64,000 nt of DNA, from assembly GCA_030789695.1 (NCBI GenBank), contig CM061139.1, positions 7,765,878 through 7,829,877 of the forward strand, in the 5' to 3' direction. This document shows positions 1 through 64,000 of the stretch, one piece after another. Numbering within the stretch: the stretch's first letter is position 1; each line of letters begins with the position of its first letter. A program made the position numbers and the translations under genes. The notes beneath the pieces are model-generated. The model was not told the origin of the DNA, did no database searches, and saw only the letters and a list, made by a program, of their open reading frames with translations. The DNA comes from Scilla litardierei (taxonomy: Eukaryota > Streptophyta > Magnoliopsida > Asparagales > Asparagaceae).

Positions 1-1
1 G

Positions 2-763
2 TGCCTCGATCAAGAAGAGCAAAGCGTAGACGTACCTTTGCAATCCTTGAAAGAGGAAGCTTACCAGACTATTCAGACACAGGAGGCCACATCCCATCAA
101 TTCCAGGAGAATTTCCTTGCTCGGAGTCGGCAGATTCAAAAATCCATTGAAAATCTTAATTTGATTACCGCTTGCTTAGAAGAAGGTAATGCTTTTGAAA
201 CTCGATTTCAAGAATCTAATACGAGTTCATCTTCTATTGCAGGAATACCGAGCGAGGACACGAATATAAATATCCACATGGCAGGAAGTGTGTGCAAAAG
301 AGAGGACGAGCTAGCAATTTTGGATGAACGAGAGGAGGAGACAGCTAGGGACAAGGGTTTTGAGATTATCGCCATGGAGTCAGAACCATGCCCTCCTCCA
401 GTTTTGTCCCAAAATCATTTACCCCTCTCCCCATTGATCGAGCATCGTACAGAGAGTAGTGCAAATCTTTCAGGGAGTAGTCGTCAACTTATTTTAATTT
501 CTTTCACTTATTTTGATGACTACATTTGGAATAATTTTATTTCGAAGAATTTTAAACTAAAATGGATTGACGTGACTCATCTCTTGCAGGATATAGGTGG
601 ACATCTTATAGAGATGCTGGGAGTCACGTTGCTGGGATACACTTTAGTCGTTGGAGGAAGAATAATCGCCGAGGAGCGCAAGGAGCAAATTGAACAACTT
701 CCTCCACCATCAAAGATTCGGGATCCGCCATTTGATCACGGTGTGTTCTTTCCAGTAGTGTAG
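2..763 (+). CDS. Unrecognised ORF at the env position of the left Athila-like element (5' truncated)
   Basis: The frame is open from base 2 to the stop ending at 763, at least 253 codons; the true start lies outside the window. I do not recognise the family. The N-terminal part is rich in Gln, Glu and Lys and looks coiled-coil prone. The middle is acidic and serine-rich with a Pro stretch near residue 130 of the visible part. Near residue 195 there is a hydrophobic run of about 18 residues (MLGVTLLGYTLVVGG) followed by basic and acidic residues. It ends about 45 bp before the TTGAGGACAATG block that marks the end of coding in this lineage. By position and by the single hydrophobic segment it could be an Athila env-like or accessory ORF. 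That is inference. Athila-2 has no such ORF at this place. Confidence 0.4.
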   Translation, partial: CLDQEEQSVDVPLQSLKEEAYQTIQTQEATSHQFQENFLARSRQIQKSIENLNLITACLEEGNAFETRFQESNTSSSSIAGIPSEDTNINIHMAGSVCKREDELAILDEREEETARDKGFEIIAMESEPCPPPVLSQNHLPLSPLIEHRTESSANLSGSSRQLILISFTYFDDYIWNNFISKNFKLKWIDVTHLLQDIGGHLIEMLGVTLLGYTLVVGGRIIAEERKEQIEQLPPPSKIRDPPFDHGVFFPVV

Positions 764-1779
764 TTTTTATATGCTTTCTAGGTTGCTTGCTTGAATAAAC
801 TCGTACCTCTTCCGACATTGAGGACAATGTCCATCTTTAGTTGGGGGGTGTGTTTGAGACCTTAGGATTTTTTTTTGAGAAGAATAAATCACCAAATCTC
901 ATCATTTTAAAACTCATTCATATGCCTCTAATGCGGATGATTATACATTACTTGTGTTCTAAAAATTGTTTATGGCTTGATTAATTATTTTTCCTTCATG
1001 GAATTGCCGTTAATATGCTATTCATGAAAATTTTCAATTTCCATGATTAATATCTCGAAATAGTTTGAATTGATTTCATGCATGCTAATGTGATGGAAAA
1101 AGCTTAAGTATACACGATTTTTAAGAATAGTCTTCAAGTTGAAGAGGAATGTGGCCATGGTTATTAATGTTTATGTTCGAAAGAATGGGTTTTGAGTTGC
1201 TTACAAGAAAAAAAGAAAAGAAAGAAAGAAATGAAAAGAAAAATGATGAAAAATGCATGCATATGTATGTCACTAATAAATAACTTGGTTGGTTCGAGTA
1301 GTACAGTCCGAGGGGTCCTTTTTGGCCTAATGCCCTATTATCGTCTGATTTGGGAGCCATTGACCGGAACCTCACTCATTTGATGGAGCGATCCAAGTTA
1401 TACTTTTTTCTGCGAATGTTGCTTGATGCACGTTACGAGAAACGAATAAAAGAAAAGAAATGGTGAATATACTAAGCAACTTCAATACCCATGTCTTGAA
1501 TGATTATTTTGATAGGCCAATTCCTTGGAAACAAGAAAACTAGAGAAAAACGACGTGTTATACTTTCGCTTGCGCAAAACGATGCTTGTATGTTATTTAT
1601 TCATACTAAATTAGAGAAAATTTCATGTGATTGATTTTGTTCATGTATGTGTATATTGATGGTCAAGATCATGTTGGAATGCGAATTATTAAGCCATGCC
1701 ATGAGCAATTTGAAAGAACTTATTGTTTTATTACTCATCCGTATTTATCGCTATTTTTGCTAGAGACTAGCAAATCGCT
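764..1779 (+). other. 3' non-coding spacer of the left Athila-like element
   Basis: About 1 kb of AT-rich sequence without a credible ORF lies between the last coding frame and the polypurine tract. It contains the conserved TTGAGGACAATGTC block followed by a G-run near 840, and a purine-rich stretch near 1205-1245. Athila-2 has a spacer of similar length at 56591-57590. Confidence 0.6.
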
Positions 1780-1789
1780 AGTTGGGGGG
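1780..1789 (+). promoter_or_regulatory. Polypurine tract (plus-strand primer) of the left Athila-like element
   Basis: AGTTGGGGGG abuts the LTR start TGTGAT. Athila-2 has the equivalent TAGTTGGGGGT directly before TGTGATGAT on the minus strand (56580-56590). Confidence 0.7.
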
Positions 1790-2124
1790 TGTGATTTGGG
1801 TTCAATATTGCGTATTTAACCCCCCACTTAGCCCTATTTTGTGCTCATTTGATGCTAGATTTATCTCTAATTCATACGTATTTTCTACACATTTATTTAT
1901 GAGAGAAAACACACTATTTGAGCACAAAACAGCATTTAACGACGTATTTCTGCACATTTTATATTTTTCCTAGCATCGTCTCGATCTCACGATTCCAACG
2001 ACTATTTATTTGTATTCTTCTGAGATCTGTGCTAATTACTGTGTATTTTTGAATGCAGAATACTATTTAAATGGGGAAATACGCAAATAAATACGTATAT
2101 ACGGTCGGCGCACGAATCTTGGCG

Positions 2125-2448
2125 GCCACGTGGCAGCAATCTGGCCGTTCCCGCTCAATCGGACGGCAGCTGGCGATTCCAACTACGGGGGCGACGTGGC
2201 ACTTCCCTAAGCGTTCGATTCCGATCGAACGACGGACAAGCCGCCTGCTCGGAATCAAATCAGCGGAAGCGGGGCGACCAAATGCGGGCCACGTGGCTCA
2301 ATCACGGCCGCGAGATCTTCATCCGACGGCCAGAAGTGGAACGCATTGCAACGGCGGCGTGGCATCATCGTGGCCGTTGGATCACGATCCAACGGCCCGC
2401 TCGCGAGATCAGACGACGCAGGCGGCGCGATTCCAAGCGCCACGTGGC
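2125..2448. promoter_or_regulatory. Cluster of perfect G-box palindromes in the LTR
   Basis: The 10-bp palindrome GCCACGTGGC occurs at 2125-2134, 2288-2297 and 2439-2448. Near matches lie at 2191-2200 (GCGACGTGGC) and about 2354-2362. Between them GGACGGC or CCGACGGCC recurs, so the block is probably an old tandem repeat. CACGTG is the G-box bound by plant bZIP and bHLH factors. Its placement in the first third of the LTR suits an upstream promoter region. Confidence 0.6.
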
Positions 2449-2997
2449 GTGCCCTGGTCGAATCCCGCATTTTTGAAAGTTGATCGGACGGCCAAGGGTT
2501 GATCCGATCCAGATCTGCGGCGTGGATTGATTCGGGCGTGAATTTGAAGCGGGTTTTGAACCCGATAGCACAGTAAACCCGCAATGATTTATATTTAAGG
2601 TATTTTAGGGGTTTTTGAGCGTATGCAACCAGATTGGGGCGTATTTTGAGCGTATTGGAGGCTCTAGGAGCCGTATTCTCCCCCTGAAAAATTCTGTAAA
2701 ATTCCAGAGGCTTGTTTTATTATTTTCAGAGAGTTTGAAGTCTTTTCAAGGAGAATTGGTGATATTTTCTTCAACTTCTATCTTGTATTTTGGTGTTTTC
2801 TATTGTATTTTGCCATGAACTTGAAGTATTTGGCTATGAAACTTGTTTATTTTTGCATGATGTGTAGCTAAATCTCTGTTGTGCATGGTATGGAGTAGTT
2901 AGGGGATATTATTTGTGTTAGTTTGGTTGTATTCCTTGTGCTAAATCGTTAAACGTCGCTAAAATTGTAATCTTTGTCCGTAAATCGACTTTTTTAG

Positions 2998-3195
2998 ATT
3001 CCAAAAGAATTAATTAAGTTGATGATCGCCCCAAAAGGGTGAGTTTTGATCTCCCCAAAAGGGAGTTTCATATTGTAGTTTTGATCTCTCCAAAAGAGAG
3101 TTTCATATCGTATTATAGCTTTAGCGACGATCTTTTTGAATATTTTGCTTGAACCCCCAAAAGGGCATCTTCCGATGAATTGCTCCCAAAAGGAG
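2998..3195 (+). repeat. Six short hairpins with constant CAAAA loop and covarying stems
   Basis: Each unit is stem, CAAAA, complementary stem. They are ATTC/GAAT (2998-3010), CCC/GGG (3029-3039), CTCCC/GGGAG (3051-3065), CTCTC/GAGAG (3086-3100), CCC/GGG (3155-3165) and CTCC/GGAG (3183-3195). Units three and four are copies of a 35-bp repeat that differ by a compensated C-G to T-A pair. The run lies in the downstream half of the LTR, so it is probably transcribed. Confidence 0.6.
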
Positions 3196-3544
3196 AATTC
3201 ATTGTGTTATACCTATCAACCAAATTAATACGAATCGTTGACCCTAACGAACCCATACCATGTGCATACTCTTTATAGGTATTTTCGTACACGTATTTTT
3301 CTTTGTTCATATCGTTCACGTGTTCACATCACCATCACCGTCATCATTTGTGAAGTGGTTAGTCTCTTTCCGATAGATTTCTATTTGATTTGAATTGTGG
3401 TTGCAACAGATTTCTTCCCGTGGATTCGACATCTGGACTCCCAGATTTTACTACTTGTACGGACTCTTGCACTTGAGAGAGAGCACCTTTCGGAGCCCAC
3501 CAGCTGCCTCAAGCACATCCTCCTGTGTAGCCAGTTTCTATGTA

Positions 3545-4124
3545 TACATCGCCCCCTATACTCTGGATCCAGTCCCATACGGAAGCGTCGAGCTCGGGTG
3601 GCAGTAGTCGCAACAAGCTCCGGGGCAAACTTGCTCAGCAAGGAAAACTCGACGTCATACTCATCCATGCTCCACCGGCCCTGAGTCTACTGCTCAAAAC
3701 ATTGTTTGAGCTCATCCTTTGCAGTCTCTGGAAGGAAATTAGACTCAAAACGCTCCTTGAAGATCTTCCAAGAGATAGGACCTGCCAGATGCCGCTCCTG
3801 GACATCCCACCAATCTCTGGCCTGATGTGTCAACTGTCTTTTTGCTGCATCAACCCAACTATCCAATGGAAATCCAACAGCTGTGAGATCATCCTCTATG
3901 CGCCGTAACCACTCATTGACCTCTAATGCAGTCTCCTTGCCAGAAAAAGTCCTCGGCTTCATTGCCCTAAACTGCTTGAAGCCTGGGATCTTCTGACCCT
4001 ACATCTTGGCAAGCATCTCAGCCTACTGACCCAGACTCGCCTGGAAACCCAGCAAAATCTTCTCCATAAAAGAGGGCTCAGCGTGCTCCATCTCCGATGA
4101 AGATATCCCGTTTCCACTGTCCAT
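3545..4124 (-). pseudogene. gag: gag of the minus-strand chromovirus, with nonsense codons
   Basis: Translation on the minus strand gives a retrotransposon Gag domain of the gypsy type: WLRRIEDDL, then ARDWWDV, then FKERFESNFLP, then YDVEFSLLSKFAPE (roughly residues 60-180). This is the conserved core of Tekay/Del-like Gag, which forms the virus-like particle. The frame from the ATG at 4124 is interrupted by three in-frame TAG codons (after SLGQ, after AKM and after CFEQ). At least two look like CAG to TAG changes. The C-terminal zinc knuckle and everything downstream are cut off by the Athila insertion. Non-functional. Confidence 0.8.
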
Positions 4125-4224
4125 TCTGCAGAGAAAGAGGGCATCACAAGTGGAATTAGTACCATATGTGATGGCATTAAAGTGTATTGGATGTATCATC
4201 CTTTCGTATATCACAGTGTGAGCT

Positions 4225-4249
4225 GACCTGCATGGGCCACCACTAAACC
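4225..4249 (-). promoter_or_regulatory. Conserved post-LTR block, probable primer-binding region
   Basis: On the minus strand the LTR ends in GGGGCGTGACA. Seven bases later comes TGGTGGCCCATGCAGGTC. Nearly the same block follows the LTR of two other gypsy elements here (23183-23200 and 30896-30913), so it is under constraint or recently shared. It is not the usual TGGTATCAGAG complementary to initiator tRNA-Met. I could not assign a tRNA. Confidence 0.5.
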
Positions 4250-6880
4250 TGTCACGCCCCATTCCCACAAATCTTTGTAAGGCAACACAAGCCGTAGGAA
4301 GGGAGGATGGAACTTGACAAGCCGCGGTTTTACATCGAGCGTGAATAGGGAAACACGATAAGCAGGCCACTGCGAATGCTGTGATCATACATCACCTATA
4401 TATAAAGGAAAGAAGCAACACATACTGCCATCACAGAGAGTACATATCCACAGAACTACATAACCAAAGAGCGTACTACACACCAGTATCAAGTACAAAG
4501 TGAACTGACTCCAGTACATACATGAGAAGTACTACAAGCCACCAACATATACCACAGCTACAAAAGACAACTCGCTCACCACTCAACCAACCTCACACTA
4601 CACGACACATCCCAAAAAGAGTGGTGTCCCCAAGTCAAAATTCACGTCTAAGGAATCTCCTGAGGGATATTTTGCTCTGGTATCACCTGCTCAAGACCTG
4701 AAAAGTAAATTGAGCACGTCAAACGTGCCTAGTAAGAAACTAACTAGGGTAGTGGAAAATCATTTAAAGGTTATGAGTGTAAAAACAACAGGAGTACCGG
4801 CAACCGAGGTAAAGAGTACATCACACAAATGAACAACAACAACGCACATGAAATTTATTAGTTAGCAGATGTTAGTGACTCTTTGGAAGTCTGGGTATCA
4901 CCCAAAGATAAGGGCATGGACCTCACCCCAAATTTGGGGTGAATTTAGCACACGACGCAGTGGACACGTGCACTGTACGCCGGGCCTCTCAGATCCCCCG
5001 TCCCTGGCAGGAGTGAGGCTCTCCGCATAATAACACAACCTCCGTATGTCCCCTCCACTTCTGGTAAAGGCGAGTGGGAAATAAATATCACATATCACAT
5101 AGCTCTTTCCCCAACTTCTCAGTCCAACCCCTTATAGTTAAGTTATACACAAACTTCCCCATCCCAATACTTGGATGTTCACCCGCCTTAGAGCAGATCG
5201 AGACATCCCAGTTAACATGTCATATGTGATAATATTCAATGGCCATACACAAGTTCACAAATGTAATACATGACACAACATTTTAATGGCCATTTTCCAA
5301 GTTCTTCAATTTCACATTCATTTGTGTATTTTAACATACATATAGCGGCTGTCATGCAAATGAAAAGTGACACACCATCAATTTTAGTAACAAATCTCAT
5401 AATTAAACTTTCTTAAATATATCAACAACATTCATGCATGTTAAAATGGAAAATTTAACAACAATCAAAATTTTAACTTCACCCAAAACAGTTCAACTTG
5501 CTGAAATTTGCAGGAACAGCTACAAAGTCATCACATTTAATCAATTTCTCTTATGAATTTGACATAACTCACTGAATGAAAGTTGGATATATACAAGTCC
5601 TGAGTTCGCCCATAAAATTTCATGTAGAAATGTGAACTAGGCAATTTATAGTGATTTATTTGGTGCATCATGTTTAGACTATTTTTCAGACAGAATTCTT
5701 GGTCTGCATTAAAATCCAATTTTAGGCATGTTAGAGACAGAATTTCGAAACATGAGCACTGTGATGAATTTATAGATAAACTTGTTAACTTTCCAACAAA
5801 ACCAAGATCAGCAAAATCCATAGATTGTGCAGGTAATAAACCTCAGTTTTCTAAACTGTGTCAAGTTTGACAGATTTCCAGACAAGTTGCACACACTGAA
5901 TTTTTACTCCTATTTATTGAACCCAACATATGACAAATTTTATATGAATTTGTGGTAGGATGTCAAGATATATAACCACATATTTTTTTTTCAGAAAGTA
6001 AATCAAACTACAGAGATCAAAATTGAGGTAGAAACACACATACAGAATTTCTGTATTTTAGGAGAGCTTGATTTGCTAGGAAAAACAAGGAAATATTGAA
6101 TCTTTTGGGCTATTACAAAAATAATACAAGAAATCAAGAACATAAACAATATAAATAACATCCTAACATTCTCATATCCCTAAATTAAAATCCCTTAACA
6201 CAAGTTAGAATCCTACCTCAATGAATCCCCTTTTTCTCTCTCTTCTCTTTCTCTTTTTTCACCTTTCTTTCTCCTTGTAAAGCTAGGGTTTCCTTGAACT
6301 TTTGGAAGGAAAATTAGGGTTTTTGGGAGGTTTGATAAAATGAAAAGGGGAGTGGGAGAGTTCGGCCAACCTTGGGGAGGAGAGGGATGAAAATAGAAAT
6401 GAGAAGAAAAGAGAAGAAAGTGAAAGAAGAGAATAGAATTTTCCATGAAAATATCTTGCACTAGACTCCTCTTAGGATAAGCATGCATAGGCTAAAATGA
6501 CCTTAATACCCTTCCAAAATTACCCCTCAACTTTCAAGTATTTACAAGTTTGCCATTACTTTATGCACATATAACTTTAGTGTATACGCACAGCAGCTTT
6601 AGTCCAAATGACCGTTTTGCCCCTGACCTTTTCAAAAATTTACGGGTGTGCCACTAAATCCATCCCTTTTCACACTGGCCCCTCACACACTAACCAACTC
6701 TTTCAAAATTTACAAGTATGACATTACTTTACACACACACCTTTACTCTACACACACTTCCACCCACATTGCCTAATGACCAACATGACCCTACACTTTT
6801 CACGGAATTACACGACTGCCACTAGCCATAAACATGCCATATCATCTCTTACCTACTCCTCATACTCCCTCTACTCGTGT
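4250..6880 (-). repeat. 5' LTR of the minus-strand chromovirus
   Basis: It begins, read on the plus strand, with TGTCACGCCCC, the same terminus as the young non-autonomous gypsy LTRs (16882 and 23209). It contains an ACCCTAGGTTT-like stretch near 6240-6320 seen in other LTRs of this group. No ORF in it is credible. The far end lies somewhere in 6862-6920, where chromovirus pol coding on the other strand takes over. Confidence 0.55.
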
Positions 6881-6924
6881 ATAGGGGACCACCGTATCAG
6901 TCGCCGTATAGGGCTAAACAGGCC

Positions 6925-7439
6925 ATGACAGAGACATCAGGGATAAGCTCCGGATCGCTCAAGATCGTTTCAAGCATTAGGCAGATGCCAAGAGACGACC
7001 TTTGGAGTTTCAGCCGGGAGATCATGTATTTTTGAATATTTCTCCGAACCGCGGAGTCATTCATTTCGGGAAGAAGGGAAAGCTGAGTCCGATGTATATT
7101 GGACCATTTGACGTGCTGGAGCGTGTGGGAGCAGTGGCATATCGCCTTGCTCTACCACCATCTTTGGGGGGAGTTCACAACGTGTTCCACGTATCTCAGC
7201 TATGTCGATACGTCAGTGACCCATCGCACACTGTGGACTTTTCAGAGATCACGGTCCGACCGGACCTGACTTATGAGCAGCAGCCAGTGCAGATTTTGGA
7301 CTGTCGACAGAAGCAGTTGAGGAACAATGTAGTCGACCTAATGAGAGTGATGTGGCGTCACGGATCGCCAGGAGATTCCACCTGGGAGAGAGAATATGAG
7401 ATGATAGAGCGCTACCCTCATTTGTTTCCTGAGCAATAG
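6925..7439 (+). pseudogene. pol: End of chromovirus pol: integrase C-terminus and chromodomain
   Basis: The translated frame has the integrase C-terminal signatures KRRPLEFQPGDHVFL, RFGKKGKLSP-like HFGKKGKLSPMYIGPF, VAYRLALPPSL and HNVFHVSQL. Then come YEQQPVQILD and an acidic/aromatic tail (VMWRHG, STWEREYEM) typical of the chromodomain that follows integrase in Tekay-type elements and targets heterochromatin. An in-frame TAG at about 6979, where CAG (Gln) is expected, interrupts the frame. A one-base shift is likely just upstream at about 6940. The 145 codons from 7002 to 7439 are otherwise open. Upstream pol is lost to the nested insertion. Confidence 0.85.
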
Positions 7440-7471
7440 CTGTTAGAAATTCCGAGGGCGGAATTTTTCTT

Positions 7472-7484
7472 AAGGTGGGTAGAA
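7472..7484 (+). promoter_or_regulatory. Polypurine tract of the plus-strand chromovirus
   Basis: AAGGTGGGTAGAA lies directly before the LTR. The young non-autonomous gypsy has the same motif on the minus strand next to its 3' LTR (19294-19308). Confidence 0.7.
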
Positions 7485-10314
7485 TATAATGGCCAGTATT
7501 TGTATTTTTGCAGCTTAGTAGTTTTCCCTCTTAGTCGTATTTTTTTCCTTCTTTTGCGTGCCCGTTATATTAAATGCGTATCGGTATTTTTTTGTAGCTT
7601 AGCGTACCCATCTTCTGTATTTGTGTGAATAAGTGTCCTTACGCGTTAACCGCACAAATTTTTTTCTATAATACTTTCATTTCAAAATTTTAAAAATTTA
7701 AATTCTAAATTATTTCCTAATTTGTATATGAGACTTTTTCTCATATTTTCATTAATACCAAATCCCACCCCTAATTGCTATTAACTTTTTTGTTCCCTTC
7801 CATATCAAAACAAATTTTTTGAAAACTTTCCTATATTATAATTCTAACCTTAGTTATGGGCATCACTCTTGCCCATATTCACGTATAAGCATGTGAGCCT
7901 ACCAAATTTGTATCTAAATCTACCCTAGCTTTCCTTTCTCTCTCCTACCCTATTTTCACTACCTAGGGTTTCACTTTGTTTCAGCTGCACAAACTTTGAG
8001 CCTGGTATTTTTTTTCGAAACCCTAGTTTAGCAACCCTACACCCACGCACAACACGTCCTCCTCCGGCCTCTCCCCCTTTGACAGGCCACCGACCATCAC
8101 CCGCACACGCTTCGGGCACCTCCACGCAAACAGCAGCCGCCAGCCATCATCCCTTTCTCCGGCCATCACCCACGCAAACACCGCAGCCGTCGGCATCTTC
8201 TCGTTTCCCCTGCTGTCCATGCACCAATACAGTAGGCCCACCCCCTCTCTCATCTGATGTGTCCTCGACCTGCAGCCCACGCAACCCTCGCTGCCGGCCA
8301 CCCTTCTTACAGCACCTCCGCGCATGCAACCCTCGCACCGCCTATAGCCCCATCTGCCCTCCTCGCATCCATGCACACGCAGAAGGTCACCGGACCCCCT
8401 CAGGCTGCCGCCGGACCCCTCTCACAACGGCAGCCCCCTCTGGCCTTAAACCCCACGCACGAGAACCCCAGCCACCTGTAGCCCGCTCCCCGCTCCCCTC
8501 GTTTCATCCCCAAGGCCGAACAGCCCAGGCCTCTCCCCTTGCTGCTGTCCCTATCCACGTCACGGCCGTCGTCCCCTCCGACGTCCAGATCTGCCGCACG
8601 CCTTGCAGCCGTTGCCGCTGTTCGCTGCTTCGCTGTCGCAAGACAACGTAGCCGCTGCGCCTCCCCGTAGACGTTGTTTCGCTGTGCTACCTGTAGCCAA
8701 AACAATCCCGATGCGACTTCCTTACTGCGCTACTCGCAGTTGAGGAACCGGAGACGACGAGATCTAGCACTGTTTTCAGATCCGACGTCGAACCCGTACG
8801 TGTTCGTCGTACTAGGTTGTAACAACTAGGGCCAACAATCGGACTATTTTGACTATGCACATAGGATAGAATCATCGTAGAGAACACTAGAATAGGTTTG
8901 ATCGTAAGAACTTGTGATTTGAGATTGCCATGATAGCCACGTTAAATTTTAGAAACATACCATAATAGGACTTCCAAAAACGCGACCTGACACCGTCCCA
9001 TTTAACTTGTTACAGCGGACCATAACCGACACAGTACACGTGACGAGGCGCTCCCGACGGACGTACTTCTCGCCACTTCAGGCAAGTGTGTTCACTTGCG
9101 TATTTACGGCCACGTTAGGCCATTTACTCTTTAAAATGGTAAATTGTTAAACAAGAGAACCAGACGTGAAATGATAGCATCTGGTACACCCACACGACAG
9201 CCTAGACTTAACGACGAAGTCTAGGCATAAACTGCTATAACTATCATGCTAGGAACTATCTGTGTGTGTGCGTGCGCGTGTGGACCCTCTAGAATGAAAA
9301 GAACATACATTACTCTTGTCATGCCATGTAACATCATTCATGAAATGTTTATACACAACCTGCGAGGAATAGGACACTCTCCAAGTTAGAGAGAGTGATC
9401 CCTTGTCTGGAATACACAACCTGCGGGGAATATGGCACTCTTCAAGTTAGAGAGAGTGATCCCTTGTCTGGAATACACAACCTACAGGGAATATGGCACT
9501 CTCCAAGACAGAGAGAGTGATCCCTTGTCTGGTCTTGTCTTGTGCACGGGTTTAGAGTAGGGTTGAGCGGTCGCACGGTTTAGAGGGTTTAGCAGCCCTT
9601 TATCCGTAAGGCGTGAACCCTCTTGACACGCACGTCTCGTCTTGTCTTGTCACGTAGCCGGTAGCACACAATACGGCCATTGTCATGTCATGTTTACTTT
9701 CCTGCATAGTTTTTACTTTCCTTCCATACTATAAAATGTCATGCTGCTGCATCTTATAACATGTCATTTAAATATCTGTCTTTTAATTACATACACCTTG
9801 CAGTAGAGTTTCCTTACCTTTACTTGACTCTGACTGACATACAACTCCTTTCTCTTGGGTGTTTGTATGTCAGGTACCGAGACAGAGTTCGTAGACCAGG
9901 AGGTAGTATCTGAGGACATGGGCTAGGAGGACGTCGTTCAAGAGTACGATTCGGACGAGGACCAGTCCTAGAGTTCTCCGTCTGTTACTGATTTGGAGTT
10001 ACAGCTTTTTAGTTGGGTGCGTGGCACCATTTTTCTTTCTGTCTAAGGTTGGGTGTGTAGCACCATTAGTTTCTTTTTAGTTGTAGCCATGCGAGGCTTT
10101 CTTTTCAGACTTCTTGTAATTGTTGGATTATTATTTTAATGAATGAATGTTGTTTCCTTTCAGTCATTTTATTCTTCTAAACTTTAAATGCAAGAACCTG
10201 TACTTCGTTTGGTGTACCCCTACAGACGCTTATTGGGTCCGAGCTTCACAGCTCTGGCCCATGCGGCTCTTCGCCACGTCCTCGCTCTCGTATTATGGGA
10301 AGCGGGGCATGACA
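7485..10314 (+). repeat. 3' LTR of the plus-strand chromovirus (2.8 kb)
   Basis: It starts TATAATGG, probably a decayed TGTAATGG, right after the polypurine tract and ends in TGACA. It includes a GC- and proline-codon-rich stretch at 8040-8680 that opens long ORFs on both strands but shows no protein family. It also has a 61-bp tandem repeat at 9352-9533 and a TG-rich patch near 9260. Parts resemble the reverse complement of the non-autonomous gypsy LTRs (for example the block around 9560-9620 against 17610-17700). Confidence 0.7.
9352..9533. repeat. 61-bp tandem repeat, three copies
   Basis: TACACAACCTGC starts units at 9352, 9413 and 9474. Each unit continues with a GAGAGAGTGATCCC stretch and CTTGTCTGG. 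Copies differ at only a few bases. Confidence 0.85.
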
Positions 10315-10548
10315 GTTAGAGCTAGGACCCCATTGTAGTTGTACAGAAGGAACTTATTAATGCTAGTATTTGCTTGGGGGCTTGAGTATGTCGTTGATGC
10401 GAACAAACCAGGGTAAATCTGCTGGGTATTTTGTGCTTACATTTTATCTACACTGCTTGTGTTTTAACTGCGTGTGATTTCTCGTGGGTTGCACGAGAAT
10501 TTTTTATTAGCCTATTCACCCCCTCTAGGTTAGGATCCAGATCCAATA
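10315..10548 (+). repeat. Tail of a copia LTR of the gag-only family
   Basis: This stretch matches the last ~235 bp of the gag-only copia LTRs (13535-13769 and 28575-28813). Shared blocks are CCATTGTAGTTGTACAGAAG, GATTTCTCGTGGGTT, TTCACCCCCTCTAG and the end GATCCAGATCCAA. The remainder of that LTR lies left of the chromovirus insertion and is not in the window. Confidence 0.8.
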
Positions 10549-11119
10549 GTAGAAGGGTGGTGGCCGTCAGCTGCTAGACCCCCACAGAGACCAAAGGGGG
10601 CGACAGCGGCCACGACCGTTGTCACTCCGTTTTTTTCCTTTCTAAAAAACCTTAGTCGGCCGCGCCTCCATGTGTTGGCCCACCAGTCCCCGTAAATAAA
10701 AAAATATATTTTTAAAAACAAAGGGCCCAGCGAGCCTCGACCCGTGACTGTCTGCGGGCTGCAGCCCGCGAAAGAAAACAATAAATATTATTTATTTATT
10801 TAATGGGGCTGGCCTGATTTTGCTTTTCGGCATGTTTAGGTGTTTTAACACAAATGTAATATTTTTACGAATGAAATAAATGGTCTAGGTATATATTTTT
10901 CCCATTAAGGATATTTTTTGTGTTAAAATTTTGGGTTCAATTTAAATTCAAATTTTTTGCATGGTTGATTATATATTTCGAAATAGATTAATTGAAACAA
11001 CAACCTACCACACTGGGCTCTCTTGTGAAAATTGTTTTTATTTCGAAATATAAAAGGTTGTGAGCATACTTTTATATGAAATTTTTGCTTCAAATTTGGA
11101 TTTAAATAAAAGTGGGAAT
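10549..11119. other. Unassigned stretch between two elements
   Basis: No gene is recognisable. It begins with about 230 bp of GC-rich sequence with ORFs on the minus strand that resemble nothing. An AT-rich part rich in TATTTAT and ATATTT follows. It ends exactly where the LTR of element C starts. It could be the remains of another LTR or genuine flanking DNA. Confidence 0.4.
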
Positions 11120-11649
11120 TGTAACCCCCGCTCCCCTGATGCCGTCACAATTGAAACAAATGTATGCAGGTTTTGCAGGGGCAAGTGAAGTCAATGTTGA
11201 GCAGTGCAGAAAGAATGGAAATACTCATAACAAAGCAGGTAAGAACAGTAAAAACTACACTACAATTGAAATGTAAATACTCACCTTCACCTCAGCTAGC
11301 TCAGGTCTCCGAAGTCATGCGTCGGAAGATCTGACTCCTCGTGCTCAGGCGCCTCTGTAAGATCATGTGCCTCACCTGGTGGGCAACATAAATCGCACCA
11401 CAGCTCAATAGAGTAGACAATATCAACCAAGAGACAAAAATGATAACAGTGCACAATAGGAGATATATGCAACAGTTATAAAGGGACGGTACAAAGAAGT
11501 AAGAAGGTATGATTATAAAAGTCCACACACTACTGTAAAGTGGTACTCACTAAAGTGAACCAATTATATGTCGTGATTTATGAAGGAGAGTACGGTGTGC
11601 AACACGAAAACCTTCTTGAGACCGCAAGGGTGCTACCCGGGCTGAGTAA
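11120..11649 (-). repeat. Element C 3' LTR, part 1
   Basis: Begins TGTAACCCCCGCTCCC. Collinear with 30916-31394. The part after 11599 (CAACACGAAAACC onward) is what should reappear on the far side of Athila-1, outside the window. Confidence 0.75.
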
Positions 11650-13769
11650 TGTTGGATACAACATGTGTTGAATTCAAAGATCGATGACTTCGTGTTTGAT
11701 GATAACAAACGTGTGTGAATGTTCTAATGTGTGTGTTAAGTGTTTTCAGGAGTGGCACGTTTGTAAATCTTCAAAGCGATGACTAAGTCAATTGATGGAG
11801 GAATTGCTATTCACATAGCAAATTGAAAGATGGAGAAATTGCTATTCATATAGCAACTTGGACTTGGTCAAATAGATGGTGACTATAGCTACAAATATTG
11901 GACCAAGTCAAATTAGAGAGGATCTTATTCAAATCAATTTAATATTGATTCAAATCCCCATTGCCATTCAAATCCTATTCCAATATGGAGAGATATGGAG
12001 TATGTTTTTCAAATCTCCTTTTGATTGATTCAAATCAATTAAAGATTCTATCAAATCTCCTATCCTATTTACATCCAAATCCTAATGCCAAGCAAATAGG
12101 AGACTTGGTCAAAGATAGAGAGATATGGAGAATCTCATGCAAATCAAAGGTGATTAAATAAGATCTAATTCAAATCCTATAGCTACACAAATTGAATTCC
12201 ATAGCCATTTATATTCAAACTCCATATCCAAAAAGATTCATTCAAACCCTAATCAAATTAGGATTCCTTTCAATCTCCATCAAATATGGGATTCTAATTG
12301 ATTCTATTATATCCCATCCTATCTTATATAAACCCATATTCAAAGAGAGAGATTTTGAGAGAGAGAGACAACCAAAGAAATTCGGTCACAACCCTAGAGG
12401 AAAGCTTCATGGCTGCAACTTTGCAAGGAGCTCTACGGACAACGCTAAAAAGTGCATAACTTTCTCCACAAAGCTCGGATCGACGAACCGTTTGCGTCAG
12501 GACGATCACAACTCAGTGCTCTACAACATTGTGATATTTTTTGATTTTAATCTCTGTATTAAATCAGTGGTATTTATTTTAGCATGAGTTGTATTCTGAA
12601 TAGCTTCATATATTTTATCAACTTCCTCTAGGCACATCTCCACCTTGCGCAAGATATCAAGGAAGCAAACTTCATTTTCCCAAGATCCATCTTCCCTAAT
12701 AGCCGCAATCATACCTATATCTTCTCCATTACCTCATTGACCCAAGGCCATAAGCTTCTCCCATAGCCGAAATATCTCCAAGAACAAAGCTCACATCTTG
12801 CGCAATATACCAAGGCAAAAGTGCATCGCACTCCCTCATCTTCTCCAAGCCAAAAGAGCCCAAGCTTCATAGAACATCACATTGCTCAAGACACCAAAGA
12901 AGCCAACCCTCCATCATGCACAAGTTGCCATTGACGAGAAGAGAACCATAGCCGCAAGTTGCCATTGACGAGAAGAGACCCATTGCCACAAGTTGCCATT
13001 GAATAGGAGAGACTATAGCTGCAAGTTGTAGCACCCAAACACCAAGAGGAGGCGGCTAAAACATCAAGGAATGTCTGCACGTGGACTGCTAAAGCAAACA
13101 ATGGGCTATGCATGCACTGTAGGGTTCTACGCATGCACTGTAGGATTCAGTCCACGCACTGTTGGGTTCAGTCCACGCACTGCTGCTGCACCATCAAGAT
13201 AAGGCCGCAATATTCAAAGAGGAGCCAAAGGAGAGCGGCAACTTGAGTAGCAGACGAGATGAGACATCTACATCTTGCCAGACGAGAACTGGCCCAAGTC
13301 GATTGACAGAGACGACTACGCCTACACATTGAGATTCTCTAAACTCTTTACTATTATTTGTGTGTAGTAGTAACGATCTCTGCAGGGAAAACTTTACCAC
13401 TTTTGTGTTCTTTTGGGACTTGTTTAGTCTGGGACTAGACAAGAGGGTCTTGACAGTGGGACTTGTCAAGATAGAGCATTTACTAGGTTGATAGTGTTCT
13501 GCACTCGGGGAGTATGGTATGTTCTAGGTGGGGGCAGGGAGCTCAGGACCCATTGTAGTTGTACAGAAGGAACATATTAATGCTTGTATTTGCTTGAGGG
13601 CTGGAGTAGGTCGTGGGACGACCGAACCAGGATATATCTACGTGTATTCTGTGATTGCTTCATATTTACCATGCTTGTGATTATTAACTACGTGTGATTT
13701 CTCGTGGGTTACGTGAGAATTTTTTTATAAGACTATTCACCCCCTCTAGGCTTAGATCCAGATCCAACA
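11650..13769 (+). repeat. 5' LTR of the gag-only copia
   Basis: 2120 bp, TGTTGGATAC to CCAACA. A TATA box TATATAAAC lies at 12325-12333, followed by a purine-rich 5' leader (GAGAGAGA). A 21-bp repeat lies at 13105-13190. It differs from the 3' LTR at perhaps 5-7% of sites by eye. Confidence 0.9.
13105..13190. repeat. 21-bp tandem repeat in the copia 5' LTR (four copies)
   Basis: The core GCACTG recurs at 13114, 13135, 13156 and 13177, exactly 21 bp apart, within (C)CACGCACTGNNGGGTTCAG. In the 3' LTR the same repeat (28095-28225) has about six units and a poly-G/TG insertion, so copy number has changed since integration. Confidence 0.75.
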
Positions 13770-13771
13770 AG

Positions 13772-13785
13772 TGGTATCAGAGCCA
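13772..13785 (+). promoter_or_regulatory. Primer-binding site, initiator tRNA-Met
   Basis: TGGTATCAGAGCCA lies two bases after the LTR. It is complementary to the 3' end of plant initiator tRNA-Met, the usual copia primer. Confidence 0.9.
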
Positions 13786-13808
13786 GTTTATTAGGATCTA
13801 TCCTAAGA

Positions 13809-15672
13809 TTGACCATGAACCCCATTGATAGTGCTTTTTCTGAGGGTCATTCCATATCTCGTCCACCTAGATTTAATGGTGTAGATTATGCATATTGGAA
13901 AAATAGAATGAGAATCTACCTTATATCTGTTGATTATAAAGCTTGGCAAATTGTTGAAAAAGGCTATAAGCCACATGTCATTAAAGTTGGAGATGTTGAT
14001 ATGCTCAAACCTGATGATAAGTGGGATGACAATGATTGGAGACTTTATGATCTTAATGCTAAAGCAATGAATGCGCTTATTTGTTCATTAGATAAATCTG
14101 AATTCAATCGCATCTCAAATTGTCAAACTGCGCAGGAAATATGGCATACATTGGAGGTGACGCACGAGGGAACGTCACAGGTGAAGGAGTCTAGACTTGC
14201 ACTTCTGAGCGCAGAGTACGAGAGCTTTCACATGCTATCATCAGAGTCCATATCAGAGATGTTTGTGATGTTCACCAATATCGTCTATAAGTCTAGCTCG
14301 CTCGGTAAGGCATATTCTAGCATTGAACATGTGAGGAAAATATTAAGATCGCTGCCAAGCTCTTTCAGGCCTAAAGTCAGCGCCATCCAAGAAACGAAAG
14401 ATCTATCACAGATGAGGGTGGAGGACTTGATAGGCAACCTAATGTCCCATGAGCTTGAGTTGCTGAACATTAAAGAAAGACAAAAACCTGAACCAAAGGA
14501 AAAAGATCCAAAACCATTAGCTTTTCAAGCTAGCAAGGATGACGACGATGACGAGAAGCATGCTCTTATGGTAAGACGATTTAGCAGATACATCAAGACA
14601 AAGTAAGGAAGAGCCGAGATGGCACAAAGGTTTAATCTCTCCAATAAATATAATCCTGCTAGAAATACTTCTGAACAGAATACTACTAATGATAAAGTTG
14701 AATGTTTTAAATGCAGGAGGAAGGGACATTATGCGAGGAATTGCCCACAAGAGAATGCTCAAGTTGCAAAAGAGAAAGAAAAAGCCGTAGTGCTAACATG
14801 GGACATGGATAGTGGAGATGAGCTCGAGGAGAATGAAGCACACTCCTCCCTTTGCTTAATGGCAAAGAACGATGAGGTAATATCCTATACTAAAGCAGAG
14901 CTCTTTAAGAAAATGCAAGAAGAAATTGATGATCTAGATAATACTGTTGAATGCTATAGAAATTCTTGCTTTGAATTGTAAAAAGAAAATTGCGACATGT
15001 TTGAAGAATCTAAAATTTTAAAAGAGGAACTTGTTGCATGCAAATCAACCATTGACTTGTTAAAAAGGGAAAAATCTAGCTCATCTGAAAAAGCTGCTTG
15101 TCTTTCTTGTCCTTCCTTATTGAATAATATTAGCATGCTTAAGCAAGATTTAATTAAGCTTGAAACTGAAAAGAATTATATTATTAGAGAGCTTAATGAT
15201 AAATTGTGCACGCTAGATAACGAGCTTAAAAGAAAAATGGTTGAATTTGAAAAGAAGGAAGAGAAAAACAAGAAAGCTTTTATAAGTAAATGTACTTTTC
15301 TCGTGAATGAGAATGCATTGTTGAAATTCAAAGTCTCTAGTCTTGAATTGTCCATTAAGAAATTTTCCATAGGAAAACAATCTTTAGATATCATTCTTGG
15401 AAATCAATTATGGCAATAATAGATGCGGACTTGGATTTGGTTTGAAAAATGTTGAAAAGCTGAAATTTAAGAAAATTCACAATGTGCCTTCTGTTGTTAA
15501 AAATATGCATGCAAAGTGCTTTACTTGTGATAGCGTTGGTCACACATCCTATTATTGTATGTTTAGGAACACAAACATAAAGTTCAAACAAGTGTGGGTT
15601 CCTAAAACTTTGATGACTAACACTAGTGGACCTTGTTGGATTCCAAGGTCACACATGACACCTTTCATGTAG
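13809..15672 (+). pseudogene. gag: gag of the gag-only copia, broken
   Basis: Starts at the ATG at 13809. Residues 1-265 form the copia-type Gag core (RPPRFNGVDYAYWKNRMRIY, then EIWHTLEVTHEGTSQVKESR). After an in-frame TAA at 14604 the same frame continues with a zinc knuckle CFKCRRKGHYARNC (14703-14744), an acidic stretch, another TAA near 14979 and a Lys/Glu-rich coiled-coil region (14997-15410). A one-base shift near 15410 leads to a second knuckle CFTCDSVGHTSYYC (15517-15558) and the conserved FKQVWVPK motif. The frame ends at 15672 just where protease would start. The layout matches SIRE-lineage gag, which packages RNA. Not functional as it stands. Confidence 0.85.
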
Positions 15673-16881
15673 GTGAGATGGAGATTTGGCGAGGAGCAAT
15701 GAATTGAAAGTCTCATTTTTAGCTTCTTAGTCAAATGGCGACACAAATGTATATTTTATTTCCCTCTTTGCATTCATTGCATACCTTCATAAATTTTTGT
15801 GTGTGCTTGATTTATTTCTTGTTTGTGTGCTTGTTTTTTTACATCCTAGTTTGCTTGAGTCATTATTTATAAAAATAAAAAAATTGAAAAAGACAAAAAG
15901 AAAAAATCGGTGCTTAATGAATATCTTTTCTCTTTGTATCATTGAAGTAGTATTATTGAATGTCATTCATATCCTTGTAGAAATCATTGTATTATTGTTA
16001 TAGCTACATGCGCATGCTAAAATTCCTAAATAGCCATGACATGCTTAATGAATTGAATAACGTGATTTCTACACCTACGCTTCACTTCAACGAGTATTGA
16101 ATATTGTTGCACAATTGGATAATCTCTTATGAAATGTTGGAAAGTGAATGTAGGTTGAAAATAACTGATAAATCTAAGGGATATGATGTGTATTTGCCAT
16201 GGATAAAAATTGAGCACAAAAGAATTGAATATGAAACAAAAAAAGTTTGAATATTGCTCTGTATGTTAAATGGATTCAATTCATGGCAAGTATACTACCC
16301 ACGAGTATCCAACATATTCTATATAGGTAATCTTTGTTGTTTTCTGTGATTCAAATCCCTTGGAGCAGTTTTTCCCAGGTGACTCGGTCGAGTAGAAGGC
16401 TACTCGGTCGAGTGGTAAACTACTCGACTGAGCAGCATGAAGACTCTGACAGACCGAGCAGGCAGAGAGTTTGGAAAGTTTGCCTTTTGGTTCGGGTGAC
16501 TCCTACTCGGTCGAGTAGGAGGTTGCTCGACCGAGCAGCTGGTAGACGTTGTTTGCCCGAGCAGCCCAAGGGCATGCCGTTTGAAGAGGAATACTGACAC
16601 TCGGACCGAGTAGCTAGGCTACTCGACTGAGTTGACTCGACTCCACCCAGCGACCATTCTAGGGCATATCAGCTCGACCGAGCAGGCCGAGCTGACAGTC
16701 GACTCGGGCCGAGTCAGCGCGCGCCCATGCGCGACAACGAGCGGCCTGGATGCGTTTTCTTCTATTGTTTTGGGTTTATACTTAAACCTAACTATTGTTT
16801 TAGATTAGGTTAAGCCTCTTTTCACTTTTAGAGAGTTTTGGAGAGCCTCTAGCTACCCCATTGGAGATTGGAGAGAGTTTT
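15673..16881 (+). other. 3' spacer of the gag-only copia, with a palindrome array
   Basis: No coding potential. The first half is AT-rich with long A and T runs. The second half contains the array at 16380-16735, then TTTATACTTAAAC and a leader-like GAGAGTTTTGGAGAG stretch. That order (array, TATA-like, leader) looks like an LTR promoter, so an unrecognised solo LTR may be embedded here. The young gypsy element interrupts it at 16882. Confidence 0.5.
16380..16735. repeat. Array of CTCGGTCGAG palindromes, ~20-bp step
   Basis: ACTCGGTCGAGT-type near-palindromes start at 16382, 16402 and 16422 (20-bp step) and at 16505 and 16525. More degenerate copies run to 16735. It is GC-rich in an AT-rich neighbourhood and shows no credible protein. 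Confidence 0.75.
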
Positions 16882-19293
16882 TGTCACGCCCCGCTTCCCT
16901 AAAATGGAGGCGAGACGTGAAAAGGCCCGCACGAGAGTGGGGCTGTGAAGCCCCAAACCCGATAAGCGTCAATAAAACATAAGCAGGTCCCTGTAACCAC
17001 AACGGAACAACAATAATAACACAAGGAGAGACTGAAATAAAATCTCATATCTCACAAATTGTCCAACAAGAAAAATAAGTTCAACATCCAGAAAAGCCAC
17101 CAGGCTAAAAGAAAGAGTCTAAAGGCCCAGAACAAGGCCAACCAAAAGCAACAACATAACAAAGTATAGGTGCTACGCACCGACAACACAACAACAGTCT
17201 AAGCAAAAAGGAAAACACAACAAAGACACTAGGACTGGTCCCCAGTGTCCACGTACTCCCCGACAAACACAAGCTCGGGCTCGGCGTCAGCAAACACCTC
17301 GTCCTCAACAAGGTACTCAGGCTCAAGATCTAACATGTGTCACCCAAAAGAGTAAAGGGGCACATGTCAGCAAGTCTAAAAGACTTGGGCAAGGAAACTG
17401 AAAGTAACACAACTAGCAACCTAGCAGTTTTAGTATGCATGACATGGCAGTTATACATGAGTGCACATGCATTACATGGTGAACAATAAGTACGAGAGAA
17501 CAATTATCGGGACAAGACAAGAGTAGCCAAGCTACTAATCAATCTCAATCAATTCACTAATTCACGTTTCACTGTTGTTTGTAGATGTTTACGCCTTACA
17601 GCTGAACGGTTTGGCATTCACGCTGAGTGGCCGCTTAACAACTACCCCAAAACCCAGAGTTTACGCCTTACAACTGCAGTTGCTGATCAGGCAGACTCCC
17701 AGTTGAATGACCGCTTAACCCTTACCCCATCCCACACGTAAACAAGCCAGGGTCCCTGTACATGAGCCCAGCAAGTGAGCCAGGGTTGCCCCGCACGGGA
17801 GCTTGTTTCTTAGTTCACAATTCAATATCGAGCGTTGGGGTTAGCAACTCATTATGCTCGCTTCTGGTCACGAGCCAGGAAACACAAGTATTGTAGCGAT
17901 GCTACGCAATCACGGGATCACTTGAAGAATGCAATGACATGACAATTAATTTGCGTACCGTTAATGGAAAGTAAACATGACATGGTAATTGTGCAACATG
18001 ATATATGTCGGAACTAGCTTCGTTGTCAAGCTAGTTCCCCAATTTGCGCCTAGGCGAGTATCATTTCGTCGCCAAGCCTCTTTTACGCCTACAACAAGCA
18101 AAATGGCCTAAAACATGGCCTAAACCCTAAGTGGCAAGTTTCACTTGCCTAGCACCGGGGATGACGATCACGAAGGTTCGTCTCGCGGATGATAATCTAC
18201 GGGGAAATCGCTGTTATGGGGAAACAATCATCAAAACAACATTCATTCATTAGGTTTTCATAAAAATACAAATAGGTTATGGAAACATCAAGAGATCGAT
18301 TTCTTACCGAGAGGAGGCGGAAGAAACACTCCGGAGAACCTAGGGATCAGATCTGGAATAGATGGTGAAGTTTGGAGAACTAGGGTTTTTGGGGGATTTT
18401 GGGGATTTGAGAGGTAGAATGAGTTGATGGAGGGTTTAGATGATGGATCTAGGGCTTGGAATGAAGGAATAAGGCTTGGAGGAAGATGGGGGCTCAATGG
18501 GGGAGAAACTAGGGTTTTGGGTCGAGTGGAGGAAGAAGAAAACGTTTGGGAGGGGTATAAATAGGATGGGCTGGCGGCTGCCCAGAAATTAGGGTTTTAA
18601 CACAGATTAGTCGGTCAAAGAGAAACCACTGACCGACTAGTTTGACAACTAGTCGGTCGGTCGACCAACGCAGACCGACTAAGTGTAAACAGTAACTTCT
18701 GGACGAAAATAGGATTTAGATTTAGTCGGTCAAAGAACAACTGCTGACCGACTAGTTTCTCATCTAGTCGGTCGACGAACGTTCTTAGACCGACTAAGAA
18801 TGAACAGTAACTCGGCTGTATAGAAGAACTAGGAATTAGTCGGTCTGAGTACAAAACTTAACCGACTAGTTTGACAACTAGTCGGTCGAAAGATGAACTT
18901 AGACCGACTAAACAGATACAGTAACTCCTGAATTATAATCAAAGCCCACTAGTCTGTCCATTAAGGATTACCGACCGACTAGATTGAGATCTAGTCGGTT
19001 GGTTCTCCTTCTTGAACCAACCAACGTGCACGAAAAGCGCCGATTCGAAGCGCGAAGCTTCGGGAAGATTTCTATGGCTTCTAGGATCGATTTATACTCT
19101 AAGATATGAGCGATTTGAAGCTCGTCACGAATGACTTACTCAGAAATCGACGATCGAAGGAAGAAGCTAGAAAATCACGACGAAACGATCGAAAGTGAAA
19201 GCTATGGCGACGAAACCACACATCCAAGGAGAAAATCCACCAAGCATATATTTTAATATAGATAATCCAATTACACGAAAACCAGTCGTTACA
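16882..19293 (-). repeat. 3' LTR of the young gypsy element
   Basis: Read on the minus strand it contains, in order, a promoter-distal part (19293-19025), the four-quartet array (19024-18605), a TATA-like CTATTTATACC (18554-18565) and a long transcribed part. The plus-strand end GTTACA is next to the polypurine tract TCCTACCCACCTTAG (read as its complement). Confidence 0.9.
18605..19024. repeat. Four quartets of alternating GTCGGTC/GACCGAC sites, 21-bp step
   Basis: Half-sites start at 18610, 18631, 18652, 18673; 18725, 18746, 18767, 18788; 18839, 18860, 18881, 18902; and 18952, 18973, 18994, 19015. All twelve intervals inside quartets are exactly 21 bp, and orientation alternates. Quartets repeat every 113-115 bp, with AACAGTAAC in the linkers. 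The array lies about 40 bp upstream of the TATA-like box on the minus strand. GACCGAC contains ACCGAC, the DRE core. Confidence 0.9.
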
Positions 19294-22200
19294 TCCTACC
19301 CACCTTAGAATAAAGTCCGTCCTCGGACTTTCTAACTATAGCTATATCTAGTCACCCTAGTAACTACCCTCAATCAGTACAGCATCAAAATTTCAACCAA
19401 GTACATTCATTTCAAGTGCTTATATATATATACTCTAGGCAGTCAATTATTAACACCACGGAAATAATTATATATTCACGCACAAGGTACACTTATACTT
19501 ATTATAGTCAAACAACTCCCTTCACGCGTTCAAATCATTCTTATAGGCAAGTATATTCTATATAACTATAAAACACTTATTACACACTATACGAAAATAA
19601 CCAAGTCTCTTTTACTTATATGAAAATAATTTCACACTAGGAAATACCATCGGAATCTACACGTATAGGTAACTACCTATGGACAAGACAATAAGAGTAC
19701 ACTAGCCCCTATATCTCCTAGTATGCGCCAAACAATCAACATGCGAAATCACACCATACGATTGTTAAAACAAGTTCACCATATCTAATATACATTCACA
19801 ATAATTATAATTTCACAATTTATAGTCATTCAAATGCATGCACACATTTCACCATATTATCACTCCATATATAGTCCTATAGCTATAATCACGACACACC
19901 ACACATACCACAGTCACCAATTCCTATAACTATCACATACTTACCCGTGCATGGTGCACACCCACACACGCCAATATTTCATTCATATATATACCAATCA
20001 CACCACTATATGCTTAGCACATCTACGCACCTAGTTTAGCTAGCTCACATATACTCACGCAACCAAGTCCTTAGTGAAAACTATACCACAAGACCAACTC
20101 ACATAACTATATATTGGTATAGCCACCCACAATCGTGTACGTAACACAACCGGCACAAACAATCCTAACATTATACATACATCATCCATCACTATACACC
20201 AACCACATACAATACACCAATGTACCTAGAGTGTACCCACTCAAGCTTGAGTGAGACTCAAAATCATGGCAGAATAATTCCATACACATAACATAGCATC
20301 CATACATATGCCAATACTAGCTAATGCATACACGTCTACCAACATAACCACATACATATCTAAATGTCAAACACCCTTAATATCTAATCAGGTAATATCA
20401 CATATTTCAATCACTTCATATACCATGATATTATTACAAACATCAGCACACCTATAATCAAAATACTCTCCCTAATGAAAGTATTTACCTATAGTCACAC
20501 CCAGCATACATATAGTTTCACCAATCATATTATTTCAACCATTATAAGTATCCCCAACTACATACACTTTATTCAGACATTCCAATACAGAATCTTATAT
20601 ACATAGACGCCCCTAGAGTGGTATAGATATCCTCGCACGTATCCATAAATATTATCACACTTACAATTTCATAACATCAAGAATAACTCTGAGTTTGTAT
20701 ATGTATATATATCACACAATAGGCAAGCATCAATATACTATGGGGGTATACTCATTCAAGCCCACGTACATAACTTAGGTACGTGCACTACGACACCACA
20801 CAAAGGTCCAAGGGTCTACTAACAACTAAGAGTTGACACAGACCTTGACGGGCACTAAAGTCTGAGCAACAAAGGGAGGTCGAGGTTGAAGGCGTGACGA
20901 GGGAAGGGTCGATAAGCATGAGTTCAGATAGGACGAATGCAAGGGACAGCTTGGTTAGACGAAACCTTGACTCAATGGTGATGTTTAGGCGGGGAGAAAG
21001 ATGTAAACATTACTCTCATAAGTTTTCGGAAATGATACGTGAATAGCGAAAGTCAAAGACACTAAAAGTATAAAACAATCATATTTTGAAAAGTTGGAAT
21101 TCCCCTCCGTAAAAACGATATTTGAAGATCGATAAAATCAGTTGTTCGAAATAAGTTTGAGTTAAATGCACATAATAAGGGGAAATGGTTTATTGGTTTA
21201 ACGGAAATCATTATGAAAGGAAGTAGAGCGTTCATACGCACATTAAGGACGTAGTTTTAGAAAATATTATACGGCAGTGATTTAACAATGTTGGCAAAAG
21301 TTTGAAACGAAATTAAATTAACGAAAGAATTTTAAACTCATGCCAAATACTTACAAAGTCTTTAAGCCAGGAAAAGCTCAAATAATTAATTAATATTGAA
21401 CTACCTTTTAGTGTAACCAGGATTTGCCAATAGAAATCGTTTTACACAAAGCTATTAACATACGGGCTAATGAGACTAATACGGATATATGAAAACATTC
21501 GAAATTCGATTTAGTTTAGAAATTATTCCGAAAGCATGTGTGGTGAACGGAAAACTTAGTAGTAGGTTTGTCAAAATTTGTAATAAGCTTTAAAACCACA
21601 TTATGAAAGGTCTAGATCGTGAGAAAGTTATGAAGACGTAATTTTCCAAAAATTGTAATAGAGAAAATGTTGAACATATCCTTAGTTGGTTGAAAGCTGA
21701 AATCATGTGTAACTTGAAAAGTATATTAAAGGAACGTGATGAGTCAATTGTATGGCATAAGTAAGATAAGGAAAATTATGAATCGAATTGGGCAAAAATA
21801 AAGGTACGGTTCAGAATAAAATTTATATAAGAAGGGACAAGGTATTTTCATGGGTACGGAAGGTATAGACTGGCAAAATACAATGGGTTAGTATTCCAAA
21901 TTTTCGACAAAAGTTTTTAGAGATCCTTAAGTCAACGAAGGGGCATGAAGTATAAATATATAAATATTAAAATTTCGAACGAATTTAAACTTAGGAAAAA
22001 GGAAGTCGAAGGGATACCTTCAGAAAAGTCAAGATTTGTAACGGAGAGGTCCGAAAATATTTCACGGCAGTAGCTTAATATAATATTTCGATAAAATTTT
22101 GAAATTCGAAGAATGAAATCCGATCAACTATAGTGTGAAAATTTAGGCCCATGCTAAATGCTTACAAGTTTTAAAACTGAAGAGAAATTCCAAATAAATA

Positions 22201-22750
22201 TCATTTAAAAAAAATACTTTTTAGAAGGACCCTGATTTGCCAAATAACTGATTTATACAAGACCTTAAAGTACGAGTTCAATGAACCTAGAACTGATATA
22301 TGAAAATAATTGAAGTTCTACTTATCTTGGAAGATATTCTAAAGTAATCAAAATAGTGGTAAAGCTCTTAAAACCAAAATACGAGGAATATTGGTTAGCA
22401 AAAGCTACGAGATTAAAAATTTCAACCAATAGACTTCAAAATCTACGAAGGGATTTTAACTCGATCGAATAGGAAGGAATTTAATATTTAAGGAAAAAAG
22501 GGGGCCATCAAGAATTGCTTCTACACGAAGCACCATGATGCAATGCACATTGATGCACCAGAGTCAAGAGGACTCGTGCCAGAAACGTGCAAACCCAAAT
22601 CACACTCAACAACCAACCCAGCAATCAAACTCCATTCTAGCAGCATAACATATTCAAGCAACCAAACATGTTCAAACAAACAAGACTGTCAAAAGGAAGA
22701 AGGTAACTAGACTGAGGGTTACCTGCAATAACCCCATCCACAGTCTCAGC
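19294..22750 (-). other. Non-coding interior of the young gypsy element
   Basis: About 3.4 kb without an ORF above 60 codons. Directly after the LTR lies the polypurine tract (TCCTACCCACCTTAG on the plus strand). From 19320 to 20800 the sequence is AT-rich, with many ACACA and TATATA runs. From about 21200 to 22450 diverged copies of one segment recur at an offset of 792 bp (for example ACGGCAGT at 21271 and 22063). Confidence 0.6.
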
Positions 22751-22813
22751 CTCAACTACAGCCATCGGGGAAGCCTGCCTCCTCAGCGGAAAAGCCTGCC
22801 GAAAGGCCTGCTT

Positions 22814-23065
22814 CTATGGAACAAGGGCTGCCCCACGACCAGCAGGAACAGACACTCGCTGCTGCAACGGCCGTGCTGCAACAGGTGCCCACCGCAGCGG
22901 ACCCGCATGCCGACAATCCTTCGCGACATGGGAAACATCCCCACAAACCAGACACTGACCTAGAAAGCTTCTGCACGACCCCTTGAGGTGCCCGGTCTTG
23001 CTGCAGAAATAGCAAGACTTCAGAGCAGATCCACCACCAGCGCGGGTCTGACGTCTTCTAGCCAT
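22814..23065 (-). CDS. Small double zinc-knuckle protein (gag nucleocapsid remnant)
   Basis: An 83-codon frame starts at the ATG at 23065, about 115 bp after the post-LTR block, so it is the first ORF of the element. It holds two perfect CX2CX4HX4C knuckles: CYFCSKTGHLKGSC (residues 18-31) and CLVCGDVSHVAKDC (residues 38-51). The N-terminus is basic (MARRRQTRAGG) and the tail is Arg/Pro/Ala-rich. The knuckle pair resembles the nucleic-acid-binding C-terminus of Tekay-type Gag; the particle-forming part is absent. It could bind the element's RNA and recruit it to another element's particles (inference). The start may differ if there is splicing. Confidence 0.6.
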   Translation of the reverse strand: MARRRQTRAGGGSALKSCYFCSKTGHLKGSCRSFLGQCLVCGDVSHVAKDCRHAGPLRWAPVAARPLQQRVSVPAGRGAALVP

Positions 23066-23182
23066 CTAGCGCCAGAGAAACGGCCAAAATTAGACTCAGA
23101 GCTTAATGATTCGGATGTCGAACTTAGTTCATTGGACATTCTAATATTATTATCGTTATTCCGATAACCGCAGTTACAGAAG

Positions 23183-23208
23183 GACCTGCATGGGCCACCA
23201 ACAAAACC
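23183..23208 (-). promoter_or_regulatory. Conserved post-LTR block of the young gypsy element
   Basis: GACCTGCATGGGCCACCA on the plus strand, eight bases from the LTR, identical to the block at 4225-4242. Probable priming region; tRNA not identified. Confidence 0.5.
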
Positions 23209-25620
23209 TGTCACGCCCCGCTTCCCTAAAATGGAGGCGAGACATGAAAAGGCCCGCACGAGAGTGGGGCTGTGAAGCCCCAAACCCGATAAGCGTCAAT
23301 AAAACATAAGCAGGTCCCTGTAACCACAACGGAACAACAATAATAACACAAGGAGAGACTGAAATAAAATCTCATATCTCACAAATTGTCCAACAAGAAA
23401 AATAAGTTCAACATCCAGAAAAGCCACCAGGCTAAAAGAAAGAGTCTAAAGGCCCAGAACAAGGCCAACCAAAAGCAACAACATAACAAAGTATAGGTGC
23501 TACGCACCGATAACACAACAACAGTCTAAGCAAAAAGGAAAACACAACGAAGACACTAGGATTGGTCCCCAGTGTCCACGTACTCCCCGACAAACACAAG
23601 CTCGGGCTCGGCGTCAGCAAACACCTCGTCCTCAACAAGGTACTCAGGCTCAAGATCTAACATGTGTCACCCAAAAGAGTAAAGGGGCACATGTCAGCAA
23701 GTCTAAAAGACTTGGGCAAGGAAACTGAAAGTAACACAACTAGCAACCTAGCAGTTTTAGTATGCATGACATGGCAGTTATACATGAGTGCACAAGCATT
23801 ACATGGTGAACAATAAGTACGAGAGAACAATTATCGGGACAAGACAAGAGTAGCCAAGCTACTAATCAATCTCAATCAATTCACTAATTCACGTTTCACT
23901 GTTGTTTGTAGATGTTTACGCCTTACAGCTGAACGGTTTGGCATTCACGCTGAGTGGCCGCTTAACAACTACCCCAAAACCCAGAGTTTACGCCTTACAA
24001 CTGCAGTTGCTGATCAGGCAGACTCCCAGTTGAATGACCGCTTAACCCTTACCCCATCCCACACGTAAACAAGCCAGGGTCCCTGTACATGAGCCCAGCA
24101 AGTGAGCCAGGGTTGCCCCGCACGGGAGCTTGTTTCTTAGTTCACAATTCAATATCGAGCGTTGGGGTTAGCAACTCATTATGCTCGCTTCTGGTCACGA
24201 GCCAGGAAACACAAGTATTGTAGCGATGCTACGCAATCACGGGATCACTTGAAGAATGCAATGACATGACAATTAATTTGCGTACCGTTAATGGAAAGTA
24301 AACATGACATGGTAATTGTGCAACATGATATATGTCGGAACTAGCTTCGTTGTCAAGCTAGTTCCCCAATTTGCGCCTAGGCGAGTATCATTTCGTCGCC
24401 AAGCCTCTTTTACGCCTACAACAAGCAAAATGGCCTAAAACATGGCCTAAACCCTAAGTGGCAAGTTTCACTTGCCTAGCACCGGGGATGACGATCACGA
24501 AGGTTCGTCTCGCGGATGATAATCTACGGGGAAATCGCTGTTATGGGGAAACAATCATCAAAACAACATTCATTCATTAGGTTTTCATAAAAATACAAAT
24601 AGGTTATGGAAACATCAAGAGATCGATTTCTTACCGAGAGGAGGCGGAAGAAACACTCCGGAGAACCTAGGGATCAGATCTGGAATAGATGGTGAAGTTT
24701 GGAGAACTAGGGTTTTTGGGGGATTTTGGGGATTTGAGAGGTAGAATGAGTTGATGGAGGGTTTAGATGATGGATCTAGGGCTTGGAATGAAGGAATAAG
24801 GCTTGGAGGAAGATGGGGGCTCAATGGGGGAGAAACTAGGGTTTTGGGTCGAGTGGAGGAAGAAGAAAACGTTTGGGAGGGGTATAAATAGGATGGGCTG
24901 GCGGCTGCCCAGAAATTAGGGTTTTAACACAGATTAGTCGGTCAAAGAGAAACCACTGACCGACTAGTTTGACAACTAGTCGGTCGGTCGACCAACGCAG
25001 ACCGACTAAGTGTAAACAGTAACTTCTGGACGAAAATAGGATTTAGATTTAGTCGGTCAAAGAACAACTGCTGACCGACTAGTTTCTCATCTAGTCGGTC
25101 GACGAACGTTCTTAGACCGACTAAGAATGAACAGTAACTCGGCTGTATAGAAGAACTAGGAATTAGTCGGTCTGAGTACAAAACTTAACCGACTAGTTTG
25201 ACAACTAGTCGGTCGAAAGATGAACTTAGACCGACTAAACAGATACAATAACTCCTGAATTATAATCAAAGCCCACTAGTCTGTCCATTAAGGATTACCG
25301 ACCGACTAGATTGAGATCTAGTCGGTTGGTTCTCCTTCTTGAACCAACCAACGTGCACGAAAAGCGCCGATTCGAAGCGCGAAGCTTCGGGAAGATTTCT
25401 ATGGCTTCTAGGATCGATTTATACTCTAAGATATGAGCGATTTGAAGCTCGTCACGAATGACTTACTCCGAAATCGACGATCGAAGGAAGAAGCTAGAAA
25501 ATCACGACGAAACGATCGAAAGTGAAAGCTATGGCGACGAAACCACACATCCAAGGAGAAAATCCACCAAGCATATATTTTAATATAGATAATCCAATTA
25601 CACGAAAACCAGTCGTTACA
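23209..25620 (-). repeat. 5' LTR of the young gypsy element
   Basis: 2412 bp, collinear with 16882-19293 at an offset of 6327 with about seven substitutions and no indel seen. It drives transcription leftward. The phased array lies at 24932-25351. Confidence 0.9.
24932..25351. repeat. Phased GTCGGTC/GACCGAC array, 5' LTR copy
   Basis: Same four quartets as 18605-19024, with one substitution seen in a linker (ACAGTAAC to ACAATAAC). Confidence 0.9.
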
Positions 25621-25625
25621 GTTTT

Positions 25626-26637
25626 AGGGTTTGTGTTCTTGAGAGAAAGGTTTGGTTTTTCCTTCTCTTCTTCTTCCATTGATTTCTTCCTCTTGAGTGG
25701 ATTCGTGAGGGCTTGTTCCGTTTGATAAGTTATTACTCACGCGTGAGGAAGCGAGTTTTGTAACCCTATTGTTTGGATATCTCTACTAGTGGAATCGTCT
25801 CGGATTGGATTGCTGGATGTAGGTTGTTTACAACCGAACCAGGGTAAATTCTCTTGTGTCTGCGATTGATTTATTTGTTGCTGTGATTCATTTGCTACTT
25901 TCTATTGCAAGGTCATTTGGGAATTTCGTTGGGTCATTGGGATTAGATTTTTGCTAACTTTATATTTCTGATCAGTTTATTAAGGTTGGTTTCCGCATTG
26001 ATCCCAAGGTGTTTTGGATTTCACCCCAATAATCTTCAGCGTTGGTGTATTTTACTCGTCAAGCAATGCCACCCTACATCTAAGAGTCCTTATAGGCTAT
26101 GATTTTGGAGTGTGGTATCTTGAACTCATTTTTAATGAGGTGTGGAAAATCAATCCTAGTGATTTCATGTTTATTGGAAAATATGGATTGGTTTTGGTTG
26201 ATTTCTATGAGAGTTTCTCCCTTTGTGCTTCAATTATTTAATCATTACACTTACACGATGGTGTAGAAGTCTACGCTATTTTTTCATTGAATTTGAAGTA
26301 CTTATCTTAAGAAAAATGCCATGCAAGTGCTAGTTGTAATTTATAATGCTTTATTTTTGCATGTGACATGAAGTAGACTTCGTGTATACACTTTTGATGA
26401 TAACAAAAGGGTGAGAAATATTGAAGATTGCATTAATGCATATATGTGTGAATATATGGGTTTAAGGGGTGTGAATATATGTTCAATGGGGAGCATGAAA
26501 ATAGGGGGAGCATACCATGCTTTTAAGTGTCACATTAATTGTTGCATACATCCTCCCATTATCACACTTCACACACACATGTCACGATGTATTATTTTGG
26601 AACGTTATTGCAAATCTTATAGTAGTTTGTCATCATC
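25626..26637 (+). other. 3' spacer of the gag-only copia, part 2
   Basis: Non-coding. It opens with TTAGGGTTTGTGTTC and a leader-like purine stretch, and includes CCGAACCAGGGTAAATT, a phrase like that in the copia LTR tail (13626-13640). A first purine tract AAAATAGGGGGAG lies at about 26498-26510, upstream of the true one. Confidence 0.5.
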
Positions 26638-26650
26638 AAAAGGGGGAGAT
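26638..26650 (+). promoter_or_regulatory. Polypurine tract of the gag-only copia
   Basis: AAAAGGGGGAGAT abuts the 3' LTR, which starts TATTGGATAC (decayed from TGTTGGATAC). Confidence 0.85.
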
Positions 26651-28813
26651 TATTGGATACAACGTGTGTTGGATTCAATGATCGATGACTTCGTGTTTGA
26701 TGATAACAAATATGTGTGACTGTTCTAATGTGTGTGTTAATTGTTTTCATGAGTGGCATGCTTGTAAATCTTCAAAGCGATGACTAAGTCAATTGATAGA
26801 GGAATTGCTATTCACATAGCAAATTGGAAGATGTAGAAATTGTTATTCATATAGCAACTTGGACTTGGTCAAATAGATGGTGACTATAGCTACACATATT
26901 GGACCAAGTCAAATTGGAAAAGATCTTATTCAAATCAATTTAAGATTGATTCAAATCCCCATTGCCATTCAAATCCTATTCCAATATGGAGAGATATGGA
27001 GTATCTTTTTCAAATCTCCTTTTGATTGATCCAAATCAATTAAAGATTCTATCAAATCTCCTATCTTATTTGCATCCAAATCCTAATGCCAAGCAACTAG
27101 GAGACTTGGTCAAAGATGGAGTGATATGAAGAATCTCATGCAAATCAAAGGTGATTAAATGAGATCTAATTCAAATCCTATAGCTACACAAATTGAATTC
27201 CATAGCCATTTATATTCAAACTCCATATCCAAAAAGATTCATTCAAACCCTAATCAAATTAGGATTCCTTCCAATCTCCATCAAATATGGGATTTTAATT
27301 GATTCTATCATATCCATATAGACCCATATTCAAAGAGAGGGATTTTGAGAGAGAGGAAACCAAAGAAATTCGGCCACAACCCTAGAGGAAAGCTTCATGG
27401 CCGCAGCTTTGCAAGGAGCTCAACAGACGACGCTAAAAAGTGCATAACTTTCTCCACAGTGCTTGGATCGACGAACCGTTTGCGCCAGGACGATCACAAC
27501 TCAGTGCTCTACAACATGGTGATATTTTCTGAATTTAATCTCTGTATTAAATCAGTGGTATTTATTTTAGCATGAGTTGTATTCTGAATAGCTTCTTATA
27601 TTTTATCAACTTCCTCTAGGCACATCTCCACCTTGCATCAGATATCAAGGAAGCAAACTTCATTGTCCCAAGATCCATCTTCCCTAATAGCCGCAATCAT
27701 ACCTATAGCTTCTCCATTACCTCATTCACCCAAGGCCATAAGATTCTCCCATAGTCGAATATCTCCAAGAACAAAGCTCACATCTTGCGCAACATACCAA
27801 GGCAAAATTGCATCCCACTCCATCATCTTCTCCAAGCCAAAAGAGCCCAAGCTTCATAGAACATCGCCTTGCTCAAGACACCAAAGAATCCAACCCTTCA
27901 CCATGCACAAGTTTCCATTGATGAGAAGAGAACCATAGTCGCAAGTTGCCATTGACGAGAAGAGACATATTGCCACAAGTTGCCATTGAAGAGAAGAGAC
28001 CATAGCCGCAAGTTGCAGCACCCAAACACCAAGAGGAGGATGCTAAAACATCAAGGAAGGGTCTGCACGTGGACTGCTAGAGCAAACAAGGGGCTGCGGA
28101 CGCACTGCGAGGGGGGGGGGTGTGTGTGTGCATGGACTGCAGGGTTCTGTGCACGGACTGCAAGGTTCTGTCCACGCACTGCATGGTTCAGTCCATGCAT
28201 TGCTAGGTTCAGGCCACGCACTACTACTGCACCATCAAGGTAAGGCCACAATATTCAAAGAGGAGCCAAGCAAGAGCGGTAACTTGAGTTGTAGACGAGA
28301 CGAGACGAGACATCTTGCCAGACGAGAACTGGCCAGTGTCGATTGACATAGACGACTACGCCTACACACTGAGATTCTCTAAACTCTTTTACTATTATTT
28401 GTGTGTAGTAGTAACGATCTCTGTAGGGGGAAACTTTACCACTTTTGTGTTCTTTTGGAACTTGTTTAGTGTGGGACTAGACAAGAGGGTCTTAACAAGT
28501 AGGACTTGTCAAGATAGAGCATTTACTATGTTGATAGTGTTCTGCACTCAGGGAGTGTGGTACTTCTAGGTGGGGGTAGGGAGCTCAGGACCCATTGTAG
28601 TTGTACAGAAGGAACATATTAATGCTAGTATTTACTTGGGGGCTGGAGTAAGTCGTGGGACGACCGAACCAGGGTATATCTGCGTGTATTCTGTGATTGC
28701 TTCATATTTACCCTGCGTGTGATTATTAACTGCGTGTGATTTCTCGTGGGTTGCGCGAGAATTTTTTATAAGCCTATTCACCCACGCCTCTAGGCTTAGA
28801 TCCAGATTCAACA
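26651..28813 (+). repeat. 3' LTR of the gag-only copia
   Basis: 2163 bp, ending CCAGATTCAACA and followed by the duplication AGTAA. Its TATA region is altered: CATATCCATATAGACCC at about 27310 in place of CTTATATAAACCC. The 21-bp repeat is longer than in the 5' LTR. Confidence 0.9.
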
Positions 28814-28818
28814 AGTAA

Positions 28819-30785
28819 CAGACTACCCAGGATCCATTCAAATGTTAGTACACAGAATCCACATCGTGCCTGGAAAATGATAGTATCGTGAACGATTATG
28901 CCTGATCGTGGAATGAAATCCTCCCAGACAGGGTCGAAAGACAGGTCCCAGTTGCTCACGCACTCTCACAATAATAAGTTTCCCAAAAACCCGACGAGTT
29001 AAGCTAGTTTAATCAATTATTAGTTTAGTGTCGTGATGGTGTCCAATATTAATTAAACTACATAGTCAGGGGGAAGTCCATAGATAATGATAGAATGTTG
29101 TAACCAGACATGTCTAGAGTTAACCTCAATTCCACCAGTCATCCAGTATCATGTCAGTATCGTGCCATCACAAGAAACATCCCAAGACTACGCAATTTGG
29201 CAATATTAAACTTCCTCGTACAAGCATGCTCCAGGAGATAATGACATGCCATGACAATAAAGCTAGCATAAAGATAAAGTAAGGCATGGATGTTTCTTAT
29301 GATACTCCAAAATGAACAGATATAAACACTCAACTGTTCCATGCAATGAACCAAGAAACAAAGAAACATAATAATTCCTTGATAAAGAAAAGCCCGAAAG
29401 TCAAGCTCCTAATGGCTCTAAGAGATCTAGGCCAGAGGAATCAGATTCCAAGTGAACCACACCGAAGCCCAAACCAGCAAGCCCAACAATAACCCAGGGA
29501 CCCAATAAAGCACGTAAGAGAAGCTACCAAACCTAACAACAAACAAGAACAAAAAAAACAAGTAAGAAAGCTAGCACAATGCATAATAAGTAAGGAGGGC
29601 TAGCCGCAACCCATCAATAAGTAATGAGAGCTATCCACAACCCAACAACAAGCGAGGAGGGCTAGCCGCAATCCAATAACAAGCAAGGAGGGATAGCCAT
29701 AACCCAACGACAAGCAAGGAAGTCCAACCTGCACACAAGGGTAGCCACCGAACTCAATCAACAAGCAAGGAAACCCCACAATAGCAAGTAACGAAGTCAC
29801 CCGACCCAACAACAAGCAAAGTAATCCAAATCAGCAAGCAAGAGACAAGCAAACGACAACAAGGAAACCCAAGGTAGCAAAAAATTGAAATCTGTAGTAA
29901 GGGGATAGAGTCTACTGAAATCGTCGTCGAATAACTGAGAAAATGAAGATCTGAAGCCCAAACAACGAACAAAGGATTCAGCCAAGCCCGATCATCAGCA
30001 GAAAAAGCCAGATGCAAGCCATCAGCAACAAGGAACCCAAAATCAGCAAGTGAGGGAACCACCATACCAATCTCGAGCAAGAAAGTGACAGATCACAAGC
30101 AAGGGGAGCCATTGTACCTCAAAACATCAATGGAAGGACAGGTCGTAGGCAAGGGGAAGCCACGAACTCATCACAAGCAGCAAAAGAGTCAGCCACAACC
30201 ATTAGTCAGTAATGAGACCAAAGCTGCAAGCAAGGGAGGCCATCAAACTCAACTCCAGCAACGAAAGTACAAATCGCAAGCAAGGGGAGCCACCACAGCT
30301 ATCTCAAGCAATGAAGGGACAGATCGTAAGCAAGAGGAGACCCGAACCTAACTCAACGAGGAAGGGACAAACCGCAAGCAAGACGAGCCACCACAGCTTA
30401 AATCAGCAATGGGGGCCTCTTATAGGAGGCAGGGGGGCTGCGAGAGGACGTGAGATATAGGAAGGGGTGCTGTGAAGGACCGAGGGGAAGTGGGGGCGTG
30501 GCACTGTACGCAAGAGGGCGAAGGGGCTCGTCGATGTGTATGAACAGAGGGGGCGTCGTCGAGAGACCCCATCAAGGGCGCGTACCGATGCGACAACAAG
30601 AGGGGAAGAGAGAGGGCTAGGGTCGCGTCGAAGCCCTAAGGCTTGGGGGCGCTATGAATACAAGCAAGAGAGGGGAAAAAAAGAAAAGAAAACCACATGG
30701 ACTTGGGCCTGTTGAGCGGGCCAAAGAAAAATGAAAAGAAAAGAGAAAGAAAAGAAATAGAGGGGGAAGATCATGGGTCGTTGCA
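28819..30785 (-). repeat. Element C 3' LTR, part 2
   Basis: Continues the LTR that starts at 11120 and ends GTCGTTGCA, the same kind of end as the young gypsy LTR (GTCGTTACA). It contains diverged short tandem repeats at 29560-30410 and a purine-rich end. ORFs here are low-complexity products of the repeats. Confidence 0.65.
29560..30410. repeat. Diverged short tandem repeats (about 40-50 bp)
   Basis: CAAGCAAGGAGG or CAAGCAAGGGGAGCCA recurs many times, for example near 29650, 29685, 30098, 30147, 30278 and 30375, at spacings of roughly 35-50 bp. Confidence 0.55.
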
Positions 30786-30915
30786 TTCTCCCTACCTTAG
30801 AAAAATTCCGTCCTCTGAATTCTCATAAGGTAGATCGAGTCAATCGAGTATCGCACTTCCTGCCAACTCTACACTGTTCACGAGGCGATTGCGCGGACCT
30901 GCATGTGCCACCACG
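30786..30915 (-). other. Entire interior of element C: polypurine tract and priming block only
   Basis: On the plus strand it starts TTCTCCCTACCTTAG, complement of a polypurine tract like the one at 19294. It ends with GACCTGCATGTGCCACCA (30896-30913), two bases before the next LTR. The 130 bp have no ORF. Either this is a minimal element with only the cis signals for reverse transcription, or an internal deletion spared both ends. Confidence 0.65.
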
Positions 30916-31394
30916 TGTAAGGCCCCGCTCCATAAGTGCAGTCACAATTGAAACATGTGTGTGCATGTTCTGTAGGTGCAAGTGAAGTCAATTTTGAGCA
31001 GTGCAGAAAGAATGGAAATACTCATAACAAAGCAGGTAAGAACAATAAAAACTACACTACAACTGAAATGTAAATACACCTTCACCTCGGCTAGCTCATG
31101 GCTCCCAAGTCCTGCACCGAAAGCTCTATCTCGTCGTGCTCAGGCACCTCTGTAAGATCATGTGCATCATCTGGTGGGCAACAGAATTCGCACCACAGCT
31201 CAATAGAGTAAACAATATCAACCAAGAGACGGAAATGATAACTGTGCACAATAGGAGATATGAGCAACAATTATAAAGGGACGGTACAAAGAAGTAACAA
31301 TATATGATTATAAAAGTCCACAAACTACAGTAAAGTGGTACTTACTAAAGTGAATCAATCATATGTCGTGATTTATGAGGGAGAGTACGGTGTG
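30916..31394 (-). repeat. Element C 5' LTR, visible part
   Basis: Starts TGTAAGGCCCCGCTCC and is collinear with 11120-11599. It ends in GTACGGTGTG, where Athila-1 is inserted; in the uninterrupted copy this is followed by CAACACGAAAACC. Confidence 0.75.
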
Positions 31395-31696
31395 TGTTGT
31401 GTCTATATTTTCCATGTTTTTACCATGCATTTCTATGTCGTTTCGATCAACCGAATCCATATTTTCATATTATATCACGCTTTTCTCGATATTCTTGATC
31501 CTTTCGATGTTTTATGTGTTTTCAGGAAATTCAGAGCGATATGAGATTCTGGACACAACATCGACGACAAAGCTCGCTTCGCCATGTCACAACGACCCAA
31601 GGAGGCCAAAGAAGCGAGGGAGAGGAGTAGAAGAAGAGAGGAGAAGAGAAGAAGAGAGGAAAAGAGAAGGTAAGGAGATTGGGAGAAGTTTCTAGA

Positions 31697-32067
31697 TCGC
31701 TTGGCCGAGCGCATGATGCACTCGGTCGAGCTGTGATACACCAAGGAGCAATGGAATTATTCTTCGGGGCGCTCGGCCGAGCGACAAGCTCGCTCGGCCA
31801 AGCGACCAGCCCGCTCGGCCGAGCTAGCCGTCAGAAGAGCCCATCAAACGAAGGACCTAGGCTCTGGAAAATTTTAAGCTTAATTCGCTCGACCGAGCGA
31901 CATGACGCTCACGCGAGCGACTCAACTCGCTCGCACGAGCGACCCCTTCTCGAGTGCCAAGCGGAGCGATACACAAGGCACCGCTTGGCCGAGTGAGTAC
32001 TGTGCTCGGCCGAGCGAGTACTGTGCTCGGCTGAGCGAGTACTGTGCTCGGCCGAGCGGTGTATCGG
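31697..32067. repeat. Array of CTCGGCCGAG palindromes, 21-bp step
   Basis: Cores start at 31700 and 31721; 31772, 31793 and 31814; 31888, 31908 and 31930; and 31984, 32005, 32026 and 32047. Steps are 21 bp or within one base. The last three are perfect copies of a 21-bp unit GAGTACTGTGCTCGGCYGAGC. It ends about 70 bp before the TATA box. Confidence 0.85.
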
Positions 32068-32138
32068 CAGACTCCATTTTGACTTGAAATAATGGGTTTC
32101 GGGTTAGTTTTCTTGTAAAACCCGAACCCAAACTATTT

Positions 32139-32149
32139 GTATAAATAGT
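32139..32149 (+). promoter_or_regulatory. TATA box of the Athila-1 5' LTR
   Basis: TGTATAAATAG, conserved in the 3' LTR at 53666-53676. Confidence 0.7.
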
Positions 32150-33189
32150 GAATGTTTTTAGAGTATGTTAAGCTGTTTTTGTTGTAGCTAAAACCCTTGG
32201 AGCTATTTTGGAAGTTCTCATTTTGGTAAACTCTTTTACAATCTAAATCTTTGTTTGTGGTTCGATTTGCTTAATTTCATCATCATTGCTATCATTTCTA
32301 TTGCACTCTCTATTGAAATCAATTTCATGCAATTTGACCGGTTGGATATGTTTAACTCTATTGCTATTGTATTTAGGGCTTTTGCCATGCTAGAGTAGTG
32401 GGTTTCTAGGGCTTAGGGACGATCTCTAGGATCTTAGGGATCCGATGTTAGGTTAGACCACCGTTGGATCAATCTAGGGTTGCCATATGGTGGGTTGAAT
32501 AAGGGCTTTGGGGGATTGGCCTTAGGATTGGGGTATCGCGAAGGCGGCTCCATATCATATGGAGAATCCCCATGAATTCAATTTAGGCTAGGCGACCATT
32601 CCTAGGGTTCGTGACCACGAGAGTTACTCAAGAGTTAGAGGAGACCACTAATTCCCAACCCGCTAGTCGGTGACGGCGAGAGCATGCCGATTGCTAGAAC
32701 CGACCATAGGGTAGCGCCGCAACCCGTAGATCATGAAAGTGGATACGGAGTTGCGAGGCAGGACCAAGGGTCAAGCTTAATGCATGCATCCCCGTGTGAA
32801 GTCGACTGCGAGAGCATGGTTTCGCACAGGGATGCGTTAGACGAGTAGGAACAACGAAAGTTAAGTACTCGTTCTCATCTACGGATGTGACACTCCTACC
32901 CAAATCCATCGTCCAACGTAGGGCCATTCAACCTAGCATCCATGACTGAAGGGCCTAGCGAGGAATCCCGAAGGCTTAGACGTTTAATTTCTAGTTAACT
33001 CTCGATTTGCACAATCAACCCATCAATCAATCGTGACAACCCCCGATCATACACTCTCCTCCTTCCATATAAAGCGAAGCATTAAACAATCACCTCCCTG
33101 AGTTCGACAATGTTTCTATACTATAGCACACCATGCTCTTGCAGTGATTCGCGTCCCCATGGTGCAAACCCGGGGACCGAACAAGTTTT

Positions 33190-33207
33190 TGGCGTCGTTG
33201 CTAGGGA
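33190..33207 (+). promoter_or_regulatory. Primer-binding site, tRNA-Asp type
   Basis: TGGCGTCGTTGCTAGGGA lies six bases after the LTR. The Athila/Tat consensus TGGCGCCGTTGCCGGGGA is complementary to tRNA-Asp; this copy has decayed C-to-T positions. Confidence 0.8.
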
Positions 33208-33437
33208 GGCAATAGTTTGCTTTAGCTTTTGGTTGGAGAGTGTTGGTTTCATCCACACTTAACACCCAACAACTTCTTTTTATTTTTTATTTTTTTATTT
33301 TTATTATTTTCTCATTACACTCTTTTCTCTTTTTCGCTAACGAGTTCCACAATTTTCTTGAGTGCTTCTTCTCTGCGTGCTAACATCCCTCCCCAGATTA
33401 CGTCTCTTTCCGAACGCCTTACACTCGGAGGTCTGCG

Positions 33438-33820
33438 ATGTGCCGGCAAGACTTCCTTTCCCAGGACCCAAATTGGAGGGAGCATCCTCAATATGCCTTA
33501 GACAGGATGTTGGACTATGTGAGATTCGCCGGCTCTTTAGTCGGTGAAGACATTCCCGAAGCCAACTTTGAAGTCTTGAACTACATCACAGAACAAGTCC
33601 ACTCAGGCGCTCTCGAGGACGATGTATACGTTAGCATCGAAGGGGACACACTCTCATTCTGCATCAGGGATATCTGATAGGCCAACTCATGCAAAACACA
33701 AAATGAGGTATCCCTCCTAACTGCTTTGAATAACATGGTGGATCATGCCAGGTGCACCGGGCTGGTATTCATCTCGTTAGCAAATCCATTCGCATCGTGC
33801 TTGAACGTGTCTCAAGTATG
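33438..33820 (+). pseudogene. First ORF of Athila-1, part 1, function not recognised
   Basis: Open from 33438 to 33677 (79 codons after the ATG; motifs HPQYALDRMLDYVRFAG and VLNYITEQVHSG). Two adjacent stops follow (TGA TAG). The same frame then stays open to about 33829. It sits where gag is expected but I do not recognise a classical Gag core or zinc knuckle. It resumes after the solo LTR at about 35318. Confidence 0.4.
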
Positions 33821-35317
33821 TGATGCTTGAGCGCTACTCCCAAGTGTAGGAGGACGTCAAGTAATCAATTTATATCCGGTGAGACCGGATCGGATCACGG
33901 GGATAAGTCATTTTGCAATCACAAGTTCAATTAATAAAGGAGAGATAAAGGCGAAGTTACAACCAACTAAGCTAACAGTGGAAATGTGTGTGAAAATGTG
34001 GGTGTTTAAGACCAACTACCAAATCAACACCCTCGGGTAGAGGAATCGTGGAGACAAATAGGAAACAAAGCTTGTGTGATGTGTGGGAGTGTGGTTGTTA
34101 AGCATATGGGTTAAATCTGGGGATAACTCAATTGTCTTTCCGGCTAAGGAATGAGCAATCGGTGGATGTGGCATTTTATCAAACACTTGGTGTGCAATGA
34201 AAATAGGGTATTGAAAATTGAGATAATAAACAACCGAGCATAATGAGTGGTACCAATAGGCAAACTCCACTCTAGGGATACCTACTAGGGTCCCTAACTC
34301 AAAGTATATCTCATCAATCCAACCACATAAACATTTAAACATGCAAGATTGAATAACCATAGCTCCACAAACACAAATCAACACACAACCACACAAGAAG
34401 AAGATCCAGCTCATTACAACAAGAAAAGAGGGATTTTTTACTTCTAAAACATCATCCATTATCATTACAAATCGCTAAATCAAAATACAAATGGAGAGGA
34501 AAAGAGTTCACCAAGATCTTCAAGGAAAACCCAAACCCAAACCCAATTGCTCCTCCTTGCTTCTTTGCTGCTCTACCAAAACCCTAACCCTAAGATGAAG
34601 AATGAGGAAGAAGGAATGAGGGGAATAAAGGGGAGGAAAGCCTAAGAAATAAACCCAGCAATTCAGGTCTGGAAATAGCCCAAACGGGTCGGATCCACGC
34701 CCGAACCCGCAACAAATGCCCAAATCTGCAGAAAATTTCAACACCGTCATCCTGTCTTGCGAAAATTCTAGAAAAATCATCCGACCTCGGAATGACATGT
34801 TCCAGGCGGCGATGGAACCGTAACAAAGTGTTCTACGACTAAAAAATATCATAGGCAGGAATATACACTGGAATAATAGCAGAATTCTACACAAGAGGGG
34901 AATAGCAGAATTTCCAGACCAAAAATTTTCAGCACCGTCACCCTGTCTTCCAAAAAATGCAGTAAATTGCTCCGACCTCCAAAAATTCCAGAAAAATATG
35001 CGTTGGAATCGGAACTTCACGAACTTCAACTAAAACATATTACGAAGCCGGAATATGCACTGGAATGACATTAGAATTCTGCACAAGAGAAGGCATTGCA
35101 GAATTCTTCTTCTCTTCTTCTTGCTTCCGATAAATCTACATAAATTCCAGAAAAATCCTGAAAAATAGGAAATGCAATAATTAGTGACAAGAAGTGGGTT
35201 TTAAGTATAAAAAGTGATAAGATCTAAAATACGGACTTTGCACAATTACGAGCTAGATAGAGCCTATATATGAAATATATACGCTAAAACCCAATGAAAT
35301 AGGGGGTGAAAATGACA
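33821..35317 (-). repeat. Solo LTR of another Athila-like family (minus strand)
   Basis: Minus strand it begins TGTCATTTTCACCCCCTATTT, like other Athila LTR starts. It ends in a CACTTGGGAGTAGCGCTC-type tail, matching the sense of Athila-2's CACTTGCGAGTATCA. It interrupts the first ORF of Athila-1. No matching target duplication could be found, so ends are approximate. It contains a ~191-bp tandem duplication (34735-35115). Confidence 0.5.
34735..35115. repeat. 191-bp tandem duplication within the solo LTR
   Basis: CACCGTCA then CCTGTCTT at 34742 recurs at 34933, and CACTGGAAT then AGAATTC recurs with the same spacing. The copies are clearly diverged. Confidence 0.65.
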
Positions 35318-35590
35318 CTTTTCATTCGGAATCACATCGCACCTCTCAGAGTTCATGACGGGATATTCGCTGACGCCAACAACGTCCCAAAAGGGATCTG
35401 CATACAAATCGATGCTCATGGCACATATTTCTTCCCCTCCAATGTTCCATTCGAAGAGATATGTGCACGACTTGTCTCGGATGGAAGAATAAACCCCGAA
35501 TATATGAGTCCCTTAGAGAACGACGACTTCCAAGAAGATAATTCGACCATGGTACCTAACGGGCTTCAGGGCAATTTCCAAGGAGGTGCG
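35318..35590 (+). pseudogene. First ORF of Athila-1, part 2
   Basis: About 90 codons, open up to the SIRE insertion point (motifs IRNHIAPLRVHDGIFADANN and GTYFFPSNVPFEEICARL). No known domain recognised. The apparent ORF end at 35644 is inside the SIRE LTR and is artificial. After the SIRE element the reading frame has changed, so this part and pol are no longer continuous. Confidence 0.45.
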
Positions 35591-36335
35591 TGTAATGCCC
35601 TGAAAGCTACTGCACAAGTACTAGAGGGGGGGGGGGGTGAATAGTACTTTAAAAATAACAAGGAATATAATTCCTAATTATCGTGCAAACTACTACCAAC
35701 AAATGCGGAAGCTAAAAATGACGTTAACAAATATTCAATGCTAACAATTGAAATGATGGGTTCGGATCCACCCAAGTCTCCCTGACTTGTACCCGGTGAT
35801 CCTACGTCCCAGAACACCCGGATCCCCTCCGGATACTTAGGTTAGAAACCCTAACCCAAGATTTCCACTATGAATACCTTGTGAAAAACCTTCACAAGAT
35901 CAAATCATACAATCAATAGCAATAGTGAATCCCACAACCCGGGATCACAACCTTCTCTCACAACCGAGAGAATCAGTAGCAATAAAAGAGTTTATATGAA
36001 ATAAACAACAACTTACCACAAACCCTATACCTTGAGTATTCTTACCAAATTAGGGCAAGGATGGATTTGAGGAAGGAGAAGTCACCAAGACCTAGCACCA
36101 CCAATATGAGCAGCAATGGGTGCCTAGGAATGAATAGGAGACTTGAATCAAGCAATAGCTTGGATGGCTCAACAAGAACAAGGTTCTCTCAAGATGGATT
36201 CTAGATCTCAAATGAGAGAGAGAAAGATTTCTTGTGAGGAAGAGAGCTTTGGAAATGAGTTTTAATCTCTAACTCTTTCAATCTGAATAAGTCTCTCAAT
36301 AGCAGCTCTAACCTGGAGAGAAATGACCAAGCTTC

Positions 36336-36345
36336 GTATTTATAG
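36336..36345 (-). promoter_or_regulatory. TATA box of the SIRE LTR
   Basis: CTATAAATAC on the minus strand, preserved in the other LTR at 47018-47027. The phased array starts about 55 bp upstream of it. Confidence 0.8.
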
Positions 36346-36398
36346 GGTCCCACAAAATCGAGCTAGGTCATCTCCCAACGGTTGGAAATCTGGGGCAA

Positions 36399-36936
36399 TT
36401 AGTCGGTCAAAGAACAACCACTGACCGACTAGTTCATCAACTAGTCGGTCGGTGAAACAACATGAACCGACTAAAGGATGAACAGTGAACAGATGAAATT
36501 TCAGACCTAGATAACAGTCGGTCCAAGAAGACTTTTCGACCGACTAATTTCTCAACTAGTCGGTCGGTAAGTTAACTTAGACCGACTAAGAGTCAAAAAC
36601 TATTAGTCTGAATACAACTTGATTTAGTCGGTCCAAGAACAAATGTTGACCGACTAGATCATCAACTAGTCGGTCACCAAACATTCTTAGACCGACTAAC
36701 GATAAACAGTAACTCAGGTGAAAAATTGGCATGTACAGTAAAGCTCAACTAGTCGGTCTAAGAAGCATCACTGACCGACTAGTTCACCAACTAGTCAGTC
36801 GGTGAGTCAACTAAGACCGACTAACTGTAAACAGTAAAGAGCTTAGAATTTGGGAGACAAACTAGTCGGTCCAAGAAGCTTTTCCGACCGACTAGATCAC
36901 CATCTAGTCGGTTGGTTCTTCTTCTTGAACCAACTA
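36399..36936. repeat. Five quartets of alternating GTCGGTC/GACCGAC sites, 21-bp step
   Basis: Starts: 36402, 36423, 36444, 36465; 36517, 36538, 36559, 36580; 36627, 36648, 36669, 36690; 36752, 36773, 36794, 36815; 36865, 36886, 36907, 36928. All fifteen intervals inside quartets are exactly 21 bp. Quartets start 110-125 bp apart, with AACAGTAA in several linkers. The last quartet ends in AACCAAC, as in the gypsy array at 19015. Confidence 0.92.
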
Positions 36937-37339
36937 ACATGCACAAGAAGTCCCGATTCGAAGCGCGATGCTTCGGGAAAGTTTGAATGGACTTCTGCTA
37001 AGATCCTAGCTCTAAGATAGGAGCGATATGAAGATTAAATGATAATACCTACTCAAGGTTTAACATTCTAAAGAACAAAGCTAGAAGACTAAATACAAAT
37101 CTAGACAAACCGTCTTCAAACGCTTCGATCGAATCTTCATGGCTTCAAAGTTGGTCCAAAAGCTTCAACGAAGCTTTAGGCATATGAATACGTGCTTTGA
37201 GAAGTCTTGAGACGTCGCGTTGGATGTTCACGTGAATTTGGCGACGATCTCCATAACTGCGCTCACAAAGTGTTAGTTCACGATTTATTTATGTTTGCTC
37301 ATCATCCAAAACCAAATATGGGGAGTCCAATACTCAACA

Positions 37340-37355
37340 TTCTCCCCCTTTTTGG
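37340..37355 (-). promoter_or_regulatory. SIRE polypurine tract
   Basis: Minus strand AAAAAGGGGGAGAA directly before the LTR. A second purine tract (AAAGGGGGAGAG) lies at about 37634-37645, as often seen in this lineage. Confidence 0.85.
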
Positions 37356-38340
37356 TGATGACAAACCAACATAAATAATAATCAAAAATAATGATTCAAA
37401 TGTAAAATAGTTAGTCCCCCTGCATTGATGACACATTAATTCCAAATTGAATAAATATAATACGCATCAAGCAAAAGTGAGAAATATAAAACATGATCAA
37501 AGTATTGAAATTTAGGATTGTAATCCATTTTTATATATCTTCACTCCCCATGAATCTAACATAATAAATTAGAATAAATTAGATTCATGGACAATAGAGT
37601 TAAATTTTCATTTTGCCCTTGTCATTATTACTATCTCTCCCCCTTTGGCATTATCCAAAAAGAGTGGGGGGCATACAACGACAACAACAAGGCTAAAGAA
37701 AAATCCAACATCGGGAGTCGAAGAATACGACGATGGTCCAAAAGACACCAAGAAACAAAAATACACGAAGAAAATCAAGGTGTGCCAAATTGACCATTAT
37801 CCAAAAGCGAAAAACGAAATCATCAAAATACCAAATATAATTCACTTATTGAGTAAAGGAATGTGCTCTCCAATCTCAACATTTTGGTTAAATTAGTGCA
37901 TGGAAAACAATTCTATGTTTTCATAGAAATAAATTCTTTTTAACCAAGTCATTATCGTCGAGCGATGAAATCGAATATCATAGACATTAAAACGAATATA
38001 AAATGTGCACAACGAAGTAAAAGAGAACAACGATGTATATATATAAATGAAGCATCATGAGTACAACCAAAAGATACATCGACTCCATAACATCAAAGGC
38101 ACAAAGTACATCGACTACATCACAATGTCACATAGTATGTCAACATCAAAATGTCACAATCCATCATCGACATCAACACCATCAACATACATCCAAAAAT
38201 GATACAACATCGACATCAAACATCCACACATCCACACAAAAAAAAAACAACAGAAAACACCACCAACCCTGTCCTAACCCAAAACTCTCTCTAAAAGATG
38301 AATCATCCAATGAGCATCGGAGAGTCCTCCAAACAGACTC

Positions 38341-39971
38341 TCAAGAAGTAGTGGTAGGATCAGCAGTCTCCGTAGGTCCAGTCGAAGGAGTGGACTCAGG
38401 CTCTGCTGGGAGGAGTGGTGTGTCAACAGAAGGAATCGTCGGGGCAGGAGTGGAAACACCAACAGCAGGCTCGACGGTAGAGGTATCAACAGGAACGTCA
38501 ACAGGAGCAGACGTCTCTGGAGCAGCAGTAGACTCAACCACTGGAGCAGAAGACTCTGGAGGACCTGAAGAAGTGGCAGCTCCAGCAACAGATGTGGTAG
38601 CAGCAGCAGGAGTGGCCTCAGCGTCACGAGCAAGAGAATCAACGAGCTCATCGATATCCTCATCATCCATCTCCTCATCCTTAGAAACTGGAGGAGGGAC
38701 CTCAACACCAATAACACGAGCAATACGACACAGAATCTCCTCGGTACGAGCATACCGAGACTCGAGACGATGAACAGAACGAGCGAGATCATCAAGTGTG
38801 GTGGGAGGTCTAGGAGCAGCAACTACAGAAGATGTGCCCTGAGAAGCTAAAGGAGTCGTCCTCTGCACGTGACGGAGTGCCGCAATAGATTTCTTGACGG
38901 CCGTCGCGTTCAGGGGAGGACCAAGTGGACGCTCATTGTCAGGAGGCAAAGGCACGTGGAAATGACGAAACACCAAAGTCAGCAAACAAGGATAAGGGAG
39001 ATTCACAGATTTCACGGACTTGCGAATACACTCGAAAGAGTCCATCTTATCGAGTATAATGCGAGCCCAATTAATCTCGCAACCCAAGAAAAGAGCGTAA
39101 ATCAACTTGAGGAAGGGCTGGGATGGCAGAGATGATGAGCCGTACTTTGGAAGTAAGCACGACTTCAGGATAAGATTGAGCACCCAAGCATTTGGCTTAA
39201 ATGACTTCGATGGGACACCAATGAAAGCAGGAGGGATCACATGGAAGATATCGGCGAGAACGGACTGATCCAACGAAGAGATATCATCAACAGAAATATC
39301 AGACGGGAGGAGACCAGACGACGAACAACCAAGCAACCCCCCAAGATTTCTGTCGTGAGGACTATAGGAGTCCCCAAAACAGTAGTCTCGATGGAGTGGG
39401 TCTCACCGTACTGTCCCTGGGTATGGTTCGCATAGAAAAGTTTGACCAGGCGAGGATAGGGTCGAGGGTTCGCCTTAGGGTCAAAGCGAAGGTAGTCTAA
39501 GAGTCCACTATAGGAAAGAAGATCTGCTAAGCCAAGGAAATCGGAGAATTTAACGAAATGCTCCAATAACAGCGGGCAATGTTTGATACGCGTGTATGCC
39601 GCTAGACACAAAGGGTCATCGCGACATAGCGAGATATCGACACCACCAGTTGGCATCGGAGCCGTTCCCTTAGGCTTACGTGAGCTAGAACGAGGTGGAG
39701 GAGTGGGTTCCTTATGGCTAGGCTCATCCTCGGGTCTAAACTCAGTGTCAGAATCAGATGGTGTAGAGGGGGTATGGAGTGTAGGCTTCCTAGACAGAGA
39801 ACGTCTACTGGGTTTGGCGGTCGCCGTCCTCTGCTTCTTCAGAGGAGGCGAAGACGATGAAGGTTGGGTTGGTTTAGGTCGACGTTTGGGTTTCGAAGGA
39901 TCCCTAGGGTGTGGCTCTATGGACATAGGAGATGCACCGGTGGGAGTGATCGGAATTATCGTTCTTGCCAT
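38341..39971 (-). pseudogene. Env-like ORF of SIRE, interrupted by one frameshift
   Basis: Two overlapping frames, 39971-39237 and 39336-38341, make up about 540 codons. The first 110 residues are rich in Pro, Ser, Lys and Arg. Next comes a folded-looking region (YPRLVKLFYANH, TPIVLTTEILGG) resembling the domain listed for plant elements as putative plant transposon protein. The second frame continues it, then has a possible coiled coil (LARSVHRLESRYARTEEILC) and an acidic, Ser/Thr/Ala/Pro-rich tail. The switch lies at a run of six G (minus strand) near 39345, so a one-base contraction or a sequencing error explains it. No clear membrane segment is seen. Function unknown; the env label rests on position. 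Confidence 0.7.
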
Positions 39972-40261
39972 AAGAGTGACAAAACGAGATCAAGCAATGC
40001 AAGAAAACAAAATCAAGCAACCCTAGATGCGAAATAAGCTAGAACCGAAACCCTAGGAAGTGAAATCGACCTAGAATAGAACCCTAGATGCAAGAGAGGA
40101 GAGGAGGGATACCTAGGAGGAAGATCGACGGCCGTTGATGGTCGGAAAATGGTGATCAGACGGTGGAATCGACGGTGGAAGACGAAAGGGTTTCGGGGGT
40201 TTTGAGCTGGAGAGCGAGCGTCGATCGATTAGAATGAGAGAGAATCGATTAGATACGAGTT

Positions 40262-40608
40262 TAAGTCGGTCGAAATGCGAAAAGACACGACTGTCTCTGA
40301 GCACTTAGTCGGTCACAGTTCAAGCACTGACCGACTAGATAACAATCTAGTCGGTCGGTCAATGAGCTTGAACCGACTAAGTCGAAACAGCCGACAGACG
40401 AAAAATTTAGGGCTAGAGTTAGTCGGTCTAAGTTCAAGTACTGACCGACTAGTTTTCATTCTAGTCAGTTGGTAAGTGAACGTGGACCGACTAAATGAAG
40501 TCAGTAGCAAAAGAAAATAATAAGCTTGAACTAGTCGGTTTGAGTTCATTAGCTGACTGACTAGATGTGCATCTAGTCGGTTGGTTGATGAACTGAGACT
40601 GACTAGAT
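40262..40608. repeat. Three quartets of the 21-bp phased sites between pol and env-like ORF
   Basis: Starts: 40308, 40329, 40350, 40371; 40422, 40443, 40464, 40485; 40534, 40555, 40576, 40597. All nine intervals are 21 bp, and quartets start 112-114 bp apart. A degenerate fourth begins at 40265. Several sites are decayed (GACTGAC, GTCAGTT). It lies upstream of the env-like ORF on the minus strand. Confidence 0.88.
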
Positions 40609-40847
40609 GAGTCCAAACATAGATAAATGAGTTCTCTCCTAAATGTACTTGGACGAAACATCGTTCAACTCTCAAAAATCATCAAACTACCCCATTAATC
40701 ATCGAAAAACTTAAATACGATGTTCAAGAGTAAATTCGAGCATAAATTCCAAATATTCACAAAAATCCCGAAAGAATCCAATAAGTCTAGCATGAACAAA
40801 TATAGCGAAATAGAATAGCATGAAAGATTATTGAATAAAAATGAATC

Positions 40848-42463
40848 CTATATCTCGGATTCACCCATAATCCCCAATTCTCGACGCAACCGCACAAAGG
40901 AGTCCTCCTTTAGGGGTTTCGTGAAAATATCGGCGATTTGCTTCTGGGTTTCAACGTACACTAATAAGATGTCCTTTTTAGCAACATGATCATCTAAGAA
41001 ATGGTGTCGGACATCTATGTGTTTAGAACGGGAATGGTGCACTGGATTCTTTGAAAGACAAATGGCACTTTAGTTGTCCACCATGATAGGGCTAGTATCA
41101 CAATGTATACCAAAATCCTTAAGTGTGTGTCTCATCCAAAGAACCTGGGCACATGCAGCACCGACGACAATGTATTCCGCCTCGGTGGTAGAAAGTGATA
41201 CGGAATTTTGCTTCTTGGAAAACCAAGAGACAAGAGAATTTCCTATAAAATGGCAAGTGCCACTAGTACTCTTCCTGTCGGATTTGCATCCCGCATAATC
41301 AGCGTCACTATATGAGACTAACTCATACGTGCTAGATTTTGGATAAAGTAATCCGAAGTCTAAAGTGTAACTTAAATAGTGAAAAATACGTTTTACCGCT
41401 ACTAAGTGAGAATCCTTAGGTTGAGACTGATAACGAGCACAAATACATACGACAAACATAATATCGGGCCTACTAGCGGTAAGATAAAGTAAACTACCTA
41501 TCATACCTCGATATAGACGAATGTCTACATCTTTTCCGCCCGTATCTTTATCAAGATGCGTAGTAGTGCTCATTGGAGTCTTTTTCCCGGAGGCACTCTC
41601 CATTCCAAATCGCTTTAGCAACTCCACCGTGTACTTCGTTTGGTGGATGAAGATTCCATCGTTCATTTGGTGAATTTGGAGACCTAAGAAATATTTGAGC
41701 TCTCCCATATGGCTCATCTCAAATTGTTCCTTCATAACATTAGAAAACTCTTCGCAAAGAGCGATGTTAGTAGCACCGAAAATGATATCATCAACATAAA
41801 TTTGAACTAAAAGTATATCATTATTCGAATGCTTAACAAAAAGTGTAGAATCGGCTTCTCCCATTTTAAAATTCAAATCCAAAAGAAAATTCTTTAGGCG
41901 ATCATACCAAGCTCGAGGAGCTTGTCTCAAACCGTAAAGTGCTTTCTTTAGTTTAAAAACATGATTTGGAAATTTTTCATTAATAAAGCCCGGAGGTTGA
42001 GAAACATAAACTTCCTCAACGACATCTCCGTTTAAAAATGCACTTTTTACATCCATTTGAAATAGTTTGAAATTTTTATGGCATGTAAAAGATAACAATA
42101 ATCTAATAGATTCTAATCTAGCTACCGGAGTGAAGGATTTTTCGAAATCGATACCTTCCTCTGTCGATAGCCTTGAGCTACTAACCGAGCCTTGTTCCGG
42201 ACGACGATTTGGTTCTCGTCGGTTTTGTTCTTGAAGATCCACTTCGTTCCTATAACGGTGTGGTTCTTCGAAGGCAATGGAACAAGCTCCCATACCTCAT
42301 TCCTCTCGAATTGAATGAGTTCCTTCTCCATGGCAAGGATCCAAGCACTATCTTCGCACGCTTCATTTATATTCTTTGGCTCAATCGAGGAGACAAAGGC
42401 ACAATTGGCGAAGTGTTGGACTTACGATCTCGTCTTGACTCTATCATGAATATTGCCAATGAC
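40848..42463 (-). pseudogene. pol: SIRE pol, reverse transcriptase and RNase H
   Basis: The RT starts in one frame (42331-42170: WELVPLPSKNHTVIGTKWIF, KARLVAQGY) and moves to another after a one-base shift near 42170 (GIDFEKSFTPVARLESIR). It then has QMDVKSAFLNG, the catalytic YVDDIIFG (about 41787-41810) and GELKYFLGLQI. RNase H follows with SDADYAGC and STTEAEYI. An in-frame TAA at 41070 (CAA expected) precedes the tail SKHIDVRHHFL and KQIADIFTKPL, which ends at 40848. Two further TAA codons lie upstream near 42420-42466. All catalytic residues remain. Confidence 0.9.
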
Positions 42464-44322
42464 TTACTCATGGGGATGGTCACGAATGGTATGAAGCTGT
42501 TTGGGAATTTCTTGATCACTAGGAACATTCTCAACAACTTCATTAGTCGGGTTAGTATCAATAGAATCAATAGAATCAATAGACTTAGAATTATCAATAG
42601 AATCACATAAAACATCCATTGAATCATCATCATTTGAAATTCTAGAAGGAATAAAATTTTCATTAAAAGAGACATGTAGTGATTCCTCGATCGTCGAGGA
42701 TCTTTTGTTGTATATCCAGTAGGCTTTGCTATGTGAGGAATACCCAACAAATATCCCCTCATCCGATCTCGGATCAAACTTGTCCATATTTTCATAAGTG
42801 TTTTTAATAAAACATTTCGCACCAAAAACACGAAAATGTTTAACTTGAGGTAATCTACTAAACAACAATTCATAACAAGTTTGTTTGGTGCCGGGTCTCA
42901 AAAGTATTCTATTAAACACATAGCAAGCGGTGTGTACCGCTTCCGCCCAAAATTGATGGCCAAGTTGGCTATCATCGAGCATTGTGCGAGCACACTCCAC
43001 AAGCATTCTATTCTTTCTCTCAATAACACCATTTTGAGGGGGTGCGCGAGGAAAGGAAAACGTGTGTGTAATTCCAAGATCATCACAAAAAGTTGAGAAA
43101 GACTCATTCTCAAATTCACCTCCATGATCACTACGAATAGTGACAATGGTGGTTCCGATGAGATTTTGTACTTTCTTCACAAATGTTGTGAAGTTTTCAA
43201 AAGCTTTATTTTTATTACATAAGAAAAATACCCATGTAAATCTCGAAAAATCATCTACGATGACAAGCCCATATCTAGCATTTCCTAAAGAAGCAACTCT
43301 AGTTGGCCCAAATAAATCTAGATGTAATAGCTCTAGAGGCCGTTTAGTAGAAATGCTTTTCTTAGGTTTAAATGAAGATTTAGGAAGCTTGCCTCGTTGA
43401 CATGAGTCACAAAAACTTTTCTTTTCAAAAACAAGCTTAGGAAAACCTTTAATGGAATTTAATTTTGAAAGCTTAAAAAGTGTTCCAAAGTTCACATGAC
43501 CAAAGCGTCGATGCCATAAGTGTTGTTCACTTGTGTTGGCAACGAGACATTGTTCATATGACTTAGGAAAATCCAAAATATAAATATCTTTATGGCGTGT
43601 GCCGGAAAATAATAAATCATTATTAACATTATTAAAAATGTGACACAATCCTTTCGCAAATCTAACTTTGTAACCCTTGTCACAAAGTTGGCTTATTGAA
43701 ATAAGATTGTGGTTTAAACCATTAATAAGATAGACATAACTAATTAAGGGTTTAGATGGGTTACCCACTTTACCAACACCGACGATGGTTCCGCTCTCGT
43801 TGCCTCCAAAGATTACCCGGTTCCCATTAGCAATGGGCACCACTTCGGAAAGCAATTGAGCATCGCCCGTCATGTGTTTTGAACACCCGCTATCGAGTAT
43901 CCACCCATCCTTGGAGCCAAATTTGACTTTATTGCTCCGTTTGTTTTTCTTGAGTACCTAAAGATGATTATATCATTTCATGGTACCCAAGATCATTGGG
44001 TCCTCAAAGGTTAGACCTTTAGAAGCCAAGTCCAATTGGACTTAGACTTCCCAATATAATTAATATTATCCACTACATTCAAAAAATAATCATTCATGTA
44101 GATTTGTTTTTCATCCATACTTGTGTCCTTTGGGCTCCAAATTGAGAATATTTTGGGAGCCTTAATCCTATTGGGAGCATGCATGCTTTGTTGATTTCTA
44201 CGTGATGCATGTCGTGGATAGGTAAAAGGAACATGATGAAATGGTGCATGTGGATAATTATTCATATGACGATGTGGGTGAACATATGCATGTGAGGGAA
44301 CACGTGCGTGAGGGTGTCTCAC
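42464..44322 (-). pseudogene. pol: SIRE pol, protease and integrase
   Basis: From 44322 to about 44025 the gag-pol linker continues in frame after a TAA at 44326-44328. A one-base shift near 44035 and a TAG near 43955 follow. Protease has WILDSGCSKHMTGD (about 43915-43860) with the catalytic DSG. The integrase zinc-binding domain has HLWHRRFGHVNF and FCDSCQRGK. The core has HLDLFGP, IRSDHGGEFEN and NGVIERKNR, with 35 residues between the second Asp and the Glu. All three acidic residues are present. The 469 codons from 43873 to 42464 are uninterrupted. Confidence 0.9.
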
Positions 44323-44325
44323 ATG

Positions 44326-46245
44326 TTATGCACGTGCCCGTGAATGTGTAGCATAGAAATCATCATATGAGTGAGCCGGTGGAGTAGGACGTGTGTTCCT
44401 ACGTGGCATAGTATTGGTGTACATGTAGGCATGGCCCTTCTTTGGAGGTCCACCCAAAGTGGGTTTCTTTCCGAAAGAGGGTGTGGACGAGGTGGAAGCA
44501 CCATTGGTAGATGAACTATCAATAGAGTGTTTGCTACCACTCGTCGAAGCACCGGAAGTTGGCCTAACAAAAGTAGTGGCCGATTTGGATGAAGTTCCCA
44601 TCGTATACCCCAAGCCAATGTGGTGATTGGCCGGAAGTAAGTCACTTAGGATTTTATCCAAATGGTCCTTACCTTTATTGAATTTATTAATTCGGCCTAA
44701 TGTGTTCTCATATTTCTCGGTGAGAGAACGCATAGAAGCATCCAAAGTGGATACTTGCGATATGAGCACATAAACACGAGATTTAAGATTCTCATTCTCA
44801 ATACTCAAGGTCGAGTTTTGAGAAGTTAAATCCTCTATCTTGTGTTCCTCCGGATCCTCAATACTAACATGTTCAAGTTGAGTCTTGAGATTAACAATCT
44901 TATTCTTCAACCCTTCAACAACGGTGTCGTTGTTGGTGATGATAGTTTTAGGTGAGGTTTGGATGCTAACTAGCTCATCTTTAGTCTTATTATATCGTTT
45001 AACTAATTTAGCATATCTATTCCATATTTTCTCATTAGGTAGTCTAAGGTCATACATAGTTACCTCATCGCTTTCATCCTCGCTATCATCGGAGGCGGGT
45101 TCTTGAACATTTTCCTCGTTAGCCATGAAACATACGTGCGCTTGCTCCACTTTCACATCATCCGACTCCCCGCTTGAAGAGTCATCTTCAGAATCGGTGA
45201 AACCGACAAATCCTTTCTTGTAGCCTTTCTTATACTTCTTCGATTTGTCGTACTTCGACGCCTTCCACTTTTCCTTTTGCTTGTTTTGTGGACAATCCGC
45301 TTTGATGTGTCCTGGCTTATTGCATTTAAAGCACAAAGGAGGAGAGGCGTTAGTAGAAGTAAATTTAGATTTGCCTTTGAAGTTACCTTTTCGGAAGAAG
45401 CGATTGAACTTCTTTGCCATGAGGGCAATGGATTCCATGTCCATTTCGTCTTCCGAGTCCTCGTCATCGGTAGAGGTGGATGGAGACGCCTTGAACGTAA
45501 TCGCCTTTTTCTTAGGCACGTCTTGGTTCAAGTAAGACTTCATCTTCTCTTGTAACTTCACCTTGCTATCATTGCGTACCTCGTATGACATTAAAGTACC
45601 TATTAATTGAACTATGGTATACTTGTTCATATCGTTACCTTCCTCGATGGCGAAGGTACGCTTTTCCCAACTAGAAGGAAGTCCTTCTATAAGCTTCGAA
45701 CATTTCTCCTTTTGGGTGTAGGTTTTGCCAAGAGCCTCTAACTTGTTTATGATGTCGACGAAGCGAGCATAATACTGCTTCATCTTCTCACCCTGTATCA
45801 TATGAAACATCTCGTAATCTTTATTAACTACAACGAGTTTAGAGTCCCTTACCCTACTCGTCCCTTCATGTAAGATGAGGAGGGAGTTCCAAATTTGATA
45901 TGCACTCTTACATGTGCATATCTTATTGAAGTCCTCGGGCTCCAATGCGCATTGCAAGGCGTTCATTGCCTTGGCATTGCTTACCTCCGCGGCGACCTCC
46001 GAGGGAGTCCACTTCTCGAAATCTTCTTCGGTGGGCTCGACATACTCCTTCATTGTGGTCCTCCATAGTGAAGCACTCCGGAGGAAAGTTTCCATCCGGC
46101 ATTTCCAGTACCCGTAGTTGGTACCGTTGAAGAATGGAGGCCTCGTTGAGGAATGTCCTTCCATTACCGAAGAAGCTCCTTCACGGTTCTTGAGGGTGCT
46201 ATAATCCGAAGGTGGACACACGGTCTTGTTGTCGTTGGCAGACAT
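44326..46245 (-). CDS. gag: SIRE gag polyprotein, uninterrupted
   Basis: 639 codons from the ATG at 46245, 11 bp before the priming site. The Gag core is RPPFFNGTNYGYWKCRMETF, AKAMNALQCALEPEDFNKI, YQIWNSLLILHEGTSRVRDS and IEGLPSSWEKRTFAIEE (residues 30-230). An acidic region precedes the zinc knuckle CFKCNKPGHIKADC (about residues 302-315). Then come a Lys-rich stretch, a coiled-coil region (400-520) and a Ser/Thr/Gly-rich tail. Gag forms the particle in the cytoplasm and binds RNA. The closing TAA at 44326 is probably a mutation of a sense codon, since the frame continues as the gag-pol linker. Confidence 0.93.
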   Translation of the reverse strand: MSANDNKTVCPPSDYSTLKNREGASSVMEGHSSTRPPFFNGTNYGYWKCRMETFLRSASLWRTTMKEYVEPTEEDFEKWTPSEVAAEVSNAKAMNALQCALEPEDFNKICTCKSAYQIWNSLLILHEGTSRVRDSKLVVVNKDYEMFHMIQGEKMKQYYARFVDIINKLEALGKTYTQKEKCSKLIEGLPSSWEKRTFAIEEGNDMNKYTIVQLIGTLMSYEVRNDSKVKLQEKMKSYLNQDVPKKKAITFKASPSTSTDDEDSEDEMDMESIALMAKKFNRFFRKGNFKGKSKFTSTNASPPLCFKCNKPGHIKADCPQNKQKEKWKASKYDKSKKYKKGYKKGFVGFTDSEDDSSSGESDDVKVEQAHVCFMANEENVQEPASDDSEDESDEVTMYDLRLPNEKIWNRYAKLVKRYNKTKDELVSIQTSPKTIITNNDTVVEGLKNKIVNLKTQLEHVSIEDPEEHKIEDLTSQNSTLSIENENLKSRVYVLISQVSTLDASMRSLTEKYENTLGRINKFNKGKDHLDKILSDLLPANHHIGLGYTMGTSSKSATTFVRPTSGASTSGSKHSIDSSSTNGASTSSTPSFGKKPTLGGPPKKGHAYMYTNTMPRRNTRPTPPAHSYDDFYATHSRARA

Positions 46246-46255
46246 AGCTTAGTAT

Positions 46256-46270
46256 CTGGATCTGATACCA
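46256..46270 (-). promoter_or_regulatory. SIRE primer-binding site, initiator tRNA-Met
   Basis: Minus strand TGGTATCAGATCCAG, two bases after the LTR, complementary to the 3' end of initiator tRNA-Met. Confidence 0.9.
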
Positions 46271-46272
46271 AA

Positions 46273-48021
46273 TGTAATGCCCTGAAAGCTTCTGCACAAG
46301 TACTAGAGGGGGGGGGGGTGAATAGTACTTTAAAAATAACAAGGAGTATAATTCCTAATTATCGTGCAAACTACTACCAACAAACGCGGAAGCTAAAAAT
46401 GACAACAACAAATATTCAATGCTAACAATTGAAATGATGGGTTCGGATCCACCCAAGTCTCCTCGACTTGTACGCGGTGATCCTACGTCCCAGAACACCC
46501 GGATCCCCTCCGGATACTTAGGTTAGAAACCCTAACCCAAGATTTCCACTATGAATACCTTGTGAAAAACCTTCACAAGATCAAATCATACAATCAATAG
46601 CAATAGTGAATCCCACAACCCGGGATCACAACCTTCTCTCACAACCGAGAGAATCAATAGCAATAAAAGAGTTTATATGAAATAAACAACAACTTACCAC
46701 AAACCCTATACCTTGAGTATTCTTACCAAATTAGGGCAATGAGGGATTTGAGGAAGGAGAAGTCACCAAGACCTAGCACCACCAATATGAGCAGCAATGG
46801 GTGCCTAGGAATGAATAGGAGACTTGAATCAAGCAATAGCTTGGATGGCTCAACAAGAACAAGGTTCTCTCAAGATGGATTCTAGATCTCAAATGAGGGA
46901 GAGAAAGATTTCTTGTGAGGAAGAGAGCTTTGGAAATGAGTTTTAATCTCTAACTCTTTCAATCTGAATAAGTCTCTCAATAGCAGCTCTAACCTGGAGA
47001 GAAATGACCAAGCTTCGTATTTATAGGGTCCCACAAAATCGAGCTAGGTCATCTCCCAACGGTTGGAAATCTGGGGCAATTAGTCGGTCAAAGAACAACC
47101 ACTGACCGACTAGTTCATCAACTAGTCGGTCGATGGAACAACATGAACCGACTAAAGGATGAACAATGAACAAATGAAATTTCAGACCTAGATAACTAGT
47201 CGGTCCAAGAAGACTTTCCGACTGACTAATTTCTCAACTAGTCAGTCGGTCAGTTAACTTAGACCGATTAAGAGTCAAAAACTATTAGCCTGAATACAAC
47301 TTGATTTAGTCGGTCCAAGAACAAATGTTGACCGACTAGATCATCAACTAGTCGGTCACCAAACGTTCTTAGACCGACTAACGATAAACAGTAACTCAGG
47401 TGAAAAATTGGCATGTACAGTAAAGCTCAACTAGTCGGTCTAAGAAGCATCACTGACCGAATAGTTCACCAACTAGTCGGTCGGTGAGTCAACTAAGACC
47501 GACTAACTGTAAACAGTAAAGAGCTTAGAATTTAGGAGACAAACTAGTCGGTCCAAGAAGCTTTTCCGACCGACTAGATCACCATCTAGTCGGTTGGTTC
47601 TTCTTCTTGAACCAACTAACATACACAAGAAGTCCCGATTCGAAGCGCGATGCTTCGGGAAAGTTTGAATGGACTTCTGCTAAGATCCTAGCTCTAAGAT
47701 AGGAGCGATATGAAGATTAAATGATAATACCTACTCAAGGTTTAACATTCTAAAGAACAAAGCTAGAAGACTAAATATAAATCTAGACAAACCGTCTTCA
47801 AACGCTTCGATCGAATCTTCATGGCTTCAAAGTTGGTCCAAAAGCTTCAACGAAGCTTTAGGCATATGAATACGTGCTTTGAGAAGTCTTGAGACGTCGC
47901 TTTGGATGTTCACGTGAATTTGGCGACGGTCTCCATAACTGCGCTCACAAAGTGTTAGTTCACGATTTATTTATGTTTGCTCATCATCCAAAACCAAATA
48001 CGGGGAGTCCAATACTCAACA
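46273..48021 (-). repeat. SIRE 5' LTR
   Basis: 1749 bp, collinear with the 3' LTR at an offset of 10682. The run of C has 11 bases here against 12. The phased array lies at 47081-47618 and the TATA box at 47018-47027. Confidence 0.95.
47081..47618. repeat. Phased GTCGGTC/GACCGAC array, SIRE 5' LTR copy
   Basis: Same five quartets as 36399-36936. Several of the LTR-LTR differences fall in the sites, such as GACCGAC to GACTGAC and GACCGAAT for GACCGACT. Confidence 0.9.
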
Positions 48022-48026
48022 GTGCG

Positions 48027-51000
48027 TGGTCAGACGATGACGCCCCCCGTTGATAAGCAAGATGTGGGGGATCTCGAGAACTATGAAGGCCAAGAAACAG
48101 AACCTGATGATATCTTTTATGAAACACACTCATCGTCCAGCTCGGACTCAAGCTATGACACGGCGTTAGACGGCTCTGTTCCAGACGAACCGGCTCCTAA
48201 GGAAGAGGCATTCCAGTCGCAAGCAAGCACAACAGGGGGTACAACACCCTCTGAGGTAGAACTTAAACCCCTTCCCATCGATCTTAAATATGCATTTTAG
48301 GTGATAATCGCACGTATGCCATTATAGTCAACGCTTCCCTCACCGAATCCCAACTCGAGGATCTTCTAAGGGTTCTCAAGGAGCATAGAGATGTTATAGT
48401 ATCACCGACCTGAAAGGTATTAGCCCTGGGTTATATGAGCATAGGATCCATCTCGAAGATAGCAACGCCACCTCCATAGAACATCAAAGGCACTTGAACC
48501 CTAACATGAAAGAGGTTGTTAAGAAGGAGGTCCTGAAATTTCTCGAAGCGGACATTATCTACCCCATCTCTGATAGCAAGTGGGTCAGTCCTGTCCAAGT
48601 CGTGCCTAAGAAGGGGGGCATGACTGTCATAAGAAATGTAAAAAATGAATTGATACCAAATAGGACCGTCACAGGCTGGTGGATGTGTATAGACTATAGA
48701 AAACTTAACAAGGCCACCCAAAAAGACCACTCCCCCCTTCCATTCATCAACCAAAAGCTTGAGTGTCTTGCCAAGCATAATTATTTTTGTTATCGTGATG
48801 GATACTCGGGGTTTTTCCAAATCCCGTTGCATAAGGAAGACCAAGAGAAGATGACTTTCACATGCCCGTATAGCACCTTCGCATACCGAAGGATGCCCTT
48901 CGGTTTATGTTATGCACCCGCAACCTTCTAAAGGTGCATGACCTCTATCTTCTAGGATTTTATCGAAGATATTATGGAGGTCTTCATGGATGACTTCTCG
49001 GTGTACATCACTGAGTTCGATTCATGCCTAGGGAATCTGGTCAAGGTGCTAGAGCGATGCCTTGAGAACAACCTCACTCTGAACTAAGAAAAGTGCCATT
49101 TTATGGTAACTGATGATGTTGTCTTAGGGCATGTCATTTCCTCCAAGGGGATACAAGTCGATAAGGCTAAAAACGAGGTTATCAAGGAACTTCCCCTACC
49201 GACCAATCTTAAGGGAAGGTTTTCTTGGGCATGCTGGGTTCTATCGTTGTTTTATTAAAGATTTCTCTAAAATTACATGCCCCCTCACTGAATTACTTGC
49301 AAATGACACACCATTTGTTTTTTCTGATGCATGTTTTGAAGCCTTTGACAGATTAAAAGAGGCTCTTATTTCCGCGCCAGTTATGCAGCCACCAGATTGG
49401 AACTTACCGTTTGAGCTGATGTGTGATGCGAGTGATCAGGCAGTGGGGTCTGTGCTAGGCCAGAGGAAGGATGGGAAGCTGCACGCCATCTACTATGCCA
49501 GCAAAAAACTGGACAAGGCCCAGAAAAACTACACCACTGCTGAAAAGGAGTTGCTAGCGGTGGTGTACTCTATTGAGAAATTCTGGCAATATCTCCTGGG
49601 ATTGAAAGTCATAATTCACACTGACCATGCTGCCTTAATGTATCTGCTGAGCAAGAAAGAGGCCAAACCTCGATTGTTAAGATGGATACTTCTCCTTCAA
49701 GAGTTTGACGTGGAGATAAATGATAAGAAGGGCGCGGAGAATGTAGTGGCCGATCATTTATCCCGGCTCACTCGTAGGGACAAGGACAATAGTTTACACA
49801 TTGATGAGTCCTTTGTCGGGGAGCAGCTTTTTGCAGCAGATTCCGTCGATGCACCGTGGTACACCGACATAGTAAATTTTTTGGTGAGTGGGATTTTACC
49901 CCATGGAATGGCCACTTATCAGAGAAGGAAGTTCTTGAGCGACGACAAACGACAAACGACAAACGACAAACGTTATTTCTGGGACGATCCGCATCTCTAT
50001 AAATCGTGCCCAGATGGAATCATTAGGCGGTGCATCCCCAAAAAAAGATACTGCCTCTATCATCTCTCATTGCCATGCCCAACCATGCGGATGCCATGCA
50101 GCGGTTACGAAGACCACGGCAAAGATACTCCAATGTGGGTTCCACAGGCCGACACTTTTCAAGGACACTTATGACTATATCAAGAGATGCGACAGGTGCC
50201 AGAGGACCGGAAATATTACAAGGAGGGATGGGATGCCCCTCAAGGGCATCATGGAGATCGAACTATTTGACTGTTGGGGGATCGATTTCATGGACCCATT
50301 TCCTACAAGTTGCGGAAACATGTAAATCTTAGTGGAGGTGGACTATGTAACCAGATGGGTAGAAGCCATAGCTACCCCAATGAACGATGCTCGAGTCGTC
50401 ACGAAATTCTTTAAAAATATCATATTCCCCCATTTCGGGGTACCAAGGACGGGCATAAGTGATGGTGGAAGCCATTTCATCGAAAGCAAGTTTGAGGCCT
50501 TACTCAAGAAGTACAGAGTATATCATAAAGTTGGACTCGCCTATCATCCTCAAACGAGCGAACAAGTGGAGATCTCTAACAGGGAGATACAGACCATACT
50601 CGAGAAGACAATTAGCTCATCACGAAGGGATTGGTCCCAGAAGCTAAATGATGCACTGTGGGCATACCACACGACGTTTAAAACCCCCATTGAAACAACC
50701 CCTTACAAGCTAGTCTATGGGAAGGCATGCCACCTACCGGTGGAACTAGAGCATAGGGCTTTTTGGGCTATCCAGAAAATCAATTATGACTACAAAAATG
50801 CAGGGCTACGCCGCCTCCTAAACATCAATGACTTAGACAAACTCAGGAGAGACACCTACGAAAAGGCCAAAATTTACAAGGAAAAGACTAAAACCTACCA
50901 CAACAAATTAATCACGGCAAAGCATTTCGACGTAGGAGATCAAGTACTCCTCTACAACTCCAGACTGCGACTCTTTCCAGGGAAATTTAAGTCCTGGTGG

Positions 51001-51135
51001 TACGGCTCGTTTAAAATACTTCAGATATTCTCGAGCGGTGCAGTGGAGATCGAGGGAGGCAAGAACGGACCATTCAAGATCAACGGACAAAGGTTAAGGC
51101 CCTACAAGGTCGACGATACAATTGGCGAGAGATGA
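48027..51135 (+). pseudogene. pol: Athila-1 pol: RT, RNase H, integrase, broken
   Basis: The pre-RT linker ends ELKPLPIDLKYAF, where a T-run contraction (about 48297) breaks the frame. The RT has DADIIYPISDSKWVSP-like sequence, WWMCIDYRKLN and MPFGLCYAPATF. Three stops follow in the next 160 bp, with the catalytic FMDDFSVY at 48982-49005. A frameshift near 49215 leads to RNase H ([41 protein letters not shown]). After another shift near 50020 comes integrase: a degenerate HHCC, CWGIDFMDPF, ISDGGSHFIESKF and EISNREIQ. A TAA at 50323 interrupts integrase. The last 267 codons (50332-51135) are open and include the C-terminal RPYKVDD. A (CGACAAA)n repeat adds residues near 49940. Confidence 0.88.
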
Positions 51136-52985
51136 TCTCTCGCCCTCCCCGATTGCTCTCCTGCATGACTCCATCCTAGGTTGGCTAGGGTTATCGCGCT
51201 AACCCGGTACTTCCATTCCAATTCTGTTTATGTTTTACGTCACCCAACCTTATAAGTAGTGGCGCTGCCTGATCTTATTAGCTTCTCACTGTCCCAGTGT
51301 CTCCCCCTCCTATCATTGTGCCCATCTTTCTTTTCGGGGCCCAGCTTAGTCCAGCTTGGGGGAGTCACATTCTGGTGTCGATTTTTGTTGTCCATAGTGT
51401 CCATATTGTACATACTATGCATCATCATCACCTGCATCATCATCATCTCCATTTTTTGTATATACATACATATTGCACATACGCATATGCATCCTTTATA
51501 CCTTATTCTATCTTTCTTCCCATCCACCCCACCCTTAGCATCATCTCCAGTCTCTATGCCTGTGTTCTCAGCAGTGAGAACACTATTGTGTTTAGCTTGG
51601 GGGATGAGCGCTATCGTTTTTTACTTATTCTTTTTCCTTATTCCCATTTCTAGTTCCACTACCACCCCATTTCCCCCCTTTTATTATCATTTTTATTTTT
51701 TCTTTTCTTATTTGTCGAATACATGTTTTTCATTTTTTCCTCCTTTTCTTTTATTTAGACTAAAGATGATTCTCCTATGATTGCACTATAAGCTACAAAC
51801 CCTCAACTTATCTGCTTTACACACTCACGTAGGATTCGCCATAGCCTATTGCGCGTCACCGCATATTTATATAGAATGGATTATGATTTTGAACTCTATG
51901 CTTCCGTGTGTTAAAGATATTCCTTATTAGGATGCTTTTTAATATGCTTTTCCATGCTTTGAATTCGTATTCTCCACAACGAGTATTCGCGAAATAGTTA
52001 AGCTTGAAAATGCAGGACTAATTGAAAATTTAGTGAAATTTGCTTGATTGAGTGAAAACACATATTTTCATAATGGATGGTAGTTCAATTGGGTTTGGAT
52101 AACCCACGACACTTAAGTAGCGTCTACTGGATATTCTGAAATCTAGTCATTTCCCAATTCTATGTTTTTTATTTTTTGTATATAGCCAATTGCGATCCTT
52201 AATCGGGCTTTGCATTCCATCGCATTTACGTAATTTTGCAAAAATCCCAAAAAAAAATGAAAAAAATGCAAAAACCAAAAAATAATACATACGAATAATA
52301 AGCCCGAGGGGTTCTTCGTAACCCGATGCCCTAAGACCATCTGGTCTAGGATGGATATGCCGCCTCTTGTATATATTGAGTTATCTCATGTATATAAGAA
52401 AATAAAAGTATGTATATATAAAGAAAATTGTATAGCCAAAAACAATTGTAAAAAGAAAAATCCCACATCTCTACCTCACTTTCTATATAGAATAGGGACA
52501 TGGCAAGGTCGATGATTTCTAGGAATTGTGAAAGAGTTTAGTGCGGTGATTTCTGGATTTAATTGAACTTACCATCCTCATTTATGAAAATAATTAAAAT
52601 CATCTTGCATGCTTGAATGAATTGATCATGATACTATTCGCTGCTTAGAGAATAGTTGTGGAGATTTGGATTCGAACCATGGATTTTGTACATTGATTGC
52701 ATGCTATAATAGGAATTTCCCTCTATTTCATATCATATATACGAGTTCACGCTATTCATTGAAAAATCTATTCTATATATAATTCATGCTAGACTTGATG
52801 AATCCTCAAGAGTAGTGCCTTTTTAAATTATAAAGTTGAAGTGTTGTTGTGTGCTATGAGGTAAGGTGATGATTTAGTCGCCTTTCCTATATTTTAGTTT
52901 CCTTTGCACTTCTTTGTTTTTACCCTCCGGTGAACTTCTTATTCGTCTTACTCGAGGACGAGTAAGAGGTAAGCTTAGGGGATTT
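51136..52985 (+). other. Athila-1 3' spacer
   Basis: 1.85 kb without a credible gene. It includes AGCTTGGGGGAGTCAC (about 51353) and AGCTTGGGGGATGAG (about 51595), two purine tracts like the real one, and a long pyrimidine-rich stretch at 51480-51760 that opens a hydrophobic but meaningless ORF. It ends with CTCGAGGACGAGTAAGAGG and the polypurine tract AGCTTAGGGGATTT (about 52972-52985), standard for the group. Confidence 0.6.
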
Positions 52986-54709
52986 TGTTGTGTCTATATT
53001 TTCCATGTTTTTACCATGCATTTCAATGTCGTTTCGATCGTCTGAATCCATATTTTCATATTATATCACGCTTTTCTCGATATTCTTGATCCTTTCGATG
53101 TTTTATGTGTTTTCAGGGGATTCGGAGCGATACGGGGTTTTGTACACAACATCGACGCCAAAGCTCGCTTCGCCTTGCCATGACGACCCAAGGAGGCCAA
53201 AGAAGCGAGGGAGTGGAGTAGAGGAAGAGAGGAGAAGAGAAGAAGAGAGGAAAAGAGAAGAGAAGGAGATTGTGAGAAGTTGCCAGTTCGCTCGGCCGAG
53301 CGCATGATGCGGTCGGTCGAGCTGTGATACGCCAAGGAGCAATGGAATTCTTCTTCGAGGCGCTTGGCCGAGTGACAAGCCCGCTCACCCGAGCTAGCCA
53401 TCAGAAGAGACAATCAAAGAAGGATATAGGCTCTGGAAATTTTGAAGCTTAATTCGCTCGACCGAGCGACATGACGCTCGGTCGAGCGACTCAACTCGCT
53501 CGCCCGAGCGGCCCCTTCTCGAGCGCCAAGTGGAGCGATACACAAGGCACCGCTCGGCCGAGCGAGTACTGCGCTCGACCGAGCGGTATGTCGGCAGACT
53601 CCATTTTGACTTAAAATAACGGGGTTCGATTTGGTTTTCTTGTAAAAGCCGAACCCAAACTATTTTGTATAAATAGTGAACGTTTTTTAGAGTATGTTAA
53701 GCTGTTTTTGCTGTAGCTAAAACCCTTAGAGCTATTTTGGGAGCTCTCATTTTGATAAACTCTTTTGCAATCTAAATCTTTGTTTGTGGTTGGATTTTCT
53801 TGATTTCTTCGTCATTGCTCTCATTTCTCTTACTCTCTCTATTGAAATCAATTTCATGCAATTTGACCGGTTGGATATGTTTAACTCTATTGCTACTGTA
53901 TTTAGGGCTTTTGCCATGCTAGAGTAGTGGGTTTCTATGGCTTAGGGATGATCCCTAGGATCCTAAGGATCTGATGTTAGGTTAGACCCCCGTTGGATAA
54001 ATCTAGGATTGCATATGGTGGTTTGAACAAGAGTTTTGGGGGATTGACCTTAGGATCGAAGTATCACGAAGGCGGCTCCGTATCCTAGGGAGAATCCACA
54101 CGAATTCGATTTGGGCTTAGCAGCCGTTTATAGGGTTCGTGATCACGAGAGTGACTCGAGAGCTACGGCGACAGTTAATCCCCAATCCGCTAGTCGGCGA
54201 CTGCGAGAGCACACCAATTGCTAGAACCGATCATTGGGTAGCGTCGCAACCCGTGGATCACGAGAGTAGATACTGAGTTGCGAGGTGGGACCAAGTGTCA
54301 AGATTAATACACGCATCCCCATGTGAAGCCGACTGTGAGAGCACGGTTTTGCATAGGGATGTGTTAGACAAATAGGAACAATGAAAGTTAAGTACTCATT
54401 CTCATCTACGGATGTGACACTCCTACCCTAGTCCATCGTCTGACGTAGGGCTATTCAACCTAGCATCCATGACCGAAGGGCCTAGCGGGGAATCCAGGAG
54501 GCCTTAGACATTTAATTTCTAGTTAACTCTCGATTTCCATAATCAACCCATCAATCAATCATGTCAACCCTCGATCACACACTCTCCTCCTTCCATTTAA
54601 AGCTAAGCGTTAAACAACTGCCTCCCTGAGTTCGACAATCTTTCTATACTATAGCTCACCGTGAACTTGCGGTGATTCGTGCCCTAGTGGTGCAAACCCG
54701 GGGACCGAA
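52986..54709 (+). repeat. Athila-1 3' LTR, lacking its last two bases
   Basis: 1724 bp. It ends GGGGACCGAA, whereas the 5' LTR ends GGGGACCGAACA. The array is shorter here: about 63 bp are missing, equal to three 21-bp units. TATA at 53666-53676. Confidence 0.85.
53288..53592. repeat. CTCGGCCGAG array, Athila-1 3' LTR copy
   Basis: Same family as 31697-32067 with fewer units. The GAGTACTG-CTCG unit occurs once (about 53563-53583) instead of three times. Confidence 0.8.
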
Positions 54710-55815
54710 TGACTCTTCCTGAAAGGTGATACTCGCAAGTGTATGAGGTCGGTAAATAATATACTAGGTAAGTACGGGATCATATCCACAGAGACGGAAC
54801 TAATCTGCAAATTCACACAAATAGTTAGAGCATGTATATAATGGTTGAGGGTTCTAACCACCCTTCGAAGGTGAATGATTGTTTGAATAGATGATTTATC
54901 TAAGTAGCCTAAAGTTAGGGTAAGGTCCTGAGATTTGGATGCAAGGGAGAACGAGAGTGCGGGTGTTGAGGATATCGGTAGGATTACTCAATTACTCTGC
55001 TAAATGTTAATTCCAAGATAACTCGACCATTCATCCATTTCAAGGTATGAAGATCGAGAAATGAATAATTTAAGCACATATAGGGTGCACCAAGGGTAAT
55101 TGCTAATTGGGTTTGTCTCCTAATTAAAGCTCATGAATCACTCTCACACCCATTTCAAGGTAAGTGAGAGTAGTGCATGTAGGTTGTGTTGCACATCACA
55201 CAACCACCGTTCTACGGCCCCCTTCGGGTAATGCACAATTCGATAAATGGGACACAACCCAATTAAAAACTTAGATTGTTGGGTGAACTAAACTTCTAAA
55301 CTATGGAATATGGATTGAAGGGGTTTGCATGCATTTCAAGACATGCAATACTAATTGGATACATAGGTGCAACAATTACAAAGCACAACCGTTCTTCGGC
55401 TCCTACATGGATAGTATCAAATCCAATTAATCACAAGATTATTTCACCCAACAATATGGATTAACAAAGGGTGCTGGAAATTAACATTAGGAAGGCAATC
55501 AAAACATCCTACATCAATCCGAAACACCCACACAATGAATCTAGCCTAACATATCAAGAATAGAATAGACATTCATAGAAATAGACATACTTCAACACAA
55601 AGAATGAAAGCAAATGTATAATAGCAAGAGGGTTGGAAATTTGTCACCAAATACAAGCTTCCTCAATCAGTAATCAATCTCAACAATAGCAAAAACGAGA
55701 TCAGAAAACTCAAAACTCTCCAAAACCCTAATCCCCTTCTTAAGGAAGAAGATGACCTAAAATAGTAAAAGATTAAGTTCTCTATGCTCTGTTTATTACA
55801 TTCTGAATAGTAGTG

Positions 55816-55823
55816 TTTTATAC
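55816..55823 (-). promoter_or_regulatory. TATA box of the Athila-2 LTR
   Basis: GTATAAAA on the minus strand, about 115 bp downstream of the palindrome array. Confidence 0.65.
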
Positions 55824-55937
55824 TCCCTAGGGATTGCATCTCATCCATCCAAAACATCATCACCCATAGCAACTGGAGAGAAATCAGGTTAAGAAAAACT
55901 CGTTTCTTGCAACCCAGAATGCGGGTGAAAACCCCCA

Positions 55938-56340
55938 ATCAGTCGACTGTCGAACAAATGGCAGTCGACTAGTGACAGGTGGATGTCATTGCTACCAAAG
56001 GGCGACCGACGACCGGTGACTGTCTTAAAAATCACAGTCGCCTGTGTGATCCATAGGCGACTGTCTTTTGTTCTTCAGTCGCCTGCTGCAGAAGTGTCAA
56101 AATAACAGAGAGTCGGCTCTTCTGCTCCCTCAGGCATCTGGAAATTAGTCGACTGATGTGAAGATGATATGCGACTGTACAATATTACAGTCGACTGTCA
56201 ATCCTCTTATAGGAGACTGTCATTGGGCTTCAGCTTGTCCAGCTCCAGTTCTTTAAAGGCAGGCGACTGCCGGTGTTTGCGCTGTTGACTGTCTGGTTTT
56301 CCAGGCGACTGGCGTTCCTTCTACATGCGCCTGTTTTGTA
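55938..56340. repeat. Array of AGTCGACT / GGCGACTG sites, ~21-bp step
   Basis: Perfect palindromes AGTCGACT at 55941 and 55963. Alternating GGTGAC, AGTCGCC, GGCGACT and AGTCGCC sites lie at 56015, 56036, 56056 and 56077. More degenerate copies run to about 56320. Steps of 20-22 bp recur. Confidence 0.7.
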
Positions 56341-56579
56341 CTCCTCTTCTTGAGTTGATTTAGTCCCCTTCGGGACACCTGAAAAATCCAGAAAAATCCC
56401 TAAAAATATAGTAGACATCTAAAATGCTTTAGGGAAGAGAAATTGTGCCAAAATAAAATCATATTCTAACAAATGATGAATTAACGTAAATGTAGTTAAT
56501 AGAGCATGATTCCAAGGATTATGTGCACAAGAGGAGATGATTATGATGTTAGAATATGCAATATTTATTTATCATCACA

Positions 56580-56590
56580 ACCCCCAACTA
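56580..56590 (-). promoter_or_regulatory. Athila-2 polypurine tract
   Basis: Minus strand TAGTTGGGGGT directly before the LTR start TGTGATGAT. Confidence 0.8.
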
Positions 56591-57590
56591 GAGATTTGCT
56601 AGTCACTCGCAAAATAAGTGACCAATCCCAAAATACAATGTTAACTCCATCCATGGATTATTGGCAATACTAAATGGTGTTGAAATCATATATATATACA
56701 GGCAAAGTTCTCAAGTCTATACACTCTTCCATATGACTATAACCTCATTCCTCGTAAACACTCCACCATCCACAACTAAGGTTAGTATATCCCTTAATGT
56801 GTCACAATCTCCTGATGTAAGATCCTTAGGAACTCTAGAGCTTATGAGATATAACACTTACTCCCTCAAAAGGTCATGGAAATGAGTTGTGGTTCAAATT
56901 TCATGCATTTACTCAAATTTCATGGTAATTTTTGCCTTATTCAAAGTACCAAGGCAAAAGTTCATGCCTTATTCAAATGTGCACAAGTGCACTTATTATT
57001 GTAGCATTTGATAGCATTCATTTGAGCAACTCCAAATTCCAAATCACTATCTTAGGATCCATTAATATAAACCTAGCTGAATTTTTAAAATCCCTAAGGT
57101 TTAATCAATTGATCGCTGATACCAAGGTTTCTACATCACTATAGGGTTTCAAATGGATGGTAATCGTCATAAGCTTCAAGCTAAAGGGCCAAGTGTAAGT
57201 ATGTAGAGAAACAATTAATTGCCCTTAGTACATAAAGATACAACACACCCTTATTTGCCAAAATCCACTTCAAGAAAGCATTTTACCAAAGTTGGGAAGG
57301 ATCACCACATGTAATCAATGGATCTAACAAAAAATTGTGGGTTGCAGAAATGTTGGTGATAGATGGAACAAATTTTTATTTCATTCAATTTATTCACAAA
57401 AAGATGAAAATAATAAAAAGATGCTCAAGAAGTTTCTACATCCTAGCCCACACCCCCAACTAAAAATAAACATGGTCCTCAATGTTGAAGGGTGAGATGA
57501 AATATGTGCATAAAAGGATAACCTAAGATAAGAAACCTTGAGCAGGAGTTATTCATTACTACATACTATTAGATAGGAAAGTCTTGGAAT
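56591..57590 (-). other. Athila-2 3' spacer
   Basis: About 1 kb, non-coding. On the minus strand it begins after pol with CATTGAGGACCATG and AGTTGGGGGTGTG (57440-57490), the same block as at 815-850 in the left element. I see no ORF with a recognisable product. Confidence 0.6.
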
Positions 57591-57599
57591 GAATACACC

Positions 57600-58218
57600 T
57601 AATTGGTTCCACCCGGTGGCGGTTCCGTAAGCTCCATGGTGACCTCGTCTCCACTCCACGGCTCTTGATAATGCTTCAAGCGTTGGCCGTTCACCTAGAA
57701 TTCATTGATGTTTTGTGGGTTGGCCATGGTCACTGCGCCATGTGGAAATACCTCCTGAACAATGAAAGGCCCAATCCAGGAAATACCTCCTGAATAATGA
57801 AAGGCCCAATCCACTTCGAATAAAGCTTTCCGGGGAAGAGGTGAAGTCTTGAGTTGTATAGTAGCACTTTCTCCCTTGGGGGGAATTCTCTCCTTAAAAT
57901 GATTCGATCATGGGCGCATTTAAGCCTCTCCTTCACTAGCTTGGAATTGTTGTATGCCTCCCTCCTTATCTCTTCGAGCTCCACTAACTGCAATTTACGA
58001 GAAAAGGGGTCAATTTCACAATTAAACTTTTTAATTGCCCAAAAAGATTTGTGTTCAAGTTCAATGGGTAAGTTGCAAAATTTCCCAAAAAGTAAGCGAT
58101 ATGGGGACATCCCTAAAACCATTTTGTAGGCGGTACGGTATGCCCACAATGCCTCGGGAAGACGCATGCTCTAATCCTTTCTTGATGGATTCACCGTCTT
58201 TTGGAGTATGTTCTTGAT
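57600..58218 (-). pseudogene. pol: Athila-2 integrase C-terminus
   Basis: After a TAA at 58219 (GAA expected) the frame continues with LPEALWAYRTAYK, SPYRLLFGKFCNLPIELEHK and EKVLLYNSRLHLFPGKLYSK-type sequence, and WIGPFIIQEVFP. This is the strand-transfer domain end and the C-terminal domain of an Athila integrase. A 35-bp duplication (57744-57813) then shifts the frame and gives a false end at 57730. Remains of the true C-terminus can be followed to about 57600. Confidence 0.85.
57744..57813. repeat. 35-bp tandem duplication in the integrase
   Basis: GGAAATACCTCCTGAA starts at 57744 and again at 57779. The two 35-bp copies differ at one base. As 35 is not a multiple of three it frameshifts the gene. 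Confidence 0.9.
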
Positions 58219-60735
58219 TTACCGATTTGCTAATTCCGCTTGTCCATTGGTTTGGGGGTGGTATGGTATGGAAACCTTGGGTTTTAACCCAAACTTCTTC
58301 ATTAAGCTTGCGAAGAGGTGGTTGCAAAAATGTGACCATCCGTCGCTTATCGTAGCCTTTGGCATCCCAAATCGTGCGAAAATGTTTTCTTTCATGAATT
58401 TAAGCACGATAGCCGCATCATTGGTCCTACAAGGAATAGCCTCAACCAATTTAGATACATAATCTATAGCAAGCAAAATATATGTGTACCCAAATGATAG
58501 AAGAAATGGCCCCATAAAATCAATTCCCCAACAATCGAAAATTTCTAATTCAAGAACGGGATTTAATGGCATCATATTTCTTTTAGTAATTCCCCCCAAC
58601 TTTTGGCAAGCTAAGCATGATTTACAATATGTAAAAGTGTCCTTAAACATGCTAGGCCAATAAAAACCACATTTTAGAATTTTTGCTACGGTCTTTTGGG
58701 CGGAAAAATGACCACCACATATACCCTTATGACAAAAATGCAAAACACTATCAAACTCATGATCGGGTATGCATCGCTTTACTATTTGGTCATTACAATA
58801 CTTGTAAAGGTAAGGGTCATCGAAAAAGAAAGATTTTACCTCAAAGATGAACCTTTTGTAATCTTGGTGAGACCAAGTGTAGGGAGTCTTACCAGTGACC
58901 AAGTAGTTAATGATGTCGGCATACCATGGGAGCGTGAGAGAGATCGCAAAAAGATGTTCGTCAGGGAACGAATCCTTCAATGGGATGGTTGCCGGCTCCA
59001 TGCTCGTTGTTAACCGTGAAAGGTGATCGGCAACATGATTTTCTACTCCCTTCTTGTCCTTAACGTCGATGTTGAATTCCTGCAAGAGCAAAATCCAATG
59101 GATTAGTCTAGGCTTGGCGTCTTTCTTGGAAAGGAGATATTTAAGAGCGGCATGGTCGGTAAAGATTGTAATTGGGAATCCCAATATGTAGCTCCTAAAT
59201 TTCTCCAATGCGAATACAACGGCTAAAAGCTCCTTCTCCGTGGTGGTGTAGTTTCGTTGAGCATCATTCAAGCTCTTGCTTGCATAATAAATCACCATGT
59301 GGGCATTGTCCTTGCGTTGTCCAAGCACGGCACCAACCGCATAGTCACTAGTATCACATATAATCTCGAATGGTGATGTCCAATCTGGCACCTGAAGAAA
59401 AGGTGAACATGTAAGAAACTTTTTCAACTTCTCAAAAGCAAGTTGACAATCATTATTCCAAGCAAACTCTACATCGTTTTTCAAAAGCATGCAAAGAGGT
59501 TGAGATATTGAGCTAAAATTTTTTATGAACCTCCTATAAAAACCGGCATGCCCAAGAAATGATCGAATATCTCTTACACAACGAGGAGTGGGTAGCGTTT
59601 CTATTACCTCGATCTTGGCTTTGTCAACTTGCATACCTTCATTGGATACAATAAGACCGAGGACTAAGCCTTCGGTGGTCATGAAATGGCATTTCTCCCA
59701 ATTCAAGAGAAGGGTTTTCTCGATGCACCGATCTAACACCAAAGCCAATTTAGATAAACAATTATTAAATGAGATACCATACACAGAGAAATCATCCATG
59801 AATACCTCCACAATCTTTTCAACCATATCATGGAAAATACTAAGCATACAACGCTGAAAAGTTGCGGGGGCATTACGTAAGCCAAATGGCATCCTCCGAA
59901 ATGCAAAAGTGCCAAAGGGACAAGTGAAGGTGGTCTTCTCTTGTTCTTCGGGTGCTATTTCAATTTGATAATATACGGAGTAGCCATCAAGAAAGTAATA
60001 ATACTCGTGTCCGGCCACTCTCTCTAGGATTTGATCTAGAAATGGAAGAGGGAAGTAGTCTTTACGGGTCTTAGAATTAAGCTTTCTATAGTCAACGCAC
60101 ATGCGCCATCCTGTGGTGGCTCGCATGAGGACTAACTCATTGTTCTCATTTTTAACTACCATTATCCCCTATTTATTAGGTACAACTTAAATGTGGCTAA
60201 CCCATCTACTATCGGCAATCAGGTATATAATACCTGCATCAAGAAGCTTAAGGATTTCACCATTTACCACTTCCTTTAGGTTAGGATTTAACCAACGTTG
60301 CATTTCTCTAGTGGGTTTGGTGTCATCCTCTAAGTAGATGTAGTGCTTACAAATTAGGGGTTCAATACCTTTAATGTCGGCAATTGTCCAACCAATTGCC
60401 CCCTTATGAGTCTTAAGCACTTCTAAAAATTGCATTTCTTGCTCATTAGAGAGTTTAGACGATATTACCGCGGGGAATGTGCCGGATTCCCCAAGAAATG
60501 CATACTACAAATATGGCGGCAATGGCTTCAAGTCTAATGATGGGTGCTCTAGCTTCGATGGCCTTTGACACGGCGTGTCTAATGGTAGCGGCTCAAAAGA
60601 TGGCATCCACTTAGTTACCGCGCCAACTTCCTGCAGAGAACAATCGGTGTCAATATTCCCACAAAAATGTTCAACAAAATTAAACGCTTCAACAAACTCC
60701 GCATCAAAATGCTCTTCAACTAGAGTCTCAATCAT
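58219..60735 (-). pseudogene. pol: Athila-2 pol: RT, RNase H and integrase core
   Basis: 647 codons are open from 60162 to 58219. The RT has WRMCVDYRKLN, FRRMPFGLRNAPATFQRCML and the catalytic FMDDFSVYG (about 59775-59800). RNase H has [32 protein letters not shown] and FTDHAALKYLLSKKDAK. The integrase zinc domain includes HFCHKGICGGHFS and CKSCLACQKLG. The core has CWGIDFMGPF, ISDGWSHFCN and NGQAELANR, with 35 residues between second Asp and Glu. Upstream, 60435-60187 carries GAIGWTIADIKGI and the RT start. It is separated by TAA and TAG codons near 60163-60188; another TAG near 60505 splits off the linker. All catalytic residues are present but expression as one protein is impossible. Confidence 0.9.
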
Positions 60736-61170
60736 GCAAGCATCTCAAACTCACCATCCCCCGATGGCAACTTACAAGCATTGAAAATGTTTAAGTCAAG
60801 TGTCATGTTCCCAAACGATATTTTAAGTTGACCATCCCTACAATTGATTATAGCATTGCTTCTGGCTAGGAATGGTCTACCTAAAATGATGGGGGTTGGT
60901 GTTTTGGTTTGAGGTCCAAGGATGTCCAACATGACAAAGTTCACTGGGTAGTAAAATTTGTCCACTTGGACAAGCACGTCCTCTATGCTACTCTTGGGGA
61001 CCTTGATGGATCTATCGACCAATTGGAGAATAATGGGTGTAGATTTCAATTCTCCGAGTCCTAATTGCATATACAAGTAATATGGCAAAATGTTAACACT
61101 CGAACCTAAATCAAGGAGGGCTTGCCCTATCTTTTAGGTTCCTATGATGCATGGCATCATAGGAGAGCCA
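60736..61170 (-). pseudogene. pol: Athila-2 protease domain
   Basis: The retropepsin-like active site reads LLDLGSSVN (about 61093-61122), then LGLGELKSTPIILQLVDRS and the second half IILGRPFLARSNAIINC with Leu-Gly-Arg-Pro-Phe, the standard Athila protease end. A stop lies upstream (about 61134, in CIIGT-stop-KIGQALLDLG). A one-base shift near 60735 separates it from the RT linker. Confidence 0.85.
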
Positions 61171-61279
61171 GGGTCCTTGTATTTAGGAGGGGTGTTATGT
61201 TGCACAATAGCACTAACCTGTTGCGTTAGGAAGGCCTTTTTCTTAACACTAACATTCCTCTTAACAGTGCACAAATCTT

Positions 61280-63005
61280 TTAAAAATTTAGCATATGCTT
61301 GAATTTGATTATTGCATCAAGAAGAGGAATATTAATTTGACATTTTTGAAATATTTCGTGGATTTCGGATTGAAACTTATCTTTCCGTGGAGATTGAAGC
61401 CTTTGAGGGAAAGGTGCGGGAGGATTGTACGGCTCGGGCGCTTCAATGACGATCTCTTTGTAATGGTTACCTTTGTCCAATCTTTCCTCTTGCACCTCTT
61501 CATTTGGGGTGGCTTCATTCTCTATAACTATCTCCGCTTCGACTCTCGGTGGCTCCGACTTCTCAATTTTCCGACCACTCCTCAATGTTGTCACCGCTTG
61601 ACAAGATTTAACGTTGGATCCTCCCGATGACGAATTCATGTTGGGGTTGGGGAGTGGTTGTGCCGGAAGCTTGCCCTTCTCTAGAGTTGCCGCAAGCTTT
61701 GCCATGTTCTCGTTGAGTTGTTGAAATTATTGTTGATGTTGCGCCTGGGTTTGTTGTAGCTGTTGCCATTGTTGGAAGTTGGCTTGATTTTGCGTTGTTT
61801 GCATTTGGATGAATTGTTGCAAAGTGTCGATCAAAGATTGCACTTGGGGTTCACTTGTTTCATCCCTCCTCCTTTGGATGCCTTGTTGATTGTTGTTGTT
61901 GAAGGGTGTGGTGGATGGTCCGATGGTTGAGCTTGTCGTTGTCTTTGAGGCCCCCACTTCAAACTCGGGCTACTCCTCCAGCTCGGGCCTTGATTATTGG
62001 AATTGTTGTATCCTTTCCCTTGGTTGGAATTCGCCACATAATTCACTTGTGTGGGTCTTGAAGCACTTCCTTCGCTAGCAGTAGGTTAGTACATTGATTG
62101 ATGCCATGGTATACGCTACTGCAAAGATTGCATAGCCATTCATTACCAACCGTCACGACCTTCACTCCTTTCACCTGCAACCCTTCAAGTCTCTTGAAAA
62201 TGATGGCATCCATTCTTTATTCTAAGTCTTTCTCTTGGGTCAATGTAAGGAGACCACCATGGGCCAAAGGTTGAGGTAATTCTCTCCTCTCAGATTCGGG
62301 AGTCGCCTCCCAACTTCGTGCATTCTCTGATATGGATTCCAAGTACTCCCATGCCTCCTCCGGTGTCTTATCCAAGAATTCCCCTTTGCACATCATTTCC
62401 ACGAATTGTTTCATGGATGGGATGAGTCCGTCGTAAAAGAAACCGATGAGATGGTATTCATCAAATCCATGGTGTGGACATGCTAGTAGCAGCTCCTTAA
62501 ACCTTTCCCAAGTGATATCAAAGCTTTCATTTGGTTTCTGAGAAAAGTTCGCCATTTGTCTCTTTAATCCTTGAGTCTTGTGCAAGGGAAATTTTTTTTT
62601 CAGAAATTCAGCTTGCATTGCTAACCATGACTTAGTAGTGTGGGGGAGGTATAACATTAAACCAATTTTTAGCTTTATCCTTTAAATAAAAAGGAAACAT
62701 TTTAAGATAAATGGTTTCATTACTAGCCTTCCCATCGGAACATGCGAGGCAGACATCTTCGAAATCCTTTATATGTAAATAAGGATTCTCCTTCTCTACT
62801 CCATGAAAAGTGGGAGAATTTGAAATATCCCTGGTCTTGGGCTAAAGGAATTCGCATCAGTTGGAGGCACAATGCATGAGCCGGTGGCAAACCTACTCGG
62901 TCTCAACACATATCTCAAACTTCGATCACCCTCATTTTGAGAGTGATCGTCCTCACTAGGATGGGTGTTGTCATTAGCGTTGGTGTTGGTATTTTCATCA
63001 GCCAT
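61280..63005 (-). pseudogene. gag: Athila-2 gag, broken
   Basis: Starts MADENTNTN at 63005, followed by a region ending PGIFQILPLFME (62796). After an unrecovered gap the Gag core is open from 62657 to 62217: SWLAMQAEFLKKKFP, LKRQMANFSQKPNESF, WERFKELLLACPHHGF and GLIPSMKQFVEMMC. A TAA at 62217 is followed in frame by a zinc knuckle CNLCSSVYHGINQC (62091-62132). Next come a Gln/Asn-rich stretch (61957-61727) and VTTLRSGRKIE with PFPQRLQSPRKDKF and CQINIPLLDAI before protease. The order is that of Athila gag. Several stops and shifts make it non-functional. Confidence 0.85.
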
Positions 63006-63230
63006 GTCTATGTTTCTTACTAGTCTATGCGTTCGAGAAGTCCTTAACCACATAAACTAGACAATTGAGCTCAAGGCAAAACTTTCCAAGATTAGCCTAA
63101 TTTTTATAGTTTTGATGATTATAAAAATTGAAAAACAATCTCGGGTATCCACAATGAATATGAACAATAAAATGGAAAGATCTCACCAAATTTTCACGAC
63201 AAAAACCATAGTGTGAAATGAAGATACGCC

Positions 63231-63250
63231 GTCCCCAGCAACGACGCCAA
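63231..63250 (-). promoter_or_regulatory. Athila-2 primer-binding site, tRNA-Asp type
   Basis: Minus strand TTGGCGTCGTTGCTGGGGAC follows the LTR end AGCA. It is complementary, apart from decayed positions, to the 3' end of tRNA-Asp. Confidence 0.85.
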
Positions 63251-63252
63251 TT

Positions 63253-64000
63253 TGCTTTACTCTTCCAGAAAGGTGATACTCGCAAGTGTACGAGGTCGGT
63301 AAATAATATACTCGAAAAGTACGAAATCGTATCCACAGAGATGGAACTAATCTGCAAATTCACACAAATAGTTAGAGCATGTAAAGAATGGTTGAGGGTT
63401 CTAACGATCCTTCGAAGGTGAATGATTGTTTGAATAGATGATTTATCTAAGTAGCCTAAAGTTAGGGTAAGGTCCTGAGATTTGGATGCAAGGGAGAACA
63501 AGAGTGTGGGTGTTGAGGATATCAGTAGGATTACTCAATTACTCTGCTAAATGTTAATTCCAAGATAACTCGATCATTCATCCATTTCAAGATATGAAGA
63601 TCGGGAAATGAATCATTTAAGCACATATAGGGTGCACCAAGGGTAATTGCTAATTGCGTTCGTCTCCTAATTAAAGCTCATGAATCACTCTCACACCCAT
63701 TTCAATGTAAGTGAGAGTAGTGCATGTAGGTTGTGTTGCGAATCACACAACCACCATTCTGCGGTCCCCTTCGGGTAATGCACGATTCGATAAAATGGGA
63801 CACAACCCAATTAACAACTTAGATTGTTGGGTGAACTAAACTTCTAAACTATGTAATATGGATTGAAGGGGGTTGCATTCATTTCAAGACATGCAATACC
63901 CATTGGATAAATAGGTGCAACAATTACGAAGCACCACCGTTCTTCGGCTCCTCCATGGATAGTCTCGAATCCAATTAATCACAAGCTTATTTCACCCAAC
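63253..64000 (-). repeat. Athila-2 5' LTR (truncated by the window)
   Basis: 748 bp visible, collinear with 54710-55455. About 95% identical by eye, with small substitutions throughout. Confidence 0.85.

Follow-up and report, generated by a model that had tools for sequence, protein, structure and literature searches.

Arrays of palindromic sites with a near-constant step upstream of promoters in Ty1 and Ty3 LTR retrotransposons of Scilla litardierei

Why should LTR retrotransposons of different families carry, ahead of their promoters, arrays of short mirror-image sites about two helix turns apart? The question is raised by a 64,000-nt stretch of the Scilla litardierei genome (GCA_030789695.1, contig CM061139.1, positions 7,765,878–7,829,877, forward strand), hereafter the window, whose first letter is position 1 in all coordinates below. 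Several retrotransposon families in the window have such arrays upstream of their promoters. The four arrays described in an earlier note, in the LTRs of element A (18605–19024), SIRE (36399–36936), Athila-1 (31697–32067), and Athila-2 (55938–56340), were all recovered, each with a TATA or TATA-like box downstream on the sense strand of the element. Promoter palindrome arrays are a known type of feature; those analyzed here are unusually rigid and common to two superfamilies. Among 14 genome stretches taken at fixed positions as an unbiased sample (L015–L028), two carried arrays.

Element A lies on the minus strand, with LTRs at 16882–19293 (left) and 23209–25620 (right) that are 99.7% identical, and a GTTTT direct repeat was read at both flanks. 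The array of its left LTR consists of four TAGTCGGTC quartets in the order F-R-F-R, with a degenerate final site in the fourth, and the right LTR has an identical layout (24932–25351, minus strand). A TATA-like box (TATTTATA in the sense direction; 18556–18563, minus strand) lies 49 bp from the last site, and this distance is 49–53 bp in four LTRs of Ty3 families (A, L009, L010, and L011). The label ‘gypsy’, previously given to element A, gains no support from its own coding content, since a six-frame search found no Pfam domain in it, but is supported through its relative L009. The latter, with 90% of aligned LTR bases identical to A, carries Retrotrans_gag, RVT_1, RT_RNaseH, and Integrase_H2C2 above the cut-off, and its Chromo score is 21.9 bits, under the cut-off of 25.1. 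The LTR family of A is thus classed as Ty3 and, tentatively, as chromovirus-like.

The SIRE element, also on the minus strand, has LTRs at 35591–37339 (left) and 46273–48021 (right). Its gag-pol region (41070–46248, minus strand) comprises Ty1/copia gag, integrase, and RVT_2 in separate ORF pieces, and RVT_2, rve, gag_pre-integrs, and Retrotran_gag_2 scored above the Pfam cut-off; the element is classed as a Ty1 Sirevirus. The left LTR array (minus strand) contains five TAGTCGGTC quartets, with a degenerate final site in the fifth, and the right LTR array matches it (47080–47618, minus strand). The TATA box (CTATAAATA in the sense direction; 36337–36345, minus strand) is 60 bp from the last site, a distance found in three Sirevirus-type LTRs. 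As in Sireviruses, palindromic CGG-CCG boxes lie in the LTR ahead of the TATA box, with the CGG and CCG halves in separate sites 20–22 bp apart and not within one box. The PPT AGGGGGAG adjoins the LTR, and the next dinucleotide reads AA, versus AT followed by a TG LTR start in Sireviruses; a polyC-type signal, a G-run at ~35626–35637 on the plus strand, lies ~35 bp from the LTR end (by reading). A third TAGTCGGTC array (40261–40612, minus strand), overlooked in the earlier note, occupies the linker that separates pol from the ORFs at 38341–39989, a putative ENV region; the one of these ORFs compared with Pfam matched only PF20167, at 41.0 bits, under the threshold of 45 bits. It is the one array in the window that does not lie in an LTR ahead of a TATA or TATA-like box.

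Two further elements, in whose coding regions Ty3 RT, RNase H, and rve were found, are putative Athila elements, so labeled in the earlier note. The left LTR of Athila-1 (31697–32067, plus strand) carries CTCGGCCGAG palindromes with a step of mostly 21 bp, and its right LTR a similar array (53290–53585, plus strand); the TATA box TATAAATA (32140–32147, plus strand) is ~90 bp from the last site by reading. The 3' LTR of Athila-2 (55938–56340, minus strand) has AGTCGACT-like palindromes, whose steps are not strict in this copy, and a TATA-like box (sense TATAAAA; 55816–55822, minus strand) ~120 bp from the last site by reading. An LTR remnant (16380–16682, plus strand) contains an array of CTCGGTCGAG-like palindromes with a step of 20 (19) bp. 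Another LTR-like repeat carries a plain 21-bp tandem repeat (13106–13182 and 28127–28222).

How regular is the step? Measured between CpG centers, all within-quartet intervals in the left LTRs of A and SIRE follow 22/20/22 bp (25/25, sites with at most one mismatch, overlapping extra matches at 18658 and 36800 excluded), and the same 25 intervals are 21/21/21 bp when measured between the centers of the GTCGGTC 7-mer; with random placement, the observed count was reached in 0 of 20,000 trials. An earlier count of 27 intervals of exactly 21 bp holds for these 25, and the full number needs two sites that fail the limit of one mismatch. Likewise, the statement that every family steps by 21 bp or within one base of it is exact for A and SIRE and mostly correct for Athila-1, where 21 bp was observed in 6 of 10 intervals of the left LTR and 20–22 bp in 5 of 8 intervals of the right LTR (21, 21, 20, 22, and 21), but is overstated for Athila-2, whose nine intervals include 22, 19, and 22 bp, two of 42 bp, and none of 21 bp (p = 0.11 for 20–22 bp). 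The seven intervals of the remnant include 20, 20, 20, and 19 bp and none of 21 bp (p = 0.007 for 20–22 bp). The suggestion that all sites face one side of the helix was not confirmed: the gaps between quartets (46–61 bp) do not hold the 10.5-bp phase in either A (p = 0.24) or SIRE (p = 0.50), so that a single helix face for the whole array lacks support in these two elements. Weak retention of the phase was seen in the two related Athila-1 copies (p = 0.02 and 0.05).

The array step also recurs in genome copies outside the window. In searches of the same genome (3.68 Gb) allowing gaps of 0–30, GACCGACTAG and CTAGTCGGTC were separated by a gap of exactly 8 in 238,470 of 238,937 pairs (99.8%), and AGTCGGTC and GACCGACT by a gap of 14 in 100 of the 100 matches listed of 502,783 pairs, with diverse spacers. 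For CTCGGCCGAG, the step was 21, 22, or 23 in 99 of the 100 matches listed of 90,144 pairs (52 distinct spacers), while among the matches listed for CAGTCGACTG it was 22 in 39 and 20 in 7 of 50 places, also with diverse spacers. The listed matches are the first places on one chromosome, and their spacers form only 7 loose clusters for AGTCGGTC (60% identity) and 19 and 13 for CTCGGCCGAG and CAGTCGACTG, respectively (70% identity); the huge pair counts stem from amplified families. Distances between quartets, by CpG center, ranged from 44 to 60 bp in the 100 matches listed of 180,245 (44:6, 45:10, 46:1, 48:1, 49:18, 50:22, 51:20, 52:16, and 60:6), the search range of 30–60 placing the upper end of these distances beyond reach. 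Gap openings per mismatch numbered 10/416 within quartet spacers, versus 385/1802 elsewhere in the LTRs; these figures come from ten LTR pairs that overlap, with quartets chosen by exact spacing in one member of each pair. Tandem duplication, with periods of 114–115 and 21 in the arrays, does explain a ~114-bp duplication of quartets and the last four palindromes of the Athila-1 left LTR, which are copies of a near-identical 21-bp unit. Because spacers are diverse in the listed copies, however, one recent tandem duplication per family fails to explain the spacing and is rejected as its cause.

The arrays of A and SIRE have more in common than spacing. A U3 block of ~580 bp (18596–19172 in A and 36499–37086 in SIRE, both on the minus strand) is homologous between the two LTRs, with 78% of aligned bases identical, and no homology was detected between the remainders of the two LTRs outside it. 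This homology beyond the sites had been missed in the earlier note. The view that independent elements acquired the same layout is thus rejected by the block for the ‘gypsy’ and SIRE arrays, and is favored by the three motifs AGTCGGTC, CTCGGCCGAG, and CAGTCGACTG, which differ but all have a TCG/CGA core and a near-equal step. In the 97 aligned columns up to and including the first site, the identity between A and SIRE is 0.81, higher than the within-family identities of 0.75 (A and L009), 0.76 (SIRE and L012), and 0.78 (SIRE and L026). In the 115 columns preceding these, the A–SIRE identity drops to 0.50; the signal of exchange rests on ~97 bp. The closest relative of A, L010, is 0.89 identical to it in the 97 columns, above the A–SIRE value, so any exchange is older than the split of A and L010.

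We propose that the arrays are U3 enhancer modules acting as double-stranded DNA, a reading that is unproven and to which we give about an even chance. The short sites contain CpG, have dyad symmetry individually in the Athila types and as inverted pairs in the TAGTCGGTC type, and lie about two helical turns apart, some 50–120 bp upstream of the TATA box. There, a putative dimeric or oligomeric plant DNA-binding factor could occupy neighboring sites in a fixed geometry, perhaps cooperatively, and, once bound, drive LTR transcription. A Ty1 Sirevirus family and a chromovirus-like Ty3 family would have exchanged the TAGTCGGTC block, and the simplest route for this is a template switch while co-packaged RNAs were being reverse transcribed. 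The Athila-type arrays use other palindromes at a nearly equal step. Against this reading, neither the quartets (22/20/22) nor CTCGGCCGAG (21–23) step by one exact helical period, and phase is not kept from quartet to quartet in A or SIRE. Moreover, proteins binding independently would not be expected to give rise to the covariation of quartet spacers described below, or to the self-complementarity of CTCGGCCGAG spacers (0.41 in 51 distinct spacers versus 0.26 after shuffling of their letters).

Each quartet makes up a single imperfect palindrome of 75 bp with covarying spacers, and could form a ~33-bp stem in genomic RNA that is diced to siRNAs or used by the element, the fixed spacing keeping the register; we consider this explanation unlikely. 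As the U3 of the 3' LTR is transcribed, the hairpins would be present in every genomic RNA and not just in read-through RNA. Predicted folding is strong, with z-scores of −12.2 (A), −17.7 (SIRE), −8.6 (Athila-1), and −3.3 (Athila-2), and, with spacers shuffled around unchanged sites, every one of the 57 quartets folded better than the mean of its own 60 shuffles (on average, −41.7 versus −31.2 kcal/mol). Hotspots of small-RNA mapping reported on the LTR palindromes of maize Sireviruses (PMC5311732, PMC10760457) also speak for a hairpin. The covariation itself does not favor one. Among 798 sense-strand spacer pairs from the 57 quartets (the orientation of eight L017 quartets being assumed), 410 are Watson–Crick versus 210 expected from composition, with 52 G-T versus 90 expected and 123 A-C versus 100 expected; under shuffles that keep columns, G-T (52 versus 58.8) and A-C (123 versus 130.6) each fall slightly short. 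G-U pairs are thus not preferred, which disfavors a sense-RNA hairpin as the sole cause. Furthermore, the 57 distinct quartets, chosen with a total of at most three mismatches, contain 61 site deviations. C>T or G>A changes account for 51 of these, and the pairing partner fails to compensate 59, although compensation would be permitted in a pure hairpin; this argues for a sequence-level constraint on the sites. A stem also demands equal arms, not a constant absolute length across copies.

Alternatively, mutation could keep the arms matched and the spacing equal, the pattern itself having little or no function; the mechanism would be template switches where palindromes are imperfect, as in quasi-palindrome correction or gene conversion from repeat to repeat. 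In the true register, 27.7% of double changes remain Watson–Crick paired, versus 5.9–11.8% in slid registers, G-T and A-C deviate in the same direction under the column-keeping shuffles, and the arrays clearly grow by tandem duplication, all in favor of such a process. Correction, however, equalizes the arms yet leaves the absolute gap free, whereas the gap of 8 is kept in nearly all copies though spacers drift and between-quartet distances vary. Nor would it account for nearly the same step in three different motifs, or for the position of the LTR arrays of the window ahead of a TATA or TATA-like box, and we hold a purely mutational origin to be improbable. A further explanation, which we rate as very improbable, is that the arrays recruit not a transcriptional activator but an anti-silencing or methylation factor encoded by the element or the host, much as VANC proteins of VANDAL transposons recognize arrays of short motifs. 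In its favor, every intact site has a CpG, the observed/expected CpG ratio is 1.0–1.3 in the arrays of A, SIRE, the linker, and Athila-1 versus 0.76 in the window, and the linker array is located away from the promoter. Against it, the ratio is 0.95 for the remnant and 0.82 for Athila-2, and element A has an array without a recognizable coding region.

Returning to enhancer modules, exact spacing in hundreds of thousands of copies despite spacer drift points to one physical complex. We suggest, tentatively and with somewhat less than even confidence, that a rigid enhancer chassis has become common to Ty1 and Ty3 elements by exchange and convergence, fixed to the base pair over ~240,000 copies, and that one host nucleoprotein complex controls both. 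If so, transfer of the U3 block between Ty1 and Ty3 would mean that retrotransposon promoters pass from one superfamily to another as modular units, and that control exerted by the host on either superfamily can extend to the other.

Among known systems, the 21-bp repeats of SV40 and the 21-bp Tax-responsive repeats of HTLV-1 are promoter-proximal binding sites repeated at ~21 bp. Those are repeats of one unit, in unrelated viruses and with unrelated factors, whereas the spacers differ here, and sites of the TAGTCGGTC type alternate in orientation. The TAGTCGGTC-type arrays also contain RCCGAC (38–39 per kb in the LTR arrays of A and SIRE and 34 per kb in that of the linker, versus a window value of 1.8; 0 for the Athila-1 array and the remnant, and 5 for Athila-2), the core of the DRE/CRT element targeted by DREB/CBF (G/ACCGAC; PMC4849061). 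LTRs of the plant Ty3 lineage Del/Tekay have CpG islands upstream of the TATA box in a likewise CpG-rich, variable 5' region (PMC4029996); the terms ‘palindrom’ and ‘repeated motif’ are absent from the accessible text of that paper, nor does that text describe phased sites. The LTR palindromes of maize Sireviruses (Bousios et al. 2016, Genome Res, via PMC5311732 and PMC10760457) resemble ours in forming cis-regulatory clusters with strong predicted structure, whereas the covariation in our quartets does not favor a sense-RNA hairpin.

The closest counterparts are the repeated-motif (RM) boxes of Sireviruses (Bousios et al. 2010, PMC2829016). These are palindromic, all but one with a CGG-CCG core, and number 8–32 per element; most are found ahead of the TATA box in the upstream LTR half, and additional ones occur in the linker that precedes ENV. 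They were termed Sirevirus-specific and absent from classic Ty1/copia, and their function was unproven in 2010 (PMC2829016). The accessible text of PMC2829016 gives no box-to-box spacing, and neither such spacing nor Ty3 palindrome arrays are described in the accessible parts of that paper, PMC5311732, PMC10760457, PMC4029996, PMC4977677, PMC3601003, or PMC12477314; the rigid step, the Ty3 carriers, and the shared block may therefore be new, given an incomplete literature search and possible earlier print. Palindromic CGG-CCG boxes ahead of the TATA box in Sireviruses are already known (PMC2829016), and the SIRE element of the window has the array, the TATA box, and linker copies next to a putative ENV region. 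Departures from the described RM boxes are the presence of arrays in Ty3 elements as well, the homology of the TAGTCGGTC block across Ty1 and Ty3, and a step that hardly varies.

The window is plant DNA in which LTR elements are nested. Self-comparison of it (G000:C10:7765878-7829877 of the 3.68-Gb assembly) retrieved LTR pairs for element A (16882-19293 and 23209-25620, 99.7% identity), SIRE (35591-37339 and 46273-48021, 98.1%) and Athila-1 (31395-33181 and 52986-54709, 85.9%), together with the 3' LTR of Athila-2, which starts at 54712. In the window, Pfam assigned Ty1/copia domains to SIRE and Ty3 domains to Athila-1 and Athila-2, and no Pfam domain was found in any frame of element A. The superfamilies of the array-bearing LTRs were settled by domains in their relatives elsewhere in the genome: L009, whose LTR is identical to that of A at 90% of aligned bases, encodes Ty3 gag, RT, RNase H and integrase (with a chromodomain below threshold), L011 was likewise Ty3 by domain content, and L012 and L026 have the SIRE LTR and SIRE-type gag in common. 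Another relative, L010, resembled A in its LTR (85%) and gave no pol match. A piece of a further element at 30700-31394, cut by Athila-1 and nearly devoid of an internal region, has PPT-like and PBS-like borders resembling those of element A by eye, and three 61-bp tandem copies (92% alike) were observed at 9351-9532.

The GTCGGTC-type sites of the TAGTCGGTC array in the A and SIRE LTRs alternated in orientation (F-R-F-R) and were grouped into quartets, with steps of 22, 20 and 22 bp by CpG centre, or 21, 21 and 21 bp by 7-mer or CGG centre. This pattern was kept in 25 of 25 within-quartet intervals of the two left LTRs (sites with at most one mismatch, two overlapping extra site matches removed). 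Among the other palindromes, 6 of 10 intervals were 21 bp in the left LTR of Athila-1 and 5 of 8 were 20–22 bp in the right, Athila-2 was loose (22, 19, 22, 42 and 42 among 9 intervals), and the CTCGGTCGAG-like palindromes of an LTR remnant at 16380-16682 stepped by 20 (three times) and 19 bp. Element A is inserted about 200 bp beyond these palindromes and breaks the remnant there. Compared with random placement, the spacing departed from chance in A, in SIRE and in the two Athila-1 copies, less strongly in the remnant (p = 0.007 for 20–22 bp), and not in Athila-2 (p = 0.11); the step of 21 bp or within one base that the earlier note ascribed to four LTR families is strict in A and SIRE, mostly 21 bp in Athila-1 and overstated for Athila-2. 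The accompanying proposal that all sites face one side of the helix finds no support in A or SIRE, whose quartets do not hold a common phase. A third TAGTCGGTC quartet array, previously overlooked, lies at 40261-40612 in SIRE, in the linker that separates pol from the ORFs downstream of it. Another LTR-like repeat (11652-13772 and 26653-28816) bears 21-bp tandem repeats at 13106-13182 and 28127-28222, whose units are of the GCACTG..CAGTCC type, unlike the CpG palindromes.

Genome-wide support for the spacing was stronger than the window alone could reveal. With 0–30 bases between motifs, we found 238,937 pairs of GACCGACTAG then CTAGTCGGTC, of which 238,470 (99.8%) had a gap of exactly 8 (reversed control, 0), 502,783 of AGTCGGTC and GACCGACT (control, 20), 90,144 of CTCGGCCGAG (control, 26) and 32,684 of CAGTCGACTG (control, 18); since these counts come from amplified families, they measure rigidity rather than independent origins. 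Among the matches listed, a non-random sample from the first places on one chromosome, the AGTCGGTC..GACCGACT gap was 14 in 100 of 100, the between-quartet distance was 44–60 bp (100 matches of 180,245, search range 30–60), CTCGGCCGAG steps were 21 (31), 22 (52), 23 (16) and 38 (1) in 100 matches whose 52 distinct spacers fell into 19 loose clusters, and CAGTCGACTG steps were 22 (39), 20 (7), 19 (1) and 39–40 (3) in 50 places. The TAGTCGGTC array was present in 2 of 14 arbitrary 10-kb stretches. When CpG-containing 8-mers were counted in 13 of these without reference to a motif, direct repeats showed a peak at 42 bp and inverted repeats showed peaks at 24 and 22 bp (start-to-start). The stretch excluded from that count, L019 (G000:C4:1000001), is mostly tandem array in its first 1.8 kb. 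Three elements bearing CTCGGCCGAG arrays (L029, L030 and L031) all match the Athila-1 PPT/LTR-start stretch at 52910-53131 and showed no match to the window's own pol pieces; repeat copies lie approximately 5–6 kb apart in L029 and L031.

Independent origin, as formerly claimed, is wrong for the best pair: the A and SIRE arrays sit in one homologous block (A 18596-19172, SIRE 36499-37086; 78% of aligned bases), which extends approximately 170 bp past the array on the upstream side. Homology was not detected in the remainder of the two LTRs (best scores of 30 on one side and 22 on the other, versus 43 and 31 for the best of 20 shuffles). Between A-type or L011 LTRs and SIRE-type LTRs, every best local alignment fell on the array with its adjacent sequence, always in the same orientation, and in some pairs it reached the TATA region. 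Over 97 aligned columns comprising the first site and the stretch immediately upstream, A-SIRE identity was 0.81, higher than for A-L009 (0.75), SIRE-L012 (0.76) and SIRE-L026 (0.78) and lower than for A-L010 (0.89); over the preceding 115 columns, A-SIRE dropped to 0.50, with 0.71 for A-L009 and 0.76 for SIRE-L012. This pattern, in a short stretch, is what an exchange between superfamilies predating the A/L010 split would leave.

In A, L009, L010 and L011, a TATA-like box follows the last site by 49–53 bp; in SIRE, L012 and L026, the TATA box follows it by 60 bp. The TAGTCGGTC site contains RCCGAC, the DRE/CRT core as defined in PMC4849061, at 38–39 per kb in the LTR arrays versus 1.8 in the window. 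The RCCGAC count was zero in the Athila-1 array, so a DREB factor could be a candidate for the TAGTCGGTC motif alone.

Among 247 exact sites in ten element stretches (both LTRs counted where included), 99 of 100 F-to-R neighbours within 120 bp were at 22 bp, all 46 of the 87 R-to-F neighbours closer than 45 bp were at 20 bp, and 39 more, in the same orientation, were at least 42 bp apart. Gap openings per mismatch in ten LTR pairs were 10/416 in quartet spacers versus 385/1802 outside quartets, where p = 7.6e-21 is indicative only, because the LTR pairs overlap and quartets were chosen by exact spacing in one member. The whole quartet is a single imperfect palindrome. In 57 distinct quartets (at most 3 mismatches in sites), the outer spacers were Watson-Crick paired in 51% of cells, compared with 45% with partners from other quartets and 19–42% in slid registers; double changes were still paired in 27.7% versus 5.9–11.8% in slid registers, and in every one of the 57 the predicted stability exceeded the average for versions with shuffled spacers and fixed sites. 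The inter-site spacers of CTCGGCCGAG were also self-complementary above chance (0.41 versus 0.26). This spacer symmetry is possibly of mutational origin. Sense-strand G-T pairs were not favoured (52, versus 90 expected from composition and 58.8 from column-keeping shuffles), A-C pairs numbered 123 (100 and 130.6, respectively), and the site deviations were C>T or G>A in 51 of 61 and uncompensated in 59 of 61. We read the arrays, from their sequence, as sequence-specific DNA sites amid DNA-level symmetry, rather than as an RNA hairpin maintained for its fold.

Overall, the palindrome arrays are a real feature with a putative role, and this kind of feature is known: palindromic boxes, with a CGG-CCG core in all but one, were described in Sirevirus LTRs by Bousios et al. 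2010 (PMC2829016) and termed Sirevirus-specific, and later maize work ties such palindromes to small RNAs (PMC5311732, PMC10760457). The available part of PMC2829016 gave no figure for between-box spacing. No published account accessible to literature searches described the base-pair-exact step, the Ty3 carriers or the homologous block that the two superfamilies share, and these are apparently new relative to the known Sirevirus boxes. These boxes precede a conserved TATA box and have linker copies before ENV (PMC2829016), and the SIRE of the window fits this picture with its LTR boxes and TATA box; its linker array at 40261-40612 may correspond to the copies published for ENV-bearing Sireviruses.
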